A DNA stretch of 64,000 nucleotides from Sphingobacteriales bacterium 50-39 (GTDB lineage: Bacteria > Bacteroidota > Bacteroidia > Chitinophagales > Chitinophagaceae). Below, in pieces: positions 1 through 64,000 of this stretch. Numbering within the stretch: the first letter of the stretch is position 1; each line of letters starts with the position of its first letter. Below the pieces are notes generated by a model that saw only the letters and a program-made list of their open reading frames with translations, was not told the DNA's origin and ran no database searches. The position numbers and the translations under genes were made by a program. Location of the stretch: positions 248,001 through 312,000 of the forward strand of contig MKTZ01000015.1 of the NCBI GenBank assembly GCA_001898505.1. The letters are read 5' to 3'.

Positions 1-581
1 AAACCGGGAACTGAGCTGCGTTGATTGATGAATAAGCCGGCCAGCCTGCCCGATAGCGAGTTGGACAGGGAAATGGCATTGGATTTCTTCACATCCGAAC
101 CCGACACCTGCACCACTGCATTGGTCAATGACTTTTTCTTCTGTGTTCCATAGCCCACTACCACCACATCTTCCATGTTCTTCGAAAGAAGCTCCATTTT
201 CACATCGACGATGGAAAGAACGCCAACCCTGGCCTCTTTTTCCAGGTAGCCTACATGGGAAAATACCAGTATGCTGCCCGTTCCTTTCACATTGATCGAA
301 AACCTCCCATCAACGTCAGAAACTACCGCATTGCCGGTGCCTTTTTCCTTCACGGTTACATCCGACAGGCCGGCTCCTTTGTCATCCGTGACCTGGCCTT
401 TAATAATTTTGTCGGCAACTCCTTTGAACTCTCCCGCCCCAGGAGAGCCCATGATCTTATTGTCCGGGGAATTGCTGTCGTGCGCCCATAGCGCGGAACA
501 TAAAAAACTTTGCAGGACCATCCAGCAAAGCAAGTACCTGGAATACACCCAAATACCTGGCAGCAGTCGTTTGGCGTTCAT
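1..581 (-). CDS. SusC-like TonB-dependent outer-membrane receptor, N-terminal part (cut by left edge)
   Basis: Read on the minus strand, an ATG at 581 opens 193 codons that run off the left edge without a stop. The protein begins with a signal-like segment (basic MNAKR, then a hydrophobic stretch around residues 14-33). A CarboxypepD_reg-like beta-sandwich follows at about residues 59-135 (IIKGQVTDDKGAGLSDVTV, SDVDGRFSI, LVFSHVGYLEKE). Next is the SusC-typical VVVVGYGTQKKK stretch leading into the plug domain. SusC proteins form the outer-membrane channel that imports oligosaccharides under a SusD lid. The partner SusD is presumably beyond the left edge. The gene is divergent from the FG-GAP lipoprotein and shares a compact promoter region with it. 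It is a third SusC in addition to the two complete ones in this window; its substrate cannot be judged. Confidence 0.93.
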   Translation of the reverse strand, partial: MNAKRLLPGIWVYSRYLLCWMVLQSFLCSALWAHDSNSPDNKIMGSPGAGEFKGVADKIIKGQVTDDKGAGLSDVTVKEKGTGNAVVSDVDGRFSINVKGTGSILVFSHVGYLEKEARVGVLSIVDVKMELLSKNMEDVVVVGYGTQKKKSLTNAVVQVSGSDVKKSNAISLSNSLSGRLAGLFINQRSSVPG

Positions 582-638
582 AATGGCAGTTTGGTTTATT
601 GTGTTTAAATGTTAGCCGACATTTTACCGGATAAAAAC

Positions 639-681
639 TATATTTGTACATATGTCCATATGTATGGACATATCAAATGTA
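639..681. promoter_or_regulatory. Divergent promoter pair with a central perfect palindrome
   Basis: On the plus strand TATATTTG (639-646) matches the Bacteroidota -7 consensus TAnnTTTG and points to the FG-GAP lipoprotein. On the minus strand TACATTTG (681 to 674) matches it and points to the partial susC; a TTTG at 703-700, 18 nt upstream, fits the -33 box. Between the two boxes lies a perfect inverted repeat, ATATGTCCATA (650-660), two bases, then TATGGACATAT (663-673). Both expected transcription starts fall inside this palindrome. It is a strong candidate operator for one regulator controlling both genes; the regulator is unknown. Confidence 0.6.
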
Positions 682-692
682 GAGAAAAAAAT

Positions 693-3600
693 ATGTCCTC
701 AAAAAATATTTTTAAGATTTTGTACGATTCCTTGCCAAACCCAGATTTTATGCAACCCCGTTTTTACGTTGTCCTCCTATTGTTTCTGTGGTCCATCATA
801 GCTTCCTGCCATGGGCATGATCCGCTATTCAGAGAGGTTTCCTCCAAACATTCAGGGATCGTCTTTAATAATAAGATCGTAGAAACGGATTCGATGAACC
901 CCATCGATGTCACCAATATGTACAATGGCGGGGGTGTGGGCATCGGCGATTTCAATAACGACGGCTTGCAGGATATTTTTCTGGCGGGTAATATGGTGTC
1001 ATCCAGGCTGTACCTGAACAAAGGGGGATTGAAGTTCGAGGACATAACGGACGCTTCCGGAACAAATACCAATGGCAGATGGTGCAAGGGCGTATCCGTA
1101 GTGGATATCAACAACGATGGTTGGATGGATATATATGTTTGCGTTTCTATGGACAAAGATCCGGCAAGGCGGAGAAACCTGCTGTACATTAACCAGGGTT
1201 TGAATAAAGACAAGGTCCCTGTCTTTAAAGAAGAAGCCGCCGCCTATGGCCTCAACGACCCCCTCTATTCCACCATGGCAAATTTCTTCGACTATGACAA
1301 CGACGGCGATCTCGACGTTTATATCGCCGTAAACGAAATACCACAGGATGTAAACCCATCGGTATTCAGACCGAAAATCACCGATGGCTCCTTCCCCAGT
1401 ACGGGCCGGCTTTACAGGAACGACTGGGACAGCTCATTACACCATCCGAAGTTTACGGATGTCACCAAACAGGCAGGCGTTACGATCGAAGGATATGCCC
1501 ACGGGGTGACCGTCGCCGATATTAACCAGGACGGATGGAAAGATATTTTCGTATCCAATGACTTTATCGCCAACGATCTTTTATACATCAATAATCACGA
1601 TGGGACATTTACGGATCGGTCGGCATCTTATTTTAAGCATACCTCCGCCAATGGCATGGGGCAGGATATCATCGACATAAACAATGACGGCTTGTCCGAT
1701 ATTATCGAAATGGACATGAACCCGGAAGATAACTACCGGAAAAAAACGATGCTGGGATCATCCAGCTACCGGACCTACCAGCTCAACGATTTTTTTAACT
1801 ATCAGCATCAATATGTACGAAATACCCTGCAATTGAATATGGGGCCAAGGATCAACGGCAATGATTCTATCGGCGAGCCGGTGTTTGGCGACATCGGTCT
1901 TTTTGCCGGCGTGGCGGAAACGGACTGGAGCTGGACGCCGCTTGTGGCTGATTTTAACAATGACGGCCTTAGGGACTTGATAGCGACCAACGGTTTTCCT
2001 AAAGATATTACCGACCGGGATTTTCTTGCCTATCGCCGGGAAGCCACTCCCGCAACGTCACAGAAAAGGACACTGGCGCAGATCCCGGAAGTAAAATTGC
2101 ACAATTATGCTTTTCAAAATAATGGCAATGGCAGGTTTTCCGATGTATCGGCTGAATGGGGATTGACGCAACCGACTTTCTCGAATGGCGCAGCTTATGT
2201 CGACCTCGATAATGACGGCGACCTGGATATGATCGTCAATAATGTCAACGACGAGGCTTCGGTTTATGAAAACACTTCGAGGGACCAGGGGGCCGGCGTT
2301 CATCATTATTTATCCGTACAACTGACAGGGGACGTCGCAAATATCAACGGGATAGGCGCCTGGGTCGAGCTTCACTATCACGGCAATTTACAGGTTTATG
2401 AACAAACGCCGTATAGGGGCTACTTGTCCACCATACAGCTTAACCCGCATTTTGGCCTGGATACGGTCTCCGTTATCGATTCGCTTATCGTAAAATGGCC
2501 CGATGGGAATATGCAGGTGATCACCGGTGTAGCAGCCAACCAAACGATCAAAGTAAATAAAAAGGACGCTACTATTCGCTTCGAATGGCAAAAACCACTG
2601 CAGGCAAACGCCAGCTTGTTTAAGGATATCACCGCCGCCACCGGAATAAACTACAGGCATTCCCAACAGGATTATATTGATTTCAACATCCAGAAAATAT
2701 TGCCGCATAAGTTTTCGGAATACGGGCCAGCCCTGGCCACCGGTGATCTGAATGGCGATGGATTGGATGATGTGGTGCTCGGCGGAAATTCTTCGTTCCC
2801 GGCAATGGCCCTGTTCCAACAGCCCAACGGAAGTTTTATTCAGAAAGAAATAACACACCCGGCGCCATCGGGCTCTGCAGACTTCCAGGACATGGGGATC
2901 GCTTTGTTCGATGCGGACGGCGACGGTGATCTGGACCTTTACATAGCAAGAGGCGGCTACGAGTCGGCGCCGAATAGCAGTTCATACCAGGACTGTTTTT
3001 ATATCAACGACGGCAAGGGAAATTTTAGCCTGGACAGCCTTGCCATCCCCCCCGGTAACTTTACCAGCAAATCCTGTGTACGGGTAGCAGACTATGACAA
3101 AGATGGCGACCTGGACCTATTCATCGCAGGCAGGGTCAGCCCGTGGAATTACCCACAGCCGGTGTCAAGCTTTATATACAGGAATGATTCGAAAAATGGC
3201 CATATAAAGTTTACAGACGTAACAAACGAGGTGGCAAAGGGACTGAATAATGTCGGACTGGTATGCGATGCCATATTCTCCGACTTTGACAATGACGGCT
3301 GGCCCGACCTGGTATTGGCAGGCGAATGGATGCCGCTGACCTTCTTTAAAAATGTTAACGGCAGTTTCAAGAACATGACAGGCGCCAGCGGGACAGAGAG
3401 CCAGGTGGGCTGGTGGAACAGCATTGTCGCCGGCGATTTTGACAATGACGGTGATATCGACTATGTAGTGGGGAATCTGGGAGAGAACTCCTTTCTAAAG
3501 GCCAGTCAGCAGTACCCTGTTTCCATTTATGCAAAAGACTTCGATAACAATAAAAGCTACGATGCCGTCCTTTCCCAATACCTGCCTGCCAGTCAACAAG

Positions 3601-4346
3601 ACCAGGTAAAAAAAGAATTCCCTTTCCCTTTGAGAGACGACCTGATAAAACAGATCGTCGGAATGAGATCCAAATTCCCAACCTACAAATCGTACGCCAA
3701 TGCAACCATGGACCAGGTCTTTTCAAAAGAGCAGCTCACCGGTGCATTGATCTTAAAAGCGAATAATTTCCAGTCGACATTTTTCAGGAATGAAGGCAAC
3801 GGAAAATTTACACCGGCGCCACTCCCTTATATGGCCCAACTGTCCATCATCGATGGGATGGTGGCGGATGACTTTGACGGCGATGGCAACCTCGACCTTG
3901 TCATGAACACCAATGATTTTTCAACGGACGTAAATATAGGCCGGTATGACGCCTTGAACGGACTGCTGCTGAAAGGCGACGGCAAAGGGAATTTCTTACC
4001 CCAGTCCATCCTCGCCAGCGGGATCTTTATTCCGGGAAATGGAAAAGCAATGGCGAAGCTCAGAGGAGCCAATGGCAAATACCTGCTGGCCGCCACGCAA
4101 AACCGGGGGCCTTTGAAATTATATGAGCTTAAAACAGATTGCCGGAACATTCTGTTGCAACCCGATGACGTTAGCGCCGAGATAAGCTATCGTAATGGCA
4201 AAAAGCAAAAGCGGGAATTTTATTATGGCTCCTCCCTGCTGTCACAATCGGCAAGGTTCCTGAGCATAGATAAAAATGTCGGTGCAGTTAGCATTTTTGA
4301 TAACAAGGGGGGAAAAAGGGATATCACACCAACCCCTCCCCGTTGA
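693..4346 (+). CDS. FG-GAP/VCBS-repeat surface lipoprotein with ASPIC/UnbV domain
   Basis: About 1217 residues from the ATG at 693, which follows an A-rich leader. The in-frame ATG at 750 gives a more usual signal peptide (MQPRFY, hydrophobic run, lipobox IIASC), so the true start could be either. Some fourteen calcium-binding-type repeats of the form DxNxDGxxDI are visible (for example DFNNDGLQDIF, DYDNDGDLDVY, DFDGDGNLDLV), as expected for beta-propeller FG-GAP/VCBS domains. An ASPIC/UnbV-like segment lies near residues 550-625 (GIGAWVELHYHG to SLIVKWPDGN). Such CRTAC-like lipoproteins are common in Bacteroidota next to SusC/SusD genes; the role is usually assumed to be surface adhesion or glycan contact, and no activity is assigned. 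It is divergent from the partial susC. Its last 23 bases overlap the 3' end of the convergent GH29 gene. Confidence 0.92.
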   Translation: MSSKNIFKILYDSLPNPDFMQPRFYVVLLLFLWSIIASCHGHDPLFREVSSKHSGIVFNNKIVETDSMNPIDVTNMYNGGGVGIGDFNNDGLQDIFLAGNMVSSRLYLNKGGLKFEDITDASGTNTNGRWCKGVSVVDINNDGWMDIYVCVSMDKDPARRRNLLYINQGLNKDKVPVFKEEAAAYGLNDPLYSTMANFFDYDNDGDLDVYIAVNEIPQDVNPSVFRPKITDGSFPSTGRLYRNDWDSSLHHPKFTDVTKQAGVTIEGYAHGVTVADINQDGWKDIFVSNDFIANDLLYINNHDGTFTDRSASYFKHTSANGMGQDIIDINNDGLSDIIEMDMNPEDNYRKKTMLGSSSYRTYQLNDFFNYQHQYVRNTLQLNMGPRINGNDSIGEPVFGDIGLFAGVAETDWSWTPLVADFNNDGLRDLIATNGFPKDITDRDFLAYRREATPATSQKRTLAQIPEVKLHNYAFQNNGNGRFSDVSAEWGLTQPTFSNGAAYVDLDNDGDLDMIVNNVNDEASVYENTSRDQGAGVHHYLSVQLTGDVANINGIGAWVELHYHGNLQVYEQTPYRGYLSTIQLNPHFGLDTVSVIDSLIVKWPDGNMQVITGVAANQTIKVNKKDATIRFEWQKPLQANASLFKDITAATGINYRHSQQDYIDFNIQKILPHKFSEYGPALATGDLNGDGLDDVVLGGNSSFPAMALFQQPNGSFIQKEITHPAPSGSADFQDMGIALFDADGDGDLDLYIARGGYESAPNSSSYQDCFYINDGKGNFSLDSLAIPPGNFTSKSCVRVADYDKDGDLDLFIAGRVSPWNYPQPVSSFIYRNDSKNGHIKFTDVTNEVAKGLNNVGLVCDAIFSDFDNDGWPDLVLAGEWMPLTFFKNVNGSFKNMTGASGTESQVGWWNSIVAGDFDNDGDIDYVVGNLGENSFLKASQQYPVSIYAKDFDNNKSYDAVLSQYLPASQQDQVKKEFPFPLRDDLIKQIVGMRSKFPTYKSYANATMDQVFSKEQLTGALILKANNFQSTFFRNEGNGKFTPAPLPYMAQLSIIDGMVADDFDGDGNLDLVMNTNDFSTDVNIGRYDALNGLLLKGDGKGNFLPQSILASGIFIPGNGKAMAKLRGANGKYLLAATQNRGPLKLYELKTDCRNILLQPDDVSAEISYRNGKKQKREFYYGSSLLSQSARFLSIDKNVGAVSIFDNKGGKRDITPTPPR

Positions 4347-5955
4347 TCTTAAATGCATAAGCATGTTCTCCGGGCCTCCTGTCAGGCAGTTGGACCTTCA
4401 ACCCATCCTCTCCCCTGGTAAAGGCCACCTTCCCATGACCCAGCAATTGCACATCCGCAATGGTCGCCCCCCCGTGCGGTCCCCCCGAGCCCAGCGCCTT
4501 TATCACCACCTGTCCCCCACCGTCCGGCCAACCCATGACAAATGCATACAATGTCTTGCCCTTTGTGGTAAATCGCACATCCTCATAATTCATATCTTTT
4601 CGCTTCTCTTCATTGAAGGAGGCGCCCTCACCCTTTTTGGCAGCCCCACCCGCTGCAGGCCCTTCGCCAAACAGCTTCCACGGCCGGGTGGCATAAATAC
4701 CCTCGCTGTTCACCGCCATCCACCGGGTGATACCTTCCAACACGGTCAGCTCATCATTGTCCAGCATGCCGCTGGCCGGCAGAGGGAAGTTCAACATGAG
4801 ATTGCCATTGCGGCTGACAATATCGACCAACAGGTCGATCACGGTCTTGGCGCTTTTATAATTGCCCACCCGCTCCTTATTGTAATGCCAGTCGCCGATA
4901 CAGGTATCTGTCTGCCAGGGCAGCGGCCAGATGGACTCCACTACCCCACGCTCCACATCGAAGACGCAAATACCCGTCCCTTCCGCGGCATCCTCTGCCC
5001 GCTTGCTCGTATACACGGCCTGCGTTATTCCTCCATGCCGGCCCGCACTCTTGTTGTACAGATGCGCCAGGATCGCAAGACCATGCTCCTCGAAAGGCAT
5101 ATGCCCATCGCAATACAACAGGTCGGGCTCATATTTGTCCACGAGGTCCTTTATCCTGTCGAACCAATGCTGTTTCCACGCCTCCGGTATCCAGTTCTCC
5201 TGCCATTCCAGGTTCCGGAACACCTCCTCGCATTTGCCATAATACTCGAAGTTCTTCGGGTCCGCCCCGTCATACGCCACGCCAGCCATCGGCCCTTTCT
5301 TATCACTGCCCTTGCTGGTGGAGAACCATTTGTAGCTGATCCAGAGATGGTCGCTGATCCCGAACTTGAGGCCGTGCTTGTCCGCCGCCTTTTTCCACAT
5401 ACCGACAATATCCTTACGAGGGCCCATATTGACAGCATTCCAGCGATTGAACTTCGAATCCCACAGATCGAAATTGTCATGGTGCACACCCATGCTCATA
5501 AAATATTTTGCGCCGGCCTTCTTATACAAACCCATCAAATAGTCCGGATCGAACTTCTCGGCCTTCCATGCAGGGATGGTATCCTTGAATCCAAACTTCG
5601 ATGGATGACCATAGGTCTTTATATGATATTCGTATTGCTTCTCCCCTTGCATATACATGTTGCGGGCATACCAGTCGCCATACTCGACAGCTGACTGCGG
5701 TCCCCAATGCGCCCAGATACCGAATTTCGCATCCCGAAACCAATCGGGTATCTTATACGCCCGCAAGGACGCCCTCGTCGGCTCGAACGGGCCAGTGGCA
5801 ATGGCGGGGAGCACGCCCGACACCGGGTCGCCAGACTTTCCGGGGGCCATCTCACCGGACCTCCTGCCACCGATAGCCAGGGCGGCAGGACCAAACTGTA
5901 ATGCGGGGAGGCCCAAAGCAAGGCCTTTCAGGAGATCTCTTCTGGAGAATGACAT
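4324..5955 (-). CDS. GH29 alpha-L-fucosidase with a twin-arginine signal
   Basis: 543 residues from the ATG at 5955; an upstream TTG at 5964 is possible but less likely. GH29 enzymes release terminal alpha-L-fucose with retention of configuration. Family signatures visible are WFRDAKFGIWAHWGP (about residues 72-86), GVHHDNFDLWDS (157-168) and the putative nucleophile Asp283 in LLYCDGHMPFEE. The N-terminus MSFSRRDLLKGLALG is a Tat signal (SRRDLLK), so the enzyme should be exported folded, probably to the periplasm; the other exported glycosidases whose N-termini are visible here carry Sec-type or lipoprotein signals. It stands alone, divergent from the AraC gene and overlapping the end of the FG-GAP gene by 23 bp. 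In this setting it could remove the fucose that caps xyloglucan side chains, duplicating the GH95 domain at the right end. The family is clear; the linkage is inferred. Confidence 0.93.
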   Translation of the reverse strand: MSFSRRDLLKGLALGLPALQFGPAALAIGGRRSGEMAPGKSGDPVSGVLPAIATGPFEPTRASLRAYKIPDWFRDAKFGIWAHWGPQSAVEYGDWYARNMYMQGEKQYEYHIKTYGHPSKFGFKDTIPAWKAEKFDPDYLMGLYKKAGAKYFMSMGVHHDNFDLWDSKFNRWNAVNMGPRKDIVGMWKKAADKHGLKFGISDHLWISYKWFSTSKGSDKKGPMAGVAYDGADPKNFEYYGKCEEVFRNLEWQENWIPEAWKQHWFDRIKDLVDKYEPDLLYCDGHMPFEEHGLAILAHLYNKSAGRHGGITQAVYTSKRAEDAAEGTGICVFDVERGVVESIWPLPWQTDTCIGDWHYNKERVGNYKSAKTVIDLLVDIVSRNGNLMLNFPLPASGMLDNDELTVLEGITRWMAVNSEGIYATRPWKLFGEGPAAGGAAKKGEGASFNEEKRKDMNYEDVRFTTKGKTLYAFVMGWPDGGGQVVIKALGSGGPHGGATIADVQLLGHGKVAFTRGEDGLKVQLPDRRPGEHAYAFKINGEGLV

Positions 5956-5970
5956 AGCAGGCAATTTCTA

Positions 5971-6045
5971 CAAATATATTACTTCCCCGCCCTGACCGCC
6001 TTGTCACAAAAAGACTTTCTTTTATACAAATCCGACTTTTTTGTA
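5971..6045. promoter_or_regulatory. Intergenic control region between GH29 and the AraC gene
   Basis: A minus-strand TATATTTG (5978 to 5971) is a perfect -7 match for the GH29 gene, though it would leave a leader of only about 10 nt. An imperfect direct repeat lies at 6006-6042: ACAAAnnnGACTTT-like units with GACTTT at 6013 and 6034, 21 bp apart. AraC-family regulators typically bind direct repeats of about two helical turns, so this is a plausible site for the neighbouring regulator. The right unit also belongs to an inverted repeat TACAAA (6025-6030)/TTTGTA (6040-6045). Confidence 0.4.
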
Positions 6046-6055
6046 CCTTACCCCC

Positions 6056-6922
6056 ATGCAAAGGTTATTGGGACATACATTCTCCCTGCTGCACGTAGAC
6101 AAGGTCAGGCTCAACGAAAAATGGAACTATGCCCATGTAGTCAGCCCCTACTTCAGGATCTACTACATCGACGATGGAGAAGGATTTATTTTCAGCGGAA
6201 AGGAAAAATGCAAGCTGGAGAAAGGCTACCTCTATATCATCCCGAGCTTCACCTTGTGCCATCTCCGCTGCGACCACCACCTCAGCCAGCATTTCCTCCA
6301 TTTCTTCGAGGAGTCCCCACAAGGCATATCTCTTTTTGAAAGGGACAGGAAGGTGATGAAGGTCCCGGCCCGCGATATGGATATCGCCAACTTTAAACGA
6401 TTATTGGAGATAAATCCGGGCAGAGGGATCAATCGAAGCGACAACCCGAAAGTGTATGAAAAGAATGTGTACTACATGCAGGAGCTCAACCGGCGGGTTA
6501 GCGACGCCACCCTCCTGGAGACGCAAGGCATCATATACCAGCTTATTTCCCGCTTCATCGGCTCACAGCAATTTAGCTCAGGTGATCCCGATCCCATGCC
6601 ATCGAAGATACTGGAGGCCATCAACCACATACAATTAAATCTCAAGGACGAACTCACGGTCAGCACGCTGGCGGGAAGAGCCAATCTCCATCAGGACTAT
6701 TTTTCAAGATTATTCCTAAGATATACAGGAGAAAGACCGCTGGCTTATATACACGTAAAAAGGATCCAGCGGGCGCAATACCTCATCGCCACCACCCGGC
6801 TGTCGTATACACAGATCGCAGAAGCTACGGGGTTCGAGACCCTCCCCTATTTCTCGAAGATCTTTAAAAAGGTCACCAGCCTCACACCGGGTGAATACAG
6901 AAAAAGGAACGAGATGGTGTAG
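6056..6922 (+). CDS. AraC-family transcriptional regulator
   Basis: 288 residues from the ATG at 6056. A TTG at 6041 would add five residues but lies in the inverted repeat just upstream. The N-terminal half (about residues 10-110) looks like a cupin ligand-binding domain (FRIYYIDDGEGFIFSGKE, LEKGYLYIIPSF). The C-terminal 100 residues contain two helix-turn-helix units: LTVSTLAGRANLHQDYFSRLF, and YTQIAEATGFETLPYFSKIFKK followed by SLTPGEYRK. It is divergent from the GH29 fucosidase, so it probably senses a sugar and controls that gene and itself; that is inference from position. It is convergent with the LacI gene, 89 bp away, where I see no convincing terminator. Confidence 0.93.
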   Translation: MQRLLGHTFSLLHVDKVRLNEKWNYAHVVSPYFRIYYIDDGEGFIFSGKEKCKLEKGYLYIIPSFTLCHLRCDHHLSQHFLHFFEESPQGISLFERDRKVMKVPARDMDIANFKRLLEINPGRGINRSDNPKVYEKNVYYMQELNRRVSDATLLETQGIIYQLISRFIGSQQFSSGDPDPMPSKILEAINHIQLNLKDELTVSTLAGRANLHQDYFSRLFLRYTGERPLAYIHVKRIQRAQYLIATTRLSYTQIAEATGFETLPYFSKIFKKVTSLTPGEYRKRNEMV

Positions 6923-7011
6923 CCCCGAAAGCCGCTGACTTATTCATTTGTGCTATAACCATTCGCCTTTGCCCGGTCCTGCATACAGCCCCCGAGTAAA
7001 ATCCCAACCGA

Positions 7012-8031
7012 TCAGCCGGATTGGCGGACAATGAGATCGCTGCGCAATAGTATAGATTGTATGAGCTTATTGGGTGTCGAGCCATCCAACTGGAACATGA
7101 GCTCTTGAACGGCCGATTCGCCCATCTGACGGGCCGGATAATGGACCGTGGTAAGAGAGGGCTGCGTAACCAGGGAAATTGGGTTGTTCCCAAAACCCGC
7201 GATAGCGATCTCTTCCGGGACCATTATGCCCTGTCCCTGTAAGACAGACATACAGCCCGCCGCGCAATCGTCACTGGCGGCTATAATGGCATCGGGTTTC
7301 TGCCGCCATTGCAAGATCGATTCAGCCACTTTGGCGCCATCGGCCCACGAAACTCCCCCCTTTAAGATATGCCTTCCTCCAACGACTATGCCTTCCTCCA
7401 GGAGTGCGCGTCTATATCCTTTTAATCTCTCCGGATCGGCTGCTAAGCGGCCTTGACTGTCAGCTATATATACGATCATCTCCCTCCCTTGCTCGAGAAA
7501 ATGCCGCGTAACCTCATATCCGGACCTGGCATGATCGATGGCAATATTGATATAAGGAGAGGTCTCATTCGCTCCATTTAGCAGGATCACCGGAACATTC
7601 CTTTGAATAAACGGCGCAAAATGCGCGAGTTTCGTGCTTTCCGAAACAACTACGAATAGCCCGTCTACCATCTTGCTATATAATGCATTGGCACATGACG
7701 CCTCTCCCTCGGCCGTTTCGTTGGTCTGCATGATGACCAGGCTGTAATCGGTCTCCCGCGCTGATTTCTCCATGCCGGACACTATGGTAGCTGTGAAATT
7801 GCAATCCAGTCTCGGAACGATACAGCCCAGGATATGGCTCCGGGAATGTTTCAGCAGTCTCGCATGTTCATTCGCCCTGTAACCGATGCCCCGGGCCAGT
7901 TTTTGAACACGCCTTTTGGTCTGCGGTCGTACCGTTGGATCGTTGTTCAGGGCGCGGCTAATGGTGGCAGTGGAGAGATCCAGCATTTTTGCAAGGTCTC
8001 GAATCGTTATTCCTCCTTGATTATTAATCAT
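7012..8031 (-). CDS. LacI-family transcriptional regulator
   Basis: 339 residues from the ATG at 8031 (MINNQGGITIRDLAKML). A longer frame to 8097 exists, but the LacI helix-turn-helix begins right after this Met: ITIRDLAKMLDLSTATISRALNND (about residues 8-31), followed by the hinge TKRRVQKLARGIGYRAN. The rest is a periplasmic-binding-protein-like sensor (ILGCIVPRLDCNFTATIVSGME, DGLFVVVSES, IAIAGFGNNPISLVTQPSLTTV). Members of the family bind a sugar and usually repress local catabolic genes. It lies 146 nt downstream of HTCS1 but beyond a terminator-like hairpin, so it probably has its own promoter. A 15-bp palindrome just upstream suggests autoregulation. The effector sugar is not predictable. 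Confidence 0.94.
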   Translation of the reverse strand: MINNQGGITIRDLAKMLDLSTATISRALNNDPTVRPQTKRRVQKLARGIGYRANEHARLLKHSRSHILGCIVPRLDCNFTATIVSGMEKSARETDYSLVIMQTNETAEGEASCANALYSKMVDGLFVVVSESTKLAHFAPFIQRNVPVILLNGANETSPYINIAIDHARSGYEVTRHFLEQGREMIVYIADSQGRLAADPERLKGYRRALLEEGIVVGGRHILKGGVSWADGAKVAESILQWRQKPDAIIAASDDCAAGCMSVLQGQGIMVPEEIAIAGFGNNPISLVTQPSLTTVHYPARQMGESAVQELMFQLDGSTPNKLIQSILLRSDLIVRQSG

Positions 8032-8054
8032 TTGGTATAAAGCAAGCGTGATAC

Positions 8055-8069
8055 CCATCCATAGGATGG
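8055..8069. promoter_or_regulatory. Perfect 15-bp palindrome before the LacI gene (candidate operator)
   Basis: CCATCC-ATA-GGATGG is a perfect 6-bp inverted repeat with a 3-base centre, 24-38 bp upstream of the LacI start codon. Size and position fit an autoregulatory LacI operator, although classic LacI sites have an even-length CG centre. No clear TAnnTTTG box accompanies it. Confidence 0.4.
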
Positions 8070-8124
8070 ACTGCCGGCGGATAAAATTCGATGTCAACGA
8101 GGGCGAAGTCTTGCACGATTAGGT

Positions 8125-8156
8125 AAAAAACTATCCCGAATGTTGCAGGATCGGGA
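8125..8156 (-). terminator. Putative Rho-independent terminator after HTCS1
   Basis: Read on the minus strand: TCCCGA (8156-8151), an 11-nt loop, TCGGGA (8139-8134), then TAG and six T (8130-8125). It begins 22 nt after the HTCS1 stop and separates HTCS1 from the LacI gene. The stem is short (6 bp) but GC-rich and followed by a T tract. Confidence 0.5.
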
Positions 8157-8177
8157 GAATTGAGCCGATGGTCGCTT

Positions 8178-11100
8178 TTAACCAATGGCTTTTCGCTTCA
8201 GGGCGACATATTCTGAAGGAGAAAGATCGAATTTTGCTTTGAACGCCCGGGTAAAATAGTTGGGGGTAGTAAATCCGACAGCATACCCTATCTCCGCGAT
8301 CTTCATATCGCCTCTTTCGAGGAGCTCTGCTGCCCTGTTTAGCCTGACGGATCGAACGAATTCCACGGGAGTCTCCCCCGTCAGGTCAACGATCTTTCGA
8401 TAGAAGGAGGTCCGGCTCATGCAAAAATGATTGGAAAGCTCCTCGACCGACAACTGAGAGCTGTCGAGTTTCGACTCTATAAACTGGATCACTTTCAACA
8501 ACAATTGGTCTTCCGCCGATGGCAGCTCCCGGGGAGGAGTTTCAATATTGACCCGTCGGGTGTATGTTTCACGCAAACGCTGGCTAAGTAAAATCAGATT
8601 TTTTATCTTGATATTCAAAACCTCGAAGCTGAACGGTTTGGTCAGGTAGTCGCTGGCGCCGGTCTCCAGCCCCGTCAGCTGATAGGCGTCGTCCGTCAGA
8701 GCCGTTAACAGGATCACCGGAATATGGCTGACCCGCCTGTCGGATTTAATTTTCCGGCTAAGTTCAATCCCGTCCATATTGGGCATGGTAATGTCGCTCA
8801 CGATAACGTCCGGATGAGTGGACAGGGCCTTTTGCCACCCCACCTTGCCATCCGGGGCCTCAATTACCTTGTAATAGGGTTGCAGGCTGCTTCGAAGGTA
8901 TTCCCGGAAGTCATCGTTGTCCTCTACCAACAGTACGGTCAGCTTTCTGAGGTCTCGCAGGTTGGCCGGCCGGCCTTCGGCAGCGCTTACAGCTTTAACA
9001 GAAGTTCTTTCACCATCTGCCTTGTTCACCGTCCCACTGCTGATATTTTCCAGCGGCAGCAGCGGCAGGCAGATCGTAAAGGTACTCCCGGCTCCCGGCT
9101 GGCTTTCGACAGCGATCGTCCCTCCGTGCAAAACCACAAACTCCCTGGTAATGGACAGACCAATCCCGGCGCCCTGGTTGGAGACATTTGCCTTGGCGCT
9201 GCCCTGGAAAAACCGGTCGAAAGCGCGCATTCTTTCATCCGCGGACATACCGACCCCCGTATCGGAAATGATGATCATCAATTCTTTCGAATCGGGGACC
9301 TCTTTTACTGTCAGCGACACGCAACCATCTTTTTCTGTAAACTTGAACGCATTTCCCAAAAGGTTGAATACAATTCGTTCGATTTTATCCTTGTCGAATG
9401 CCGTATAAAAACTGTCTATGGTAGTGGAGAAGGAGAAACGGATCTGCTTTCGGTCGGCCATGTCGCTGAACGAGTCGGAAGCATCCTTTAAGAACGAAAT
9501 AATATCGCCTTCGCTCAAATTAAGTTTCAGTTCGTGATCCTCCAGCTTCCTGAAATCAAGCAACTGATTTACGAGGTTGAGCAACCGTCTCGCATTTCGC
9601 TTCACCATGGCAATATGCCTTTGTTTGTCGGGATTACCCTCCTTTTCCTGTAACTGCTCCAGGGGCCCGGTGATCAGGGAGATAGGCGTGCGAAACTCGT
9701 GGCTCAAATTGGTCAAAAATTTTATCTTCAGTTGATCGAACTCATGCAAACGCTCGGCCTCCAGCCTTTCCTGTTCCAGGAGCTGTTTCATACGCATACG
9801 CTCCTGCTCCAAGGCGTATTTGATCTTGAACTTCCGGATGCCACGATGCCGGATGCCCCAGACGATCAGTATGGCAACCAAAATATAAAGTGCGTAGGCA
9901 TATCCTGTAAGCCAGAAGGGCGGCTTGACATAGATATGGATCGAGGTATCCGTCGCGCTCCATACGCCGTCATTATTACTTGCCTTTACATGAAAAGTAT
10001 AGTCACCCGGGTCAAGGTTCGTGTAATAGGCCGTATTCATCGTCCCCACGTAGATCCAGTCTTTGTCAAAACCTTCCAGCTTATAGGCATACTGGTTTTG
10101 CTTCGGCAGCGTATAATTCAGGGCAACAAAGCTCAATGCCAAATTCTGCTTGTAGGCAAGACTGATCTTAGTGGCTATGGAAATATGTTCCTGAATGGCA
10201 GATTCCTTACCCGGAGCTACGGACTTATTTCCAATCCGAAGGTCTGTCAGCATCACAGAAGGTACATTGCTGTTAGCCGTCAACTTCGTCGGATCTATGT
10301 AATTGAATCCTTGCAGGCTACCGAAAAAAAGCTCGCCGTTTGACGCCTTGAACCCGGCCCCGTGTACGAAATTATCGATAGGGATGCCGTTATAGTGCGT
10401 GAAATTGCGGAAGTGCCTGGTAGCCACTTCGAACGTGCTGACCCCTGTGTTTGTGCTTATCCACAGTTTTCCTTTATTATCTTCCACCAGTTGGTAGATG
10501 GTGGTATTTTGTAAACCATCTTTTTCCGAGAAGTTAGTGAACTTTTCTGTCCTCTCATCAAACACACTCAAACCTCCGCCATAGGTGCCTATCCACATCA
10601 GACCGCGGCTGTCGCGGAGCAGCGCGTGTATCTTATCGCTGGGCAGCGGGCTGTTGCTTTGATTGTGCACGGTAAATTTTCCCGTATGCGGGTCATAGAC
10701 AGTCAATCCTCCGCCGTGCGATCCGATCCAGATATTTCCCCGGCCGTCCTCTTCTATGGCCCTGATATATCCATTTATCGGCAGCAGGATATCGTCCGGT
10801 CCCGTCGGATTTGGCGTATAGCGAACGAGGCCATTATTATTTTTTAAAGCAATGACCCCGTCCCCGTTAGTGCCAAACCAGATCTGCCCCTTGCTGTCTT
10901 CCGTTATACAATAGATGTCTCCGCTGTTGAGGTCCTCGGCGCCATGGGCGGCTGACAGGTGTTTCGCTTTTCCTGTCACGGGATCCAGGACGATGGCTCC
11001 GTTCCCGGCTGTTCCGATATACAATGTGCCATTGTGCAATCTTCTCAAAGACAGGACGGACAAGTCATTTGATCTCAGCCCATCCAGCTGCACCTCACAA

Positions 11101-12296
11101 CGGCGGATCCGATTCCCCTTCTCGTCGAATAGATAAATTCCGCCGCCATCCGTGCCGACCCAAACATGACCATCGTCTGCCTGCGCAAATGCCGTTACAA
11201 TAGAGCTCTTTGATCCATTGTCATGAAATGTTGCCCAGAACTTGCCAGGGAATAGATTGAGATTCTTGTCATACTTGTTGACGCCGCCCCGGTATGTCCC
11301 AAACCAGTATATCCCTTCTTTGTCGATGTAGATGCTTCGGATGACCTTGCTGGTTAAACTATGCATGTTCCCTTCTTCCGGCAGGTAGGCCGCCGCACGG
11401 CCGGTATGCGGGTCCAGGGCATGTATCCCTGCCATCGTGCCTACCCACAATAGTCCTTCAGCATCCGCCCGGATCGCAGTGATCACTCCCTGCCTCAATT
11501 CATCATCGCTGCCATTCACGGTCCCGGCACGCACGAACCCTTTCTCATCGGGGCGCAGCATACATAATCCGCGCTCCGTGCCCACCCATAGATGGCCATC
11601 GTTGTCTTCTGCCAGGGACCTTACCCGATCATAGACAAGGCTTGACTCGTCGGTTATGTCATGCACGTAGCGTCTAAACGCCCCCTTTTCCCTGATATAA
11701 AGAAATAGTCCTCCGTCCGTACCCACCCAGACCCTATGCCGGCTATCTTCAAAAATGCAATTCAGGGGTATTGTTTTCGACTCCCGATGCCCATTAAAGA
11801 GATCCATTTTCGAAAGCTGGCCCGATGCGGGGTCCAGTACATAGGGAGCCTCAAATTGCGCCATCCAGATCATCCCCCGATCATCGCTGCACAGACCCCT
11901 GACCACCGCATTGGGCAGAAATCCGTCGCCTCCCCCATCCACAGGGTAATGGATAAATTTATCCCGCCTCCTGTCATACATGCTTAAAGCGCCCCCGCTC
12001 GTCCCGATCCAAATATTTCCGGCCTTGTCCTCATACAATGCCAGTATCTCATTGGCGCGCAGACTGGCAGAATCGCCGGCCTGGTGCCGGTATACCGTAA
12101 AATTCGTCCCGTCAAACTTATTGAGACCGTCATCCGTGGCGATCCACATCAGCCCGTATTTATCTTTTAAAATGGCGTTAACCGAATTGGATAATAATCC
12201 GTCCCGGGAAGTCAGTGAAGTGAATTTGATCTGGGACGGCTGTGCAGACGAAACCTTTGCCAGTATTATTAAGCATATGAAAAGATAGGTTCTCAT
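8178..12296 (-). CDS. Hybrid two-component system regulator (HTCS1)
   Basis: 1372 residues from the ATG at 12296. One chain carries a signal peptide (cleavage near AQP, residue 20), a periplasmic sensor of Reg_prop beta-propeller repeats (many xxWIGTxxGGL motifs, residues 25-670), a Y_Y_Y domain (about 720-790) and a membrane helix (about 798-817). Inside the cell follow a HisKA domain (LSHEFRTP, His866), an ATPase domain (NAFKFTEK, DTGVGM, GAGIGLSI), a receiver (LLVEDNDDF, Asp1168 in VSDITMPNMDG) and a C-terminal AraC helix-turn-helix. HTCS proteins sense oligosaccharides in the periplasm and activate glycan-utilization operons. It lies 85 nt after the GH39/GH43 gene at the end of module 1, behind a hairpin in its leader, and before the LacI gene. 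All catalytic motifs look intact. The target operon is not evident. Confidence 0.95.
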   Translation of the reverse strand: MRTYLFICLIILAKVSSAQPSQIKFTSLTSRDGLLSNSVNAILKDKYGLMWIATDDGLNKFDGTNFTVYRHQAGDSASLRANEILALYEDKAGNIWIGTSGGALSMYDRRRDKFIHYPVDGGGDGFLPNAVVRGLCSDDRGMIWMAQFEAPYVLDPASGQLSKMDLFNGHRESKTIPLNCIFEDSRHRVWVGTDGGLFLYIREKGAFRRYVHDITDESSLVYDRVRSLAEDNDGHLWVGTERGLCMLRPDEKGFVRAGTVNGSDDELRQGVITAIRADAEGLLWVGTMAGIHALDPHTGRAAAYLPEEGNMHSLTSKVIRSIYIDKEGIYWFGTYRGGVNKYDKNLNLFPGKFWATFHDNGSKSSIVTAFAQADDGHVWVGTDGGGIYLFDEKGNRIRRCEVQLDGLRSNDLSVLSLRRLHNGTLYIGTAGNGAIVLDPVTGKAKHLSAAHGAEDLNSGDIYCITEDSKGQIWFGTNGDGVIALKNNNGLVRYTPNPTGPDDILLPINGYIRAIEEDGRGNIWIGSHGGGLTVYDPHTGKFTVHNQSNSPLPSDKIHALLRDSRGLMWIGTYGGGLSVFDERTEKFTNFSEKDGLQNTTIYQLVEDNKGKLWISTNTGVSTFEVATRHFRNFTHYNGIPIDNFVHGAGFKASNGELFFGSLQGFNYIDPTKLTANSNVPSVMLTDLRIGNKSVAPGKESAIQEHISIATKISLAYKQNLALSFVALNYTLPKQNQYAYKLEGFDKDWIYVGTMNTAYYTNLDPGDYTFHVKASNNDGVWSATDTSIHIYVKPPFWLTGYAYALYILVAILIVWGIRHRGIRKFKIKYALEQERMRMKQLLEQERLEAERLHEFDQLKIKFLTNLSHEFRTPISLITGPLEQLQEKEGNPDKQRHIAMVKRNARRLLNLVNQLLDFRKLEDHELKLNLSEGDIISFLKDASDSFSDMADRKQIRFSFSTTIDSFYTAFDKDKIERIVFNLLGNAFKFTEKDGCVSLTVKEVPDSKELMIIISDTGVGMSADERMRAFDRFFQGSAKANVSNQGAGIGLSITREFVVLHGGTIAVESQPGAGSTFTICLPLLPLENISSGTVNKADGERTSVKAVSAAEGRPANLRDLRKLTVLLVEDNDDFREYLRSSLQPYYKVIEAPDGKVGWQKALSTHPDVIVSDITMPNMDGIELSRKIKSDRRVSHIPVILLTALTDDAYQLTGLETGASDYLTKPFSFEVLNIKIKNLILLSQRLRETYTRRVNIETPPRELPSAEDQLLLKVIQFIESKLDSSQLSVEELSNHFCMSRTSFYRKIVDLTGETPVEFVRSVRLNRAAELLERGDMKIAEIGYAVGFTTPNYFTRAFKAKFDLSPSEYVALKRKAIG

Positions 12297-12304
12297 TACC
12301 AACA

Positions 12305-12327
12305 AGTTACAAACAGTCGTTGTAACT
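12305..12327. promoter_or_regulatory. Inverted repeat in the HTCS1 leader
   Basis: AGTTACAA (12305-12312) and TTGTAACT (12320-12327) are perfect complements around a 7-base loop. The right arm on the minus strand begins 9 nt before the HTCS1 ATG. It could be an operator or an intercistronic RNA hairpin that lowers or stabilises HTCS1 expression relative to the enzyme genes upstream. I see no clean TAnnTTTG box in this gap. Confidence 0.35.
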
Positions 12328-12381
12328 CAAGATACTTCTTTTACGGCAAATCCGAACAAATTACCTGCATTCATATTGAAC

Positions 12382-15300
12382 TTACCGGCCGGCCAAAGGC
12401 TTATACACAAAATTCTTAAACGTAACAGCACCTTCTCCAATGGAGCAAAGCCCGATGCGCACCGCCATAAAGCCACCCAAAGCATTGTGATTAAACCCGG
12501 ATATATCCAATGAACTTTCAATCTTATTCCATTTATCCCCCTCCGCCCGGTAGTACAGATCAACTATATTATCGACATTCCTCACGCGAAGGAATACATG
12601 ATGGGTCACCGCTTTTTTCTCCGCGGGATATTGCCATCCATTTAAATTTGCCAGGATGTCGCCATCTTTTGTAAGGATGCCCGAAACGGCTCTTTCGTTA
12701 TAAAAGACGACCAATCCACCGGTAGCCCCGCCTTCGATAACCAGTTCCACTTCGGCTATATAAGAGTGGTCGGACGGCAGGAAAAGTAAGGGCGAAGAAT
12801 TCCCAATGGCATTTCCTTTTGCTTTTACAATCAGACCATTCTCCGTTGAACGAAACCTGCCGGTATCATATTCTCTAAAGAACTTCCATTGTGGTTTTAA
12901 ATAGCTGCCGTCAAATTTATCACTCCCGGCAAGATCAGACGTCGAGACGGCCAACTCCGGCTTTTTAATCGGCTGACCAGCTTCAATACCATCCGGTATT
13001 TTATACCATCCCTCTTTTGTCCATTCGACGGGCAGGAGCAAGGTCTGCCTCCCCATGTTATAAAATCCTTTTTCATAAGCATGGAACACCATCCACCATT
13101 TCCCTTTTGCATCTTCAAACAAAGTACCGTGGCCTTTCGACCGCCATGTATCTGAGCTGTTTGTCGTTCTGATAATGGGATTGTAAGGAGAATTTTCCCA
13201 GGGCCCCCACAGTGACTTCGACCTTGCCGAGATGACCATATGCCCCGTTGCCGGTCCGGCAGTTCCTCCTTCTGCCACAGTAAGATAATAATATTCACCT
13301 CTTTTTACCAACTTAGGGCCTTCCAGGCAAAAACACTCGATGGACCATTCACGAGGCACCGGCCACCCATCATAAGAGCTCTTGATCTCTCCTGCAACAG
13401 AAAGACCATCGTCTGACAAAGGAACAAAACCGCCGCTGCTAAAAAACAAATACCTTTTTCCATGCTCATCGACAATATGCCCGGGATCGATGTTGCCAAT
13501 TTTCAAATCGACAGGATCGGTCCATTTGCCATTGATGGAATCAGCCGTAACGACATAGTTGGTTCCACCAGCGGGGAAATAGATGTAGTACTTGTTTTTA
13601 TACTTCACCAGGTCGGGAGCATACACGGAACCCACATATTTATACAAAGCATTTGTCACCGGCGTCCAGTTCAACAGATCCTTTGAGTGCCAGATCAGCA
13701 GCCCGGGATAGTATTCAAAAGACGAATGAACCATGTAATAATCGTCCCCATCCCGAAGAATGCTTGGATCCGGATGGTCGCCGGCAAGGACAGGATTCTC
13801 ATAAAAACCGGAACCTTTTACAGCAGTCCTGCTTTGAGTAAGTTTGATCAGCTTCAGAAAATAAACATCGTTTTCCCGCAGCGCCAGCTCCTTGACAAAA
13901 GGAATGCCGTCCTTTATCGTAACGATTTCTTTGTACAGGGGAGAACCATCGTTCTGGTCCTTTATCTGTTCCACCTCCTTCTTATTCAGCTGCACAGGCC
14001 TGCCCAGCGAGAGATAGGTAGAATAGGCGTCATTACACCGGTATCCGGTCTTGTAAACCTCCAGCGCATATATACCCGCCGGTGCCTTGTCGATGCTCAC
14101 TTTCAGCCGGCCTTTGGATCGGGCGGGCAGGTCCCGTATATAATAGTCCTGGTTATTTGTCGAATCCGGCTGCGTAATGGTGAAATCCCATATCAACGCC
14201 TGGACATTTCCTGAGCTGTCCCTGCACACCCATGAGGAAGGATCATTATTGGCCAACTCGATATTTCCCAGCTGGTTCAGGAATTTATAGGCATAGAAAA
14301 CAGGTTTATTGATCCCCTGGATGGTCAACATCCCAAACCCTCCGTGAAAGGGCGTAAACCGGGGGCCCGGCTCTTCGAAAATGTCCGTAAAAACCCAGTA
14401 CGACATGGAATTCGCGGCATTGCCCACCTGCTTGAGCTTCTGCAGCACATAAGCGGCTTCGTGATAGCTGTCATGGATCGGATCGGCGGGCGTATAGGAA
14501 GCGCTCCACTCGGTGTAGTGCAACTCGAGGCTGGGTATGGCGGATTCCCCGATCTCCTTATGGGATTGAAGTACATCCCCGCTGAGGCTCATAGGGTTCT
14601 TATCCAGCACGGTGCCGGTGTTGCCGAACTCGTCCAGGAATCCCTGCCTTACGCCATAGGCATGCGTGCTGATAAAGTCCAGAGGCACATTATTATTATG
14701 ACAATACGCGATCAGCTCCGGCTCCCAGGCCGCGCCGGCGGTGGCAGGTCCGCCCACCCGATAGGACGGATTGACGCTCTTGATCGCCCGGGCGCTGTAG
14801 CTATACAGCTTAAAATAATCCTGTTGGGTGCCCGCCCAAAATCCGTCCAGGTTCGGCTCATTCCATACTTCAAAGTACCATGTTTTTACTTCTTCGGCGC
14901 CATAACGCTCCGTGAAGTGCTCGACAAGGCTTCGCATCAATCCTGCCCATTTTTCATAATCCTTCGGAGGAGTGACATTACCTCGCCACCAGAAGATGGT
15001 CTTGCTGCCGCTGGCAAGCCGTGCGGGCATAAAACCAAGCTCTACAAAAGGCTTCATCCCGATGCTGTGCAAAAAATCGAATAAAACATCGACGTACATG
15101 AAATTATATTGTGGTTTTCCATTTTTATCTTCCGAGTACACCGCCATCTCGTCCGTCAACAGTCCATGCATGCGGATGTACCGGAACCCGCACTCTTTCC
15201 GCACATACGCCAGCTGCTGCTGCCAGTCGGCCCTTAGCCCTTCGGCCGCCCTGCCCGCCCCCACACATTCATTGAACATAGTATTCAATCGTCCGGCAGT

Positions 15301-15426
15301 CTTGCTGAAATCTATGTGAATGACCCTTTCTCCCCCAGCCGGCCGATCCTGACCAGGCTTTTGAGCATTCAATACCATCGAACCAAAAGAAAGCATGACT
15401 ACCAACGACAGTGACCTTATTTTCAT
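12382..15426 (-). CDS. GH39-GH43 two-enzyme fusion (beta-xylosidase / beta-xylosidase or arabinofuranosidase)
   Basis: 1014 residues from the ATG at 15426, chosen because it starts a clean signal peptide (MKIRSLSLVVMLSFGSMV, cleavage near NAQ). Residues 30-530 are GH39: acid/base Glu190 in FEVWNEPNLDGFW and nucleophile Glu306 in LHYTEWSAS, followed by the usual beta-sandwich. Residues 540-840 are GH43: base Asp553 in DHPDPSILRDGD, Asp647 in GNIDPGH and acid Glu702 in CLEGPKL. The last 170 residues form a concanavalin-like GH43 C-terminal domain. The two activities probably act in turn on xylose- or arabinose-containing side chains in the periplasm. It is the last enzyme of the SusC operon, 26 nt after GH42 and 85 nt before HTCS1. 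Family assignments are firm; substrates are inferred. Confidence 0.93.
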   Translation of the reverse strand: MKIRSLSLVVMLSFGSMVLNAQKPGQDRPAGGERVIHIDFSKTAGRLNTMFNECVGAGRAAEGLRADWQQQLAYVRKECGFRYIRMHGLLTDEMAVYSEDKNGKPQYNFMYVDVLFDFLHSIGMKPFVELGFMPARLASGSKTIFWWRGNVTPPKDYEKWAGLMRSLVEHFTERYGAEEVKTWYFEVWNEPNLDGFWAGTQQDYFKLYSYSARAIKSVNPSYRVGGPATAGAAWEPELIAYCHNNNVPLDFISTHAYGVRQGFLDEFGNTGTVLDKNPMSLSGDVLQSHKEIGESAIPSLELHYTEWSASYTPADPIHDSYHEAAYVLQKLKQVGNAANSMSYWVFTDIFEEPGPRFTPFHGGFGMLTIQGINKPVFYAYKFLNQLGNIELANNDPSSWVCRDSSGNVQALIWDFTITQPDSTNNQDYYIRDLPARSKGRLKVSIDKAPAGIYALEVYKTGYRCNDAYSTYLSLGRPVQLNKKEVEQIKDQNDGSPLYKEIVTIKDGIPFVKELALRENDVYFLKLIKLTQSRTAVKGSGFYENPVLAGDHPDPSILRDGDDYYMVHSSFEYYPGLLIWHSKDLLNWTPVTNALYKYVGSVYAPDLVKYKNKYYIYFPAGGTNYVVTADSINGKWTDPVDLKIGNIDPGHIVDEHGKRYLFFSSGGFVPLSDDGLSVAGEIKSSYDGWPVPREWSIECFCLEGPKLVKRGEYYYLTVAEGGTAGPATGHMVISARSKSLWGPWENSPYNPIIRTTNSSDTWRSKGHGTLFEDAKGKWWMVFHAYEKGFYNMGRQTLLLPVEWTKEGWYKIPDGIEAGQPIKKPELAVSTSDLAGSDKFDGSYLKPQWKFFREYDTGRFRSTENGLIVKAKGNAIGNSSPLLFLPSDHSYIAEVELVIEGGATGGLVVFYNERAVSGILTKDGDILANLNGWQYPAEKKAVTHHVFLRVRNVDNIVDLYYRAEGDKWNKIESSLDISGFNHNALGGFMAVRIGLCSIGEGAVTFKNFVYKPLAGR

Positions 15427-15452
15427 CCCAAAATTTTTTATATAGCAACATC

Positions 15453-17540
15453 TTACTCGCTCCATACCGCCACTCCGCTGGGCTGCAGCACGGACTCTCC
15501 GACAAGGACCTTGCCTGTAACAGGAACCTTCAAAGCATATTCCTCCGAAGAATAATTCACGGCGATATAAAAACCGTCCCGCCAGTAAACATACACGCCC
15601 GGCGGATAATCTTCGGTGTCGGCGCCGGCCTCGTGATATGCATTGCGCAACAGCTCCTTTTCGAGCTTGAACTCAGTGGTAGCCGCCCCGATATAGGTCA
15701 CGGTACCCTTGCCGATGGCACGCCGAACGACCGCAGCAGCGCCCTTATAAAACTGGTCATTATAGACAGCCAGGACATCCGTCCCCTTGTCCGGCGTCAG
15801 CAGATCGGCCCAGCTATTCCAATTATAATCGACGGAGTCCATACGGATATCCCCATGGTTGTTACCCGGCATCATGTCGGTGGCCGTTATATGAGCGCCG
15901 ATGAGCCCGGACAATGCCGAAGCCCACTCTCCTTCCCGGAAATGTCCCTGACTGTCCTTCGTGGCAGTTCGACAGGTAATGATCAAATGTCCTCCGCCCG
16001 CGACATACGCTTTCCACTTCCTGACCAATGCAGTGTCCGCCATTTCATAGGCCGGAACAATGACGACCTTATACGCCGACAGATCGGTCCCGGGCCCGAC
16101 GACATCGACAGGTGCCCCAAGCGCTTTGGCTGCCTCGAGAAATCTGACGGGATAGTTCCATGCATCCCATAGATAGGTCTGCTTTTGCCGGTCGATTGAC
16201 CAGAAATTCTCCAGGTTCCAAAGGATGGCAGTCTTGCGGGCCGCCAATTTTTCGGGCATCCTCGTCCCAGGCTGGTACAGCTTCCGCAACTCCCTGATCT
16301 CCTTCATGAATTGCATATACTCCTCGCCTCCCCGCGAAGGCGTAATGCCATCGGTCCGTATCACACCTGCATGGTATTGCTCCGCGCTGTAAAGTATCTG
16401 GCGATAGCGGTACGAACAGGCTATTTTCCCGCCCGCCCCGAATGCATGGTACAACCACATCCGCACCGTGCCCGGCAGCAACAGCGGATTGAAACTACCC
16501 CAGTTCACCGGGCCTGGCTGCATTTCCATCACCCCCGACAGCCCACCCGTCGCCTTGAAATATTCCGCGGCAAAAAGGATCGTTCTTTCATCTCCCAGCC
16601 GGAATCCCAGTTTTCCCCGATTGTCAGCCCCGCCATTGGGATAGGCAGTATAGGCAGCAAAATCAAGCTTTTTCGTCCGCCGTGGATCGGAGCCGGTGGC
16701 AACGGCGGTATAATTGGTGGTAATAAACTGGCCCGGAGAAATATATTTCCGCAATATAACAGCCTGACTATCCAAAAACGCAGCCTGCGCATCGGCCGAA
16801 TATCGCTTAAGATCCAACAGCGCGTGCGGATTGTTACCCCACCACCCTACCAGCATTGTATTGGGGATGATCACCTGCCCGAACCTGTCGTACCATTGAC
16901 TCCAGAAGGCAGTACCCCATGCGGCATTCAGCGCATCGATGGTCCGGTATTTTTTCTTCAGCCAATCCCTGAAAGCCTGTTCTGAGGAGGGACTGTAGTC
17001 GGGCTTTGCATCGGGTTCATTGTCGAGCTGCCATCCTATCACATTTGGATTGCGCCCATACCGCCGTCCCATCTCCGTTATGATCCTGCCCGCAAACCAT
17101 CGGTATTTGGAGTTGACGATGGAGCCCAGTCCACGGGTGCCGTGCTCACCCCTTATGTAGTGCCCATCCATCACAAAGGTCTCGGGGTATTTTTCCCGCA
17201 TCCACGCCGGCGTAGTGGCCGAAGGAGTGCATAGAAGGACCTTCACCTTGTATTTTGCACAAAGTCCTACGACCTTATCCAGCCAGGCAAAGTCAAACTT
17301 CCCCTCCTGCGGCTCCATTTTGAACCAGGCGAACTCGGCCAGGTGCACAAACTCATATCCCATGCGGCTGATGTTGGCAATGTCCCGCTCCCACTGGCTT
17401 TCGCTCCAATGTTCGGGATAATAATAGATCCCTGTCGTGACGAGGTCCTTTTCGGGAAAAAACCGGGTGGCATCCTGTGATCGTGCGGCAAATGCCGCCA
17501 GTATGATCAATTGAAAAAATAGAATGATACGTTTGTTCAT
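15453..17540 (-). CDS. GH42 beta-galactosidase, exported
   Basis: 695 residues from the ATG at 17540, which opens a signal peptide (MNKRIILFFQLIILAAF, then ARSQ). Longer in-frame starts would bury this signal. GH42 features: YYPEHWSESQWERDI near residue 41, acid/base Glu175 in GWQLDNEPD, nucleophile Glu339 in GVMEMQPGPVNW, a central trimerisation-type domain (about 405-630; YKVVIVPAYEMAD, GGGHLIITCRT) and a small C-terminal beta domain. The reaction is removal of terminal beta-galactose; some relatives act on alpha-L-arabinopyranose. The signal peptide places it in the periplasm, unlike many cytoplasmic GH42 enzymes. It follows the GH5 gene by 4 nt and precedes GH39/GH43 by 26 nt in the same operon. 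It could take galactose off xyloglucan side chains alongside the GH2 enzyme. Confidence 0.93.
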   Translation of the reverse strand: MNKRIILFFQLIILAAFAARSQDATRFFPEKDLVTTGIYYYPEHWSESQWERDIANISRMGYEFVHLAEFAWFKMEPQEGKFDFAWLDKVVGLCAKYKVKVLLCTPSATTPAWMREKYPETFVMDGHYIRGEHGTRGLGSIVNSKYRWFAGRIITEMGRRYGRNPNVIGWQLDNEPDAKPDYSPSSEQAFRDWLKKKYRTIDALNAAWGTAFWSQWYDRFGQVIIPNTMLVGWWGNNPHALLDLKRYSADAQAAFLDSQAVILRKYISPGQFITTNYTAVATGSDPRRTKKLDFAAYTAYPNGGADNRGKLGFRLGDERTILFAAEYFKATGGLSGVMEMQPGPVNWGSFNPLLLPGTVRMWLYHAFGAGGKIACSYRYRQILYSAEQYHAGVIRTDGITPSRGGEEYMQFMKEIRELRKLYQPGTRMPEKLAARKTAILWNLENFWSIDRQKQTYLWDAWNYPVRFLEAAKALGAPVDVVGPGTDLSAYKVVIVPAYEMADTALVRKWKAYVAGGGHLIITCRTATKDSQGHFREGEWASALSGLIGAHITATDMMPGNNHGDIRMDSVDYNWNSWADLLTPDKGTDVLAVYNDQFYKGAAAVVRRAIGKGTVTYIGAATTEFKLEKELLRNAYHEAGADTEDYPPGVYVYWRDGFYIAVNYSSEEYALKVPVTGKVLVGESVLQPSGVAVWSE

Positions 17541-17544
17541 ACAC

Positions 17545-18963
17545 TTAATTAGCTCCTGCATGTATAGCATTGATAGTGCGAGCATCAATCACGGTATCTG
17601 CCCGTCTGTCCAGTGCGCCGCCGGTGTCCCACCAGAAGGGCTTAAGGCCATGCATTATCGCCTGGTGGGTCACATAGGTTATCCAATAGTCCACGGCATC
17701 GTTGTGCGTGGCCAGATCTTTGGGGGTGGTCCGCCTGTATGCTCCGTATTCCCCCATGATAAATGGGATCCCTTTATCCACGAACTTTGCTTTCATTCTT
17801 TGAAAATAGTCCAGCTGAACGCTTTCCTCCCCCCATGTGGCATTGCGGTCGGGCTCGATGGTGGAATGGTGACCGGCGCCCCAATAATAAAACATTTTTC
17901 CCCAAGAAGCATCCTCACTCAAAAAACAAAATTGTGAAGGCGTGTAGTTATGCTCTTCGTACATCATCCGGCCCGCCATCGGGTCGACCGGGAACGTGTT
18001 CATCAGGTCGGATGACCCCTGCACCACCAACACCCTATAGTGGTTACGGCCGCCGGTGGAACGTACTGCATCGACGAATGTCTGGTGATACGAAAGAAGG
18101 ACGCTCATGTTGGTAGCGTCATAGGCATTGGGCTCATTGGCGCTGGCAAACAACACATGCTCGTCGAAATCTCTCAGCGCTGTCGCTATCTGTTCCCAGA
18201 AAGCCTTTTGCTTGGCATTCACAGAATCTTTCTTGTCCGGTGTGCAATGATTCTCGAGCCAGCCGCCATCCCAATGTATATTGACCATGACATACATATC
18301 GTTGTTCACGCAATATTGAACGACCTGTTTTACCCGCGCCAGCCAGCTATCCTGGATCTTTGCCGTCTTTGCATCGGAATACTGATTCCAGGAGCAAGGC
18401 AGGCGGATGGCATTGAATCCACTCTGCTTTACAAACTTTATATAATCCTCGGTGATGGCAGGATTCCCCCAGGCAGTCTCGCCGCCGACGGCCTCCATGG
18501 TATTGCCGATGTTCCAGCCTAACCCGATCTTGGCAGCCAGCTGTATGGCCGTGCTGGTCATCCCGGTGGAATCCGGCGCCAGCGGCAAAGTATTGTAGGA
18601 AGGATAGATGGAGCTCACCTGGGAAACAATGATGCGTCTGACCTGGCCGTTGTCCGCGGAGACTTCCACAATCCCGCTGCGGGTGACGCCGGTGGTATTC
18701 GGGCTGGAGGTCAGCTTCACGGTGGCAGTGCCACTCGTGCCGGTCGTTGGGCTTATCTGCAGCCAGGAGGAAACTGGGTTCGTGACGCTCCACGCCGAGT
18801 TACAGGTGATGGTGATAGAGGAGTCAGCTCCCTGGGCCTGAAAATTAATAGTGGAGCTCGAGACAGACAGTTGAGGCGCACTGCCTGAATTTTTTTTGCA
18901 CCCCAAAGAAAAGGCAACCGCCATCAAAGCAACCAAAAACACATTGGAAAAACCAGCTTTCAT
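17545..18963 (-). CDS. GH5 (subfamily 4-like) endoglucanase/xyloglucanase lipoprotein with BACON domain
   Basis: 472 residues from the ATG at 18963. A lipoprotein signal ends at Cys22 (AFSLGC, followed by KK). A BACON domain covers about residues 32-117 (SVSSSTINFQAQG, WLQISPTTG). The catalytic barrel starts at GLGWNIGNTMEA. Key residues are visible: Arg in AIRLPCSW, His230 in NIHWDGGW, acid/base Glu277 in SANEPNA, HNY near 338 and nucleophile Glu405 in MGEYGAYR. BACON plus GH5_4 is the layout of the surface endo-xyloglucanase BoGH5A of Bacteroides ovatus. It probably cuts the polymer backbone on the cell surface to feed SusC/SusD. It lies between GH97 (21 nt) and GH42 (4 nt). It is closely similar to the GH5 at 20950-22419, so the pair probably arose by duplication. 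Confidence 0.94.
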   Translation of the reverse strand: MKAGFSNVFLVALMAVAFSLGCKKNSGSAPQLSVSSSTINFQAQGADSSITITCNSAWSVTNPVSSWLQISPTTGTSGTATVKLTSSPNTTGVTRSGIVEVSADNGQVRRIIVSQVSSIYPSYNTLPLAPDSTGMTSTAIQLAAKIGLGWNIGNTMEAVGGETAWGNPAITEDYIKFVKQSGFNAIRLPCSWNQYSDAKTAKIQDSWLARVKQVVQYCVNNDMYVMVNIHWDGGWLENHCTPDKKDSVNAKQKAFWEQIATALRDFDEHVLFASANEPNAYDATNMSVLLSYHQTFVDAVRSTGGRNHYRVLVVQGSSDLMNTFPVDPMAGRMMYEEHNYTPSQFCFLSEDASWGKMFYYWGAGHHSTIEPDRNATWGEESVQLDYFQRMKAKFVDKGIPFIMGEYGAYRRTTPKDLATHNDAVDYWITYVTHQAIMHGLKPFWWDTGGALDRRADTVIDARTINAIHAGAN

Positions 18964-18984
18964 AAGTGTAAAATTTAATATCAT

Positions 18985-20916
18985 CTATTGTCCATGCATT
19001 CTTATCGTAGCCACGAAGCCGCCTCTCTTTAAACAATGAACGCTGATCCGGCTGCCTTTTTTCACCTTTACCGTCCGCACCGCAAATGCCTTCCCCGTCG
19101 TGTCATCGGAGATCAGCTCCAGGTCATAGGTCCCGTCGCTCAAAAAGTCGAAATGAAGTTCCATCTCCTGGTCCTGGTCCTCGCCGTTCAAGCCGCCCAG
19201 ATACCATACATGGCCCTTTCGACGGGCGATCACCACCTTTTTGCCCGGGTAACCATGGATGAGCTTTGTATCGTCCCATGCTGCAGGTACCTCCATTAGA
19301 AATTTCTTCGCGGCAGCAGGCAGTGCATAAAATACAGTTGGTTTGTCGGCAAAATGCTGCAACCCCGATTCGAAAACCACCGATAAGGCCAGTTCATGCG
19401 CATAGGTCGTCGTATGCGGGAAATTCTGGTCAGAGAAGGTCACGGGCGTATAGTCCATGGACCCGACCACATTGCGCGTAAATGGCAGCGTCGCATTGTG
19501 TGTTGCCCCCTGGTTCGTCAGGACGGGCGCATAGCCATACCACTCGGCGCCATATACGGCCTCCATGGTCATCAGGTTCGGATAGGTACGCCCCCATCCT
19601 TTCGGGATCGTCGCTCCGTGAAAATCCACCATGATGTGGTACTTCGCTGCATCTTCCAGCAGGTCGAGATAATAGGCCATCTCCTTTTGCCGGTCGTCCT
19701 CGAAGAAATCTACTTTAACACCATATACGCCGATCCTGTTCAGCCAGGAGAACTCCCTGCATCGCGCCTCATGCGTCAGCAGCCGTCCATACGGGTCCAG
19801 CCCCACAGACGAGCCGGCAGAATCCCTGGAGTTGTACCACATCAGCGGTTTTATTCCCTTGCTGCGCGCATACGTGACGACATCCTCGATATTCCCGCCA
19901 TTGCCCATCCGGTCCCATTCCCAGTCGATAAGGACATAAGGCCAGTGCATTGCTTTGGCCAGATCAACATACTCTATCACCTTCCGGTAATCCTTGGAAC
20001 CATGGTTATACGCCCAATACACCCAGGCTGCCGCCCCTGGCCGTATCCAGCCGGCAGTATCGATTGCCGGCGGCGAACTCACATCTGTCACCAGCGTCGA
20101 CTCCACGATATCTGCCAAACCACCAATCATGAGCACCCGCCAGGCAGACTCCCAGGGCAGCCCCGCACTGATCTCGCTTTCCGGCATCGTGACGGTATAG
20201 ACCTCCTCATTCCCGCGATTGGTCAGGTGGGAGGCGCAATTTGCTCTCGACACATTCGCTTCCGTGATCAGCACCCATACGGGCTGATCCTTTACTTTAT
20301 ACAAGGCGGGAAATCCCCATTCGTGATCTCCCGGCCCGTTTCCCTTACCATTGGTATTCAATGGGTACAACGCCTCATACGTGCTGGTATACTGCTGCAT
20401 CCAACGCTTCGTTCCCGCCGGGATCATAAAGCCCGTGGCCTCACCCGTAACCTGGCAACTATCCCCTGTATTGCCGGGGAATCGGTACCGGAATGCAACG
20501 CCATTATCATAGGCGCGGAACACCATATCCAGCAGCTGCCCGTTCCCGTTACGGAACCGGAGCACTTTTTCCATGGCCTCGTTCCGGCAATCCTGCCGCT
20601 TGCCATGGATCATACGGTACCGGTCCACCACCTTCCGCTGACTTGTCAGCCCTACATACGTCAGTCCTTTGGAGAGGTCGCCATCCTTTCGTACGATGCC
20701 AAGGGTGCTTCGGGGTACCGCCGGTGCGCTCATTCCGCCTTTGGCGTAATCTGCTTTGTAGTATAGGACACCTTGCCCATCCAGGTCCAACGTCACCACC
20801 ATAGCGCCGTTGGGCGATACGATGCGAAGGTCGGAGGACGTCTGGGCATTCAAAAAAGCCATACCTGCCAACATCCCTGTTACGGACAGCAAGCTTCGAA
20901 GGAATATCTTTTTCAT
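18985..20916 (-). CDS. GH97 glycosidase, probably the retaining alpha-galactosidase type
   Basis: 643 residues from the ATG at 20916 (a GTG at 20943 is possible), with a signal peptide ending near NAQ at residue 24. The N-terminal beta-supersandwich (residues 28-280; LRIVSPNGAMVVTLDLD, FRAYDNGVAFRYRFPG) is followed by a TIM barrel (WVYWAYNHGSKDY, VLIDWEWD) and a C-terminal beta domain. The barrel has Asp403 in GVKVDFFEDD and Glu458 in AVYGAEWYG. In BtGH97b of Bacteroides thetaiotaomicron the nucleophile and acid/base are an Asp and a Glu 55 residues apart, the same spacing, which points to the retaining alpha-galactosidase group, not the inverting alpha-glucosidase SusB. Members of this group can also cleave beta-L-arabinopyranosides. 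It sits between the two GH5 genes. Neither activity is a standard xyloglucan step, so its substrate is open. Confidence 0.92.
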   Translation of the reverse strand: MKKIFLRSLLSVTGMLAGMAFLNAQTSSDLRIVSPNGAMVVTLDLDGQGVLYYKADYAKGGMSAPAVPRSTLGIVRKDGDLSKGLTYVGLTSQRKVVDRYRMIHGKRQDCRNEAMEKVLRFRNGNGQLLDMVFRAYDNGVAFRYRFPGNTGDSCQVTGEATGFMIPAGTKRWMQQYTSTYEALYPLNTNGKGNGPGDHEWGFPALYKVKDQPVWVLITEANVSRANCASHLTNRGNEEVYTVTMPESEISAGLPWESAWRVLMIGGLADIVESTLVTDVSSPPAIDTAGWIRPGAAAWVYWAYNHGSKDYRKVIEYVDLAKAMHWPYVLIDWEWDRMGNGGNIEDVVTYARSKGIKPLMWYNSRDSAGSSVGLDPYGRLLTHEARCREFSWLNRIGVYGVKVDFFEDDRQKEMAYYLDLLEDAAKYHIMVDFHGATIPKGWGRTYPNLMTMEAVYGAEWYGYAPVLTNQGATHNATLPFTRNVVGSMDYTPVTFSDQNFPHTTTYAHELALSVVFESGLQHFADKPTVFYALPAAAKKFLMEVPAAWDDTKLIHGYPGKKVVIARRKGHVWYLGGLNGEDQDQEMELHFDFLSDGTYDLELISDDTTGKAFAVRTVKVKKGSRISVHCLKRGGFVATIRMHGQ

Positions 20917-20949
20917 AGCCAATGTGTAACGATGATCTTTCACTTCTCC

Positions 20950-22419
20950 TTAAAGTCCTGCCCCTGCCTTTAAAGAATCCAAAAGCTGCGGATCGTATAC
21001 GACGTTATTGTGCCGGTCGATAAGATCATAGTAAGCGTCCCAAATGAATGGGGGGATACCATTCTTCTTTGCGGACTGCGTGACGTATTTGTAAAAATGG
21101 GCCCTGGAATTCAGGGACAGGATCGAGTCCTGCGGATGGCCCGTCAACGTGGCATTGTGTCGTGGCACACCGTATTCACCGATCAAAACAGGTATATTGT
21201 TATCTACAAATCTTCTTTTCATATAGGCCCACGTACTATCGACATATGACTCTTCGGTATTTGGCGTAGCGTTCCTTGCAGAGTCGTCTTTAGAATGGTA
21301 GTTAGCGCCCCAGTAACACCATTCCTTGCCCCAGGAGGCATCCGCTGAAAGGATGGCAAAGTTAGGCGGCGAATACCAATGCACTTCCATTACCAGTTTT
21401 TTCGGGACCTGGTCCACCGGCATGCCCGGTATCCCGATAAAATAATCGGCCAGATCGACGGACGTGGATGGAGCTTGAATGACCAGTGTGCGATTGGCAT
21501 TCTTCCCGCCCGTGGAACGTACCGCATTAATAAAGATCTGGTGATAGTCCCTTAACACAGTGCTCGATGGCAGATCGGTGGCATTCGGTTCGTTGGCGCT
21601 GCCAAGTATCAAATGCTCATCAAAATCCCGCATCTCTGTAGCGATCTGTTCCCAATACGCCTTTTGTTTTGCCTTGATGATATCCAGTTTCGCGCCGGTG
21701 GCGGTGCAATCCAGCCAGCCGTCGTTGACGTGGTCATTCAGTAGAACATACACGCCATCATTGATGCAGTATTGCACTACTTCCTTGACTCTGCGAAGCC
21801 AGGCGGTATCGATGGCCGCGGTTGTTTGATCTGCATGAGAGTTCCAGGCACAGGGTATCCGGATGGCATTGAAGCCGCTGCTCTTTACCAGATCGATCAG
21901 CGCCTGCGTGACCACAGGATTTCCCCACCCTGTCTCACCACCGGGCGCTTCCAATGTATTGCCGAGGTTCCAGCCCAGCTTCATTTGCGCCACCAGCTGC
22001 GCGGCGGTGCTGCTCATACCCGAAGCATCGGCGGCAATAGCGGAAGTATTGTAAGACGGGAATATCCTTGGAAGCTGCAGAACGGTTATTCTCCTACTTT
22101 GGCCATTGGTTGAATTTAAGCTCAACAGCACGGTTCGACTGATGCCTGATGCATTAGCCGCTGCGGATAAACTGATGGTTGCCCCACCAGGATTACCCGA
22201 TGTCTGGCTCAGGTGCAGCCATCCTGCTCCCGTGGTATCGATACTCCATGCGGCGTTAGAACTAAATGACAAAGCTACTGTTCCACCCCCTTCCGGAATC
22301 GTATCCGTTAAATTGGTAAGGGTTAGCGGTGAGGTTGTCGAGTCCGTCTTCTTGCAGGATACGGCTGCCAGGACTGCAAACAAAATTCCAAAAAATATAT
22401 ACGATCTAAGGGTTCTCAT
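20950..22419 (-). CDS. GH5 (subfamily 4-like) lipoprotein with BACON domain and altered active-site loop
   Basis: 489 residues from the ATG at 22419. Lipobox Cys22 (LAAVSC, then KK); BACON-like domain at about residues 32-117; GH5 barrel from KLGWNLGNTLEAPGGE. Acid/base Glu277 (SANEPNA) and nucleophile Glu415 (IGEYGVPR) are present, as is His347 in EVHWYSP. The loop after strand 3 reads NDHVNDGW where its two relatives in this window have NIHWDGGW: His230 is kept but Trp231 is Val, Asp232 is Asn and Gly233 is Asp. That suggests changed substrate recognition near the cleavage point. It is likely surface-exposed, directly follows the glycan-binding protein gene (9 nt) and precedes GH97 (33 nt). 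It aligns without gaps to the other GH5 lipoprotein through residue 285, so they are paralogues. Confidence 0.94.
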   Translation of the reverse strand: MRTLRSYIFFGILFAVLAAVSCKKTDSTTSPLTLTNLTDTIPEGGGTVALSFSSNAAWSIDTTGAGWLHLSQTSGNPGGATISLSAAANASGISRTVLLSLNSTNGQSRRITVLQLPRIFPSYNTSAIAADASGMSSTAAQLVAQMKLGWNLGNTLEAPGGETGWGNPVVTQALIDLVKSSGFNAIRIPCAWNSHADQTTAAIDTAWLRRVKEVVQYCINDGVYVLLNDHVNDGWLDCTATGAKLDIIKAKQKAYWEQIATEMRDFDEHLILGSANEPNATDLPSSTVLRDYHQIFINAVRSTGGKNANRTLVIQAPSTSVDLADYFIGIPGMPVDQVPKKLVMEVHWYSPPNFAILSADASWGKEWCYWGANYHSKDDSARNATPNTEESYVDSTWAYMKRRFVDNNIPVLIGEYGVPRHNATLTGHPQDSILSLNSRAHFYKYVTQSAKKNGIPPFIWDAYYDLIDRHNNVVYDPQLLDSLKAGAGL

Positions 22420-22428
22420 ATAGGTATG

Positions 22429-23913
22429 TTATTTGATTTGTACAACTCTTAAATTATCAAATGCGGCATAAAAGCCCGTGGGTGTAGCGGAAGCGCTGTA
22501 ATTATGTATATACACGGTACAGGCGCTTTTCCCCGTCGAGCCCGTAAGGTCCGCAATAGTGGAAATAGGAGCGCCTTTGCCTTCTCCCAATGTAGGGTCC
22601 TTTGCGCGGAACGTAGTCAAAGGAATGGTCACCGTCGTCCAGCCTTTTGTGGAATAAGGCGCGGTAGTGGTGGGTGATACCTGCCAGGGTTCCCACCGGG
22701 CTATATATGTGCCGAGTCCGCTCAGAATATCGATGGATCCGCCATTCCAGCCCTTGGGAATACTAACTTCAAATTTAAATGCCCAATTCCCGGCAGGGTC
22801 GCTCATATGAGCCGCCGGTACCCACTGCGCTGCATTCATCAGAAGGGCGTAACTGGAATAGGTATTCCCTTCACCAGGGGAGAGGCTGGCTGTTTTCAGT
22901 ACCAAATATTGGCTTGGATTGCCGGGGAAGTCGGGGTTGTATGGAGGCCATCCGCTGCTGGGATTGCCGCAATTCAGGTTGGCGCCTCCCCACCATTGCC
23001 AGTTGAAATTGCCACCCCATTCCCAATTCGAAATCGAACCCGTTGCAATATCATTTACATTGTACACCGTTGTTGCCGTACCAAATTTTGTTGTCACCGA
23101 GACGGGACCACTTTGGGTCAGCGTTGGCAGCACAAACCCAACCGAGCTTCCGTCGGCGGATGCTGCAAAAGATGTTATACTGGCGCCGGCAAAAGACAAC
23201 GATTGAATATTCTTAAGATAGGTACCGTAAATGTATACAGAATCACCCGGAATGGCATTTTCGTTCGAAACAGCCACGATCGTCGGAGTGGCGACTATCT
23301 TAAAATTAACAGTTCCGCTCCGGGTGGTTACCGTTACCTGGTCGGTGGGTGTCTGGGCAGGCATCAAAAATCCAAGGGATGTGCCATCCAGGCTGCTGTG
23401 GAAGGAAGTGATCGGGGTTCCTCCATAGGAGAACTGTTGAACCAATACCAGGTTTGCACCGTAAAGAAAAACCGAATCGCCAGGATTGGCAAATACATTC
23501 GAAATTGCCGTTACCGTCGGCGCTGCTGGGCCTAATTTAAATGCAAATGTCGTGGAACCCGCCCGTGTCATATATTTAATTGTATAGAGCTGGCTGGTAT
23601 CGATGGTTGAAAACACGATCGCGGGTATTTGTACGACGGCGCTACTCGGAGCTAAAAGCGCCGTGTTGAAAGAGGCCGGTACTCCGTCAAATTCTATCCG
23701 CACTGGATTTTGCAGATTCTGCCCGGTGATGACTACCCATTGGCCGTTTGCCACCAGGCTGGTATATACCGTATCGTTCGGGGAGGCTACATAGTTCCTT
23801 ACGCCCGTGATGGAAGGCACGCCTCCCGCATCTTTTTTACAAGCCGGCAATAGTGCCGCCATCAGAATGACCAGCGGCAAAAAATACAGGCTGCGACAAG
23901 AAAAATTGTTCAT
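22429..23913 (-). CDS. Surface glycan-binding lipoprotein with IPT/TIG domains (SusE/SusF position)
   Basis: 494 residues from the ATG at 23913; lipobox Cys25 (LLPAC, then KK). Residues 33-285 contain three Ig-like IPT/TIG domains, recognisable by repeated units such as GDSVFLYGANLVLVQQFSYGG and GDSVYIYGTYLKNIQSLSFAG. The C-terminal 200 residues form a distinct domain with a Trp-rich stretch (NWEWGGNFNWQWWGG, residues 296-310) and WEPWQVSP, which may stack against sugars. Size, gene position right after SusD and architecture fit the SGBP-B type glycan-binding proteins of Bacteroidota loci, such as the one that binds xyloglucan in Bacteroides ovatus. It is probably anchored on the outer face of the outer membrane beside SusC/SusD. 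No catalytic motif is visible. It lies 22 nt after SusD and 9 nt before the GH5 gene. Confidence 0.9.
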   Translation of the reverse strand: MNNFSCRSLYFLPLVILMAALLPACKKDAGGVPSITGVRNYVASPNDTVYTSLVANGQWVVITGQNLQNPVRIEFDGVPASFNTALLAPSSAVVQIPAIVFSTIDTSQLYTIKYMTRAGSTTFAFKLGPAAPTVTAISNVFANPGDSVFLYGANLVLVQQFSYGGTPITSFHSSLDGTSLGFLMPAQTPTDQVTVTTRSGTVNFKIVATPTIVAVSNENAIPGDSVYIYGTYLKNIQSLSFAGASITSFAASADGSSVGFVLPTLTQSGPVSVTTKFGTATTVYNVNDIATGSISNWEWGGNFNWQWWGGANLNCGNPSSGWPPYNPDFPGNPSQYLVLKTASLSPGEGNTYSSYALLMNAAQWVPAAHMSDPAGNWAFKFEVSIPKGWNGGSIDILSGLGTYIARWEPWQVSPTTTAPYSTKGWTTVTIPLTTFRAKDPTLGEGKGAPISTIADLTGSTGKSACTVYIHNYSASATPTGFYAAFDNLRVVQIK

Positions 23914-23935
23914 ATAATATCTTTTAAAGGTTGAA

Positions 23936-25513
23936 TTAAAAATAAGGTACTGGTGCTTCCGCCAGTTTCGGATCCGACGTCAGCTCCGTTGACGGGATCT
24001 GCAAGGTGAACGCGCTGATGGTAGCCGGAAGAATAGACGGAGCGGTCGTCGTATCCGGCTTCGCCATACGGGTGGTTGGATCGTAGGCAAACGTCATCCT
24101 TGCCTGGTGATTGATAATATAGATCGCCTTGTCCGGGTTGTAATACGATAATCTTACCAGGTCCAGCCAGTATTGTCCTTCGAAGCCAAATTCCGCCCTT
24201 CTTTCCCGCAGGATCGTGTCGGCGTCCAGCATAGGCGCAGCGTCTACACCTGCCCGGGCACGTACTTTGTTAAAATATAACAGTGCATCGGCATCGCTGG
24301 TGCTGGTATTGTTGCCCAGGATAGCATCGGCGTATACGAGGTATACATCTGCCAGTCGTAAGATCGAATTGTGCTCGATGGATGACCAGATGTCCATCGT
24401 CGGCGCATTATTATCTTTCTCGTTGCCGATAATGTGTTTCTTCATGCAAACGCCGGTCGCTTTAAAGCCACCACCCGCGGCATTCAATTCGGGGTAATAA
24501 TCTCCATTCATCATAATGGTGGCTATACGCCTGACCGTGTCTTTCCAGTTGTAGTTCGCATAAAAGTCATAAGTGGGCTCCAATGCCGTCCATGCGCCCG
24601 TCTTCTGGGGATTTATATCGTTGCTGGGGGAAAAGGTCAGCCAGTCGTTGCCATTGCCGTAACCGACGCCTGCCGTCCATTGAAGGGCAAACAGCGATTC
24701 CGGGTTGTCGTTATATTGCGCCCTGAAAAGATTATAATAGTTGGGCAACAAGGACAATCCACTGTTCTTGCACACATTGCCTGCATATTTTTTGGCGCTG
24801 TCCAGCAAGGCCTGATTGCGTGTGCCGCCGCTCTGTCCCAGCCCAGCCTCTGTTAAATATACCTTGGCGAGCATGCCTTGTGCCGACCAGGTGGTTACCC
24901 TTCCTGTTGCATCCGTAATGGGAAGGTTTTGTACGGCAAAGCTGAGGTCATTGTTGATGAATTTATAGACATCGGAAACGATATTCCTGTTAAGGAGCGG
25001 ATGATTGATCAGTTTGGTATTATCCTCGACGATAGGTACAGCGCCCCACAAAAGGGCCAAATGATAGTATGCTATGGCACGGATAAATCTTGCCTCGCCG
25101 ATGGCAGCATTCTTATCGGTGGCGGAAATGGACGCTGAAGCCTGCTGCTGTATGGCATTGATCACCGTATTGCATTGTGCGATGACATTGTACAGGCCCG
25201 TCCAACCGCTGGACACAATGGCATTTTGTCCTGTGATGGTACGTGTATACAGCTGGACCAGGTCTCCCCAGTAGGGATAATAAGCATTGCCGCTCAGCGC
25301 ATCTCCCAGCGGTAGCAAAGCGCCGTTATGCCATTGCCACCAGGGTGATCCGCCGTACAAGCTTGCGGTAGCAAGCCGGAGGTCCGAAGTGGTCTGGTAA
25401 AAATTATTGGAGCTTATCTGCGAGCTCGAGGGCCGGTTCAAAAAGCTCTTATTGCATCCTGCCATTGCGGCTGCGAATAGCAAAGTGATGATTATTTTAT
25501 TAGCTGATCTCAT
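23936..25513 (-). CDS. SusD-like outer-membrane oligosaccharide-binding lipoprotein (pair 1)
   Basis: 525 residues from the ATG at 25513, lipobox Cys20 (AMAGC). SusD-family features include the N-terminal FLNRPSSSQISSNNFYQTTSDL, the helical core GEARFIRAIAYYHLALLWGAVPIV with TTWSAQGMLAKVYLTEAG (TPR-like), and the C-terminal block LRLADVYLVYADAI, FNKVRARAG, LRERRAEFGFEGQYWLDLVR. SusD acts as the lid of the SusC channel and binds the incoming glycan. It lies 26 nt after susC and 22 nt before the glycan-binding protein gene. The Trp-rich GGSPWWQWHNG near residue 54 may be part of the sugar-binding face (inference). The substrate is likely xyloglucan-derived oligosaccharides from the enzymes of the same operon. 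Confidence 0.96.
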   Translation of the reverse strand: MRSANKIIITLLFAAAMAGCNKSFLNRPSSSQISSNNFYQTTSDLRLATASLYGGSPWWQWHNGALLPLGDALSGNAYYPYWGDLVQLYTRTITGQNAIVSSGWTGLYNVIAQCNTVINAIQQQASASISATDKNAAIGEARFIRAIAYYHLALLWGAVPIVEDNTKLINHPLLNRNIVSDVYKFINNDLSFAVQNLPITDATGRVTTWSAQGMLAKVYLTEAGLGQSGGTRNQALLDSAKKYAGNVCKNSGLSLLPNYYNLFRAQYNDNPESLFALQWTAGVGYGNGNDWLTFSPSNDINPQKTGAWTALEPTYDFYANYNWKDTVRRIATIMMNGDYYPELNAAGGGFKATGVCMKKHIIGNEKDNNAPTMDIWSSIEHNSILRLADVYLVYADAILGNNTSTSDADALLYFNKVRARAGVDAAPMLDADTILRERRAEFGFEGQYWLDLVRLSYYNPDKAIYIINHQARMTFAYDPTTRMAKPDTTTAPSILPATISAFTLQIPSTELTSDPKLAEAPVPYF

Positions 25514-25539
25514 AATTTAGCTCTTAAATGGTGATTGCT

Positions 25540-28500
25540 TTATTTGGCAAAGCCGATGTTTACGCCGATGGTATACATTCTCGATTGCGGATAATATCCC
25601 TGGTCCCAGCCTGCCTGAAGGGGATTCCAGGAGCCGATCTCAGGGTCCATGCCGGAATATTTCGTAACGACAAAGGCATTGGTCACCGATGCAAATACGC
25701 GGAAAGATTGCAGGTGTGCCGTGGATAGTATTCTTTCGGGCAATTTGTACCCCAGCGTGATGTTCTTGCATCTCAAAAAGGAACCGTCTTCGATAAACAG
25801 GTTGGACGACCGGTTGTTACTGTTGGTATTGTCATTCCGCAGCCCTACGACACTTGTATTGGGGTTGACAACATAAACATTGTTTATGTCGGATGCAGAG
25901 CCGTTGGGATTTACCAACGCCAGTTTTGAATAATTCAACACCGACGTAAAATAGCTGGTATTGTTCTGCGAGTTGGTATGGGAAATCGCCACCTCATTGA
26001 ATACTTTATTGCCGACGCTACCGCTGAAGAAAATATTCAGGTCGAAATTTTTATAGTAGAAACTGTTATTGAACCCGAACTGGAATTTGGGGATGGGAGA
26101 GCCCAAAAATGTCTGGTCTCTCGTGTCGATGACGCCATCGCCATTCAAATCCTTGAATTTCCGGTCGCCATACCAAATCCCGCCGCCTGAAGGAGAGATC
26201 GGATAAACTTTGCCGCTTTGGTCCACCGGCAGCGCATGTTTTTGGAAATCGGCTGGGTTGGCAAATACTCCGTCAAATATATAGCCATAAAATTCGCCAA
26301 TGGGCTGACCCACCACTGTCTTTTCGGCGATGTCGTTGATCACATAGGACTTTTGGCTCAGGTTAGCACCATCGCCGGCGCCTAAGCTGAGTACTTTATT
26401 GATGTTCCGCGATACGGTGACATCTGTCTTCCACGTGAAGTCCCTGGTGCTCATATTGGTAGTGCTGACCCTGAAGTCAAATCCTTTATTGCTGACAGAA
26501 CCGACGTTGACATAAGGCGCCGCCATCGACCCTGGGGAATAGCCGGCAGTGGTACCGGAGTAGGCCGCGAGCGGGATCTTTAATAAAAGCCCGTCTGTTT
26601 TGCGATAGTACCCGTCGAATGAGAAACTTATCCGTCCATTGAGCAATGTTCCATCCAGACCTGCATTGTAGTAATTTGTCTTTTCCCAGGTGACTTTGGG
26701 GTTTGCCAGGTTGCTTTGGAACTGCGCGATACCCGACAAGCCATTGGCCACTGTTGTAAGTTGCGTTACCGAAGTGTTGCCCGGTATGCTCTGGTTGTTG
26801 GTAAGTCCATAACCAAGCCTCAATTTCAATTCGTTGATAGCCGTTATACTTTTCAGGAACGCCTCATTATTGATCTTCCAGGCAAATGCACCAGACCAGG
26901 TGGTCACCCAGCGGTTGTACGACGGAAAATTGGAAGAGCCATCATTCCTTATATTGCCGGTGAGCAGGTATTTATCGTTCCAGGAAAAATTGATGCGACC
27001 GAAATATGACTCCAGCGAAGAACCGAGACCGTTGTCGCCAGAATTCTTGGCGGTGGTAGCATCACCGGCATTAAGGGCCTGCACATTGTTGGATGGGAAA
27101 TTCGACCGTGTGCCTCCGGCACTTTCGTAATTGGATGACTGCGCCTCGTGACCTACCAATGCATTGAGGTTAAATTGAGTGAAATAATGATTATACGTCA
27201 GGTAATTGCGGATTACTGTATAAATGTTGTTGTTTATATTGGTGCCGCCGAAGTTAGTGCCATTAATGACCTTCCCGAAAGTATACGTTGGCGTAAAATT
27301 ATCCTGAGTACTAAAATCGAAGTTGCCGGATACTTCATTTCGCAGTGACAGATCCTTACAAAATTGTATCTCGGCATATGCGTTCCCAAATACCTGGTTC
27401 CTCTTTCTTTGGTTTTTGACGATTTGTGCTATCGCCACCGGGTTGATGACCCCTGGTACCCAACCGCTGGTGTTGGTAATACCACCCCAGGAACCATCGG
27501 GGTTTTGTACCGGAATATCGGGTGTAAGGCTCACTGCGGAGCCGATGATCCCGGAGGCTGTGGTATTCACATTTTCATAAACATGCGCCAGTTGAAGGCT
27601 GGTCCCTACTTTTAGCCAGTTGGTGGTCTTGTTATCCAGATTCAGCCGCACGGAATATCGTTGGAAGTCCGACCCTTGCGCCATTCCTTTTTGTTGAAAA
27701 TAAGAGCCCGACAACAGATATTGGGTTCGGGCATCGCCGCCGCTGACAGTGAATGTATGATTCATCTCCGGCGCCTTCTTGAATAATTCTTTCTGCCAGT
27801 CGGTGCCGGCGCCTAAATATTTCGGATTCGCAAATTCGGGTCTGGCATCGAAACCCCATACCTGCGCCCGGGCGTTAATAAAAGTGGCAAATTGCTGCAG
27901 GTTCATGATAGGGAGCCGCTTCGGCAGTTCCTGATATCCGGCATAGGCATCATAATTGATCTGTGGCGCCGCAGCCCTACCTCTTTTTGTAGTAATAACT
28001 ACTACACCGTTGGTTGCCTGCGAACCGTAAATAGCGGTGGCAGAAGCATCTTTCAATACATCGATCGATTCTATTTCAGAAGGATTGATCGTATTTAATG
28101 GATTCGAACCGTTGCCAGGATCATTGACGGGCGGTACAATAACCCCATCTATTACATATAATGGTGAATTGGTAGAGCCGCTCATCGAAGTCACGCCCCG
28201 TATTTGAATAGATACGCCGCCGCCGGGCTGTCCGGATACCTGCTGGACCACGACGCCCGCGACCTTACCCTGGAGGGCCTGGTCGAACGTTGCCGGCTGG
28301 GTCTTCATGAGCTCTGTACCGGTGATGGAAGAAATAGCACCGGTGACATCCGAGCGGCGCGCTTTTCCATACCCGATGACGACCACATCATTCAGCGTGC
28401 TATTATCCTGCACCTGCAACCGGACTTCTACAGTTTGCCGGGTTCCCACCCTGACCTCGGTGGGTGTATAACCTATATAGGTGATCAACAAAACTTCACC

Positions 28501-28737
28501 ATCCTTGATATTCAAACTGAATTGGCCGTCCTTGTCTGTTTGTGTGCCGCCGGTACGGCCCTTGATCGAAACACTGGCGCCCTGGAGGGGTTTGTTCCCC
28601 GGGCCCACCACTACTTTACCGGTGATTTTTCTGAGGCCGGGTGGATTTTGCGCATGCGCGCCGGCAGAAAAGAAAAGGAGACTGAGCGCGCACCAGAGCA
28701 GGCACCTCATCGCTCTTTGGAGATTTTGCTTTTTCAT
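25540..28737 (-). CDS. SusC-like TonB-dependent oligosaccharide importer (pair 1)
   Basis: 1065 residues from the ATG at 28737; a TTG two codons upstream is unlikely to be used. A signal peptide ends near HAQ (residue 30). A CarboxypepD_reg-like domain follows (ITGKVVVGPGNKPLQGASVSI to ITYIGYTPTEV), then the SusC motif NDVVVIGYGKARRSDVTGAI, the plug (LYVIDGVIVPP, IESIDVLKDASATAIYGSQ, GVVVITTKRG) and a long barrel ending in IGVNIGFAK. It forms the energised outer-membrane channel closed by the following SusD (26 nt downstream). It is first in an operon that runs through SusD, glycan-binding protein, GH5, GH97, GH5, GH42 and GH39/GH43. Transcription probably starts at the TATTTTTG box at 28825-28818 under the direct-repeat element at 28890-28931. 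Confidence 0.97.
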   Translation of the reverse strand: MKKQNLQRAMRCLLWCALSLLFFSAGAHAQNPPGLRKITGKVVVGPGNKPLQGASVSIKGRTGGTQTDKDGQFSLNIKDGEVLLITYIGYTPTEVRVGTRQTVEVRLQVQDNSTLNDVVVIGYGKARRSDVTGAISSITGTELMKTQPATFDQALQGKVAGVVVQQVSGQPGGGVSIQIRGVTSMSGSTNSPLYVIDGVIVPPVNDPGNGSNPLNTINPSEIESIDVLKDASATAIYGSQATNGVVVITTKRGRAAAPQINYDAYAGYQELPKRLPIMNLQQFATFINARAQVWGFDARPEFANPKYLGAGTDWQKELFKKAPEMNHTFTVSGGDARTQYLLSGSYFQQKGMAQGSDFQRYSVRLNLDNKTTNWLKVGTSLQLAHVYENVNTTASGIIGSAVSLTPDIPVQNPDGSWGGITNTSGWVPGVINPVAIAQIVKNQRKRNQVFGNAYAEIQFCKDLSLRNEVSGNFDFSTQDNFTPTYTFGKVINGTNFGGTNINNNIYTVIRNYLTYNHYFTQFNLNALVGHEAQSSNYESAGGTRSNFPSNNVQALNAGDATTAKNSGDNGLGSSLESYFGRINFSWNDKYLLTGNIRNDGSSNFPSYNRWVTTWSGAFAWKINNEAFLKSITAINELKLRLGYGLTNNQSIPGNTSVTQLTTVANGLSGIAQFQSNLANPKVTWEKTNYYNAGLDGTLLNGRISFSFDGYYRKTDGLLLKIPLAAYSGTTAGYSPGSMAAPYVNVGSVSNKGFDFRVSTTNMSTRDFTWKTDVTVSRNINKVLSLGAGDGANLSQKSYVINDIAEKTVVGQPIGEFYGYIFDGVFANPADFQKHALPVDQSGKVYPISPSGGGIWYGDRKFKDLNGDGVIDTRDQTFLGSPIPKFQFGFNNSFYYKNFDLNIFFSGSVGNKVFNEVAISHTNSQNNTSYFTSVLNYSKLALVNPNGSASDINNVYVVNPNTSVVGLRNDNTNSNNRSSNLFIEDGSFLRCKNITLGYKLPERILSTAHLQSFRVFASVTNAFVVTKYSGMDPEIGSWNPLQAGWDQGYYPQSRMYTIGVNIGFAK

Positions 28738-28817
28738 ATGCAATCGTCTTGGTTTTAACTTTAGATGGCAGCTTAAGACAAAACCAGTTCGGAAATGCTA
28801 TTGGCTGCCTACATCGA

Positions 28818-28931
28818 CAAAAATAATTTTATATGTCATTAGGCAGGGTAGAGCAGCTTGCAAATGAAGGTGTTGAATTGTTCGCCTTAGGGGTATAATT
28901 CCGTTATTTTTGGGGTAAGAACGGTTTATCT
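28818..28931 (-). promoter_or_regulatory. SusC operon promoter with 22-bp-period activator element
   Basis: Reading toward susC, the -7 box TATTTTTG is at 28825-28818, 81 nt upstream of the ATG, with no -33 box, as expected for an activator-dependent promoter. The block 28890-28931 is repeated upstream of the GH5-ricin gene (33360-33401), 36 of 42 bases identical, 64 nt from its -7 box (63 nt in the other copy). As written on the plus strand it contains GGGGTA at 28890 and again at 28912, exactly 22 bp apart, each followed by a CCGTTAT/CGGTTTAT-like half. A further conserved GTTGAATTGTT lies at 28872-28882. AraC-type helix-turn-helix dimers bind such repeats, so this is a probable HTCS site; HTCS2 is the nearest candidate. 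The element overlaps the last six bases of GH2. Confidence 0.65.
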
Positions 28932-31352
28932 TGGAGCTGACATCCCCGCTGTCAGTGTCAGAATGCCGGCTTTTAATCCGTTGGAGCTTGCGGTGACCAT
29001 TATTTTCCCCGGCTGATGGGTGCTTCTGATCACCACCAGGGCCCTGCCGTGCCAGGCCTTCCTGGAATTTCCGACATACCGGTCCGTGTCCTGTAGATCG
29101 GCATTGGCGACCCCGGCAATGGTCGCTGGACCATCGACCTTGAACATAAGCCGGTTATCGGCATTGGGGTTGATATTGCCGCCGCTGTCGGTTAATTCGA
29201 CCTCGATAAATGAAAGATCCTGTCCATCGGCCATCAACATTGTTCGGTCAGCCTTCAATTGAATGGTGGATGGTTCCCCTGCCGTTTGCAGGATTACGGA
29301 GTCGACCCCGCGATCCCCGTCAATGCCAACCGCTTTTAATATTCCCGGGGAATAGGACAGGGTAAAGCCCGCCTCATATTCCTCTGCCGGTGTACAGCTC
29401 TTTTCACCGACGAGTTTGTCATTCAGGTACAGCCGTACTTTTGGATGCTTCGAGTAAACCTCCACCTGGATATCCTTTCCTTCCCTGCCCGGCCATGACC
29501 AGCTTTCCCAGGTGGGCCAGACGGACCAAAGGGTTTCTTTTATCTTCCCCGTGTCGGGATTTGGCTCCCTGACGGCCATATAAAGGCTTTCGGTGCTGTT
29601 ATTCAATATATTCCTATAGTGTGCTATTGGCTTTCTCCATCCGGTGAGGTCGATGTCCCCGCAATAAGCCCCGTGCCAGGGAAAATGATCTCCTTCCCAA
29701 TGCTCTCCAGGGGGCTCTCCCGGATAAATATTCCGCCCGATGGACGACTCTCCCAAATAGTCTATCGCGGTCCAGACAAAATCGCCGATAATATAGCTGT
29801 GGTGCCGAACAAGGTCCCAATTGGCAAAAGCATCTCGGGGATAGGACTCCGTCTGGACGATAATCCTGGAAGGAACCCGCTCATGGTCCGAAGGCGCCTT
29901 GTTCAATAGATAATTATATCCGCCAAGGTCCTGCACGGCAAACAGCGGATCATAAATCTCCCAATCCTTGTCCCATGAAGCCATAGCCGAGGTCACCGGT
30001 CGCGTAGCATCATATTGATGAACAAGCGCAACAAGCTCACGGGCAGTCTTCACCGCATCGGGGCTTTTCCTTTCTATGATCTCATTCCCTATGCTCCAGA
30101 TAACGATGGAAGGATGATTCCTGTCCCGCAATACCATCGACGTCAGGTCCCGTCTCCACCAATCGTCAAAATACCGCGCATAGTCATAGGTGTTCTTCTG
30201 CGTTCTCCATCCATCGAATGCCTCATCGATCACCAGCAGACCGTACCGGTCGCACGCATCCAAAAAGGCCGTCGAGGGAGGATTGTGGGACGTTCGGACA
30301 GCATTGAATCCAGCCGCCTTCAGCAATTGCACCCTCTTTTCTTCCGCCCTGTCAAAGGCCGCGGCGCCCAGACAGCCATTATCATGATGTACACAACCTC
30401 CATTCAGCTTTATCGTTCTTCCATTCAGCTGAAACCCCTTGTCCGTCGAAAATTTAATGGTTCGGATCCCAAAACTGTTTATTTGAAGGTCCCGCTGCTT
30501 CCCTTCCTGGATCAGGGCCAATTCCGCGCGATACAAATTGGGGCTGTCCACTGACCAAAGCAACGGCCGGGGTATGGCTATCGTTCGGGTCACCTGCTTC
30601 TCACCTTTCCCATCCACCCGCAGGCTCATCTTATCGCGTGCAACCACCTCATTGCTCTTACCCAGAATGGTCGTTGACAAAACAACGTCCTGGGCGGCAT
30701 CCTTATAGCTCTTTACCAGGGCATCGATCTTAACCAAAGCATTGTCAGGGCTCACATCAGATGTAGTAATGGCCACGCTCCATGGATCGATGTGGATCGG
30801 GTCTTTCACCATCAGGCGAACAGGACGATATATCCCGGAACCGTTGTACCACCTGCAATTTATCTGCGCTGAATTGTCGACGCGTACCGCAATCACATTT
30901 TCCTCACCAGGGTCCAAAATGGATGTTATATCATAATAGAAGCTGGTATATCCATATGGATGTATGCCCAAAGACTTTCCATTTACGAATACCTCCGCAT
31001 TCATGTAAACCCCTTCGAAACAGATGGATATTTCTTTCCCCTTCCACGAGGACGGCGCGACAAATTTTTTCCGGTACCAACCTATCCCCGTGGGAAAATA
31101 ACCCCCGGCAGCATTCGAGGGATTCTGCTTGTCTGGTGCGCCTTCGATGCTCCAGTCATGCGGAAGGTCGACATTTCTCCAGCCCGCATCATCAAAATCT
31201 TTTTGCCCGGCCATACCCTGATCGCCCAACGAAAATTTCCAGTTATCGCCAAAAAGAACCCCGGAAGAATGATGAACCGACTGGGCAATTGTATAAAAAC
31301 AACTTACAAGAGACAATACCAACAAGAAAATCTTTCTTCCGGGGAAGCTCAT
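28926..31352 (-). CDS. GH2 beta-galactosidase, exported
   Basis: 808 residues from the ATG at 31352, with a signal peptide ending near IAQ (residue 24). Architecture is that of GH2: sugar-binding jelly roll (residues 32-185, with RWYNGSGIYRPVRL), Ig-like domain (about 186-300), TIM barrel with acid/base Glu424 in WSIGNEI and nucleophile Glu502 in IIVQTESYP, then two C-terminal Ig-like domains (DUF4982-type and invasin-like, about 600-800). The reaction is removal of terminal beta-D-galactose with retention. In xyloglucan loci GH2 enzymes remove the beta-1,2-galactose on xylose. It follows the GH5-ricin gene by 37 nt and probably shares its promoter. Its 3' end overlaps the susC control element. 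Other GH2 specificities are possible. Confidence 0.94.
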   Translation of the reverse strand: MSFPGRKIFLLVLSLVSCFYTIAQSVHHSSGVLFGDNWKFSLGDQGMAGQKDFDDAGWRNVDLPHDWSIEGAPDKQNPSNAAGGYFPTGIGWYRKKFVAPSSWKGKEISICFEGVYMNAEVFVNGKSLGIHPYGYTSFYYDITSILDPGEENVIAVRVDNSAQINCRWYNGSGIYRPVRLMVKDPIHIDPWSVAITTSDVSPDNALVKIDALVKSYKDAAQDVVLSTTILGKSNEVVARDKMSLRVDGKGEKQVTRTIAIPRPLLWSVDSPNLYRAELALIQEGKQRDLQINSFGIRTIKFSTDKGFQLNGRTIKLNGGCVHHDNGCLGAAAFDRAEEKRVQLLKAAGFNAVRTSHNPPSTAFLDACDRYGLLVIDEAFDGWRTQKNTYDYARYFDDWWRRDLTSMVLRDRNHPSIVIWSIGNEIIERKSPDAVKTARELVALVHQYDATRPVTSAMASWDKDWEIYDPLFAVQDLGGYNYLLNKAPSDHERVPSRIIVQTESYPRDAFANWDLVRHHSYIIGDFVWTAIDYLGESSIGRNIYPGEPPGEHWEGDHFPWHGAYCGDIDLTGWRKPIAHYRNILNNSTESLYMAVREPNPDTGKIKETLWSVWPTWESWSWPGREGKDIQVEVYSKHPKVRLYLNDKLVGEKSCTPAEEYEAGFTLSYSPGILKAVGIDGDRGVDSVILQTAGEPSTIQLKADRTMLMADGQDLSFIEVELTDSGGNINPNADNRLMFKVDGPATIAGVANADLQDTDRYVGNSRKAWHGRALVVIRSTHQPGKIMVTASSNGLKAGILTLTAGMSAPR

Positions 31353-31389
31353 ATGTGGATGCGATAGTTTATCGTGTTACGTTGCTAAG

Positions 31390-33231
31390 CTACTTCATTT
31401 TAACGACTTTGAACGTCTTTGAACCGTTGGCTGTGCGGACTTCGACGATATACATGCCAGGTGATAGGGAAGCCCCGGCCGTTATCCGGCTGGCCGACAG
31501 CGGCTGCCCGATGACCTCTGCTACATGACCCGCCAGGTCGGATATTCGGATGGACTCCACTTTGGCCGGGTCGTCAACATTAATGGTAAATGTGGATGAG
31601 AAAGGATTGGGAGAGATACCGATCGTCCCGGACAAGAGGTCACCGATCGTAGCGCCCTGGGCAGTCGCTGTCTGGCTCCTGGCCGTTGCGGTCGTCAGAC
31701 CAGTGGTATTTAATGTCCATTGCTGGGCGTCGCTGTTGCTGTAGCTCCACTGTCCCAGGTCCGAACCGTTGGTATAACGGTAAACCCCATCCAGGTACTG
31801 CCCTGTGGCCTTATTCCTTAATCTTATATAGCTTCCGGCGGGCTCGATGGACCATAGCTGGTTATCGCTGCCGCTGCTGCTCCACTGGCCGGCGGCATCG
31901 CCGTTCGTACGGTCGCCCAGGCCGTCGAGATACAATCCGGTGGCCTTGTTCTTTAATCTGATATAGCTGCCCACCGTCTCCATCTGCCATTTCTGGGCAT
32001 CGCTGCCAGAATAGCTCCACTGACCGGCAGTAGCGCCATTATTGGATCGGTACATCCCATCGATCAGCAGACCGCTGGCATGGTTGACCAGGGAAACATA
32101 ATCGGCATTCGCACCCTGGTTGATCGCATTGATCAGATCCCGGTCCAGCACAGCTCCCGTGCTACGATCGAACATTTGCCCGGGGATATCCCATACAATG
32201 GGGATCAGTCCTTTGTTCTTTGCCGAACCTACCAGGTATCTGTAAAAATACAGGCGGGAGGCAAGATGCAGCTGCTGGTCCGAGGGCGCAGTGAGGTTAG
32301 TGTGCTTGATCGACGCATATTCTCCGATGATGACGGGGATGCCCTTGTCGATGAACTTGGTCTTCATCAGCGTAAAATTGGAATCCAGGTAAGATTCCTC
32401 CCCGTAGGTAGCATTGCGGCCGGCGTCCGTGGTGGAATGATAGCCTTTACCCCAATAGTAAAACATATTCCCCCAGCTGGCGTCCTGTGTGAGGATACAG
32501 AATTGAGGGGGATCATAGTAGTGTATCTCCACCATCATCCTGCCTGCAATTTGATCCGTCGGCAGGGTGTTCATCAGCGTATTAGTCAACCCTATATTCG
32601 TATTCGGACCCTGTACGATCAGGGTGCGTGAACTGTTATTCCCGCCCGTCGCCCTGACCGCATTCACAAAAGTCTGGTGATAAGATAATAAAACCGACAT
32701 GCCCGTGGCATCGCTGGCATTGGGCTCATTGGCGCTTGCAAAGAGGAGGTGTTCGTTGTAGCCTTTAAAATAATTCGCGATCTGCGTCCAATAGTTATTT
32801 TGTTTGGCATTCACGGATGACTGTGCGCTCGTGGTAACATTGTTCTCGAGCCAGCCCCCATCCCAATGGATATTCACGATCACGTACAGGTTATCATTTA
32901 TACAATAATCCACCACCTGTTTCACACGGGCGAGCCATGTAGGGTCGATAACGCCATTGCTGGTATGGCAATCCCAGGCGCAAGGGAGCCGGATGGTGTT
33001 GAAGCCGGCAGCCTTTACGGAATCGATCAACCGCTGGGTGGTAACAGCGGCTCCCCAGGCCGTCTCGCCGCACTGGGCTTCCAGCGTATTGCCTAGATTC
33101 CATGCGAGCTTCATGTTGCTGGCGATGGTTTGAGCCGTAGGCAGCTGTGCGATGGCGTTGGTGGAAAGAAAAAAGCCCAGCACGCAGGCAAAAAGACGTA
33201 CCAGGACCTTGCGGATAAGTTTGTTTTTCAT
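31390..33231 (-). CDS. GH5 (subfamily 4-like) endoglucanase with ricin-type lectin domain and T9SS sorting tail
   Basis: 613 residues from the ATG at 33231, which opens a signal peptide (MKNKLIRKVL to NAIAQ). The open frame extends upstream, but that part has no signal and covers the promoter. The GH5 barrel (residues 32-372) has HWDGGW, acid/base Glu169 (SANEPNA), HYY near 237 and nucleophile Glu304 (IGEYASIK). Residues 376-510 form a ricin/CBM13 beta-trefoil of three repeats, each ending in a QW motif (SDAQKWQM, SDNQLWSI, SDAQQWTL). The last 75 residues are a type A C-terminal sorting domain (GISPNPFSSTFTI to MYIVEVRTANGSKTFKVVK), so the protein leaves through the type IX system and is attached to or released from the surface. 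It heads the unit with GH2. Confidence 0.95.
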   Translation of the reverse strand: MKNKLIRKVLVRLFACVLGFFLSTNAIAQLPTAQTIASNMKLAWNLGNTLEAQCGETAWGAAVTTQRLIDSVKAAGFNTIRLPCAWDCHTSNGVIDPTWLARVKQVVDYCINDNLYVIVNIHWDGGWLENNVTTSAQSSVNAKQNNYWTQIANYFKGYNEHLLFASANEPNASDATGMSVLLSYHQTFVNAVRATGGNNSSRTLIVQGPNTNIGLTNTLMNTLPTDQIAGRMMVEIHYYDPPQFCILTQDASWGNMFYYWGKGYHSTTDAGRNATYGEESYLDSNFTLMKTKFIDKGIPVIIGEYASIKHTNLTAPSDQQLHLASRLYFYRYLVGSAKNKGLIPIVWDIPGQMFDRSTGAVLDRDLINAINQGANADYVSLVNHASGLLIDGMYRSNNGATAGQWSYSGSDAQKWQMETVGSYIRLKNKATGLYLDGLGDRTNGDAAGQWSSSGSDNQLWSIEPAGSYIRLRNKATGQYLDGVYRYTNGSDLGQWSYSNSDAQQWTLNTTGLTTATARSQTATAQGATIGDLLSGTIGISPNPFSSTFTINVDDPAKVESIRISDLAGHVAEVIGQPLSASRITAGASLSPGMYIVEVRTANGSKTFKVVKMK

Positions 33232-33288
33232 ATGCAATCGTTTTTTTGTTAATGTCAGGAAAACAGGCATCCGCCCGTTCTGACGATC

Positions 33289-33401
33289 CAAAAATAGCCG
33301 ACGATATGAAACTCCGGGGTAGCACAACCCGCATATAAAGGGGTTGAAATGTTGATCACGGGGATAAATTCCGTTATTTCTGGGGCAACAACGGTTTATC
33401 T
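33289..33401 (-). promoter_or_regulatory. GH5-GH2 promoter with 22-bp-period activator element (second copy)
   Basis: The -7 box TATTTTTG (33296-33289) is identical to that of the susC operon and lies 57 nt before the GH5 ATG. The element 33360-33401 matches 28890-28931 at 36 of 42 positions. As written on the plus strand, GGGG recurs at 33360 and 33382 (22 bp), and AACGGTTTATCT at its right end is unchanged between copies. GTTGAAATGTT at 33343-33353 is also conserved. The gap to the -7 box is 63 nt against 64 nt in the other copy. Even the start region is shared: the 18 bases at 33227-33244 and 28733-28750 are identical. HTCS2 ends 27 bp away, making it the likely activator. Confidence 0.65.
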
Positions 33402-33427
33402 GGCGCATCACCGGTTTAACGAGGCCG

Positions 33428-36400
33428 TCAGACTTTTTTCCGCATCTCCGCCTGGTAGACGCTGGGCAGCTTGCCATAGACCTCTTTGAAATATCGGGCG
33501 AAATATTTAGGATTATTGAAGCCTACCATATAGGCGACTTCCGCCACATTGTGCTTTGTCTTTTCCAGCAACTGGGCCGCGCGCTTCATCCGGAAGTTGC
33601 GTATAAAGCTTATCGGGGTAGTCCCCGTGGCGGAAAGCACTCTTTTATATAAGGTGGTTCGGCTCAGACCCAGCTCGCGCGACCATTCATCCACCGAAAA
33701 ATCAGGATTGGCAATATTTTTCTCCAGGATCTCCGCAGCCTGGCGAATAAAATCTTCCGCTGTCTCCTCCGGACCCGCTACTACGTCCACCGGCTCTATA
33801 TGAACCCTCTTTTTAGCCGTATCCTCGACAGTACCTCTATACTCCAGCAGGTTCCGGATCCGTGAGACAAGTATTTCCACATTGAAAGGTTTGGAAATAT
33901 AATCGTTGACACCCATTCCCAGCGCGCGCAGCTGGTCCTGTTCGCTTGAAAGGGCCGTCAGCAGGATCACGGGGATGTGACGTACCCGCTCATCGCTCTT
34001 TATTTTCCTGGAAAGCTCCAACCCATCCATCAATGGCATGTTGACATCGCTGACCACCAGGTCCGGCTGTGCGGCAAGTGTCTTTTGCCAGCCCTCCTTG
34101 CCATTCGCCGCTTCCAGTATGGTGAATAAGGAAGAAAGATTGTCCTTCAGGTAAAACCGGAAGTCGTCGTCGTCTTCCACCAGCAGGACCTTGAAACGCC
34201 TCACTCCACCGGCGGAAGAGGGCATTGGATTGTCCACAGGCTCGGCTGTTTTGGCTGCACTCTCCCCATCCTCTCCGCCACTCAATGGCGAGTGCTCCAA
34301 AGATGATTCGGCAAGTAGGGTCACGGGCAACAGCACGGTAAAGCAGCTTCCCTTGTCGGGAATACTCTCCACCTGGATGGTGCCGCCATGCATTTCTACA
34401 AATTCCCGGGTGATGGCAAGCCCGATGCCTGTACCCTGGTTTCGTATATGACCGGGAGCATCACCCTGGAAAAAGGATTCAAAGATCTTCCCTTTGAGCG
34501 CAGGCGGGATCCCGATACCCGTATCTCTTACGTTGAGCTCCAGGAGCATACTTTGTGCATCCCGCTCGGCAGCGGCAAGCTGCACTACCACAGAGCCTCC
34601 CGTCGAGGTGAATTTGAAGGCATTGGACAAAAGGTTGAAGAGTATACGCTCCACTTTATCCTTGTCGAAAAGCGCCGGCAGTTGCTCCAGCTGTGTCTCA
34701 TAGCGAAAAACAATGCCCCTTTCCTCCGCAAGATCATTAAATGATTCCACGGTCGTCTTTATAAAGGCGGCAATATCGCCCCCGCGCATATTCAGCTTCA
34801 GCTCATTTACCTCCATCTTTCTCAGGTCCAGCAGTTGGTTCACCAGGTGCAGCAATCTTTTTGCATTCCGCTCGATGGTCATTGCCAGCTGCCTCCTCCC
34901 CGCATCTTCCATACTCCTGATCAGCTTGTCCACCGGCGATAGGATCAGTGTAAGGGGCGTACGAAATTCATGGCTGAGGTTGGTAAAAAATTTGATTTTC
35001 ATCCTGTCCAGCTCATGTACCCGCAATGCTTCGCGCCGCTCTTCCGCCAGCGCAAACTTCGCTCTGGCCCGCCGGATGATACGGACTCGTCCAATATAGA
35101 GCAGTGCCACGATGATCAGGACATAGACAAAATAGGCAAAGCCTGTCTTCCAGAAAGGAGGCTTTACGATCACCCTCACGGTGATGCCTTTATCGTTCCA
35201 TACCCCGTCGCTGTTGGAAGCCTTCACCTGGAAGACATACTCGCCCGGATCGATATTCGTATAGGTCACTCTCCTGTTCCTGCCGTCGGTCTGCATCCAG
35301 TCCTTATCGAATCCCTTCAGCCGATACCTGTATTGGTTCTTGCGCACATTAATATAGCTCAGTGCGGCAAACTGCAGTGTAAAATTATTTTCGTCGTAAG
35401 AAAGAACAAGCTCACTGTCCTTCAGGAGCGAAGGGGGCAATGGAACATCCTTATTATATAACTGCAACCCGGTTAATACCACAGGCGGAACCTGTTCATC
35501 CCGGCCGATCGATCCCGGTTTGAAAAGATTGAATCCATTGGCGCCTCCGAAAAGAAGTTCGCCCTCCCTTGTACGAAGCGCCGCACCCTGGTTGAAGTCC
35601 CTACCCTGTAGCCCGTCATATTCGTCAAAATTCAGGCATTTGATCCTGAAATGCCCGCCATCTTTGGTAACGGTGAGCCTGGAAAGACCCCCGGATGTGC
35701 TCACCCATAAAAAATGATCCCTGTCCTCCAGTACCTTCACGACTATATTGGAAGGTAGTCCGTCTTTCATGTGAAACACCTGGAACGTATCCCTGCCCGG
35801 CGCCATGACGCTCAGCCCATTTCTTGTCGCCGCCCACATGTTCCCTTCATGATCACACAACATACCGAACACGATGTTATCGCTCAGTTTGCTGCTCTCA
35901 TTGGTAAAATACATGTATTTGCCGGTGCTCCGGTTCAATACATCGATGCCGTATACAGTACCGATCCACAGATTGGATAGGGAATCCTCCTCCAGAGAGG
36001 CGATATAGTTGGAATGGATGGAATACGGCATGGAAAAATTGTTATGATAGAATTTCCCCGTTGCTCTGTCCATCCGGTCCAGCCCACCCGTCATAGTGCC
36101 GACCCAAAGTACGCCGTCCACGTCTTCCCGGAGTGAATAGATATTGTTATCAGACAGACTGGAAAGATCGGCATCCCGGTGCCGGTAATGAATAAATCTT
36201 CTACCGTCATAACAATCGAGACCTCCCTGGTAGGTGCCGATCCAGAGCTTCCCGTCATGTCCCGCCGCAAGCGATATCACTACGTCGCTGGACAGGCTGT
36301 TCGGGTCTCTCGCCTCATGCCGGTACTGAGTAAATGTTCTCCGTGTCCTGTCGAAATAGATAAGGCCACCGCCATCGGTGCCGATCCAGATATTGCCTTT

Positions 36401-37531
36401 CCCGTCCTCCGCAAAGCACGCCACATCGTCGTTGGGAAGGCTCCCCTGCTGACCGGGCTGGCGCCTGTACAAAGGGAACCGCAGCATGTTTTGGTGGTAA
36501 TAGCCGACGCCCTTTTTAAGCGTTCCCGCCCAGATGGTACCTGTGTTGTCCTTGTAAAGCACCGAGATGGTATTTTCCGGTAAGCTCCTTTCTTCATCCG
36601 AATTATGAAGGTTCCTGACAGTGTGTTTCTCCTGATCCAGCAGGTCCACTCCTCCCTGGTCCGAGGCAATCCACATCAATCCCTTGTCGTCCTCGGTGAT
36701 GTAGCTTACAATATCGCCGCTCAGCCGGACATTGCCCGAATCTTTGTCAAAATGTGAGAATTTACCCGTATGCGGATCGAATTCCCAGAGGCCCCACAGT
36801 GTGCCAGGGGCGTAGAGCCAAAGCTTATCCTTGCTGTCGATAAACAGTTTATATCCATATAGGACAGGCGCTTTTTCCTGCAGCATGTCTGAATAAAAGG
36901 TGATCGCGTTACCTTGCAGATCGATCCGTTCCAGCCTGCCCTTTCCGTAAGATAGCCAAAGCCCGCCGGACGAATCGAGCTTCGCATCGCCAATACCGCC
37001 CGGTATTTCAGCGGAGGTCCGCACCTTGGGACGCAAGGGAACGGCTCCTTTGCCGGCATCGAAGCGATAAACCCCCGAATCTTTGTAAATAAAGAAAAAC
37101 CGGCCTTCCTTCCCCGGCACGATGCAGGTCAGGTCATAACGTAACAGATGACGCGCCTTCAAATACGCATCCACATTCGGAACGAAATGCTCGGTCGACG
37201 GGTCATATAAATTCAGGCCGCCCGTTGCAGTGGATATATACAGTTTATCTTCAGGTCCTTGAAAAATACGGTTCACGTGATCGTCCGTCAGAGACGAAGA
37301 ATCGGCTTCATCGTGTCTGAAAACCCTGAACGAATAGCCGTCATACCTGTTCAACCCGGAATTCGTCGCAAACCAGACATAACCCCGGCTGTCCTTGAAT
37401 ATATCGTCCACATGGTTATCCGACAGGCCATCCCGGATGTCCAGCCGTGAAAAAGGATAATCATTGACCTGGCAATACCCTACGCCCCCAACAATCAGCA
37501 GTCCAATAATAAGTAAGCAGCTCTTGATCAT
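33428..37531 (-). CDS. Hybrid two-component system regulator (HTCS2)
   Basis: 1367 residues from the ATG at 37531; a TTG at 37543 is less likely. Signal peptide (MIKSCLLIIGLLIVGG), Reg_prop sensor propeller (residues 25-670, repeated LWIGTxxGGLD motifs), Y_Y_Y domain (about 720-790), membrane helix (about 798-815), HisKA with His854 (LSHEFRTP), ATPase domain (NAFKFTST, DTGIGIP, GTGIGLAI), receiver with Asp1162 (VSDVNMPLMDG), then AraC helix-turn-helix (LSRTTLYKRV, VAEVAYMVGFNNPKYFARYFKE). All key residues are present. It is the last gene of the GH31-SusC-SusD-lipoprotein unit (56 nt after the lipoprotein gene) and lies just upstream of the repeated activator elements of module 1. It is therefore the best candidate to control the GH5-GH2 and SusC operons (inference from position). 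Confidence 0.95.
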   Translation of the reverse strand: MIKSCLLIIGLLIVGGVGYCQVNDYPFSRLDIRDGLSDNHVDDIFKDSRGYVWFATNSGLNRYDGYSFRVFRHDEADSSSLTDDHVNRIFQGPEDKLYISTATGGLNLYDPSTEHFVPNVDAYLKARHLLRYDLTCIVPGKEGRFFFIYKDSGVYRFDAGKGAVPLRPKVRTSAEIPGGIGDAKLDSSGGLWLSYGKGRLERIDLQGNAITFYSDMLQEKAPVLYGYKLFIDSKDKLWLYAPGTLWGLWEFDPHTGKFSHFDKDSGNVRLSGDIVSYITEDDKGLMWIASDQGGVDLLDQEKHTVRNLHNSDEERSLPENTISVLYKDNTGTIWAGTLKKGVGYYHQNMLRFPLYRRQPGQQGSLPNDDVACFAEDGKGNIWIGTDGGGLIYFDRTRRTFTQYRHEARDPNSLSSDVVISLAAGHDGKLWIGTYQGGLDCYDGRRFIHYRHRDADLSSLSDNNIYSLREDVDGVLWVGTMTGGLDRMDRATGKFYHNNFSMPYSIHSNYIASLEEDSLSNLWIGTVYGIDVLNRSTGKYMYFTNESSKLSDNIVFGMLCDHEGNMWAATRNGLSVMAPGRDTFQVFHMKDGLPSNIVVKVLEDRDHFLWVSTSGGLSRLTVTKDGGHFRIKCLNFDEYDGLQGRDFNQGAALRTREGELLFGGANGFNLFKPGSIGRDEQVPPVVLTGLQLYNKDVPLPPSLLKDSELVLSYDENNFTLQFAALSYINVRKNQYRYRLKGFDKDWMQTDGRNRRVTYTNIDPGEYVFQVKASNSDGVWNDKGITVRVIVKPPFWKTGFAYFVYVLIIVALLYIGRVRIIRRARAKFALAEERREALRVHELDRMKIKFFTNLSHEFRTPLTLILSPVDKLIRSMEDAGRRQLAMTIERNAKRLLHLVNQLLDLRKMEVNELKLNMRGGDIAAFIKTTVESFNDLAEERGIVFRYETQLEQLPALFDKDKVERILFNLLSNAFKFTSTGGSVVVQLAAAERDAQSMLLELNVRDTGIGIPPALKGKIFESFFQGDAPGHIRNQGTGIGLAITREFVEMHGGTIQVESIPDKGSCFTVLLPVTLLAESSLEHSPLSGGEDGESAAKTAEPVDNPMPSSAGGVRRFKVLLVEDDDDFRFYLKDNLSSLFTILEAANGKEGWQKTLAAQPDLVVSDVNMPLMDGLELSRKIKSDERVRHIPVILLTALSSEQDQLRALGMGVNDYISKPFNVEILVSRIRNLLEYRGTVEDTAKKRVHIEPVDVVAGPEETAEDFIRQAAEILEKNIANPDFSVDEWSRELGLSRTTLYKRVLSATGTTPISFIRNFRMKRAAQLLEKTKHNVAEVAYMVGFNNPKYFARYFKEVYGKLPSVYQAEMRKKV

Positions 37532-37587
37532 GTACACCGGCAATGGAATTACCGCTAAATATACAAATATTTGCTTATTCGTTACCC

Positions 37588-38415
37588 CTAGTGTGAATTA
37601 TAATAATCCAGGCTCACATAGTTGTAGATACACCAGTTGTTGGCATCTTTTAATGCAATGACTTCCAGCCCATCGGCCGTCAGCGACTTTATGGCCATTT
37701 TTGCATACCAGTTGGCGATGTTGGGACCCTGGTTCGGGTCATGGATCAATTGCGCTCCGATGGTAGCCAGCTGGTTGGTGCTCGTATACAGCATAAAATG
37801 ACCGCTGGCCTGCCCCAGCGATGGCAGCATTTTATTATCGGAACTGAAATTTGCATTGCCGATCAGATCAAAGGTCATCGTTCCATAAGTACTCGGATCA
37901 CCTGCCGGGCAGATCCAGGAAGCCCAGCCGGCGTCCCATTCCCAACCTGTCCCGCCGAAGTAGATAGGTCCGTTGAATAGCTTACTTGCGCCGGATGATG
38001 TTACATCCAGCACCCAGGTTTTCGATTTTCCATATCCGCCCGTAAGGTTAATCCAGGCAGGAGTGCTTACGGCCGCCTGATCCAGCGTATTTATCGTCAC
38101 GATAGTCGTATCTGCCTGGACAAGCCCGCCGGCGCTTTCCACCCCGTAAACAAATTTATATTGTCCGGGGAAAGGAACGTTGATGGTGTCCTTTACCCGC
38201 TGTGATTGACCGAAAGGCGTAACCCATACGGGGGTCATGCCGGGTGTCGAGCTTGTCAAAACAATATTATTGGGATTTGTCGACGAAGGCGCAATATTGA
38301 AGGACAACTTACTCTTATCCGCCAGCGGTCCTAATTCATATTTCTGCTTGGTGCAGGCAGAAAACACCAATGCTGATCCGATGAACGCAAAGGTCTTTTT
38401 TATCATATTTCTCAT
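37588..38415 (-). CDS. Putative surface glycan-binding lipoprotein with PKD-like domain
   Basis: 275 residues from the ATG at 38415; the ATG at 38406 would shorten it by three. Lipobox Cys21 (LVFSAC, then TKQ). Residues about 35-112 resemble a PKD/Ig-like fold (NNIVLTSSTPGMTPVWV, PFPGQYKFVYGVES). The C-terminal half begins with an aromatic-rich segment (GGTGWEWDAGWASW, about residues 153-166), reminiscent of the Trp-rich start of the C-terminal domain in the other glycan-binding protein here, though the two are otherwise different. It follows SusD2 by 29 nt, the usual place for SusE/SGBP-type proteins, so surface glycan capture is the likely role. No enzyme motif is seen. I cannot name a more specific family. 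Confidence 0.82.
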   Translation of the reverse strand: MRNMIKKTFAFIGSALVFSACTKQKYELGPLADKSKLSFNIAPSSTNPNNIVLTSSTPGMTPVWVTPFGQSQRVKDTINVPFPGQYKFVYGVESAGGLVQADTTIVTINTLDQAAVSTPAWINLTGGYGKSKTWVLDVTSSGASKLFNGPIYFGGTGWEWDAGWASWICPAGDPSTYGTMTFDLIGNANFSSDNKMLPSLGQASGHFMLYTSTNQLATIGAQLIHDPNQGPNIANWYAKMAIKSLTADGLEVIALKDANNWCIYNYVSLDYYNSH

Positions 38416-38444
38416 ATGTGTATTATTTTAATTATTAAATGATC

Positions 38445-40046
38445 TTACCAGCCGGGATTTTGTTTCAGTACCCCTGACGACAACGTGATCTGATCGGAAG
38501 GTATTTGTTGAAATCCCCGCGTAGCGGTAATATTTGCCTGCAACGTTGCAGCGCTTGGTTGTGTTCCCGTGCCGTCGTTGATCAGGGACAAAGTCGTATT
38601 AGCCGCGATGGTCGATGCGGCCGTGGCAAGGCCCTGGCGTAACAGATCCCAGTACCGGATACCTTCTCCCACGAATTCAAGCCGGCGCTCTGCAAGGATG
38701 TCGTCTTTCGTGACGGCCGTAACAGCAGCAGCGGAAGGGATTGCCCGCTGATGTACCTGGTTGAAATAGCTTACAGCGTTCGGGCTTCCCAATTCAGCCG
38801 CCATCAATAACACATCCGAATAGCGAATAGCGAAGTAATCCTGGCTTTGGCCAACCAGATAGTTGCTGACGGGAAGAGGATTGTTATTGGAGTCGCAGAT
38901 CGGGCTGTATTTCTTCATATAATATCCGGTGTACTCACGATTGGCTGCCGCCTTGCCGAAAGCAAGATTTTCCTTGGCAATATCCGTGATGGAAGCAAAA
39001 TACCGGCTGTCTTTTGACGGATCGAACAGCGCCACCAGCTTGGGGTCCACCGTACAGCCACCCCATCCAAACCCATAGGGATAAAGGCTTTGTTCACGCA
39101 TACCCGTCATTACCATCCAGTTATTGCCCGTAATGTTTCCATTGTAGTCCCCTGTGGAAGAATATTTGATGGAAAAAACCACCTCTTTGTTGGCTTCTCC
39201 CGCATAGGTGACTTTTTTTGCCAATGACGCTGCAGGCCAAAGGGTAGTGAAGTCGCTGACCAGTCCGTGTCCGCTGTGCGCGATCACGTCCTCTACCGCA
39301 GCCAATGCGGTGGCAGCCGATTCGTTGCCGATGGTAGACTTGCCATAATACCCTGAATAAAACAGATAAACGCGGGCAAGCATGGATTCCGCAGCCCACT
39401 TCGTCACCCTCCCGTTGGGTACGCTGGTATACGTTGCAGAAGGAAGGCTATCCGCTGCATAGCGCAGATCGCTCATGATCTGAGCATAGATGGAATCAGG
39501 ACCTGACTGAGGCACATTTGCCAAAGTAGGGGTCGTCAGCAGCGGCACTTTTTCAAACAGCCGGGCCAGATCGAAATAACAGTAAGCACGAATAAATTTG
39601 GTCTCCGCCGTGTATTGATTTTTCAACGTGGTGCTGTCTCCCCAAGCGATCTGGTTCATGTGCTGAAGGAGAACATTACAACGATAGATGGCCTGGTAAT
39701 AATTTTTCCATCCGCCGCTGTGCATAGACACGTCAGACGGGGAAATGGTCTTATTGAATTCATCCATCATTTCCCAGCCATATCCGTCTGAAGCGCCGGT
39801 GGCTCCAAAACAATTGTCTGAAAAAACCTCCATTATGGGCGGGATGGCTTCACCATTATAGATCAGATCCAGTCCGTTGTAACATCCCACCAGGGCGGTG
39901 AAGGCATCGGAAGGTGTCTTATAAAAGGAGACGTCCGTCTGCGAGGCGGCGGTGAGCTCCGTGGTCAGGAATTTCTTACATGAATTGAGCGAAAGCATTG
40001 CCAGCGCTGCCACGAGGCCGATGGTACTATATTTAATTTTTTTCAT
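38445..40046 (-). CDS. SusD-like outer-membrane oligosaccharide-binding lipoprotein (pair 2)
   Basis: 533 residues from the ATG at 40046, lipobox Cys23 (LSLNSC, then KKFL). SusD/RagB motifs: FLTTELTAASQTDVSFYKTPSDAF at the N-terminus, the TPR core AETKFIRAYCYFDLARLFEKVPLL and TKWAAESMLARVYLFYSGYYG, and the C-terminal SQDYFAIRYSDVLLMAAELG, FNQVHQRA, LAERRLEFVGEGIRYWDLLRQG. It is the lid and binding subunit for SusC2, which lies 16 nt upstream. The second importer pair differs clearly from pair 1 in sequence, suggesting that it takes a different oligosaccharide or chain length. Confidence 0.96.
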   Translation of the reverse strand: MKKIKYSTIGLVAALAMLSLNSCKKFLTTELTAASQTDVSFYKTPSDAFTALVGCYNGLDLIYNGEAIPPIMEVFSDNCFGATGASDGYGWEMMDEFNKTISPSDVSMHSGGWKNYYQAIYRCNVLLQHMNQIAWGDSTTLKNQYTAETKFIRAYCYFDLARLFEKVPLLTTPTLANVPQSGPDSIYAQIMSDLRYAADSLPSATYTSVPNGRVTKWAAESMLARVYLFYSGYYGKSTIGNESAATALAAVEDVIAHSGHGLVSDFTTLWPAASLAKKVTYAGEANKEVVFSIKYSSTGDYNGNITGNNWMVMTGMREQSLYPYGFGWGGCTVDPKLVALFDPSKDSRYFASITDIAKENLAFGKAAANREYTGYYMKKYSPICDSNNNPLPVSNYLVGQSQDYFAIRYSDVLLMAAELGSPNAVSYFNQVHQRAIPSAAAVTAVTKDDILAERRLEFVGEGIRYWDLLRQGLATAASTIAANTTLSLINDGTGTQPSAATLQANITATRGFQQIPSDQITLSSGVLKQNPGW

Positions 40047-40062
40047 GTCTTTTTTTTATCAA

Positions 40063-43000
40063 TTAGAAAATGATGCTTACCCCCACCATCGTCTTTCTTG
40101 GGCGGGGATAATATCCCAGGTCAACGCCTTGTCCGAAGTAATAAGCTCCGCTGGCATCCGAAGAGGTATATCCTACTTCGGGATCCATTCCATTGTACTT
40201 GGTGAAAGTAACCAGGTTCTCAGCTGCCACGTACAAACGGAATTGCGTCAGATATTTCCACTTCAACAGTTTCGCGAAATCGTATGCCAGGGTAATGTTC
40301 GATACTCTCAAATAGCTACCGTCATGAATAAAGAGATCGGAAAACTCGGCCCAGTTGATGTTGTTTTGCGTCACACGGGGCATTGAATTGGATGTACCTT
40401 CTCCGTGCCAGCGACTCAAAACAGCAGTCGTCCAGTTCCCATAAGCGCCCAGATCCCTATAGGACTGGACCAGTTTATTTCCGGCAACGCCACTTGTCGT
40501 GATGGAAAGATCGAAGTTTTTATAGTTGCCGGAAAACCTCAAACCAAAAACATGATGCGGGTTCGGATCGCCGATATTCGTCTTATCGGCGGCGGTAATA
40601 GCTCCGTCGCCATTCAAATCCACATATCTTACGTCACCCGGATGAGCTGAGGGTTGAAGGGCCCCATTCTTACCCTTCCATGACTGTACGTCCGCCTCAG
40701 TCTGGAAGATGCCGGCCGTCTTATATCCCCAGAAATACCCGACGGGGTTTCCGGAAGATGCCCGGAAAAATTCCGGGGCATTTACAAACAGGCTGTTCGA
40801 ACCGCCATGAATGATCCCATCGGCCGTCGGAATATTATTCACCATATTTTTATTATAGGCGTAGGAACCCGATATGGAGTAGGCGAAATCTTTTCCGATC
40901 CTGTCGTTGTACGCCAGCTGGAGCTCTATTCCCTTATTGGTGACATTGCCCCCGTTGATATATGGGTTTGTCGAAACACCTGCGGTGGCCAGCAACGGCG
41001 CTGCAACCAGCCAGTCCTTTGTCAATTTATTATATACGTCGATACTTGCGCTTAGTTTGTTGTCCAGCAATTGGGCGTCGATCCCTATATTGGTTTGTCG
41101 GGAAGTTTCCCATTTTGTCTTTTGAACGCCGATGGTGGAAGGATAAGCCCCATTGGTCAGGCTCGTATTGGTGTTGCCAAAATTGTATTGTGCATTTGAC
41201 AAGCTGATCAGGGACAGGTAATTGAAAGCAGTAATGCCATCGTTACCGTTGGATCCCCAGCTTGCTCTTAATTTCAGGAAGTTCAGCCAGGTCCTGGCCG
41301 GCGCCATGAAAGATTCACTGCTGACCACCCAACCTACTGACAGGGATGGGAAGTATCCCCATTGATGGTCCTTGGCAAACATCGTAGAACCATCTGCACG
41401 GAAGATAGCGGAAGCGAGGTATTTGTCCTGGTAAGAATAGTTGATCCTGCCGAAAAACGAAGCCTGCGCATAGACGGCATTTGCGTTCCCGTACAGCGAC
41501 ATGGAATGCGTTACCGTTTGCCTGTTGGCGGTGGTAGTATCGGCGCTCATCGATATAGACGTAAGATTTGAAGTACTGAGGTATCCCCGGTCGAAACTGG
41601 CGAATAAGGTAGGTCCGGTATTATTTCCACCTACAAACGTTCCCTGGTACTTGCGAATGGCGCTACCCGCGAGAAAATCAAATTTGTGCTCTTTGATCCT
41701 GAAAAGATAGTTCACGGTATTGTCCCAATTCACAGTGTATGACTGGGAACTGCCCTGACCGATGTTCTCGTTCCTGTTGTAAGCATATATCGACAAATTA
41801 TCATACACGGGCGTATAACTATGATTAGCCGAAGATGAATAATTCAACCCAAAAGAAGTTCTGATCCTCAAATCCTTGATCGGCTGCAGTTCCGCATATA
41901 CATCTCCAAACAATTTTTGCGTCTTCGTATCATTTTGATTATTGTAGACCGCCAATGCATAAGGGTTCGCTTCGGCAGTGTTCCATGGGCCACCATTGTA
42001 TACGGTAGATTTGAGGCTGCTCAGATATTTACCGGCAGAGTCGTACATCGCCAGCAACGGGCTGGTGGTAAATGCACCGCGCAGGGTGTTGCCATATATT
42101 CCTCCATCCGAGATCCCGTATTGATTGATAAAGGAGAAGGTCAGGTGCTCGCCTATTTTCAGCGCCCCGTCATACATTTTGCGTTCGGTGTTGCTACGGA
42201 AATTGTAGCGCTCATAATTCGAAAGCTTCTGTCCGCCGACGATACCGCCCTGTTGTGTATAGGACATTCCCAATGAATAGGACGAAACATCTGATCCGCC
42301 ACTGGCGGATAAGTTATAATTCTGCACCGGCACGTTGGAGGCGAACATCTGGTCCAGCCAGTTGGTTCCTTTTCCCAACGCATTGATTTGCGCTTGCGTA
42401 AAAAGGGGAGCAAGCCCTGAGTTGAGGGCGGCCTCATTCTGGATGACGGCGTACTGGTGTGCATCCAGCAGATTTGTTTTCGGAGGGGCGTTTTGATATC
42501 CGTAGTAGCCGTCGAACGATATTTGCCCGCCTGTCTTTCCGCCCATCTTCCCGCCTTTGGTCGTTATCAGCACAACGCCATTGGCTCCATTGATACCGTA
42601 GATGGCGCTCGATGCGGCATCTTTCAATACATCTACGGAGGCTATGTCCGATGGATTCAAAAAAGTAATATCGTTGGTAATCACACCATCTACCACGTAC
42701 AAAGGATTCGCGTTCCCAATGGTACCGACTCCCCGGATATTCACTTTAAAGCCGCCGCCGGGCTGTCCCGAGGTGGACGTAATGTTGACCCCTGCGGCCT
42801 GTCCCTGCAATGCCTGTAATGCATTGGTGGTGTTGAGTTTGGCAAGGTCTTCGCCTTTGACGTGGGCAGTAGCGCCCGTCACTGCTTTCGACTTTTGCAC
42901 GCCATAACCCACTACCACAATATCGTCCAGCTTTGCGATACTTTGATCGAGCTGAATGGTCAGGTCGTTTGTTTCCGCCTGTATTTTGACTGTTTTCAAA

Positions 43001-43266
43001 CCATGGCCTACCGAACTGATCTCAAGGACCTCGCCGGTGTTCACCACAATACTGAAAACTCCATCGTTATTGGAAATAACGGCGTTTCGCGAGCCTTTTA
43101 CGGCGATCGAGGCGCCTGCAACCGGCTGCCCGGTACCAGTCTCCGTGACCCTGCCCGTTATTTTTCGTCCAGTAGTCTGGGCAAAATCGTGGGCGCTCAA
43201 AAGCAGCAGGGTCAGCAGCATCAAGATTGGCTTTGACCACTTCCGTTTGATTTTCTTTTCTAGCAT
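40063..43266 (-). CDS. SusC-like TonB-dependent oligosaccharide importer (pair 2)
   Basis: 1067 residues from the ATG at 43266 (MLEKKIKRKW); a TTG two codons upstream is unlikely. Signal peptide with a basic start and hydrophobic ILMLLTLLLLS, cleavage near FAQ. CarboxypepD_reg-like domain (ITGRVTETGTGQPVAGASIAV to SVGHGLKTV), SusC motif DDIVVVGYGVQKSKAVTGA, plug (LYVVDGVITND, IASVDVLKDAASSAIYGINGANGVV), then the barrel, ending in MVGVSIIF. It lies 30 nt after GH31 and 16 nt before susD2. The order GH31-SusC-SusD links the importer to alpha-xyloside processing and thus to xyloglucan oligosaccharides. Confidence 0.97.
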   Translation of the reverse strand: MLEKKIKRKWSKPILMLLTLLLLSAHDFAQTTGRKITGRVTETGTGQPVAGASIAVKGSRNAVISNNDGVFSIVVNTGEVLEISSVGHGLKTVKIQAETNDLTIQLDQSIAKLDDIVVVGYGVQKSKAVTGATAHVKGEDLAKLNTTNALQALQGQAAGVNITSTSGQPGGGFKVNIRGVGTIGNANPLYVVDGVITNDITFLNPSDIASVDVLKDAASSAIYGINGANGVVLITTKGGKMGGKTGGQISFDGYYGYQNAPPKTNLLDAHQYAVIQNEAALNSGLAPLFTQAQINALGKGTNWLDQMFASNVPVQNYNLSASGGSDVSSYSLGMSYTQQGGIVGGQKLSNYERYNFRSNTERKMYDGALKIGEHLTFSFINQYGISDGGIYGNTLRGAFTTSPLLAMYDSAGKYLSSLKSTVYNGGPWNTAEANPYALAVYNNQNDTKTQKLFGDVYAELQPIKDLRIRTSFGLNYSSSANHSYTPVYDNLSIYAYNRNENIGQGSSQSYTVNWDNTVNYLFRIKEHKFDFLAGSAIRKYQGTFVGGNNTGPTLFASFDRGYLSTSNLTSISMSADTTTANRQTVTHSMSLYGNANAVYAQASFFGRINYSYQDKYLASAIFRADGSTMFAKDHQWGYFPSLSVGWVVSSESFMAPARTWLNFLKLRASWGSNGNDGITAFNYLSLISLSNAQYNFGNTNTSLTNGAYPSTIGVQKTKWETSRQTNIGIDAQLLDNKLSASIDVYNKLTKDWLVAAPLLATAGVSTNPYINGGNVTNKGIELQLAYNDRIGKDFAYSISGSYAYNKNMVNNIPTADGIIHGGSNSLFVNAPEFFRASSGNPVGYFWGYKTAGIFQTEADVQSWKGKNGALQPSAHPGDVRYVDLNGDGAITAADKTNIGDPNPHHVFGLRFSGNYKNFDLSITTSGVAGNKLVQSYRDLGAYGNWTTAVLSRWHGEGTSNSMPRVTQNNINWAEFSDLFIHDGSYLRVSNITLAYDFAKLLKWKYLTQFRLYVAAENLVTFTKYNGMDPEVGYTSSDASGAYYFGQGVDLGYYPRPRKTMVGVSIIF

Positions 43267-43296
43267 AAACAAGCAATTTTTGGTTAATAAAAAAAA

Positions 43297-46131
43297 CTAC
43301 TTAAGATCAATCCTCTTTTCATGGCCGGTATAAGTAACAACAGCGGTTGGTTTGCTTTTTCCGCCGATGCATTCGATCCTGAAAGTCCTTTGGAGAAGAG
43401 CGCCTGCGAATGACCCATTTCGCTCGCCAATGGTAAGCATCCGGGCTGCCTCGTTATAATGTAAGGCAATAGTTGAAAAGCTGCCTTTCTCATAATTGTA
43501 GTTGGTGCCTTCATCCTCGTACAGGGTGAAATCAGCGTCGCGACCGGTGTATACATACAATGTGATCGTGTCGGCAGGCCGCTCGCCTGTGTACTGCAGA
43601 TCAGGCCCCATCGGAAGGATCGTTCCCTCTTTCACATAGACAGGCATACGCTGGTAGGGCGCCTCCGCGGTGATCCTTTGTCCCCCATCCACGATCTTGC
43701 CTGAGTAGAGATCGTACCAGCCCTGGCCTGCAGGAAGATAGACTTCCCGCTGTTGCGCCTTATATGTACAGACAGGGTTCACCAGCAGCGACGGGCCCAG
43801 CATAAATTCATCGGCAATATCCCTGACGGCCGTGTCATTCCCGAAGTCCATCACCAGTCCGCGCATCATCGTATAGTCATCATGCCATACCATACCCGCA
43901 AGAGAATAGAGATAAGGCAGCAGCCGGTAACGCAGCTTGTCGTAATACAAGATGCTCTGGTAGGCGGGATGATCCGGCGGCGCAATATTAAATATCTCGC
44001 GGTAAGGGAACTGGCCATGGGCGCGGAACAAAGGAACGAATGCGCCAAACTGATACCAGCGCGTATTCAGCTCTCTCCATTCCTCCAGGCTTTCCGCATT
44101 GGGTTTTTCAAACTTCTCCGGCACCACAAAGCCGCCGATGTCCATCGTCCAGTAAGGCAGGCCGGACATGGAGAAATTGACCCCCGCGGCGATCTGGTTT
44201 TTCATATCCCTCCAGGTGGAGCCGATGTCACCGCTCCATATGGCGGCGGCATATCGTTGAGAGCCCGCAAATCCTGATCGGGTGAGGAGGAACACTCTTC
44301 TGTCCGGATCATCCGCACGTTGCCCTTCATAGATACCCTTTGCATTTTGCAACGGATAGGCATTGAGGTATTCGGCAGCGCTTCCCAACGCGGTCGGCGT
44401 CATCTGAAGCTTTCTCTTTTCAGGACTGACGTTGGAAAGTATATCGGGTTCGCTGGCATCCATCCACCAGGCGTCGATGCCCTTGCTGTAAATTTTTTTG
44501 TGGATCAGATCCCAGAACCCTTTCCGGGCATCCGCGTTGAACGCATCGTAAAAGGTAGAAACATAGCCTTTCCCGATCCAGTCCCTTTGCCTGTCAGCGA
44601 TATTCCTTTTATAAAGCCAGCCCTTCTTATCAAATTCGTCGTAAGAAGATATGCCTTCGTAAAACTTCGGCCACACCGAGATCATAAGGTGCGTATGATA
44701 CTTTTTGTGCAGGACGTCGATCATGCTGTCCGGGCTGGGGAAACGGGTCTCATCGAATTCCTGGCTTCCCCACGCTGCTTCTTTCCAATAACTCCAGTCC
44801 AGAACGATATTGTCGATGGGGATCTCTCTTTTCCGGAACTCATCTATCGTGTTAATTATCTCATCCTGTGTTTTGTATCGTTCCCTGCTTTGCCAAAAAC
44901 CCAATGCCCATTTGGGAACGATAGGCGCCTTGCCGGTGAGCTCCCGGTAACCTGCGATGACCCCATCCATGTTGCGGCCATAAATAAAATAATAATCTAT
45001 CTGCTGACCTGCCTCCGAAGAAAAACCAAAACTGTTTTGCTCTGCGGGGGTCAGCGGTTCCTGCCATTTCAGGGAAAGATAGGACTCACCCCCTTCGGGG
45101 ATCCATTCGATCCTGACAGGGACTTTTGCACCTTTTTCTAATTGAATAGGGACCATCGCCGGCGCCGGGTTCCACGCCTTGCGCCAGTGATCCAGCACGA
45201 GCTTACCATCGAGCCACACTTTTAGCGAGCCGCCAAAGGTGAACCGGAATTGATGAACACCGGAGAGATAACTGGCAACGCTGCCTTCCCAGGTCACCAT
45301 CCCTGTCGCAGGTGTAAAGCTCGGGGGAAGCTGGATCTTTGAATCGCCCAGGAATGGCATATCGATGTTGCCCTCGGCTCTTTCGGTGACAACTTCCTGC
45401 GATTTCCGCTTGTCGTTGGCATAGGAAGCCGTAAGCCATCCCTGGTCTCCTGTCTTCGAAAAAAGCTGTAATGCAGACAGATCGTGCAGCGGCCTGGTAT
45501 CCCCCGCCGCCGTAAGCGAATAATTATCCCAGAGGACACCGTAATTCCGGCAGGAGATCAGGAAGGGAATGCCTACTTCCGTATTGTTTTGAAAAAGTGT
45601 GACCTGCTGACCCTTGTAATTATATATCCCATCCTGGTGCTGGCCTAATCCATACCATGCATCTCCGGGGGTAGTTTGAAAGGTTTGAGCCAGCTTATAA
45701 CAGCGTTTGCCATCGACCACCGAAGCCTGGAAACTTCTTCCGAGCGGCCGCTTTTCCTCAAGGATCTTTCCGCCCCTGGGGTCCCGGAAAGAAACAGCGC
45801 CTGTTTTCAGGTCGACGATCGCGGTGAGCTTTTTCGTTCTTAAGGTCAGGCTTTCTTTCGACGGGATGACCTCCCAGAAAACATCGGTCCTTTTCTTATC
45901 TAAGGTGACCAGGCTTTGAAGAGGCACGATCTCTTTTGCGGGGGCCGCCGTCACCCTTATAATATTGTCTGCGATTACCTCCAGCCTGACGGCATTGGAT
46001 GTACCTGTAACCAGGCTGTCGGTGAATATTATCAGGCCGTCGGGGATCGTTTTGTAGGAAGGAGGAGCCGCCAACAGGACATTTACAATAGCAACGGTCA
46101 AAAGGCTGGATAACACTAAGCGTAACTTCAT
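43297..46131 (-). CDS. GH31 alpha-xylosidase with PA14 insert
   Basis: 944 residues from the ATG at 46131, signal peptide MKLRLVLSSLLTVAIVN to about residue 22. The N-terminal beta-sandwich (LTAIVDLKTGAVSF) is interrupted by a PA14-like insert at about residues 230-372 (GVHQFRFTFGGSLKVWLDGKLVLDHW). The barrel has nucleophile Asp558 in WWMDASEPD and acid/base Asp635 in IWSGDIGSTW. Two C-terminal beta domains follow. PA14-bearing GH31 enzymes of this size include the xyloglucan-specific alpha-xylosidase CjXyl31A of Cellvibrio japonicus and the corresponding Bacteroides ovatus enzyme, so release of alpha-1,6-xylose from the non-reducing end of xyloglucan oligosaccharides is likely. It heads the module 2 operon and is preceded by a 22-bp direct repeat. 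Alpha-glucosidase activity is less likely but not excluded. Confidence 0.95.
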   Translation of the reverse strand: MKLRLVLSSLLTVAIVNVLLAAPPSYKTIPDGLIIFTDSLVTGTSNAVRLEVIADNIIRVTAAPAKEIVPLQSLVTLDKKRTDVFWEVIPSKESLTLRTKKLTAIVDLKTGAVSFRDPRGGKILEEKRPLGRSFQASVVDGKRCYKLAQTFQTTPGDAWYGLGQHQDGIYNYKGQQVTLFQNNTEVGIPFLISCRNYGVLWDNYSLTAAGDTRPLHDLSALQLFSKTGDQGWLTASYANDKRKSQEVVTERAEGNIDMPFLGDSKIQLPPSFTPATGMVTWEGSVASYLSGVHQFRFTFGGSLKVWLDGKLVLDHWRKAWNPAPAMVPIQLEKGAKVPVRIEWIPEGGESYLSLKWQEPLTPAEQNSFGFSSEAGQQIDYYFIYGRNMDGVIAGYRELTGKAPIVPKWALGFWQSRERYKTQDEIINTIDEFRKREIPIDNIVLDWSYWKEAAWGSQEFDETRFPSPDSMIDVLHKKYHTHLMISVWPKFYEGISSYDEFDKKGWLYKRNIADRQRDWIGKGYVSTFYDAFNADARKGFWDLIHKKIYSKGIDAWWMDASEPDILSNVSPEKRKLQMTPTALGSAAEYLNAYPLQNAKGIYEGQRADDPDRRVFLLTRSGFAGSQRYAAAIWSGDIGSTWRDMKNQIAAGVNFSMSGLPYWTMDIGGFVVPEKFEKPNAESLEEWRELNTRWYQFGAFVPLFRAHGQFPYREIFNIAPPDHPAYQSILYYDKLRYRLLPYLYSLAGMVWHDDYTMMRGLVMDFGNDTAVRDIADEFMLGPSLLVNPVCTYKAQQREVYLPAGQGWYDLYSGKIVDGGQRITAEAPYQRMPVYVKEGTILPMGPDLQYTGERPADTITLYVYTGRDADFTLYEDEGTNYNYEKGSFSTIALHYNEAARMLTIGERNGSFAGALLQRTFRIECIGGKSKPTAVVTYTGHEKRIDLK

Positions 46132-46143
46132 ATATAAGCAATC

Positions 46144-46175
46144 CGGGGTAAATGATGAGCTGTAAAACTACCCCG
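46144..46175. promoter_or_regulatory. Inverted repeat and weak -7 box before GH31
   Basis: CGGGGTA (46144-46150) and TACCCCG (46169-46175) are perfect complements 18 bases apart, 13-44 bp upstream of the GH31 start. On the minus strand TAGTTTTA (46170-46163) is one base off the TAnnTTTG -7 consensus and overlaps the right arm. The repeat could be an operator or, if transcribed, a leader hairpin. This is the weaker of the two signals in the gap. Confidence 0.3.
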
Positions 46176-46201
46176 TGAACATCTGAGATAAGGGCCTCAA
46201 A

Positions 46202-46232
46202 TGTTGCAAACTATAGTATGAATTGTTGCAAA
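46202..46232 (-). promoter_or_regulatory. 22-bp-period direct repeat upstream of the GH31 operon (candidate HTCS3 site)
   Basis: TGTTGCAAA occurs at 46202-46210 and again at 46224-46232, exactly 22 bp apart. The site lies about 70-100 bp upstream of the GH31 ATG and 11 bp from the 3' end of the HTCS3 gene. The period matches that of the two module 1 elements but the sequence is different, as expected if HTCS3 reads this site and another HTCS reads the others. AraC-type domains binding as dimers on direct repeats of about two turns are established for this regulator class. Confidence 0.55.
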
Positions 46233-46242
46233 AAGGTGATTT

Positions 46243-49200
46243 TCAAATCATTTTCCCGTCATCCTTTTTGTCCGCTACGTATTGCGAAGGCGTAACCTTG
46301 AATTCCTCCTTAAAGAATTTTGTGAAATGGCGGGGATTATTGAACCCTACTTCATAAGCGATCTCGGCCACTGTTTTCCCGCTTTTTTCCAGCAATTGGG
46401 CGGCTCTTTTCAGCCGGATGGAACGTATAAATTCGATAGGCGTTTTGCCCGTGAGAGACAGGATCTTCCGGTAAAGCGTCACCCGGTTCATATGCATGTC
46501 CCGGCTAAGGTCCTCTACGGAAAATTCGGGATTGTCGATATGATCCTCAACATGTTTCAATGCCTCCTGCAGGAATTTCTCGTCGACGGAGGTAATGGTA
46601 ACCTCCGCGGGATTGACGGCTATCTGTTTGTGGAATCTCTTCTGCAACAGCTTCTGCTGGGCCAGCAGGTTCCTGATCCGCGAAGCCAGTATTTCGAAGG
46701 TGAAGGGTTTCGTAATATAATCGTTCACGCCCGCCCGCAGACCTTCCAGCTGCTTTTCCTCGCTTCCCATGGCTGTCAGCAGGATCACCGGGATGTGGGC
46801 GGTAACAGTTTCGGTTTTGATCTTTCTCGCAAGTTCGACTCCATCCATCAATGGCATCATGATATCGCTGACTACGAGGTCCGGATTCACGTGCTTTATT
46901 TTCTCCCAGCCCTCGGAACCATTCACGGCCTCTTCGACACGATACTGCCCTTTCAGGTTGTCTTTCAAATAGAACCGCAGGTCTTCATTATCTTCAATTA
47001 TCATGATGGTTTTCTTGCCGGTGCCCTTCCGGTCGCCGTCTAATATTACCTTTTCTTCCTCTTCCGGATCGACGGGGTGGACGGAGGTGCGTACGGAAGG
47101 TTCATATATCTTTTTCGCGGGCAGATGGACCGTAAAGCAGGCGCCTTTCCCGGCCTCGCTCTGTACGGTAATGACCCCGCCATGCAACTTTACAAATTCC
47201 TTCGTAATGGCAAGACCGATGCCGGTGCCCTGGTTCACCATGTCTTCCGGCACATCCGTTTGAAAAAATCTTTCGAAGATCTTCTCATGCTTATCCGCCG
47301 GGATGCCAATCCCGGTATCTTTTACTTCGATGGCAAGCGATCCGTCATCCTGCCCATTTAATGAGGGCTTATATATAAGGCTGACGCCAATGATACCGTT
47401 GTCCTCTGTATATTTGAAAGCATTGGAGATCAGGTTGAACAGGATCTTTTCGATCTTATCCCTGTCGAAATACATTTCGAGGCTGTCGATATTCGATGAG
47501 AACGAGAATTGAATACGCTTCTTTTCCGCAATATCTGTAAATGAAAGGCTTATATCTTTGCTGAACCCGACGATGTCACCAATGGAGGGATGAAGCTTTA
47601 CTTCCTGCACCTCCATCTTTCTGAAGTCGAGCAGTTGATTTACCAGGTTCAAAAGCCGTTTTGCATTGCGTTGAACGAGATGCAATTGCTTTTTCTGCTC
47701 TTCGTTGGCGGCATGATCGATGATCTTGTTCAACGGCGCCATGATCAGGGTCAATGGCGTACGGAATTCATGGCTCACATTTGTAAAGAACTTTGTCTTT
47801 AGCTGTTCCAATGCGTGGGCCCTTTCCGCCTCTCTTCGCTGCTGCCGTAGCTCGAATCGCATATGTATCCTGTCTAATACAATACGCCGTACAACCACGA
47901 ATAGCCCTGCCGCGATCAAAATATAGATAATATAGGCGACAGGCGTTCGCCAGAATGGCGGCGCGATATTGACCTGCAATTCCTTTACATCGCTCCACAG
48001 ACCATCCGTATTCAGGACTTTTACTTTAAAAACATAATGCCCGGGGCCAAGATTGGTATAGGTGGCCTTTCTCTGGTTTCCATCGGCATACAACCACTCC
48101 GGGTTGAAACCCTCCATCATGTACGCATACTTATCCCTGGCGCCGCGCGTATAATCCGGCGATGTAAATTCAATGGAGAAAACATTCTCTTTATACTTTA
48201 GATCGATGCTTTGGACCCGCGACAAGGATCGATCCAACAGGATACGGTTATTTACCACTTCACCCGGCTCGACATCCCTGTTCAATAGCTGGAGTCCGGC
48301 GAAAACTATTTTAGGCCGGTGAGCAGGCGCCTTGATGATGGAAGGCTGGATAATATTAAAACCGGAAGGGCCCCCGAAGATCAATTCCCCTTCCCGTGTT
48401 TTGAGCGCCGCATTATCATTGAATTCACGGTTTTGCAGGTTATTGATCTCGTCATAATTGATAATAGAAACAAATCCACTGTCTTTTTGCCGGGGAATAG
48501 CGTTACACAATCCGTTGGGTGTAGATATCCAAAGCGTCTGGCGATCGTCTTCCAGGATGTTCAATATGATATTATCGGGGAGTCCGTCCGATGTGGTAAA
48601 GACCTTAAACGTTCGTGTTTGCTCGTCGAACAGGTTCAGACCATCCCTGGTCCCTACCCAAATCCTCCCCCTGCTGTCTTCCAGAAAGCAAATGATGCTA
48701 TTACTGCTCAAGCTGTGCTTGCCGCCGGTGGTCTTAAAAAAAACAGGCGAATCTTTCTTTTCCAGAACGACGATCCCCGATACCGTACCTATCCAGACAT
48801 TGCCTTTTCTATCCTGCAAGAAGGCCGTAATAATGTCGAAGAGTGATGGCCCCTGCGGGCTCTCTTTATATTGGTGATGGATGAACCGGTGAGTTCTCCT
48901 GTCCAGGATATCGATACCACTGCCCAGAGTGCCGATCCACAATCGCTGATCCCGGTCTTCAAAGATCTCCCATACATTGTCGTTTGCCAGGCTGGACGAG
49001 TCATTGTCATCATGTCTGTAGTGCGTAAACTTTTTTCCGTCATAACTATCGAGCCCCCCGAGAAAGGTCCCCACCCAAAGCACCCCTTCATGATCGATCC
49101 ATAAACTGACAATTACATTGCTGCCGGGACTGTTCGTATTGCTCGGATCGTGCAGGTATTGTTGAAATAAATTCTTTTTCCTGTCGAAGTAGATCAACCC

Positions 49201-50352
49201 GCCGCCGTTGGTCCCGATCCAGATGTTGCCGGATCTGTCCTCCACAAAACGGTTTACATCATCGTATTGAAGGCTCCTGCTGTTGGATGCCTGATGATGA
49301 TAATAGGGGAACCGGATTATGTTGGCGTTATAATAATTGATGCCCTGCTTATATGTACCCAGCCAGATGATCCCGTCATCATCTTTATACAGCGCGGTAA
49401 CACTGTTATCGCTAAGGCTTTGAGGATCTTTTGGGTCGTTCGACAAATAGCTGGTCCTCAGATCGTTCTTTTTATCGATGAGCGTAACGCCGCCGTGATC
49501 CGTTGCGACCCAGATCAACCCGTTGTTATCCTGTACTATTTTGTAAACCAGGTTGGAGCTCATCCTGGATGGCCACGTGCTTTCATTAAATTGCCTGACC
49601 GAGTTGTCCGTCCGGTGAAAAAGCAAAGCCCCATAGATGTAACCCCATAACCAGATGTCTCCGTCACTGTCTATAAAAAGGTTGTGGGTGGTATTTTTCT
49701 TATACAGTCCCTGCACGGCAGTGCTGGAAAAGATAATCCTGCTTTCTTTTATATCATACTCCTCCAACAGTCCATTTTGATAGACCATCCATAGCTTCCC
49801 GTCCTTCGTTTCTGCGACAGACGTGATCTTTTGGGACAAATAGGACCGGACATGCTGCCCGAATGGTCCTGCCCTCTTCTCAGCGCTTGAATAGAGATAC
49901 AGGCCGAGGCTGTCATAAAGGAACCAGTACCTGCCGTTGTTCCCCTTTACGACACCATTGACAGTTCCCGAAGGCAAACCAATACCGTGTAAGAAGCCGT
50001 TGGCGTCCGCATCGAATTTTTCAGTCTGTGGATTATAGATACATGGACCTCCCCGGGTCTTTACCCACATCTTTCCGTCCGGCAATTCATACAGGGACAC
50101 AATGTCATTGTCGTACAAAGAAAGGCTGTCATTATATTTTTTATGGAATACCCTAAAGGAATGGCCGTCATACCGGTCGAGTCCCGATAGAGTGCCAAAC
50201 CACAAAAAACCATCGCTATCCTTTAATATATCATTGACCTGGTTATGGGAAAGGCCGGAAAAAATATCGAGCCTGGAAAAATTATACCGCTCGCTTTGAG
50301 AAAAAACGGGGAGCGAAAGGAATAAAAAAACAACCCAGGCAAAAAAACGCAT
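46243..50352 (-). CDS. Hybrid two-component system regulator (HTCS3)
   Basis: 1369 residues from the ATG at 50352; a GTG immediately before it is in frame. Signal peptide (MRFFAWVVFLFLSLPVF, cleavage near FSQ), Reg_prop sensor (residues 22-670), Y_Y_Y domain (about 720-795), membrane helix (about 805-822), HisKA with His861 (VSHEFRTP), ATPase domain (NAFKYTED, DTGIGIP, GTGIGLAI), receiver with Asp1163 (VSDIMMPLMDG), and AraC helix-turn-helix (MNRVTLYRKI, VAEIAYEVGFNNPRHFTKFFKE). It is more like HTCS2 than HTCS1 across the C-terminal half. It lies between the GH3-CE1 gene (63 nt) and the GH31 operon (111 nt) and has its own -7 box. It probably activates the GH31-SusC2-SusD2 operon through the repeat at 46202-46232. 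Confidence 0.95.
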   Translation of the reverse strand: MRFFAWVVFLFLSLPVFSQSERYNFSRLDIFSGLSHNQVNDILKDSDGFLWFGTLSGLDRYDGHSFRVFHKKYNDSLSLYDNDIVSLYELPDGKMWVKTRGGPCIYNPQTEKFDADANGFLHGIGLPSGTVNGVVKGNNGRYWFLYDSLGLYLYSSAEKRAGPFGQHVRSYLSQKITSVAETKDGKLWMVYQNGLLEEYDIKESRIIFSSTAVQGLYKKNTTHNLFIDSDGDIWLWGYIYGALLFHRTDNSVRQFNESTWPSRMSSNLVYKIVQDNNGLIWVATDHGGVTLIDKKNDLRTSYLSNDPKDPQSLSDNSVTALYKDDDGIIWLGTYKQGINYYNANIIRFPYYHHQASNSRSLQYDDVNRFVEDRSGNIWIGTNGGGLIYFDRKKNLFQQYLHDPSNTNSPGSNVIVSLWIDHEGVLWVGTFLGGLDSYDGKKFTHYRHDDNDSSSLANDNVWEIFEDRDQRLWIGTLGSGIDILDRRTHRFIHHQYKESPQGPSLFDIITAFLQDRKGNVWIGTVSGIVVLEKKDSPVFFKTTGGKHSLSSNSIICFLEDSRGRIWVGTRDGLNLFDEQTRTFKVFTTSDGLPDNIILNILEDDRQTLWISTPNGLCNAIPRQKDSGFVSIINYDEINNLQNREFNDNAALKTREGELIFGGPSGFNIIQPSIIKAPAHRPKIVFAGLQLLNRDVEPGEVVNNRILLDRSLSRVQSIDLKYKENVFSIEFTSPDYTRGARDKYAYMMEGFNPEWLYADGNQRKATYTNLGPGHYVFKVKVLNTDGLWSDVKELQVNIAPPFWRTPVAYIIYILIAAGLFVVVRRIVLDRIHMRFELRQQRREAERAHALEQLKTKFFTNVSHEFRTPLTLIMAPLNKIIDHAANEEQKKQLHLVQRNAKRLLNLVNQLLDFRKMEVQEVKLHPSIGDIVGFSKDISLSFTDIAEKKRIQFSFSSNIDSLEMYFDRDKIEKILFNLISNAFKYTEDNGIIGVSLIYKPSLNGQDDGSLAIEVKDTGIGIPADKHEKIFERFFQTDVPEDMVNQGTGIGLAITKEFVKLHGGVITVQSEAGKGACFTVHLPAKKIYEPSVRTSVHPVDPEEEEKVILDGDRKGTGKKTIMIIEDNEDLRFYLKDNLKGQYRVEEAVNGSEGWEKIKHVNPDLVVSDIMMPLMDGVELARKIKTETVTAHIPVILLTAMGSEEKQLEGLRAGVNDYITKPFTFEILASRIRNLLAQQKLLQKRFHKQIAVNPAEVTITSVDEKFLQEALKHVEDHIDNPEFSVEDLSRDMHMNRVTLYRKILSLTGKTPIEFIRSIRLKRAAQLLEKSGKTVAEIAYEVGFNNPRHFTKFFKEEFKVTPSQYVADKKDDGKMI

Positions 50353-50389
50353 CACAATATGTTTAACATACAGGGCAGTCAGTTAAACT

Positions 50390-50397
50390 CAAATATA
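50390..50397 (-). promoter_or_regulatory. -7 promoter box for HTCS3
   Basis: TATATTTG on the minus strand is a perfect TAnnTTTG match, 37 nt upstream of the HTCS3 ATG, giving a leader of about 33 nt. No TTTG lies at the usual -33 distance (one lies 11 nt upstream). It suggests that the sensor can be made independently of the enzyme genes before it. Confidence 0.5.
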
Positions 50398-50415
50398 GAT
50401 ATAGTTTTCAAATAT

Positions 50416-53397
<2,982 letters not shown>

Positions 53398-53431
53398 TTA
53401 ATATAATCCTGTCATCGGCTGTAAGACGCTC

Positions 53432-53500
53432 CAAAATTAGATCGCCACATCCGAAGGAAGGGTAGGTTAATTTGTCAATCATGGTATTGGAATGTTAACC
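53432..53500 (-). promoter_or_regulatory. Promoter and large dyad upstream of GH3-CE1
   Basis: TAATTTTG (53439-53432) on the minus strand fits the -7 consensus and lies 49 nt before the ATG. Upstream of it, nested inverted repeats share one centre (53482.5): GGTTAA (53465-53470) with TTAACC (53495-53500), and CAAT (53476-53479) with ATTG (53486-53489). The 36-bp symmetry fits an operator for a dimeric regulator; it is too AT-rich for a strong terminator. No 22-bp direct repeat like those of the other operons is seen here. Confidence 0.4.
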
Positions 53501-53548
53501 GATGGCTATAATTCTCGCTTTTTACGGGCAACATTCGTAAACCTTCCC

Positions 53549-56137
53549 CTACTTCACCATGACCCTGATCTTCTTCAGGTCCCTGTCCGCCGAGCTGTTC
53601 CCGTACCATACTTCAAAGTCCCCCGGCTCAACGGCCATCGAAAGTTGCTCATCGCTGTAGAATTCAAACGCGCTATATGGCAGCGCGACGGTGGCCATCA
53701 CCGTCTTCCCCGCAGGCACGGCCACCCGGCTGAACCCGCGCAGGGTCTTTAACAGTCCGCTGGTGTCGCTGACCCTCCGGACATAGACCTGTACAACCTC
53801 TGTTCCCTGCCTTTTGCTATTATTCGACACGGGTATGGCCAGCGACAAACCGCCCTCTTTCGTCACGACCTTATCACCGGCATCGGCATCCCCGATAGTA
53901 AGGTTGGAATAGCTCAATCCAAATCCGAACGGGAAAAGTGCGTCGGACATGTACCGGTAGGTCCGCCCCTTCATCGAATAGCTCTCAAAATCCTTCAGCT
54001 GGTCCGAACTTCTATAAAAGGTCACGGGCAGCTTTCCGCCGGGATTGTAGTCGCCGAACAGCACATCGGCCACGGCCTGTCCGCCTGCCTCTCCGCCATA
54101 CCAGGATTGCAGGATGGCATCGCAGCTCTCCGTCACGGGTGTCAGCGCGATCGCGGACCCGGAACAATTGATGAAGATGACCTTTTTGCCGGCATCCTTC
54201 AGCGCCTTCAGGCAATTGCGCTGCACCTCGGGCAACTCGATATCCGTCCTGTCTCCACCCTTGAAGCCGGGATAATGCACGGGCATCTCCTCCCCTTCCA
54301 GTAAAGTAGAAAGGCCGCCCGCAAAGATCACCACATCTACCCCCTTCAACCTGTTGATCAGGGTCGTAAAATCTATATCTACTTCTTTGCCAAAGTCGAA
54401 TTCCAGATTGGCCTGCCAGTTGTTGAGCTGTGTATACCGGATCTCGATCTTGTATTTCCTGCCTTTCTCCACCTTTAACGGCACTCTCGATGGCAAGGTT
54501 CTCCAATTGTAGTATTTCGCCAGCGATACGCCATCGACAAATAGTTCGAAATAGCCGGTAGCGCCACATTTGAACACGATCTCTTCCGTCTCCGGCGCCT
54601 CGAACTGCGTCTCGTAGATGGCCGAGAACCCTTCCAGCTTCACGCCGGGCGCAAACTCGTGATCGCCGGCAGTCGTCAGCTTCAGCGGATTGGAGACCCG
54701 GATCTGCGTGGCCATGTCGCCCTTCATGTCCCTGTCGTTCCAATATCGGGCTTTAAACCCCGGTGCACCGTCAATCGATGTTTTTGAAAAATAACTTTGT
54801 GTCACTTTATTATCCACCAGATCGCAGGCTTTATCATACACGACGGATCGCTCGCCGAGCTTCGACCGGACGCCGCTCAGGATCGTTATAGTGTTCACCG
54901 GTGTGCCGTTGTAATTGCCCCACAGCATCGTCTTATTATCCGCATTGGGACCGATAACGGCCACACGTTTCGTCGTCCTGCTCAACGGGAGGATATTGCC
55001 CCTGTTCTGCAACAACGTCATCGACTCGCGAGCCATGGCGAGTGCCAGCTGCTGATGCTGCGGACTATTGATCACGGAGGACGGGATCTTCGCCCAGGGC
55101 ACGAGGTCATCGCTGTCGAAATCGCCCAGCTCCATCCGGCCCGTCAAAATGCGCAAGAGATGTTTGTCGATCTCTTTTTCTGTGATCAGCCCCCTTTTTA
55201 CGGCATCCGGCAAATGGGCAAAGGCATATCCGGCCCAGACACATTCCACGTCCGTCCCTGCCAGGGCGGCCTTTGCCGAAGCATGCACTCCATCGGAAGA
55301 CACTTTGTGACTGGTATAGAAATCTGTCACGGCGCCGCAGTCCGAAACGATGATGTGCTTAAAACCCCAGTCCTCCCGGAGGATGGTCTGCAACAGACGG
55401 TTGCTGCCACAGCAGGGCTCATCGTCTATCCGCTGATAGGCACACATCACCTCCCGCACATCCGCGTCCCGCACCAGCGATTTGAAGGCAGGCAAATACG
55501 TTTCCCAAAGTTCCCGCGCGTCTACATTATTCACATTCAGCACATGCCTGCTCCACTCGGGTCCGGAATGCACCGCGAAATGCTTGGCACAGGCCAGCAG
55601 CTTCCGGTATTTGGCATCCTCAGGCCCCTGCAACCCTTTTACCACGGAGACGCCCATGCGCGATGTCAGGTACGGATCTTCCCCATACGTCTCCTGGCCG
55701 CGACCCCAACGGGGGTCCCGAAAGATGTTGATATTGGGCGTCCAGACGGACAGGCTTAAAAAACGTCTGTTGTCCCGGCCTCTCGCCAGAGCTTGATTGT
55801 ACTTCGCTCTTGTTTCATCCGACACCGCATCGAATATTTTGTAGACCAGCGTGTCGTCGAAAGACGCCGCCATGCCTATCGGCTCCGGGAATACGGTAAC
55901 GCTGTCGTTATTGGCCAGTCCATGCAAAGCCTCACTCCACCAGTTGAATTTTTTGATCCCCAGCCGGGGGATGGCAGGAGACTGATCCTGCATCAATAAC
56001 GCCTTTTCTTCCAGGGTCAGCCGGGAGATCAGGTCCCGTGCCCTTTCTTCAAAACCCAATGCCGGGTCCTGGTAGGGCAGTTTTTGCGCAAAGCCGCTGA
56101 CAGAAAATAACAGGCCCGCTATCAATAATATTTTCAT
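53549..56137 (-). CDS. GH3 beta-glycosidase with PA14 insert (beta-glucosidase or beta-xylosidase)
   Basis: 862 residues from the ATG at 56137, signal peptide MKILLIAGLLFSVSGFAQ. Typical GH3 layout: barrel with WWSEALHGLA (66-75), DPRWGRGQETYGEDP (141-155), KHFAVHSGPEWSRH (185-198) and nucleophile Asp266 in IIVSDCGAV; alpha/beta domain from about 365 (SMTLLQNRGNILPL); a PA14-like insert at about 455-590 (GYFELFVDGVSLAKYYNW); C-terminal fibronectin III-like domain. The WSEALHG and KHFAVHSGPE motifs are those of xylan 1,4-beta-xylosidase-annotated GH3 enzymes, so beta-xylosidase is at least as likely as beta-glucosidase. It begins 4 nt after the GH9 stop, so it is in the same operon. Confidence 0.93.
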   Translation of the reverse strand: MKILLIAGLLFSVSGFAQKLPYQDPALGFEERARDLISRLTLEEKALLMQDQSPAIPRLGIKKFNWWSEALHGLANNDSVTVFPEPIGMAASFDDTLVYKIFDAVSDETRAKYNQALARGRDNRRFLSLSVWTPNINIFRDPRWGRGQETYGEDPYLTSRMGVSVVKGLQGPEDAKYRKLLACAKHFAVHSGPEWSRHVLNVNNVDARELWETYLPAFKSLVRDADVREVMCAYQRIDDEPCCGSNRLLQTILREDWGFKHIIVSDCGAVTDFYTSHKVSSDGVHASAKAALAGTDVECVWAGYAFAHLPDAVKRGLITEKEIDKHLLRILTGRMELGDFDSDDLVPWAKIPSSVINSPQHQQLALAMARESMTLLQNRGNILPLSRTTKRVAVIGPNADNKTMLWGNYNGTPVNTITILSGVRSKLGERSVVYDKACDLVDNKVTQSYFSKTSIDGAPGFKARYWNDRDMKGDMATQIRVSNPLKLTTAGDHEFAPGVKLEGFSAIYETQFEAPETEEIVFKCGATGYFELFVDGVSLAKYYNWRTLPSRVPLKVEKGRKYKIEIRYTQLNNWQANLEFDFGKEVDIDFTTLINRLKGVDVVIFAGGLSTLLEGEEMPVHYPGFKGGDRTDIELPEVQRNCLKALKDAGKKVIFINCSGSAIALTPVTESCDAILQSWYGGEAGGQAVADVLFGDYNPGGKLPVTFYRSSDQLKDFESYSMKGRTYRYMSDALFPFGFGLSYSNLTIGDADAGDKVVTKEGGLSLAIPVSNNSKRQGTEVVQVYVRRVSDTSGLLKTLRGFSRVAVPAGKTVMATVALPYSAFEFYSDEQLSMAVEPGDFEVWYGNSSADRDLKKIRVMVK

Positions 56138-56141
56138 CTGT

Positions 56142-58673
56142 TTAATGGTTTAAAGTCGCAGCCGCGGCCGACAGCAGAATATAATTCGCGCATATGCCCA
56201 CCGTTACCTCATTCTCGCCCCAGAAGAAAGGCCAGTCCTCCTTGTTCTCGGGGAAGTCGGGCTTCAGGATCAGTATCCCCGGCACCACGCCTCCCGCAAT
56301 ATAGCTGAAGTCAGCCCGGTTGTTCCCATACGTGATCCTCTTGGAATGCGTCCCCACCGCCGAGACAAAGGACACGTTGGAATAAGGATGACATCCGAAC
56401 AAATAGTTCAACCCCTTGTAAACATCTTCCGCGCCTACGATGTCCGGAAAATTTTTATGCGCATAGTAGTTCGTGATGGCCCAGTTGACGATGCCTCCGT
56501 TACCACCCCATCCGCCCGTCGCCATGGGTACGCCATAAGGGTTTTGTTTGGCATACCCTTCGCTTAGCGCCTTATACTTCTCCACATAGGCCTTCAGCTT
56601 CGTCTTATAATCATTGCCCATATACGCGCATGCCTGCAAGGCCGCCGTCATGCCGAACTGCACCGACCTGTCCAGCGCCTGCCAGATGCCATCACGGAAT
56701 GCCGTCGCATATTGCTCGTCCTTCGTCGTAATATACAGCTGTAGTCCTGCGGAAGACCGCAGGTTGCGCCGGAACATCATCGCAAATCGTGAAGTATCGT
56801 TCTTACCCAGGCTGTCATTCTCATTCCATAACTTCTCCGCGCAGCGGAGGCTCCTGTCGGCGAGCGAGTCGTCGAAACCCTTCAAAGCCCGGCTGGCGGC
56901 CGCCAGCGCGGCGGCAGTATAATAGTCCAGAAAACTGGACCTTTCCGTGAACGCCCACCGGTCGTCCATCGTACCGCTGGACTTGCCATCTGTCTGATAG
57001 GGCTTGAGCGCAGGATTATACGGCAGATTGTCGGTCTCGTTCGTGGCATCACCTAGGTGATGATATTGGTGAAGATTAGGAACGACGATGCCTCGTACGG
57101 GGTGACCGATGTTCTCCACCTGCGCCACCATATTCAGGGTGCCGTGTTTTATCTGCTGCAGGATATCGGGCTTGCCGTCAGGCCGATGGATGTCCACATA
57201 ATGGGTCGGATAGTCGATATAGGTCTCATCCCTTTCCGGCCGGAAATTCTCCCAGGCGTCCACCAGCGCCAGCACGGCGTCGCAATGACTTCCGGTCTGT
57301 ATGTCGAAATCGCCGGCATCGAACCAGCCTCCCACCGCCAGCCCAGGAATACGCTCCAGCGGTTTGTACTTTGTCTGTGTAGATGCGCCCATGCTATACC
57401 CGTCGAAATGCGTGTGGTTCACGGGCGCCTGTAACGCATCGTCCATAAAAGGAACACCGTGCCACACCCGGTATGCTTCGTTGACCTCCATATGATCCAT
57501 CTGCACGGGCAACCAGACATCCGAGGTGGGATGCCAGATATCATTGTATACATCGGGACTGATGGGAAATGCATTTGTCCGCTGATCGCCGTATTGAATA
57601 AAATACAGCCCCGGCTCCCGCACGGCGCTGAAGTCGAACTTCCCGTAATTATATCGTAGATACCTTCCCCAGTTCTTGACAGAGGCCTTTAATTTCTCTA
57701 CGGACCTGCCGTCCTCGGTCACCTGGTACAGGGTCGCCTGCGGCAGCAGGGCATCGTTCTTATCCAGCTCGATCACGGCCGTCTTTACCTGCTCCGGACG
57801 ATAGCCCACCTGCGAGAATCCGATCACGGGTTTTCGCGTCCAGTCCGGGATCGCATTGGGCTCGAGATACCAGCTCAGCACCTTTCCCGTCTTGTGCGCC
57901 GGCAGCAGGCTCCGCACGATGAACCATCCGTTCTGGCCCAGATTGCGCCCGTCGAACAACATCAGGTCCGCATCGGCACATCGTATGATAACCTTTCGCT
58001 CGGGGTCTTCCGGCGCCAGCGCAAGACTCTTCCCTGTCGCGAGAGGCCCGGGTACGATAAACTCATTCCGACCCCTGTCATCGAAGGTCGTGTGACCGGC
58101 AAATTGAGGTATCTTCTCGCTCAAAGGAGCCATCTTCGTCGGGCTGGATGGATACATGGGAAAAGTTCCCGGCTTGCCGCCCGCCAGGTAGCTCTTTTCA
58201 TAATACGCGGATGGGAGGAACTCCATATTATACCCTGCGCGGCCCTCCAGCTTTCCCGGCAGGGGCTGGTTCAGGTATACGCTGATCTCTACCCCCTTGT
58301 CTTTTGCCGTCACCACCAATCTCGACGTAAAATCATACTCCTTATATTTCAGCACGGCCTCGATGCTGTTATTCGTCTTGTCTACTTTACGGCTCACCAG
58401 CACGGGTATCAGGTCCCATTGCTCCGGCGTATTCTGAAGCCGGATGGCGCCGCCGGTGGAAGTTCGCACGCCATGGTGGATCAGCTCGATGCCGGCCGTC
58501 TTCTCATCGAAGAACATCCCGTTGTACTGGCTGCTGAAGACAAAGACGTTGACACCGCGTTTCTCAAAATAGCCCGAATCATTGACTTGCAGCTTTTGTC
58601 CATTCGCATGGGATAGCACAAGGCAGGTGGCTATGACACCCGCCAGACAGTGTTTCCTGGAAAGAATACGCAT
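56142..58673 (-). CDS. GH9 endoglucanase with long N-terminal extension
   Basis: 843 residues from the ATG at 58673. A signal peptide ends near residue 25 (LSHANG). Residues 285-375 are the CelD_N Ig-like domain (IGFSQVGYRPEQVKTAVIEL, EPGLYFIQYGDQ). The (alpha/alpha)6 barrel has catalytic Asp452/Asp455 in GGWFDAGDFDI, the conserved HPYSNVSFVSAVG, and acid Glu822 in WGENEVTVG. The first 255 residues of the mature protein (for example YDFTSRLVVTAKDKGVEISVYLN, NGWFIVRSLLPAH) are beta-rich and not part of the classical GH9 architecture; I do not recognise the domain with confidence. A GH9 enzyme also occurs in the Bacteroides ovatus xyloglucan locus, where it is secondary to GH5. It lies between the multi-enzyme gene (16 nt) and GH3 (4 nt). 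Whether the enzyme is surface-bound or periplasmic is unclear. Confidence 0.93.
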   Translation of the reverse strand: MRILSRKHCLAGVIATCLVLSHANGQKLQVNDSGYFEKRGVNVFVFSSQYNGMFFDEKTAGIELIHHGVRTSTGGAIRLQNTPEQWDLIPVLVSRKVDKTNNSIEAVLKYKEYDFTSRLVVTAKDKGVEISVYLNQPLPGKLEGRAGYNMEFLPSAYYEKSYLAGGKPGTFPMYPSSPTKMAPLSEKIPQFAGHTTFDDRGRNEFIVPGPLATGKSLALAPEDPERKVIIRCADADLMLFDGRNLGQNGWFIVRSLLPAHKTGKVLSWYLEPNAIPDWTRKPVIGFSQVGYRPEQVKTAVIELDKNDALLPQATLYQVTEDGRSVEKLKASVKNWGRYLRYNYGKFDFSAVREPGLYFIQYGDQRTNAFPISPDVYNDIWHPTSDVWLPVQMDHMEVNEAYRVWHGVPFMDDALQAPVNHTHFDGYSMGASTQTKYKPLERIPGLAVGGWFDAGDFDIQTGSHCDAVLALVDAWENFRPERDETYIDYPTHYVDIHRPDGKPDILQQIKHGTLNMVAQVENIGHPVRGIVVPNLHQYHHLGDATNETDNLPYNPALKPYQTDGKSSGTMDDRWAFTERSSFLDYYTAAALAAASRALKGFDDSLADRSLRCAEKLWNENDSLGKNDTSRFAMMFRRNLRSSAGLQLYITTKDEQYATAFRDGIWQALDRSVQFGMTAALQACAYMGNDYKTKLKAYVEKYKALSEGYAKQNPYGVPMATGGWGGNGGIVNWAITNYYAHKNFPDIVGAEDVYKGLNYLFGCHPYSNVSFVSAVGTHSKRITYGNNRADFSYIAGGVVPGILILKPDFPENKEDWPFFWGENEVTVGICANYILLSAAAATLNH

Positions 58674-58689
58674 ATTGAAAGGTTATTTT

Positions 58690-61600
58690 TTACCTCTTTC
58701 CGCCGCCTCCGGCAGACCCCGTTTGAACACCCGGCAACGCCAGCATCTCCGCTGCATACCGCCTGCCCAGCTCCCGGTAACCCGCCGCATTGAAATGCAA
58801 ATGATCCCCGCCTGCGGTACATCCCGCCGACGAAATGACATGTGCATTCGGAATGACAGCCGGCAGCGTCGCGATGATCTTATTCATGCCGGCGCACACG
58901 CCTCCCTGATCCGCATTCACGACCTCGCCCGCCAGCAACGGTATCGTCTCCGCCCGCAACCCCAGGTCACGCACCAAATTATCATAGACGACCTTCACCT
59001 TTGCCGGCCAAAGACTGTCGTTCGTATTGGATTCGCCCTGATGCAGCAGGATCCCCTTGATAACGCCAGACCGCTGCGCCAGCTTCGCCATTTCGACCAG
59101 CCTTCCATACGGATCGCCGCCATATTCTTTTATCATACCCTTCATCCAATCCGGCGCAGTAGCCGCATATGTTTCATAATGATCCCTATCGAACAGCTCG
59201 ATCTTACATCCGGGTACGGAAACATTGATGATCCCTACCCGCACGCCTGCCGGCAGCCGCTCCACCAGCGTCCTGCCAAAATAATCTGCCGGCGACAATC
59301 CCGAATGACAACGGCATAAGGGAGGTACGGCCGTATACCAGCCGCCCTTGACCCGTCCGAGGGCGGGGCAATCCACTGCTTCCAATACCTGCAGGCGGCT
59401 GTCCACCGTGGAGTCCTGCGACTCAGCACGCGCGGCGCCGTCCATATTCGACTGTCCGAAACAGAGGAAAACATAAAAGTTGGGGTCGGGCCCCACATCC
59501 ACCAGCGTATATTCCTTACCGGGAGCAGTCGGAAGATCATACAGCATTGTTGGTTTCAATGCCGGAGTCGTAATGACCGCCCGGTCCGACACGATGGGCG
59601 CAGGCGTCTCTTCTGTCTGATAAAAAGGGTTGGGGTTTGTCCCTGTTGCGGGTTTCAGCCGGATGCCGCCATCAGCCTTCATCGAACCCGTGCCGGCCGG
59701 CTTCATCGAACTCCCGCCGGCCAGCCTCAACGCATTCGGAACGCGCAGCCGCAGGTTCCCTCCCAGTCCGGATCTTATCACGAGCTTCACCACCCGTCCC
59801 TCCTTCCATTCGACACGTACGAGCTCGAAACCACCCCGCGCCCGCAGACCGCTGATGCTGCCCGACGGCCATGCATCCGGCAGGGCCGGCAAGAGATGCA
59901 CCGCCCCATCGGAACTTTGCATAAGCATCTCCGTTATACCCGAGGTGCAGCCTAAATTCCCATCGATCTGAAAAGGAGGATGTGCGTCAAAAAGATTGTT
60001 GTATGTCCCGCCGCCGCCCTCGTTCGTCCCCATCGGCGACAGCTGATTTTTGATCAGCGTATAAGCATGATTGCCGTCCAGCATCCGCGCCCACCAGTTG
60101 ATCTTCCAGCCCATACTCCATCCGGTGGATACATCGCCGCGCTGCAAAAGCGTATTCTTTGCCGCGCTGTACAGGGCGGGTGTACGATAAGGCGAGATCT
60201 GACTGGACGGGAAAAGCCCATATAGATGCGATATGTGCCGGTGATGGTCGTTTGGATCATCCACGTCGTCAAGCCACTCCTGCAATTGACTGTGCTGTCC
60301 GATATGCATGGGCGCCAGCCTGCCCCGCAGCTTTCTCAACGTGTCGGCAAACGACGCGTCGGTGTGCAGGATCCCCGCTGCCCTTATCACCGTGCTGAAC
60401 ACGTCGAAGACGATCTGGTTGGTCATGGTCACACCTGCGTCGACGGAAGACCCCTGGTGCGCAGCAGGCGCATTCTCGGGAGACATATCCGGACAAGCCA
60501 CCAGCCAATGATATTTGGGATGCTCCACCAAAAAGTCCGCATAGAAAAGAGCCGCCCCCTTTAGCACGGGGTACATGGATGCGAGATAGTTCCTATCGCC
60601 GCTGTAGAGATAATGTTCCCATACATGCTGGCTCATCCATCCCCCGCCATTATTCCATATCCCCCAGAAGGCGCCGTCCACGGCGCCGGTGGCCCGCCAG
60701 ATATCCGTGTTGTGATGCGCCATCCAGCCCCGCGCGCCATACATTTCCCGGGCCGTCCGCACACCGGTGACGGACAGGTCCTTTACCATCTGTAAAAAAG
60801 GTTCGTGCAGCTCCGCGAGGTTGGTCTTCTCGGCAGGCCAGTAGTTCATCTCCGCATTGATATTGATGGTATACTTGCTGTCCCAGGGCGGATACAGCTT
60901 GTTATTCCAGATACCCTGCAGGTTCGCCGGCTGACCACCGGGCTGGGAAGAAGATATCAGCAGGTACCGTCCATACTGGTAATACAGCTCTACCAGCTGC
61001 GGGTCATTACCTGTGCTGAATTGTTTCAACCGCACATCGGTGGATAGGTTAGCAACGGCCGTGGAGCCCAGGTCTAATGACACGCGGTTGAAATAACGCT
61101 GATAAGCAGCCACATGCGCACCCAGCAGAGAAGCATAGGGTTTGACAGTTGCCTTATTCAGCCAGCCGATGGCCCGTGTGTGCGGGTCCCCGCTGATATC
61201 ATGATAGTTATTAAAATTCGTGGCGATGGATATATAGATCGTGACGGCATCCGCGCCTTTCACGACCAGCGCCGTATCGTGCGATGAGATCGTCCCACCC
61301 TCCAGCCTGCATCGCGCAATGCCTTCAAAACGCACCTTCCCGGGCACGGTCTCATGATCGATGGTGACACCCGTCATGACGAGGTCGTTACCCGTGGCTT
61401 TTACCGATGCCCGTGGCTGCGGTGTGTTATATGTGGCGGTGAACGAAATGCTGCCGGGCTTGCTGGCGGTGAGTCGCACCACGACAACTCTGTCGGGGAA
61501 GGAGGCAAAATACTCCCGCTTGTACGTGATCCCCTCTGCCTGGTAGGTTGTCCGCGCCACGGCCCGCGAAATGTCCAGCTCCCGGCGATAGCCGGTAAAG

Positions 61601-64000
61601 GTCTCAGCCCCTTCAAATGCCAGCCGCAGACTACCCAGCGGTTCGAACATTTGCCCATGCGATGTTTTTGAGACGATGGTCTTATTCGCCAGCTTTTCAG
61701 CCTCTTTTTGTCTGCCCTCGAAGATCAGCTTTCTCATCTCCGCCAGGGACGCCAGGGCATCGGGATTATCATTGCGGTTGGGACTGCCGCTCCACAGCGT
61801 ATGTTCGTTCAGCTGCACGGTCTCGGTATCCACATTGCCATAGACCATGGCGCCCAGCCGGCCGTTGCCAACAGGCAGCGCATTCTCCCACACCGATCCG
61901 GAAGGCTTGTCATACCACAATTTCAAATCCCTTCCGGCATCTGAAGTAAAGGATCGTCGGATCCTGAAAAAGTCGAAATCCACATACCCTCCGGCAACCT
62001 TCGTCGCATAGTTGAAGAGCCCAAACCTATAGCCCATAAAATGCGGCAGCGTATACGCCATCTGCAACATCGTCCCTATCGGCTGCCAGCTCTTGCCGTC
62101 CGGGCTGTAATAAAAGTGCGCCTGGTCGGTCCGGTCCCTGAAGTCGCAATCGGCCTTGAGATACACGGTCTCCTGTCCAAGCGCTACGCTGTCTGTCACT
62201 ATTCCCCCCTGTACCATAACAACATATCGGACTTTGCCCGTCACCTTCACACCCACCCAGCCATACTTCTTTTGCAACAGCATAAGCCCGGCCCTATCCC
62301 CCTCCTTCATATGCGAGACGTCGATGGCAGTGATCCCGGAGCATTCCGGTCCGAGTGTCCTTTGGGTCAGCATATTCCGGACCTGTAGGATCGACGTATC
62401 CACACGGCCTGTCGTTAACCGCAGAAAACCCGGACGTTTGCTCAACGACCACCACCTGTCATCCGGATTATGATTCCATTGCCACACCAGCGGCAACACA
62501 CGCCCCCCTTTATGACGCGTAAATTCATCCGATGCCACCACACCAGGATCCAGTCCCTTGCTGACAGGCAGCGCCACGGTATCCGGCGCCCTGCCATCCA
62601 CACCCAATACGGGCCAGCCGTCCTCCCATACTACAGGCACCATGTATGGGACGCGTCCCACCGAACCATAATCCCGGAACAGATAGGCCCACCACGCTCC
62701 ATCGGGCGTATTGACAAGCCCGCCCTGTGCGACACCCTTGTCCTGCAAACCTACCCGACCTTCATAAGGACCGTCGATCCTGTCGGCACGATGTATCAGC
62801 ACGGTGCGCATGCCTCCCCTGGGCCAGGTGATATTGAAGAGATAATATTTTCCATTGATCTTAAAAAGCTGCGACCCCTCTGCCCGCAGTCCTATATTCG
62901 GTCCCGCCACGCTGCTTGCATCCTCGATGATGGGCCGTGGCTCCGTACCCGGCTTTATCCCCGAAAGGTCATTGCTCAGCTCCGCCAGCATGATCCGTCC
63001 GCTGCCATAGACCATATAGACCTTACCATCGTCATCGAAGAACAGGGAATGATCGTGCAGGGATGGTTTGAAAGAGACAGCTTTCCAGGGACCTTTTTCT
63101 ATATCCCGTGTGGTATAGATATAAGTTTTGTTCGTGGTACCGGAAAAAGTGCTGACATAGAACTGCCCGTTGTGGTAACGAAGGCTGCTGGCCCATGAAC
63201 CCCTGCCGTACGCGCTCTTGCCATTCGCCAGGTTCAGCTCATCCACATCGTCCAGTCTGTCATAGGCATAGCTCACCAGCTCCCAGTTCACCAGGTCTTT
63301 CGACTTCATGATGGGAAGCCCAGGGCTCATATGCATGGTCGTGCTGCTCATGTAATAGGTGTCGCCCACCCGGATGATCGACATGTCCGGCACGTCCGCA
63401 TAGAGGACAGGGTTACGCGCCGAATCAGGCTGCCTGGCGCCGGCCGCCACAAAACTTATCCAGTCCACATCCGCGTGGCCCTTAACGCCTCTTACAAAAA
63501 GATTATGCACCCCGGTCATAACAGAACCCCGATCCACCGGCGCAGACACCTTCCTCCATCCACCGGTCGCCTGCAAATCCACCCGTGCGATCACGGGCCC
63601 ATCCAGCGCATCCAGCCTGATCTCGATCGCACCCGTCTCCGCCATGGCTCTTAGCTCGACGGCCTTCCACACCTCCTGTCCAAAATCGATGCTGTTGTAC
63701 TGCACCCAGCCACCCGCCTCCAACGCCGTTTTCCAGCCTTTGAACCTGTCCGCCGTATCCAAACAGCGGACCACCGCGCCACCGTCGCTGATCCCACTGT
63801 ACCTGTCCACCTGTATCATCTCCCCCGCCTTTGTCAACCCTACTCCGCACAACGTGGGAATGACCTTACGTATCGTTCCATCCTCGTTGAAAAATAAGCT
63901 GTCCACCCTCACAGACCTGTTCTTGTCAAAGTTTGGCGACAGATCATTATGATGATAGAACAAATACCATTGTCCCTTGAAGGGAATGATGGAATGATGA
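58690..64000 (-). CDS. Giant multi-enzyme protein: (GH43)-CBM6-GH43-GH95-SGNH esterase, cut by right edge
   Basis: The frame is open from the right edge to the stop at 58690: 1769 visible residues and no start. In order (approximate positions): the tail of a first GH43 domain (63999-63835; [28 protein letters not shown]); a CBM6-like domain (63810-63450; [20 protein letters not shown]); a complete GH43 with C-terminal sandwich (63411-61945; Asp in [23 protein letters not shown], Glu in RAEGSQLF); a GH95 (61935-59720) with [18 protein letters not shown] and FQIDGNLG, which hold the base pair, acid and Asp of alpha-L-fucosidases; and an SGNH/SASA esterase (59490-58720) with GQSNMDG, HQGESN and GGDHLHFN. 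Together these could remove arabinose or xylose, fucose and acetyl groups from one side chain. It heads the GH9-GH3 operon (16 nt gap). Confidence 0.92.

Follow-up and report, generated by a model that had tools for sequence, protein, structure and literature searches.

The DNA analysed here raises a question of regulatory wiring: three HTCS genes are distributed among the enzyme genes of a polysaccharide locus, and they may act in series, each regulator switching on the operon that carries the next, or side by side. The window, i.e., the whole stretch of 64,000 nucleotides, corresponds to C15:248001-312000 of a 7.9-Mb genome. The original prediction divided it into three enzyme modules, each closed by an HTCS gene lying directly before the promoter of the next, and proposed a timed cascade in which HTCS3 would switch on an operon including HTCS2 and HTCS2, in turn, module 1, whose last gene is HTCS1. 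Comparison with related genomes leads us to favour, with a probability of about 0.74, an arrangement of two HTCS regulons that work in parallel, each with its own operators, and lie side by side in tandem.

Gene families were assigned by Pfam scans of the predicted proteins. Open reading frames and Pfam place on the minus strand every gene of the locus from HTCS1 through the multi-enzyme gene, and gene order, strand and families are those of the earlier description: HTCS1, GH39-GH43, GH42, GH5, GH97, GH5, SGBP, SusD1, SusC1, GH2, GH5-RicinB and HTCS2, followed by a lipoprotein-like gene, SusD2, SusC2, GH31-PA14, HTCS3, GH3-CE1, GH3, GH9 and the multi-enzyme. The features on which the argument turns are, in window coordinates:

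8178-12305, minus strand: HTCS1, xylan-type by context.
12382-33231, minus strand: module 1, i.e., GH5-RicinB, GH2, SusC1, SusD1, SGBP, GH5, GH97, GH5, GH42 and GH39-GH43 (Pfam).
28846-28923, minus strand: site C, candidate HTCS2-type operator (28890-28923) and promoter before SusC1 (pattern and matrix).
33317-33393, minus strand: site B, candidate HTCS2-type operator (33360-33393) and promoter before GH5-RicinB and GH2.
33428-37543, minus strand: HTCS2, head of module 1 (Pfam; orthologs in G035, G382 and Flavitalea sp. BT771).
37556-37564, minus strand: HTCS2 promoter-like block GTATATTTA, 24 nt before the ATG.
37588-46131, minus strand: predicted HTCS3-driven unit of GH31, SusC2, SusD2 and lipoprotein genes (Pfam).
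46199-46232, minus strand: site A, predicted HTCS3 operator TTTGCAACAATT-N10-TTTGCAACATTT with a 22-bp period.
46243-50355, minus strand: HTCS3, head of the GH31-SusC2-SusD2-lipoprotein unit (Pfam; orthologs head xyloglucan-type loci).
50390-50397, minus strand: HTCS3 promoter-like element TATATTTG.
50416-53394, minus strand: GH3-CE1 fusion, between site D (upstream) and HTCS3 (downstream) (Pfam).
53460-53536, minus strand: site D, a third candidate operator of HTCS2 type with its promoter, in front of GH3-CE1 (operator at 53503-53536, with weaker half-sites).

Modules 1 and 2 have the predicted composition of a xyloglucan utilization locus (SusC/SusD, an SGBP, a GH5 of endo-xyloglucanase type and a GH31 of alpha-xylosidase type). 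The polysaccharide is assigned because the SGBP of module 1 carries SGBP_B_XBD, a xyloglucan-binding domain in Pfam, one GH5 of this module has as nearest solved relatives cel5D of 5oyc (E 2.3e-113), the exo-xyloglucanase 4w8a (E 6.2e-66) and the GH5 cellulase 3zmr (E 4.6e-61), and the best solved match of the GH31 is BoGH31A (E 4.8e-303). The sole solved match of the SGBP is a chain named sugar-binding protein (3orj), and the lipoprotein gene of the SusC2 unit gave no Pfam match. The genes listed for module 3 in the original prediction (multi-enzyme, GH9, GH3 and GH3-CE1) are present, but the module extends past the window edge and continues with CE1, GH43-CBM6, an esterase, a GH51-like gene, SusD3 and SusC3 up to ~77.2 kb in window-continued coordinates, with a GH67 on the opposite strand; what the window contains is thus the tail of a longer locus, apparently of xylan type. 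The multi-enzyme (58690-64779), in which Pfam recognises GH43, GH95 and SASA domains, is very large, with ~2,000 residues and its start outside the window, and the scan covered the part inside it. The GH3-CE1 fusion has 992 aa; its best-matching counterparts in the loci of HTCS3 orthologs measure 723-765 aa in 11 of 12 cases, the twelfth being cut by the end of the stretch. Upstream of SusC3, at ~16230-17000 of stretch L001 (77.2-78.0 kb, window-continued), the reverse strand resembles by eye the beginning of a gene of LacI type, seemingly no more than a remnant, and AATCGGTT-type sequences were noticed by eye both in this LacI-like stretch and before SusD3.

All three regulators show in Pfam the Reg_prop, Y_Y_Y, HisKA, HATPase, receiver and AraC-type HTH domains and have, in one protein, the HTCS architecture of a periplasmic Reg_prop/Y_Y_Y sensor, a kinase, a receiver and an AraC HTH. 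Their receiver alpha3-beta4 loop reads SHIP in HTCS1, RHIP in HTCS2 and AHIP in HTCS3, so that HIP is kept and the first residue varies; AHIP is found in 23 of the 25 HTCS3 copies considered below. According to the available text of PMC11253607, an S/C-HIP motif (HIP >90%, S/C 84%), with DK as its DBD half, occupies this loop and is tied to an inhibitory contact. The first residues of HTCS2 (R) and HTCS3 (A) depart from the motif as reported.

The 22-bp direct repeat that had been noticed after HTCS3, before GH31, was confirmed. Site A is made of two 12-bp copies (46199-46210 and 46221-46232) with a spacing of 22 bp and 11 of 12 positions identical, a degree of identity reached by none of 300 shuffles of the HTCS3-GH31 gap. 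A matrix that left this genome out of its training gives the site 35.6 bits against 13.7 for the next place in 81 kb (overlapping register excluded), and in a genome-wide pattern search site A stands alone at fewer than three mismatches, with four more places at three mismatches and 3 for the reversed control. A self-repeat test at lags 21-23, applied to the flanks of 13 HTCS genes of this genome (nine others and H1-H4), detected a significant repeat at site A alone, the next lowest values being 0.06 (C4a, downstream) and ~0.1 (H4, upstream); in this test the downstream gaps of C27, C9a and H4 were too short, that of H2 was hidden by the mechanical ORF of the next gene, and the procedure is too weak for HTCS operators without the help of relatives.

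The relatives give the repeat a regulator. At a cut-off of E 1e-290 or better, HTCS3 orthologs occur in 23 of 394 genomes of the family, this one included, with 25 copies in total; 24 of these belong to relatives, and 23 are testable, as the G208 contig ends inside HTCS3. The next gene of more than 200 aa after HTCS3 lies on the same strand in 24 of 24 cases (23 relatives and this genome) and, in 22 of the 23 relatives, has as its best match either a SusC gene or one of the enzyme genes of the window locus. A TTTGCAACATTT-N10-TTTGCAACATTT repeat of at least 20 bits follows HTCS3 within 1 kb in 21 of the 23 testable relative copies; in G116 the repeat sits before GH31, past an inserted gene, and in G377, one of the 23, an HTCS3-type repeat was not found after HTCS3. 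Extra copies precede other operons in several loci (e.g., G085 and G209). Over 24 relative loci, 75 places of at least 14 bits lie on the coding strand, compared with 6 on the opposite one and 1-2 when the sequence was shuffled five times, counts that come from the relatives on which the matrix was trained, the site of this genome being the only one out of sample. The HTCS3 orthologs head xyloglucan-type loci, and the view that each HTCS gene closes a module is not supported by the comparison: in relatives HTCS3 and HTCS2 each stand first in the unit made up with the genes downstream of them.

Furthermore, covariation between recognition helix and operator ties the HTCS3 protein to its predicted site. 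In the 18 loci with N-R-V or S-R-V in the first recognition helix and a site at threshold, AAC is kept in 70 of 72 half-sites, both exceptions falling in one G253a site, and in the three D-R-S loci (G150, G253b and G365a) all but one of the 12 half-sites have the form TG(C/T)A(T/C)C; G394, G227, G377 and G390, with no site at threshold, are left out of this comparison. Both helix kinds coexist in the genomes G253 and G365, mostly beside matching half-sites (L090-L093, L108-L109 and L124-L125), and the departures from the match amount to that G253a site and one G365a half-site. The three D-R-S loci may form one clade with a common ancestor, and the change may then be a single event. A third helix, L-S-R-K, was seen in G377 (L100), where a TACCC-type 22-bp repeat, recognised by eye, follows HTCS3 in place of TGCAAC.

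HTCS2 has orthologs in G035, G382 and Flavitalea sp. BT771 (G394, added after the 394-genome tally), i.e., in four genomes with this one; the HTCS2-like match in G208 (48%) and others at or below 48% were treated as paralogs. The loci of HTCS2 share a candidate operator, TTACCCC...TATACCCC, with a 22-bp period and followed by a conserved promoter region, which occurs once in G035 (before SusC1), three times in G382 (before SusC2, SusC1 and the GH44 gene) and twice in BT771 (before GH5 and SusC1). In the window a generic repeat finder returned nothing at sites B and C; by eye they hold CCCC-type half-sites 22 bp apart, they can be aligned over ~77 bp, and a pattern written from the two matches B and C only in the genome. 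The two related repeats ascribed to module 1 are confirmed, but they do not both lie directly after HTCS2, as had been stated, since C is found ~4.5 kb past it, before SusC1.

A further site of this type, D, had been missed. The two-block matrix of operator and promoter, built on five training sites with D excluded, gives it 42.3 bits, against 23.1 for the best of 3,245,154 background positions, a background that includes overlapping loci; with the two G382 training sites one base out of register the values are 36.2 and 19.9. The operator block of D alone scores 17.2 bits, below the best background of 18.1, which comes from HTCS3 loci, and a pattern based on these two sites, C and D, matching both of them and one place elsewhere with three mismatches (reversed control 2), adds little.

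HTCS3 probably reads the repeat just downstream of its own gene, before GH31, and HTCS2 probably reads the two repeats of module 1, B and C, because in relatives the operators are conserved together with the regulator and because helix and operator change together. The idea that each HTCS reads an adjacent site is thus retained for both, with D as the addition to the list of HTCS2. The type of operator goes with the HTCS ortholog, whichever gene lies downstream: the SusC2 unit stands behind an HTCS2-type site in G382 and behind an HTCS3-type site here. Similarly, the BT771 counterpart of GH3-CE1, a GH3 gene, is part of module 1 and has no separate site, and in several HTCS3 loci the counterpart stands behind an HTCS3-type site; this enzyme, here behind a putative HTCS2-type promoter, has thus changed hands between regulators.

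In the arrangement that we favour, HTCS3 would bind the TTTGCAACATTT direct repeat with its 22-bp period just downstream of its own gene and, once bound, would activate GH31-SusC2-SusD2-lipoprotein. HTCS2 would bind the TTACCCC...TATACCCC repeat and activate GH5-GH2 and SusC1 through GH39-GH43, and would act also on GH3-CE1 from the third, weaker site D upstream. Both regulator genes would be expressed mainly from their own short promoters and, since each would have its own, the two regulons would answer related xyloglucan signals in parallel and not in series. The ligands, the activation, the borders of the transcripts and the role of HTCS1 are what we infer in this account.

Besides the candidate operators and the regulator they travel with, the comparison brings out promoter-like blocks before the regulator genes. 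The block GTATATTTA stands 24-25 nt before the HTCS2 ATG in four of four genomes, as GTATATTTG (last base G) in BT771, although no two of the genomes have the same upstream neighbour (lipoprotein, SusD, a 425-aa gene and GH44, respectively). These positions come from a string search and a four-way alignment, a three-region MAFFT alignment having misplaced G382. The TATATTTG block before HTCS3 is nearly identical here and in BT771, despite different upstream genes (GH3-CE1 vs. an esterase). TAnnTTTG is used as a promoter consensus; it occurs upstream of 8 of 25 HTCS3 genes vs. 3 of 151 operon-internal starts, and the exact form is missing in 17 of the 25 HTCS3 upstream regions and in three of the four HTCS2 promoters, being present in that of BT771. 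Sigma-70 scans were set aside as evidence.

The same tandem was found in one further genome, that of BT771, in the order HTCS3-GH31-SusC-SusD-HTCS2-GH5-SusC1, with a middle SusC/SusD pair that differs from that of the window. A terminator-like hairpin of 13 pairs lies there between the HTCS3 unit and HTCS2; neither an HTCS2-type site upstream of HTCS3 nor an HTCS gene at the end of module 1 was found in the BT771 genome. The three gaps of the window yielded no terminator-like site, including those before HTCS2 and HTCS3, which measure ~60 nt; read-through may therefore add to the expression of both regulators.

As site D lies before GH3-CE1 and HTCS3, any such coupling by read-through would be two-way. 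HTCS2 would drive GH3-CE1 and, by read-through, HTCS3, and HTCS3 would drive the SusC2 unit and, again by read-through, HTCS2, closing a mutual positive loop. Such a loop would have in its favour the HTCS2-type promoter D before GH3-CE1, the position of site A before an operon ending at HTCS2 and the two gaps in which terminator-like sites were not found, but it has to contend with the promoter-like blocks that HTCS2 and HTCS3 each possess, with the weakness of the D operator block taken alone and with BT771, where HTCS3 has no HTCS2-type site upstream, the arrangement being seen in this genome only. We regard the loop as doubtful, and equally so its possible outcome, in which two single-regulator loci, once joined, would have become cross-wired so that HTCS2 and HTCS3, as sensors of related oligosaccharides, raise each other's level and form an AND-like or bistable switch of the entire locus.

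The serial relay gives HTCS1 the last place, and this regulator seems to belong elsewhere. HTCS1 is closest to the paralog H4, with 67% identity between the sensors, and H4 has GH10, GH115 and GH67 in its vicinity, with SASA also among the Pfam families of the neighbours; the C-terminal 140 residues of the two are 52% identical, lower than the sensors, and a common operator is therefore not assumed. More distant homologs (49-55% sensor identity) lie in six loci, mostly by xylan-type genes: all six stretches contain genes that best-match the GH43-GH95-SASA multi-enzyme of the window (the matching domain not being distinguished), three of the six have CE1-like genes, and a Pfam scan that covered some of the neighbours recognised one GH10 and one GH127; the G085 locus (3.2 Mb) is not clearly xylan. 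The flanks of HTCS1 contain no significant repeat at lags 21-23. Judging from its neighbours, HTCS1 is probably a xylan-type and not a xyloglucan regulator, whose location at the far end is positional only.

The relay itself, HTCS3 driving an operon that includes HTCS2 and HTCS2 driving module 1, which ends in HTCS1, is less probable than the loop and, in our opinion, unlikely. It accommodates site A before the SusC2 operon, B and C before module 1, and the position of HTCS2 ~60 nt past the lipoprotein gene, in a gap where a search for terminator-like sites found none. Although site A does precede the operon before HTCS2, the latter has its own promoter-like block in four of four genomes, behind differing genes, and the hairpin intervenes in BT771; moreover, HTCS2 heads loci in G035 and G382, where an HTCS3 ortholog was not found at the cut-off, and site D points the opposite way. 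The middle step could be at most a supplement, and the last one is without support, given the xylan context of HTCS1 and the fact that module 1 of BT771 does not end in an HTCS gene; the timed cascade is not supported. That the repeats are sites of another regulator or leader elements, a view that could appeal to the original link having been made by position only, is very improbable, as a given type of operator accompanies a given HTCS ortholog regardless of the gene downstream, and a different recognition helix goes with a different half-site.

Xyloglucan utilization loci were reportedly described by Larsbrink in 2014. Side-chain enzymes are common to the xyloglucan loci of Bacteroides and Flavobacterium and to the locus studied here, which differs from them in having two SusC/SusD pairs and two tandem HTCS genes and in adjoining a xylan-type locus. 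The SusC/SusD pair and the GH5 of endo-xyloglucanase type are shared as well, to go by the available text on those loci (PMC11892949). In Bacteroides thetaiotaomicron, the portion of Ravcheev 2013 (PMC3878776) at our disposal describes predicted direct-repeat operators ~21 bp apart for HTCS regulators and some loci with two HTCS; the regulons are alike in the AraC-type HTCS, the direct-repeat operators and the two HTCS per locus, and the HTCS3 and HTCS2 sites, with their 22-bp period, agree with this spacing. The paired regulators BT4111/BT4124 and BT4178/BT4182 have, in the same portion, one common motif per pair, whereas here the two HTCS of one locus have different motifs and the promoters are split between them. 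The xyloglucan system of Segatella copri, as far as the accessible part of PMC11784079 describes it, resembles the present one in an HTCS beside GH2 and GH31 genes and differs in having one HTCS in the described cluster and the core SusC/SusD locus elsewhere; its HTCS is not upregulated on xyloglucan, which by analogy could be a precedent for regulators working in parallel. A tandem of this kind is not described in the open-access literature searched, so far as the texts available extend.

For two HTCS families from outside Bacteroides the comparison provides candidate operator sequences, and the joint change of helix and operator makes the DNA-recognition code of HTCS regulators directly testable. 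For this bacterium and its relatives, it would mean that a single polysaccharide locus can be shared out among two sensors, and that enzyme units, such as the SusC2 unit in G382 and here, may change hands between regulators.
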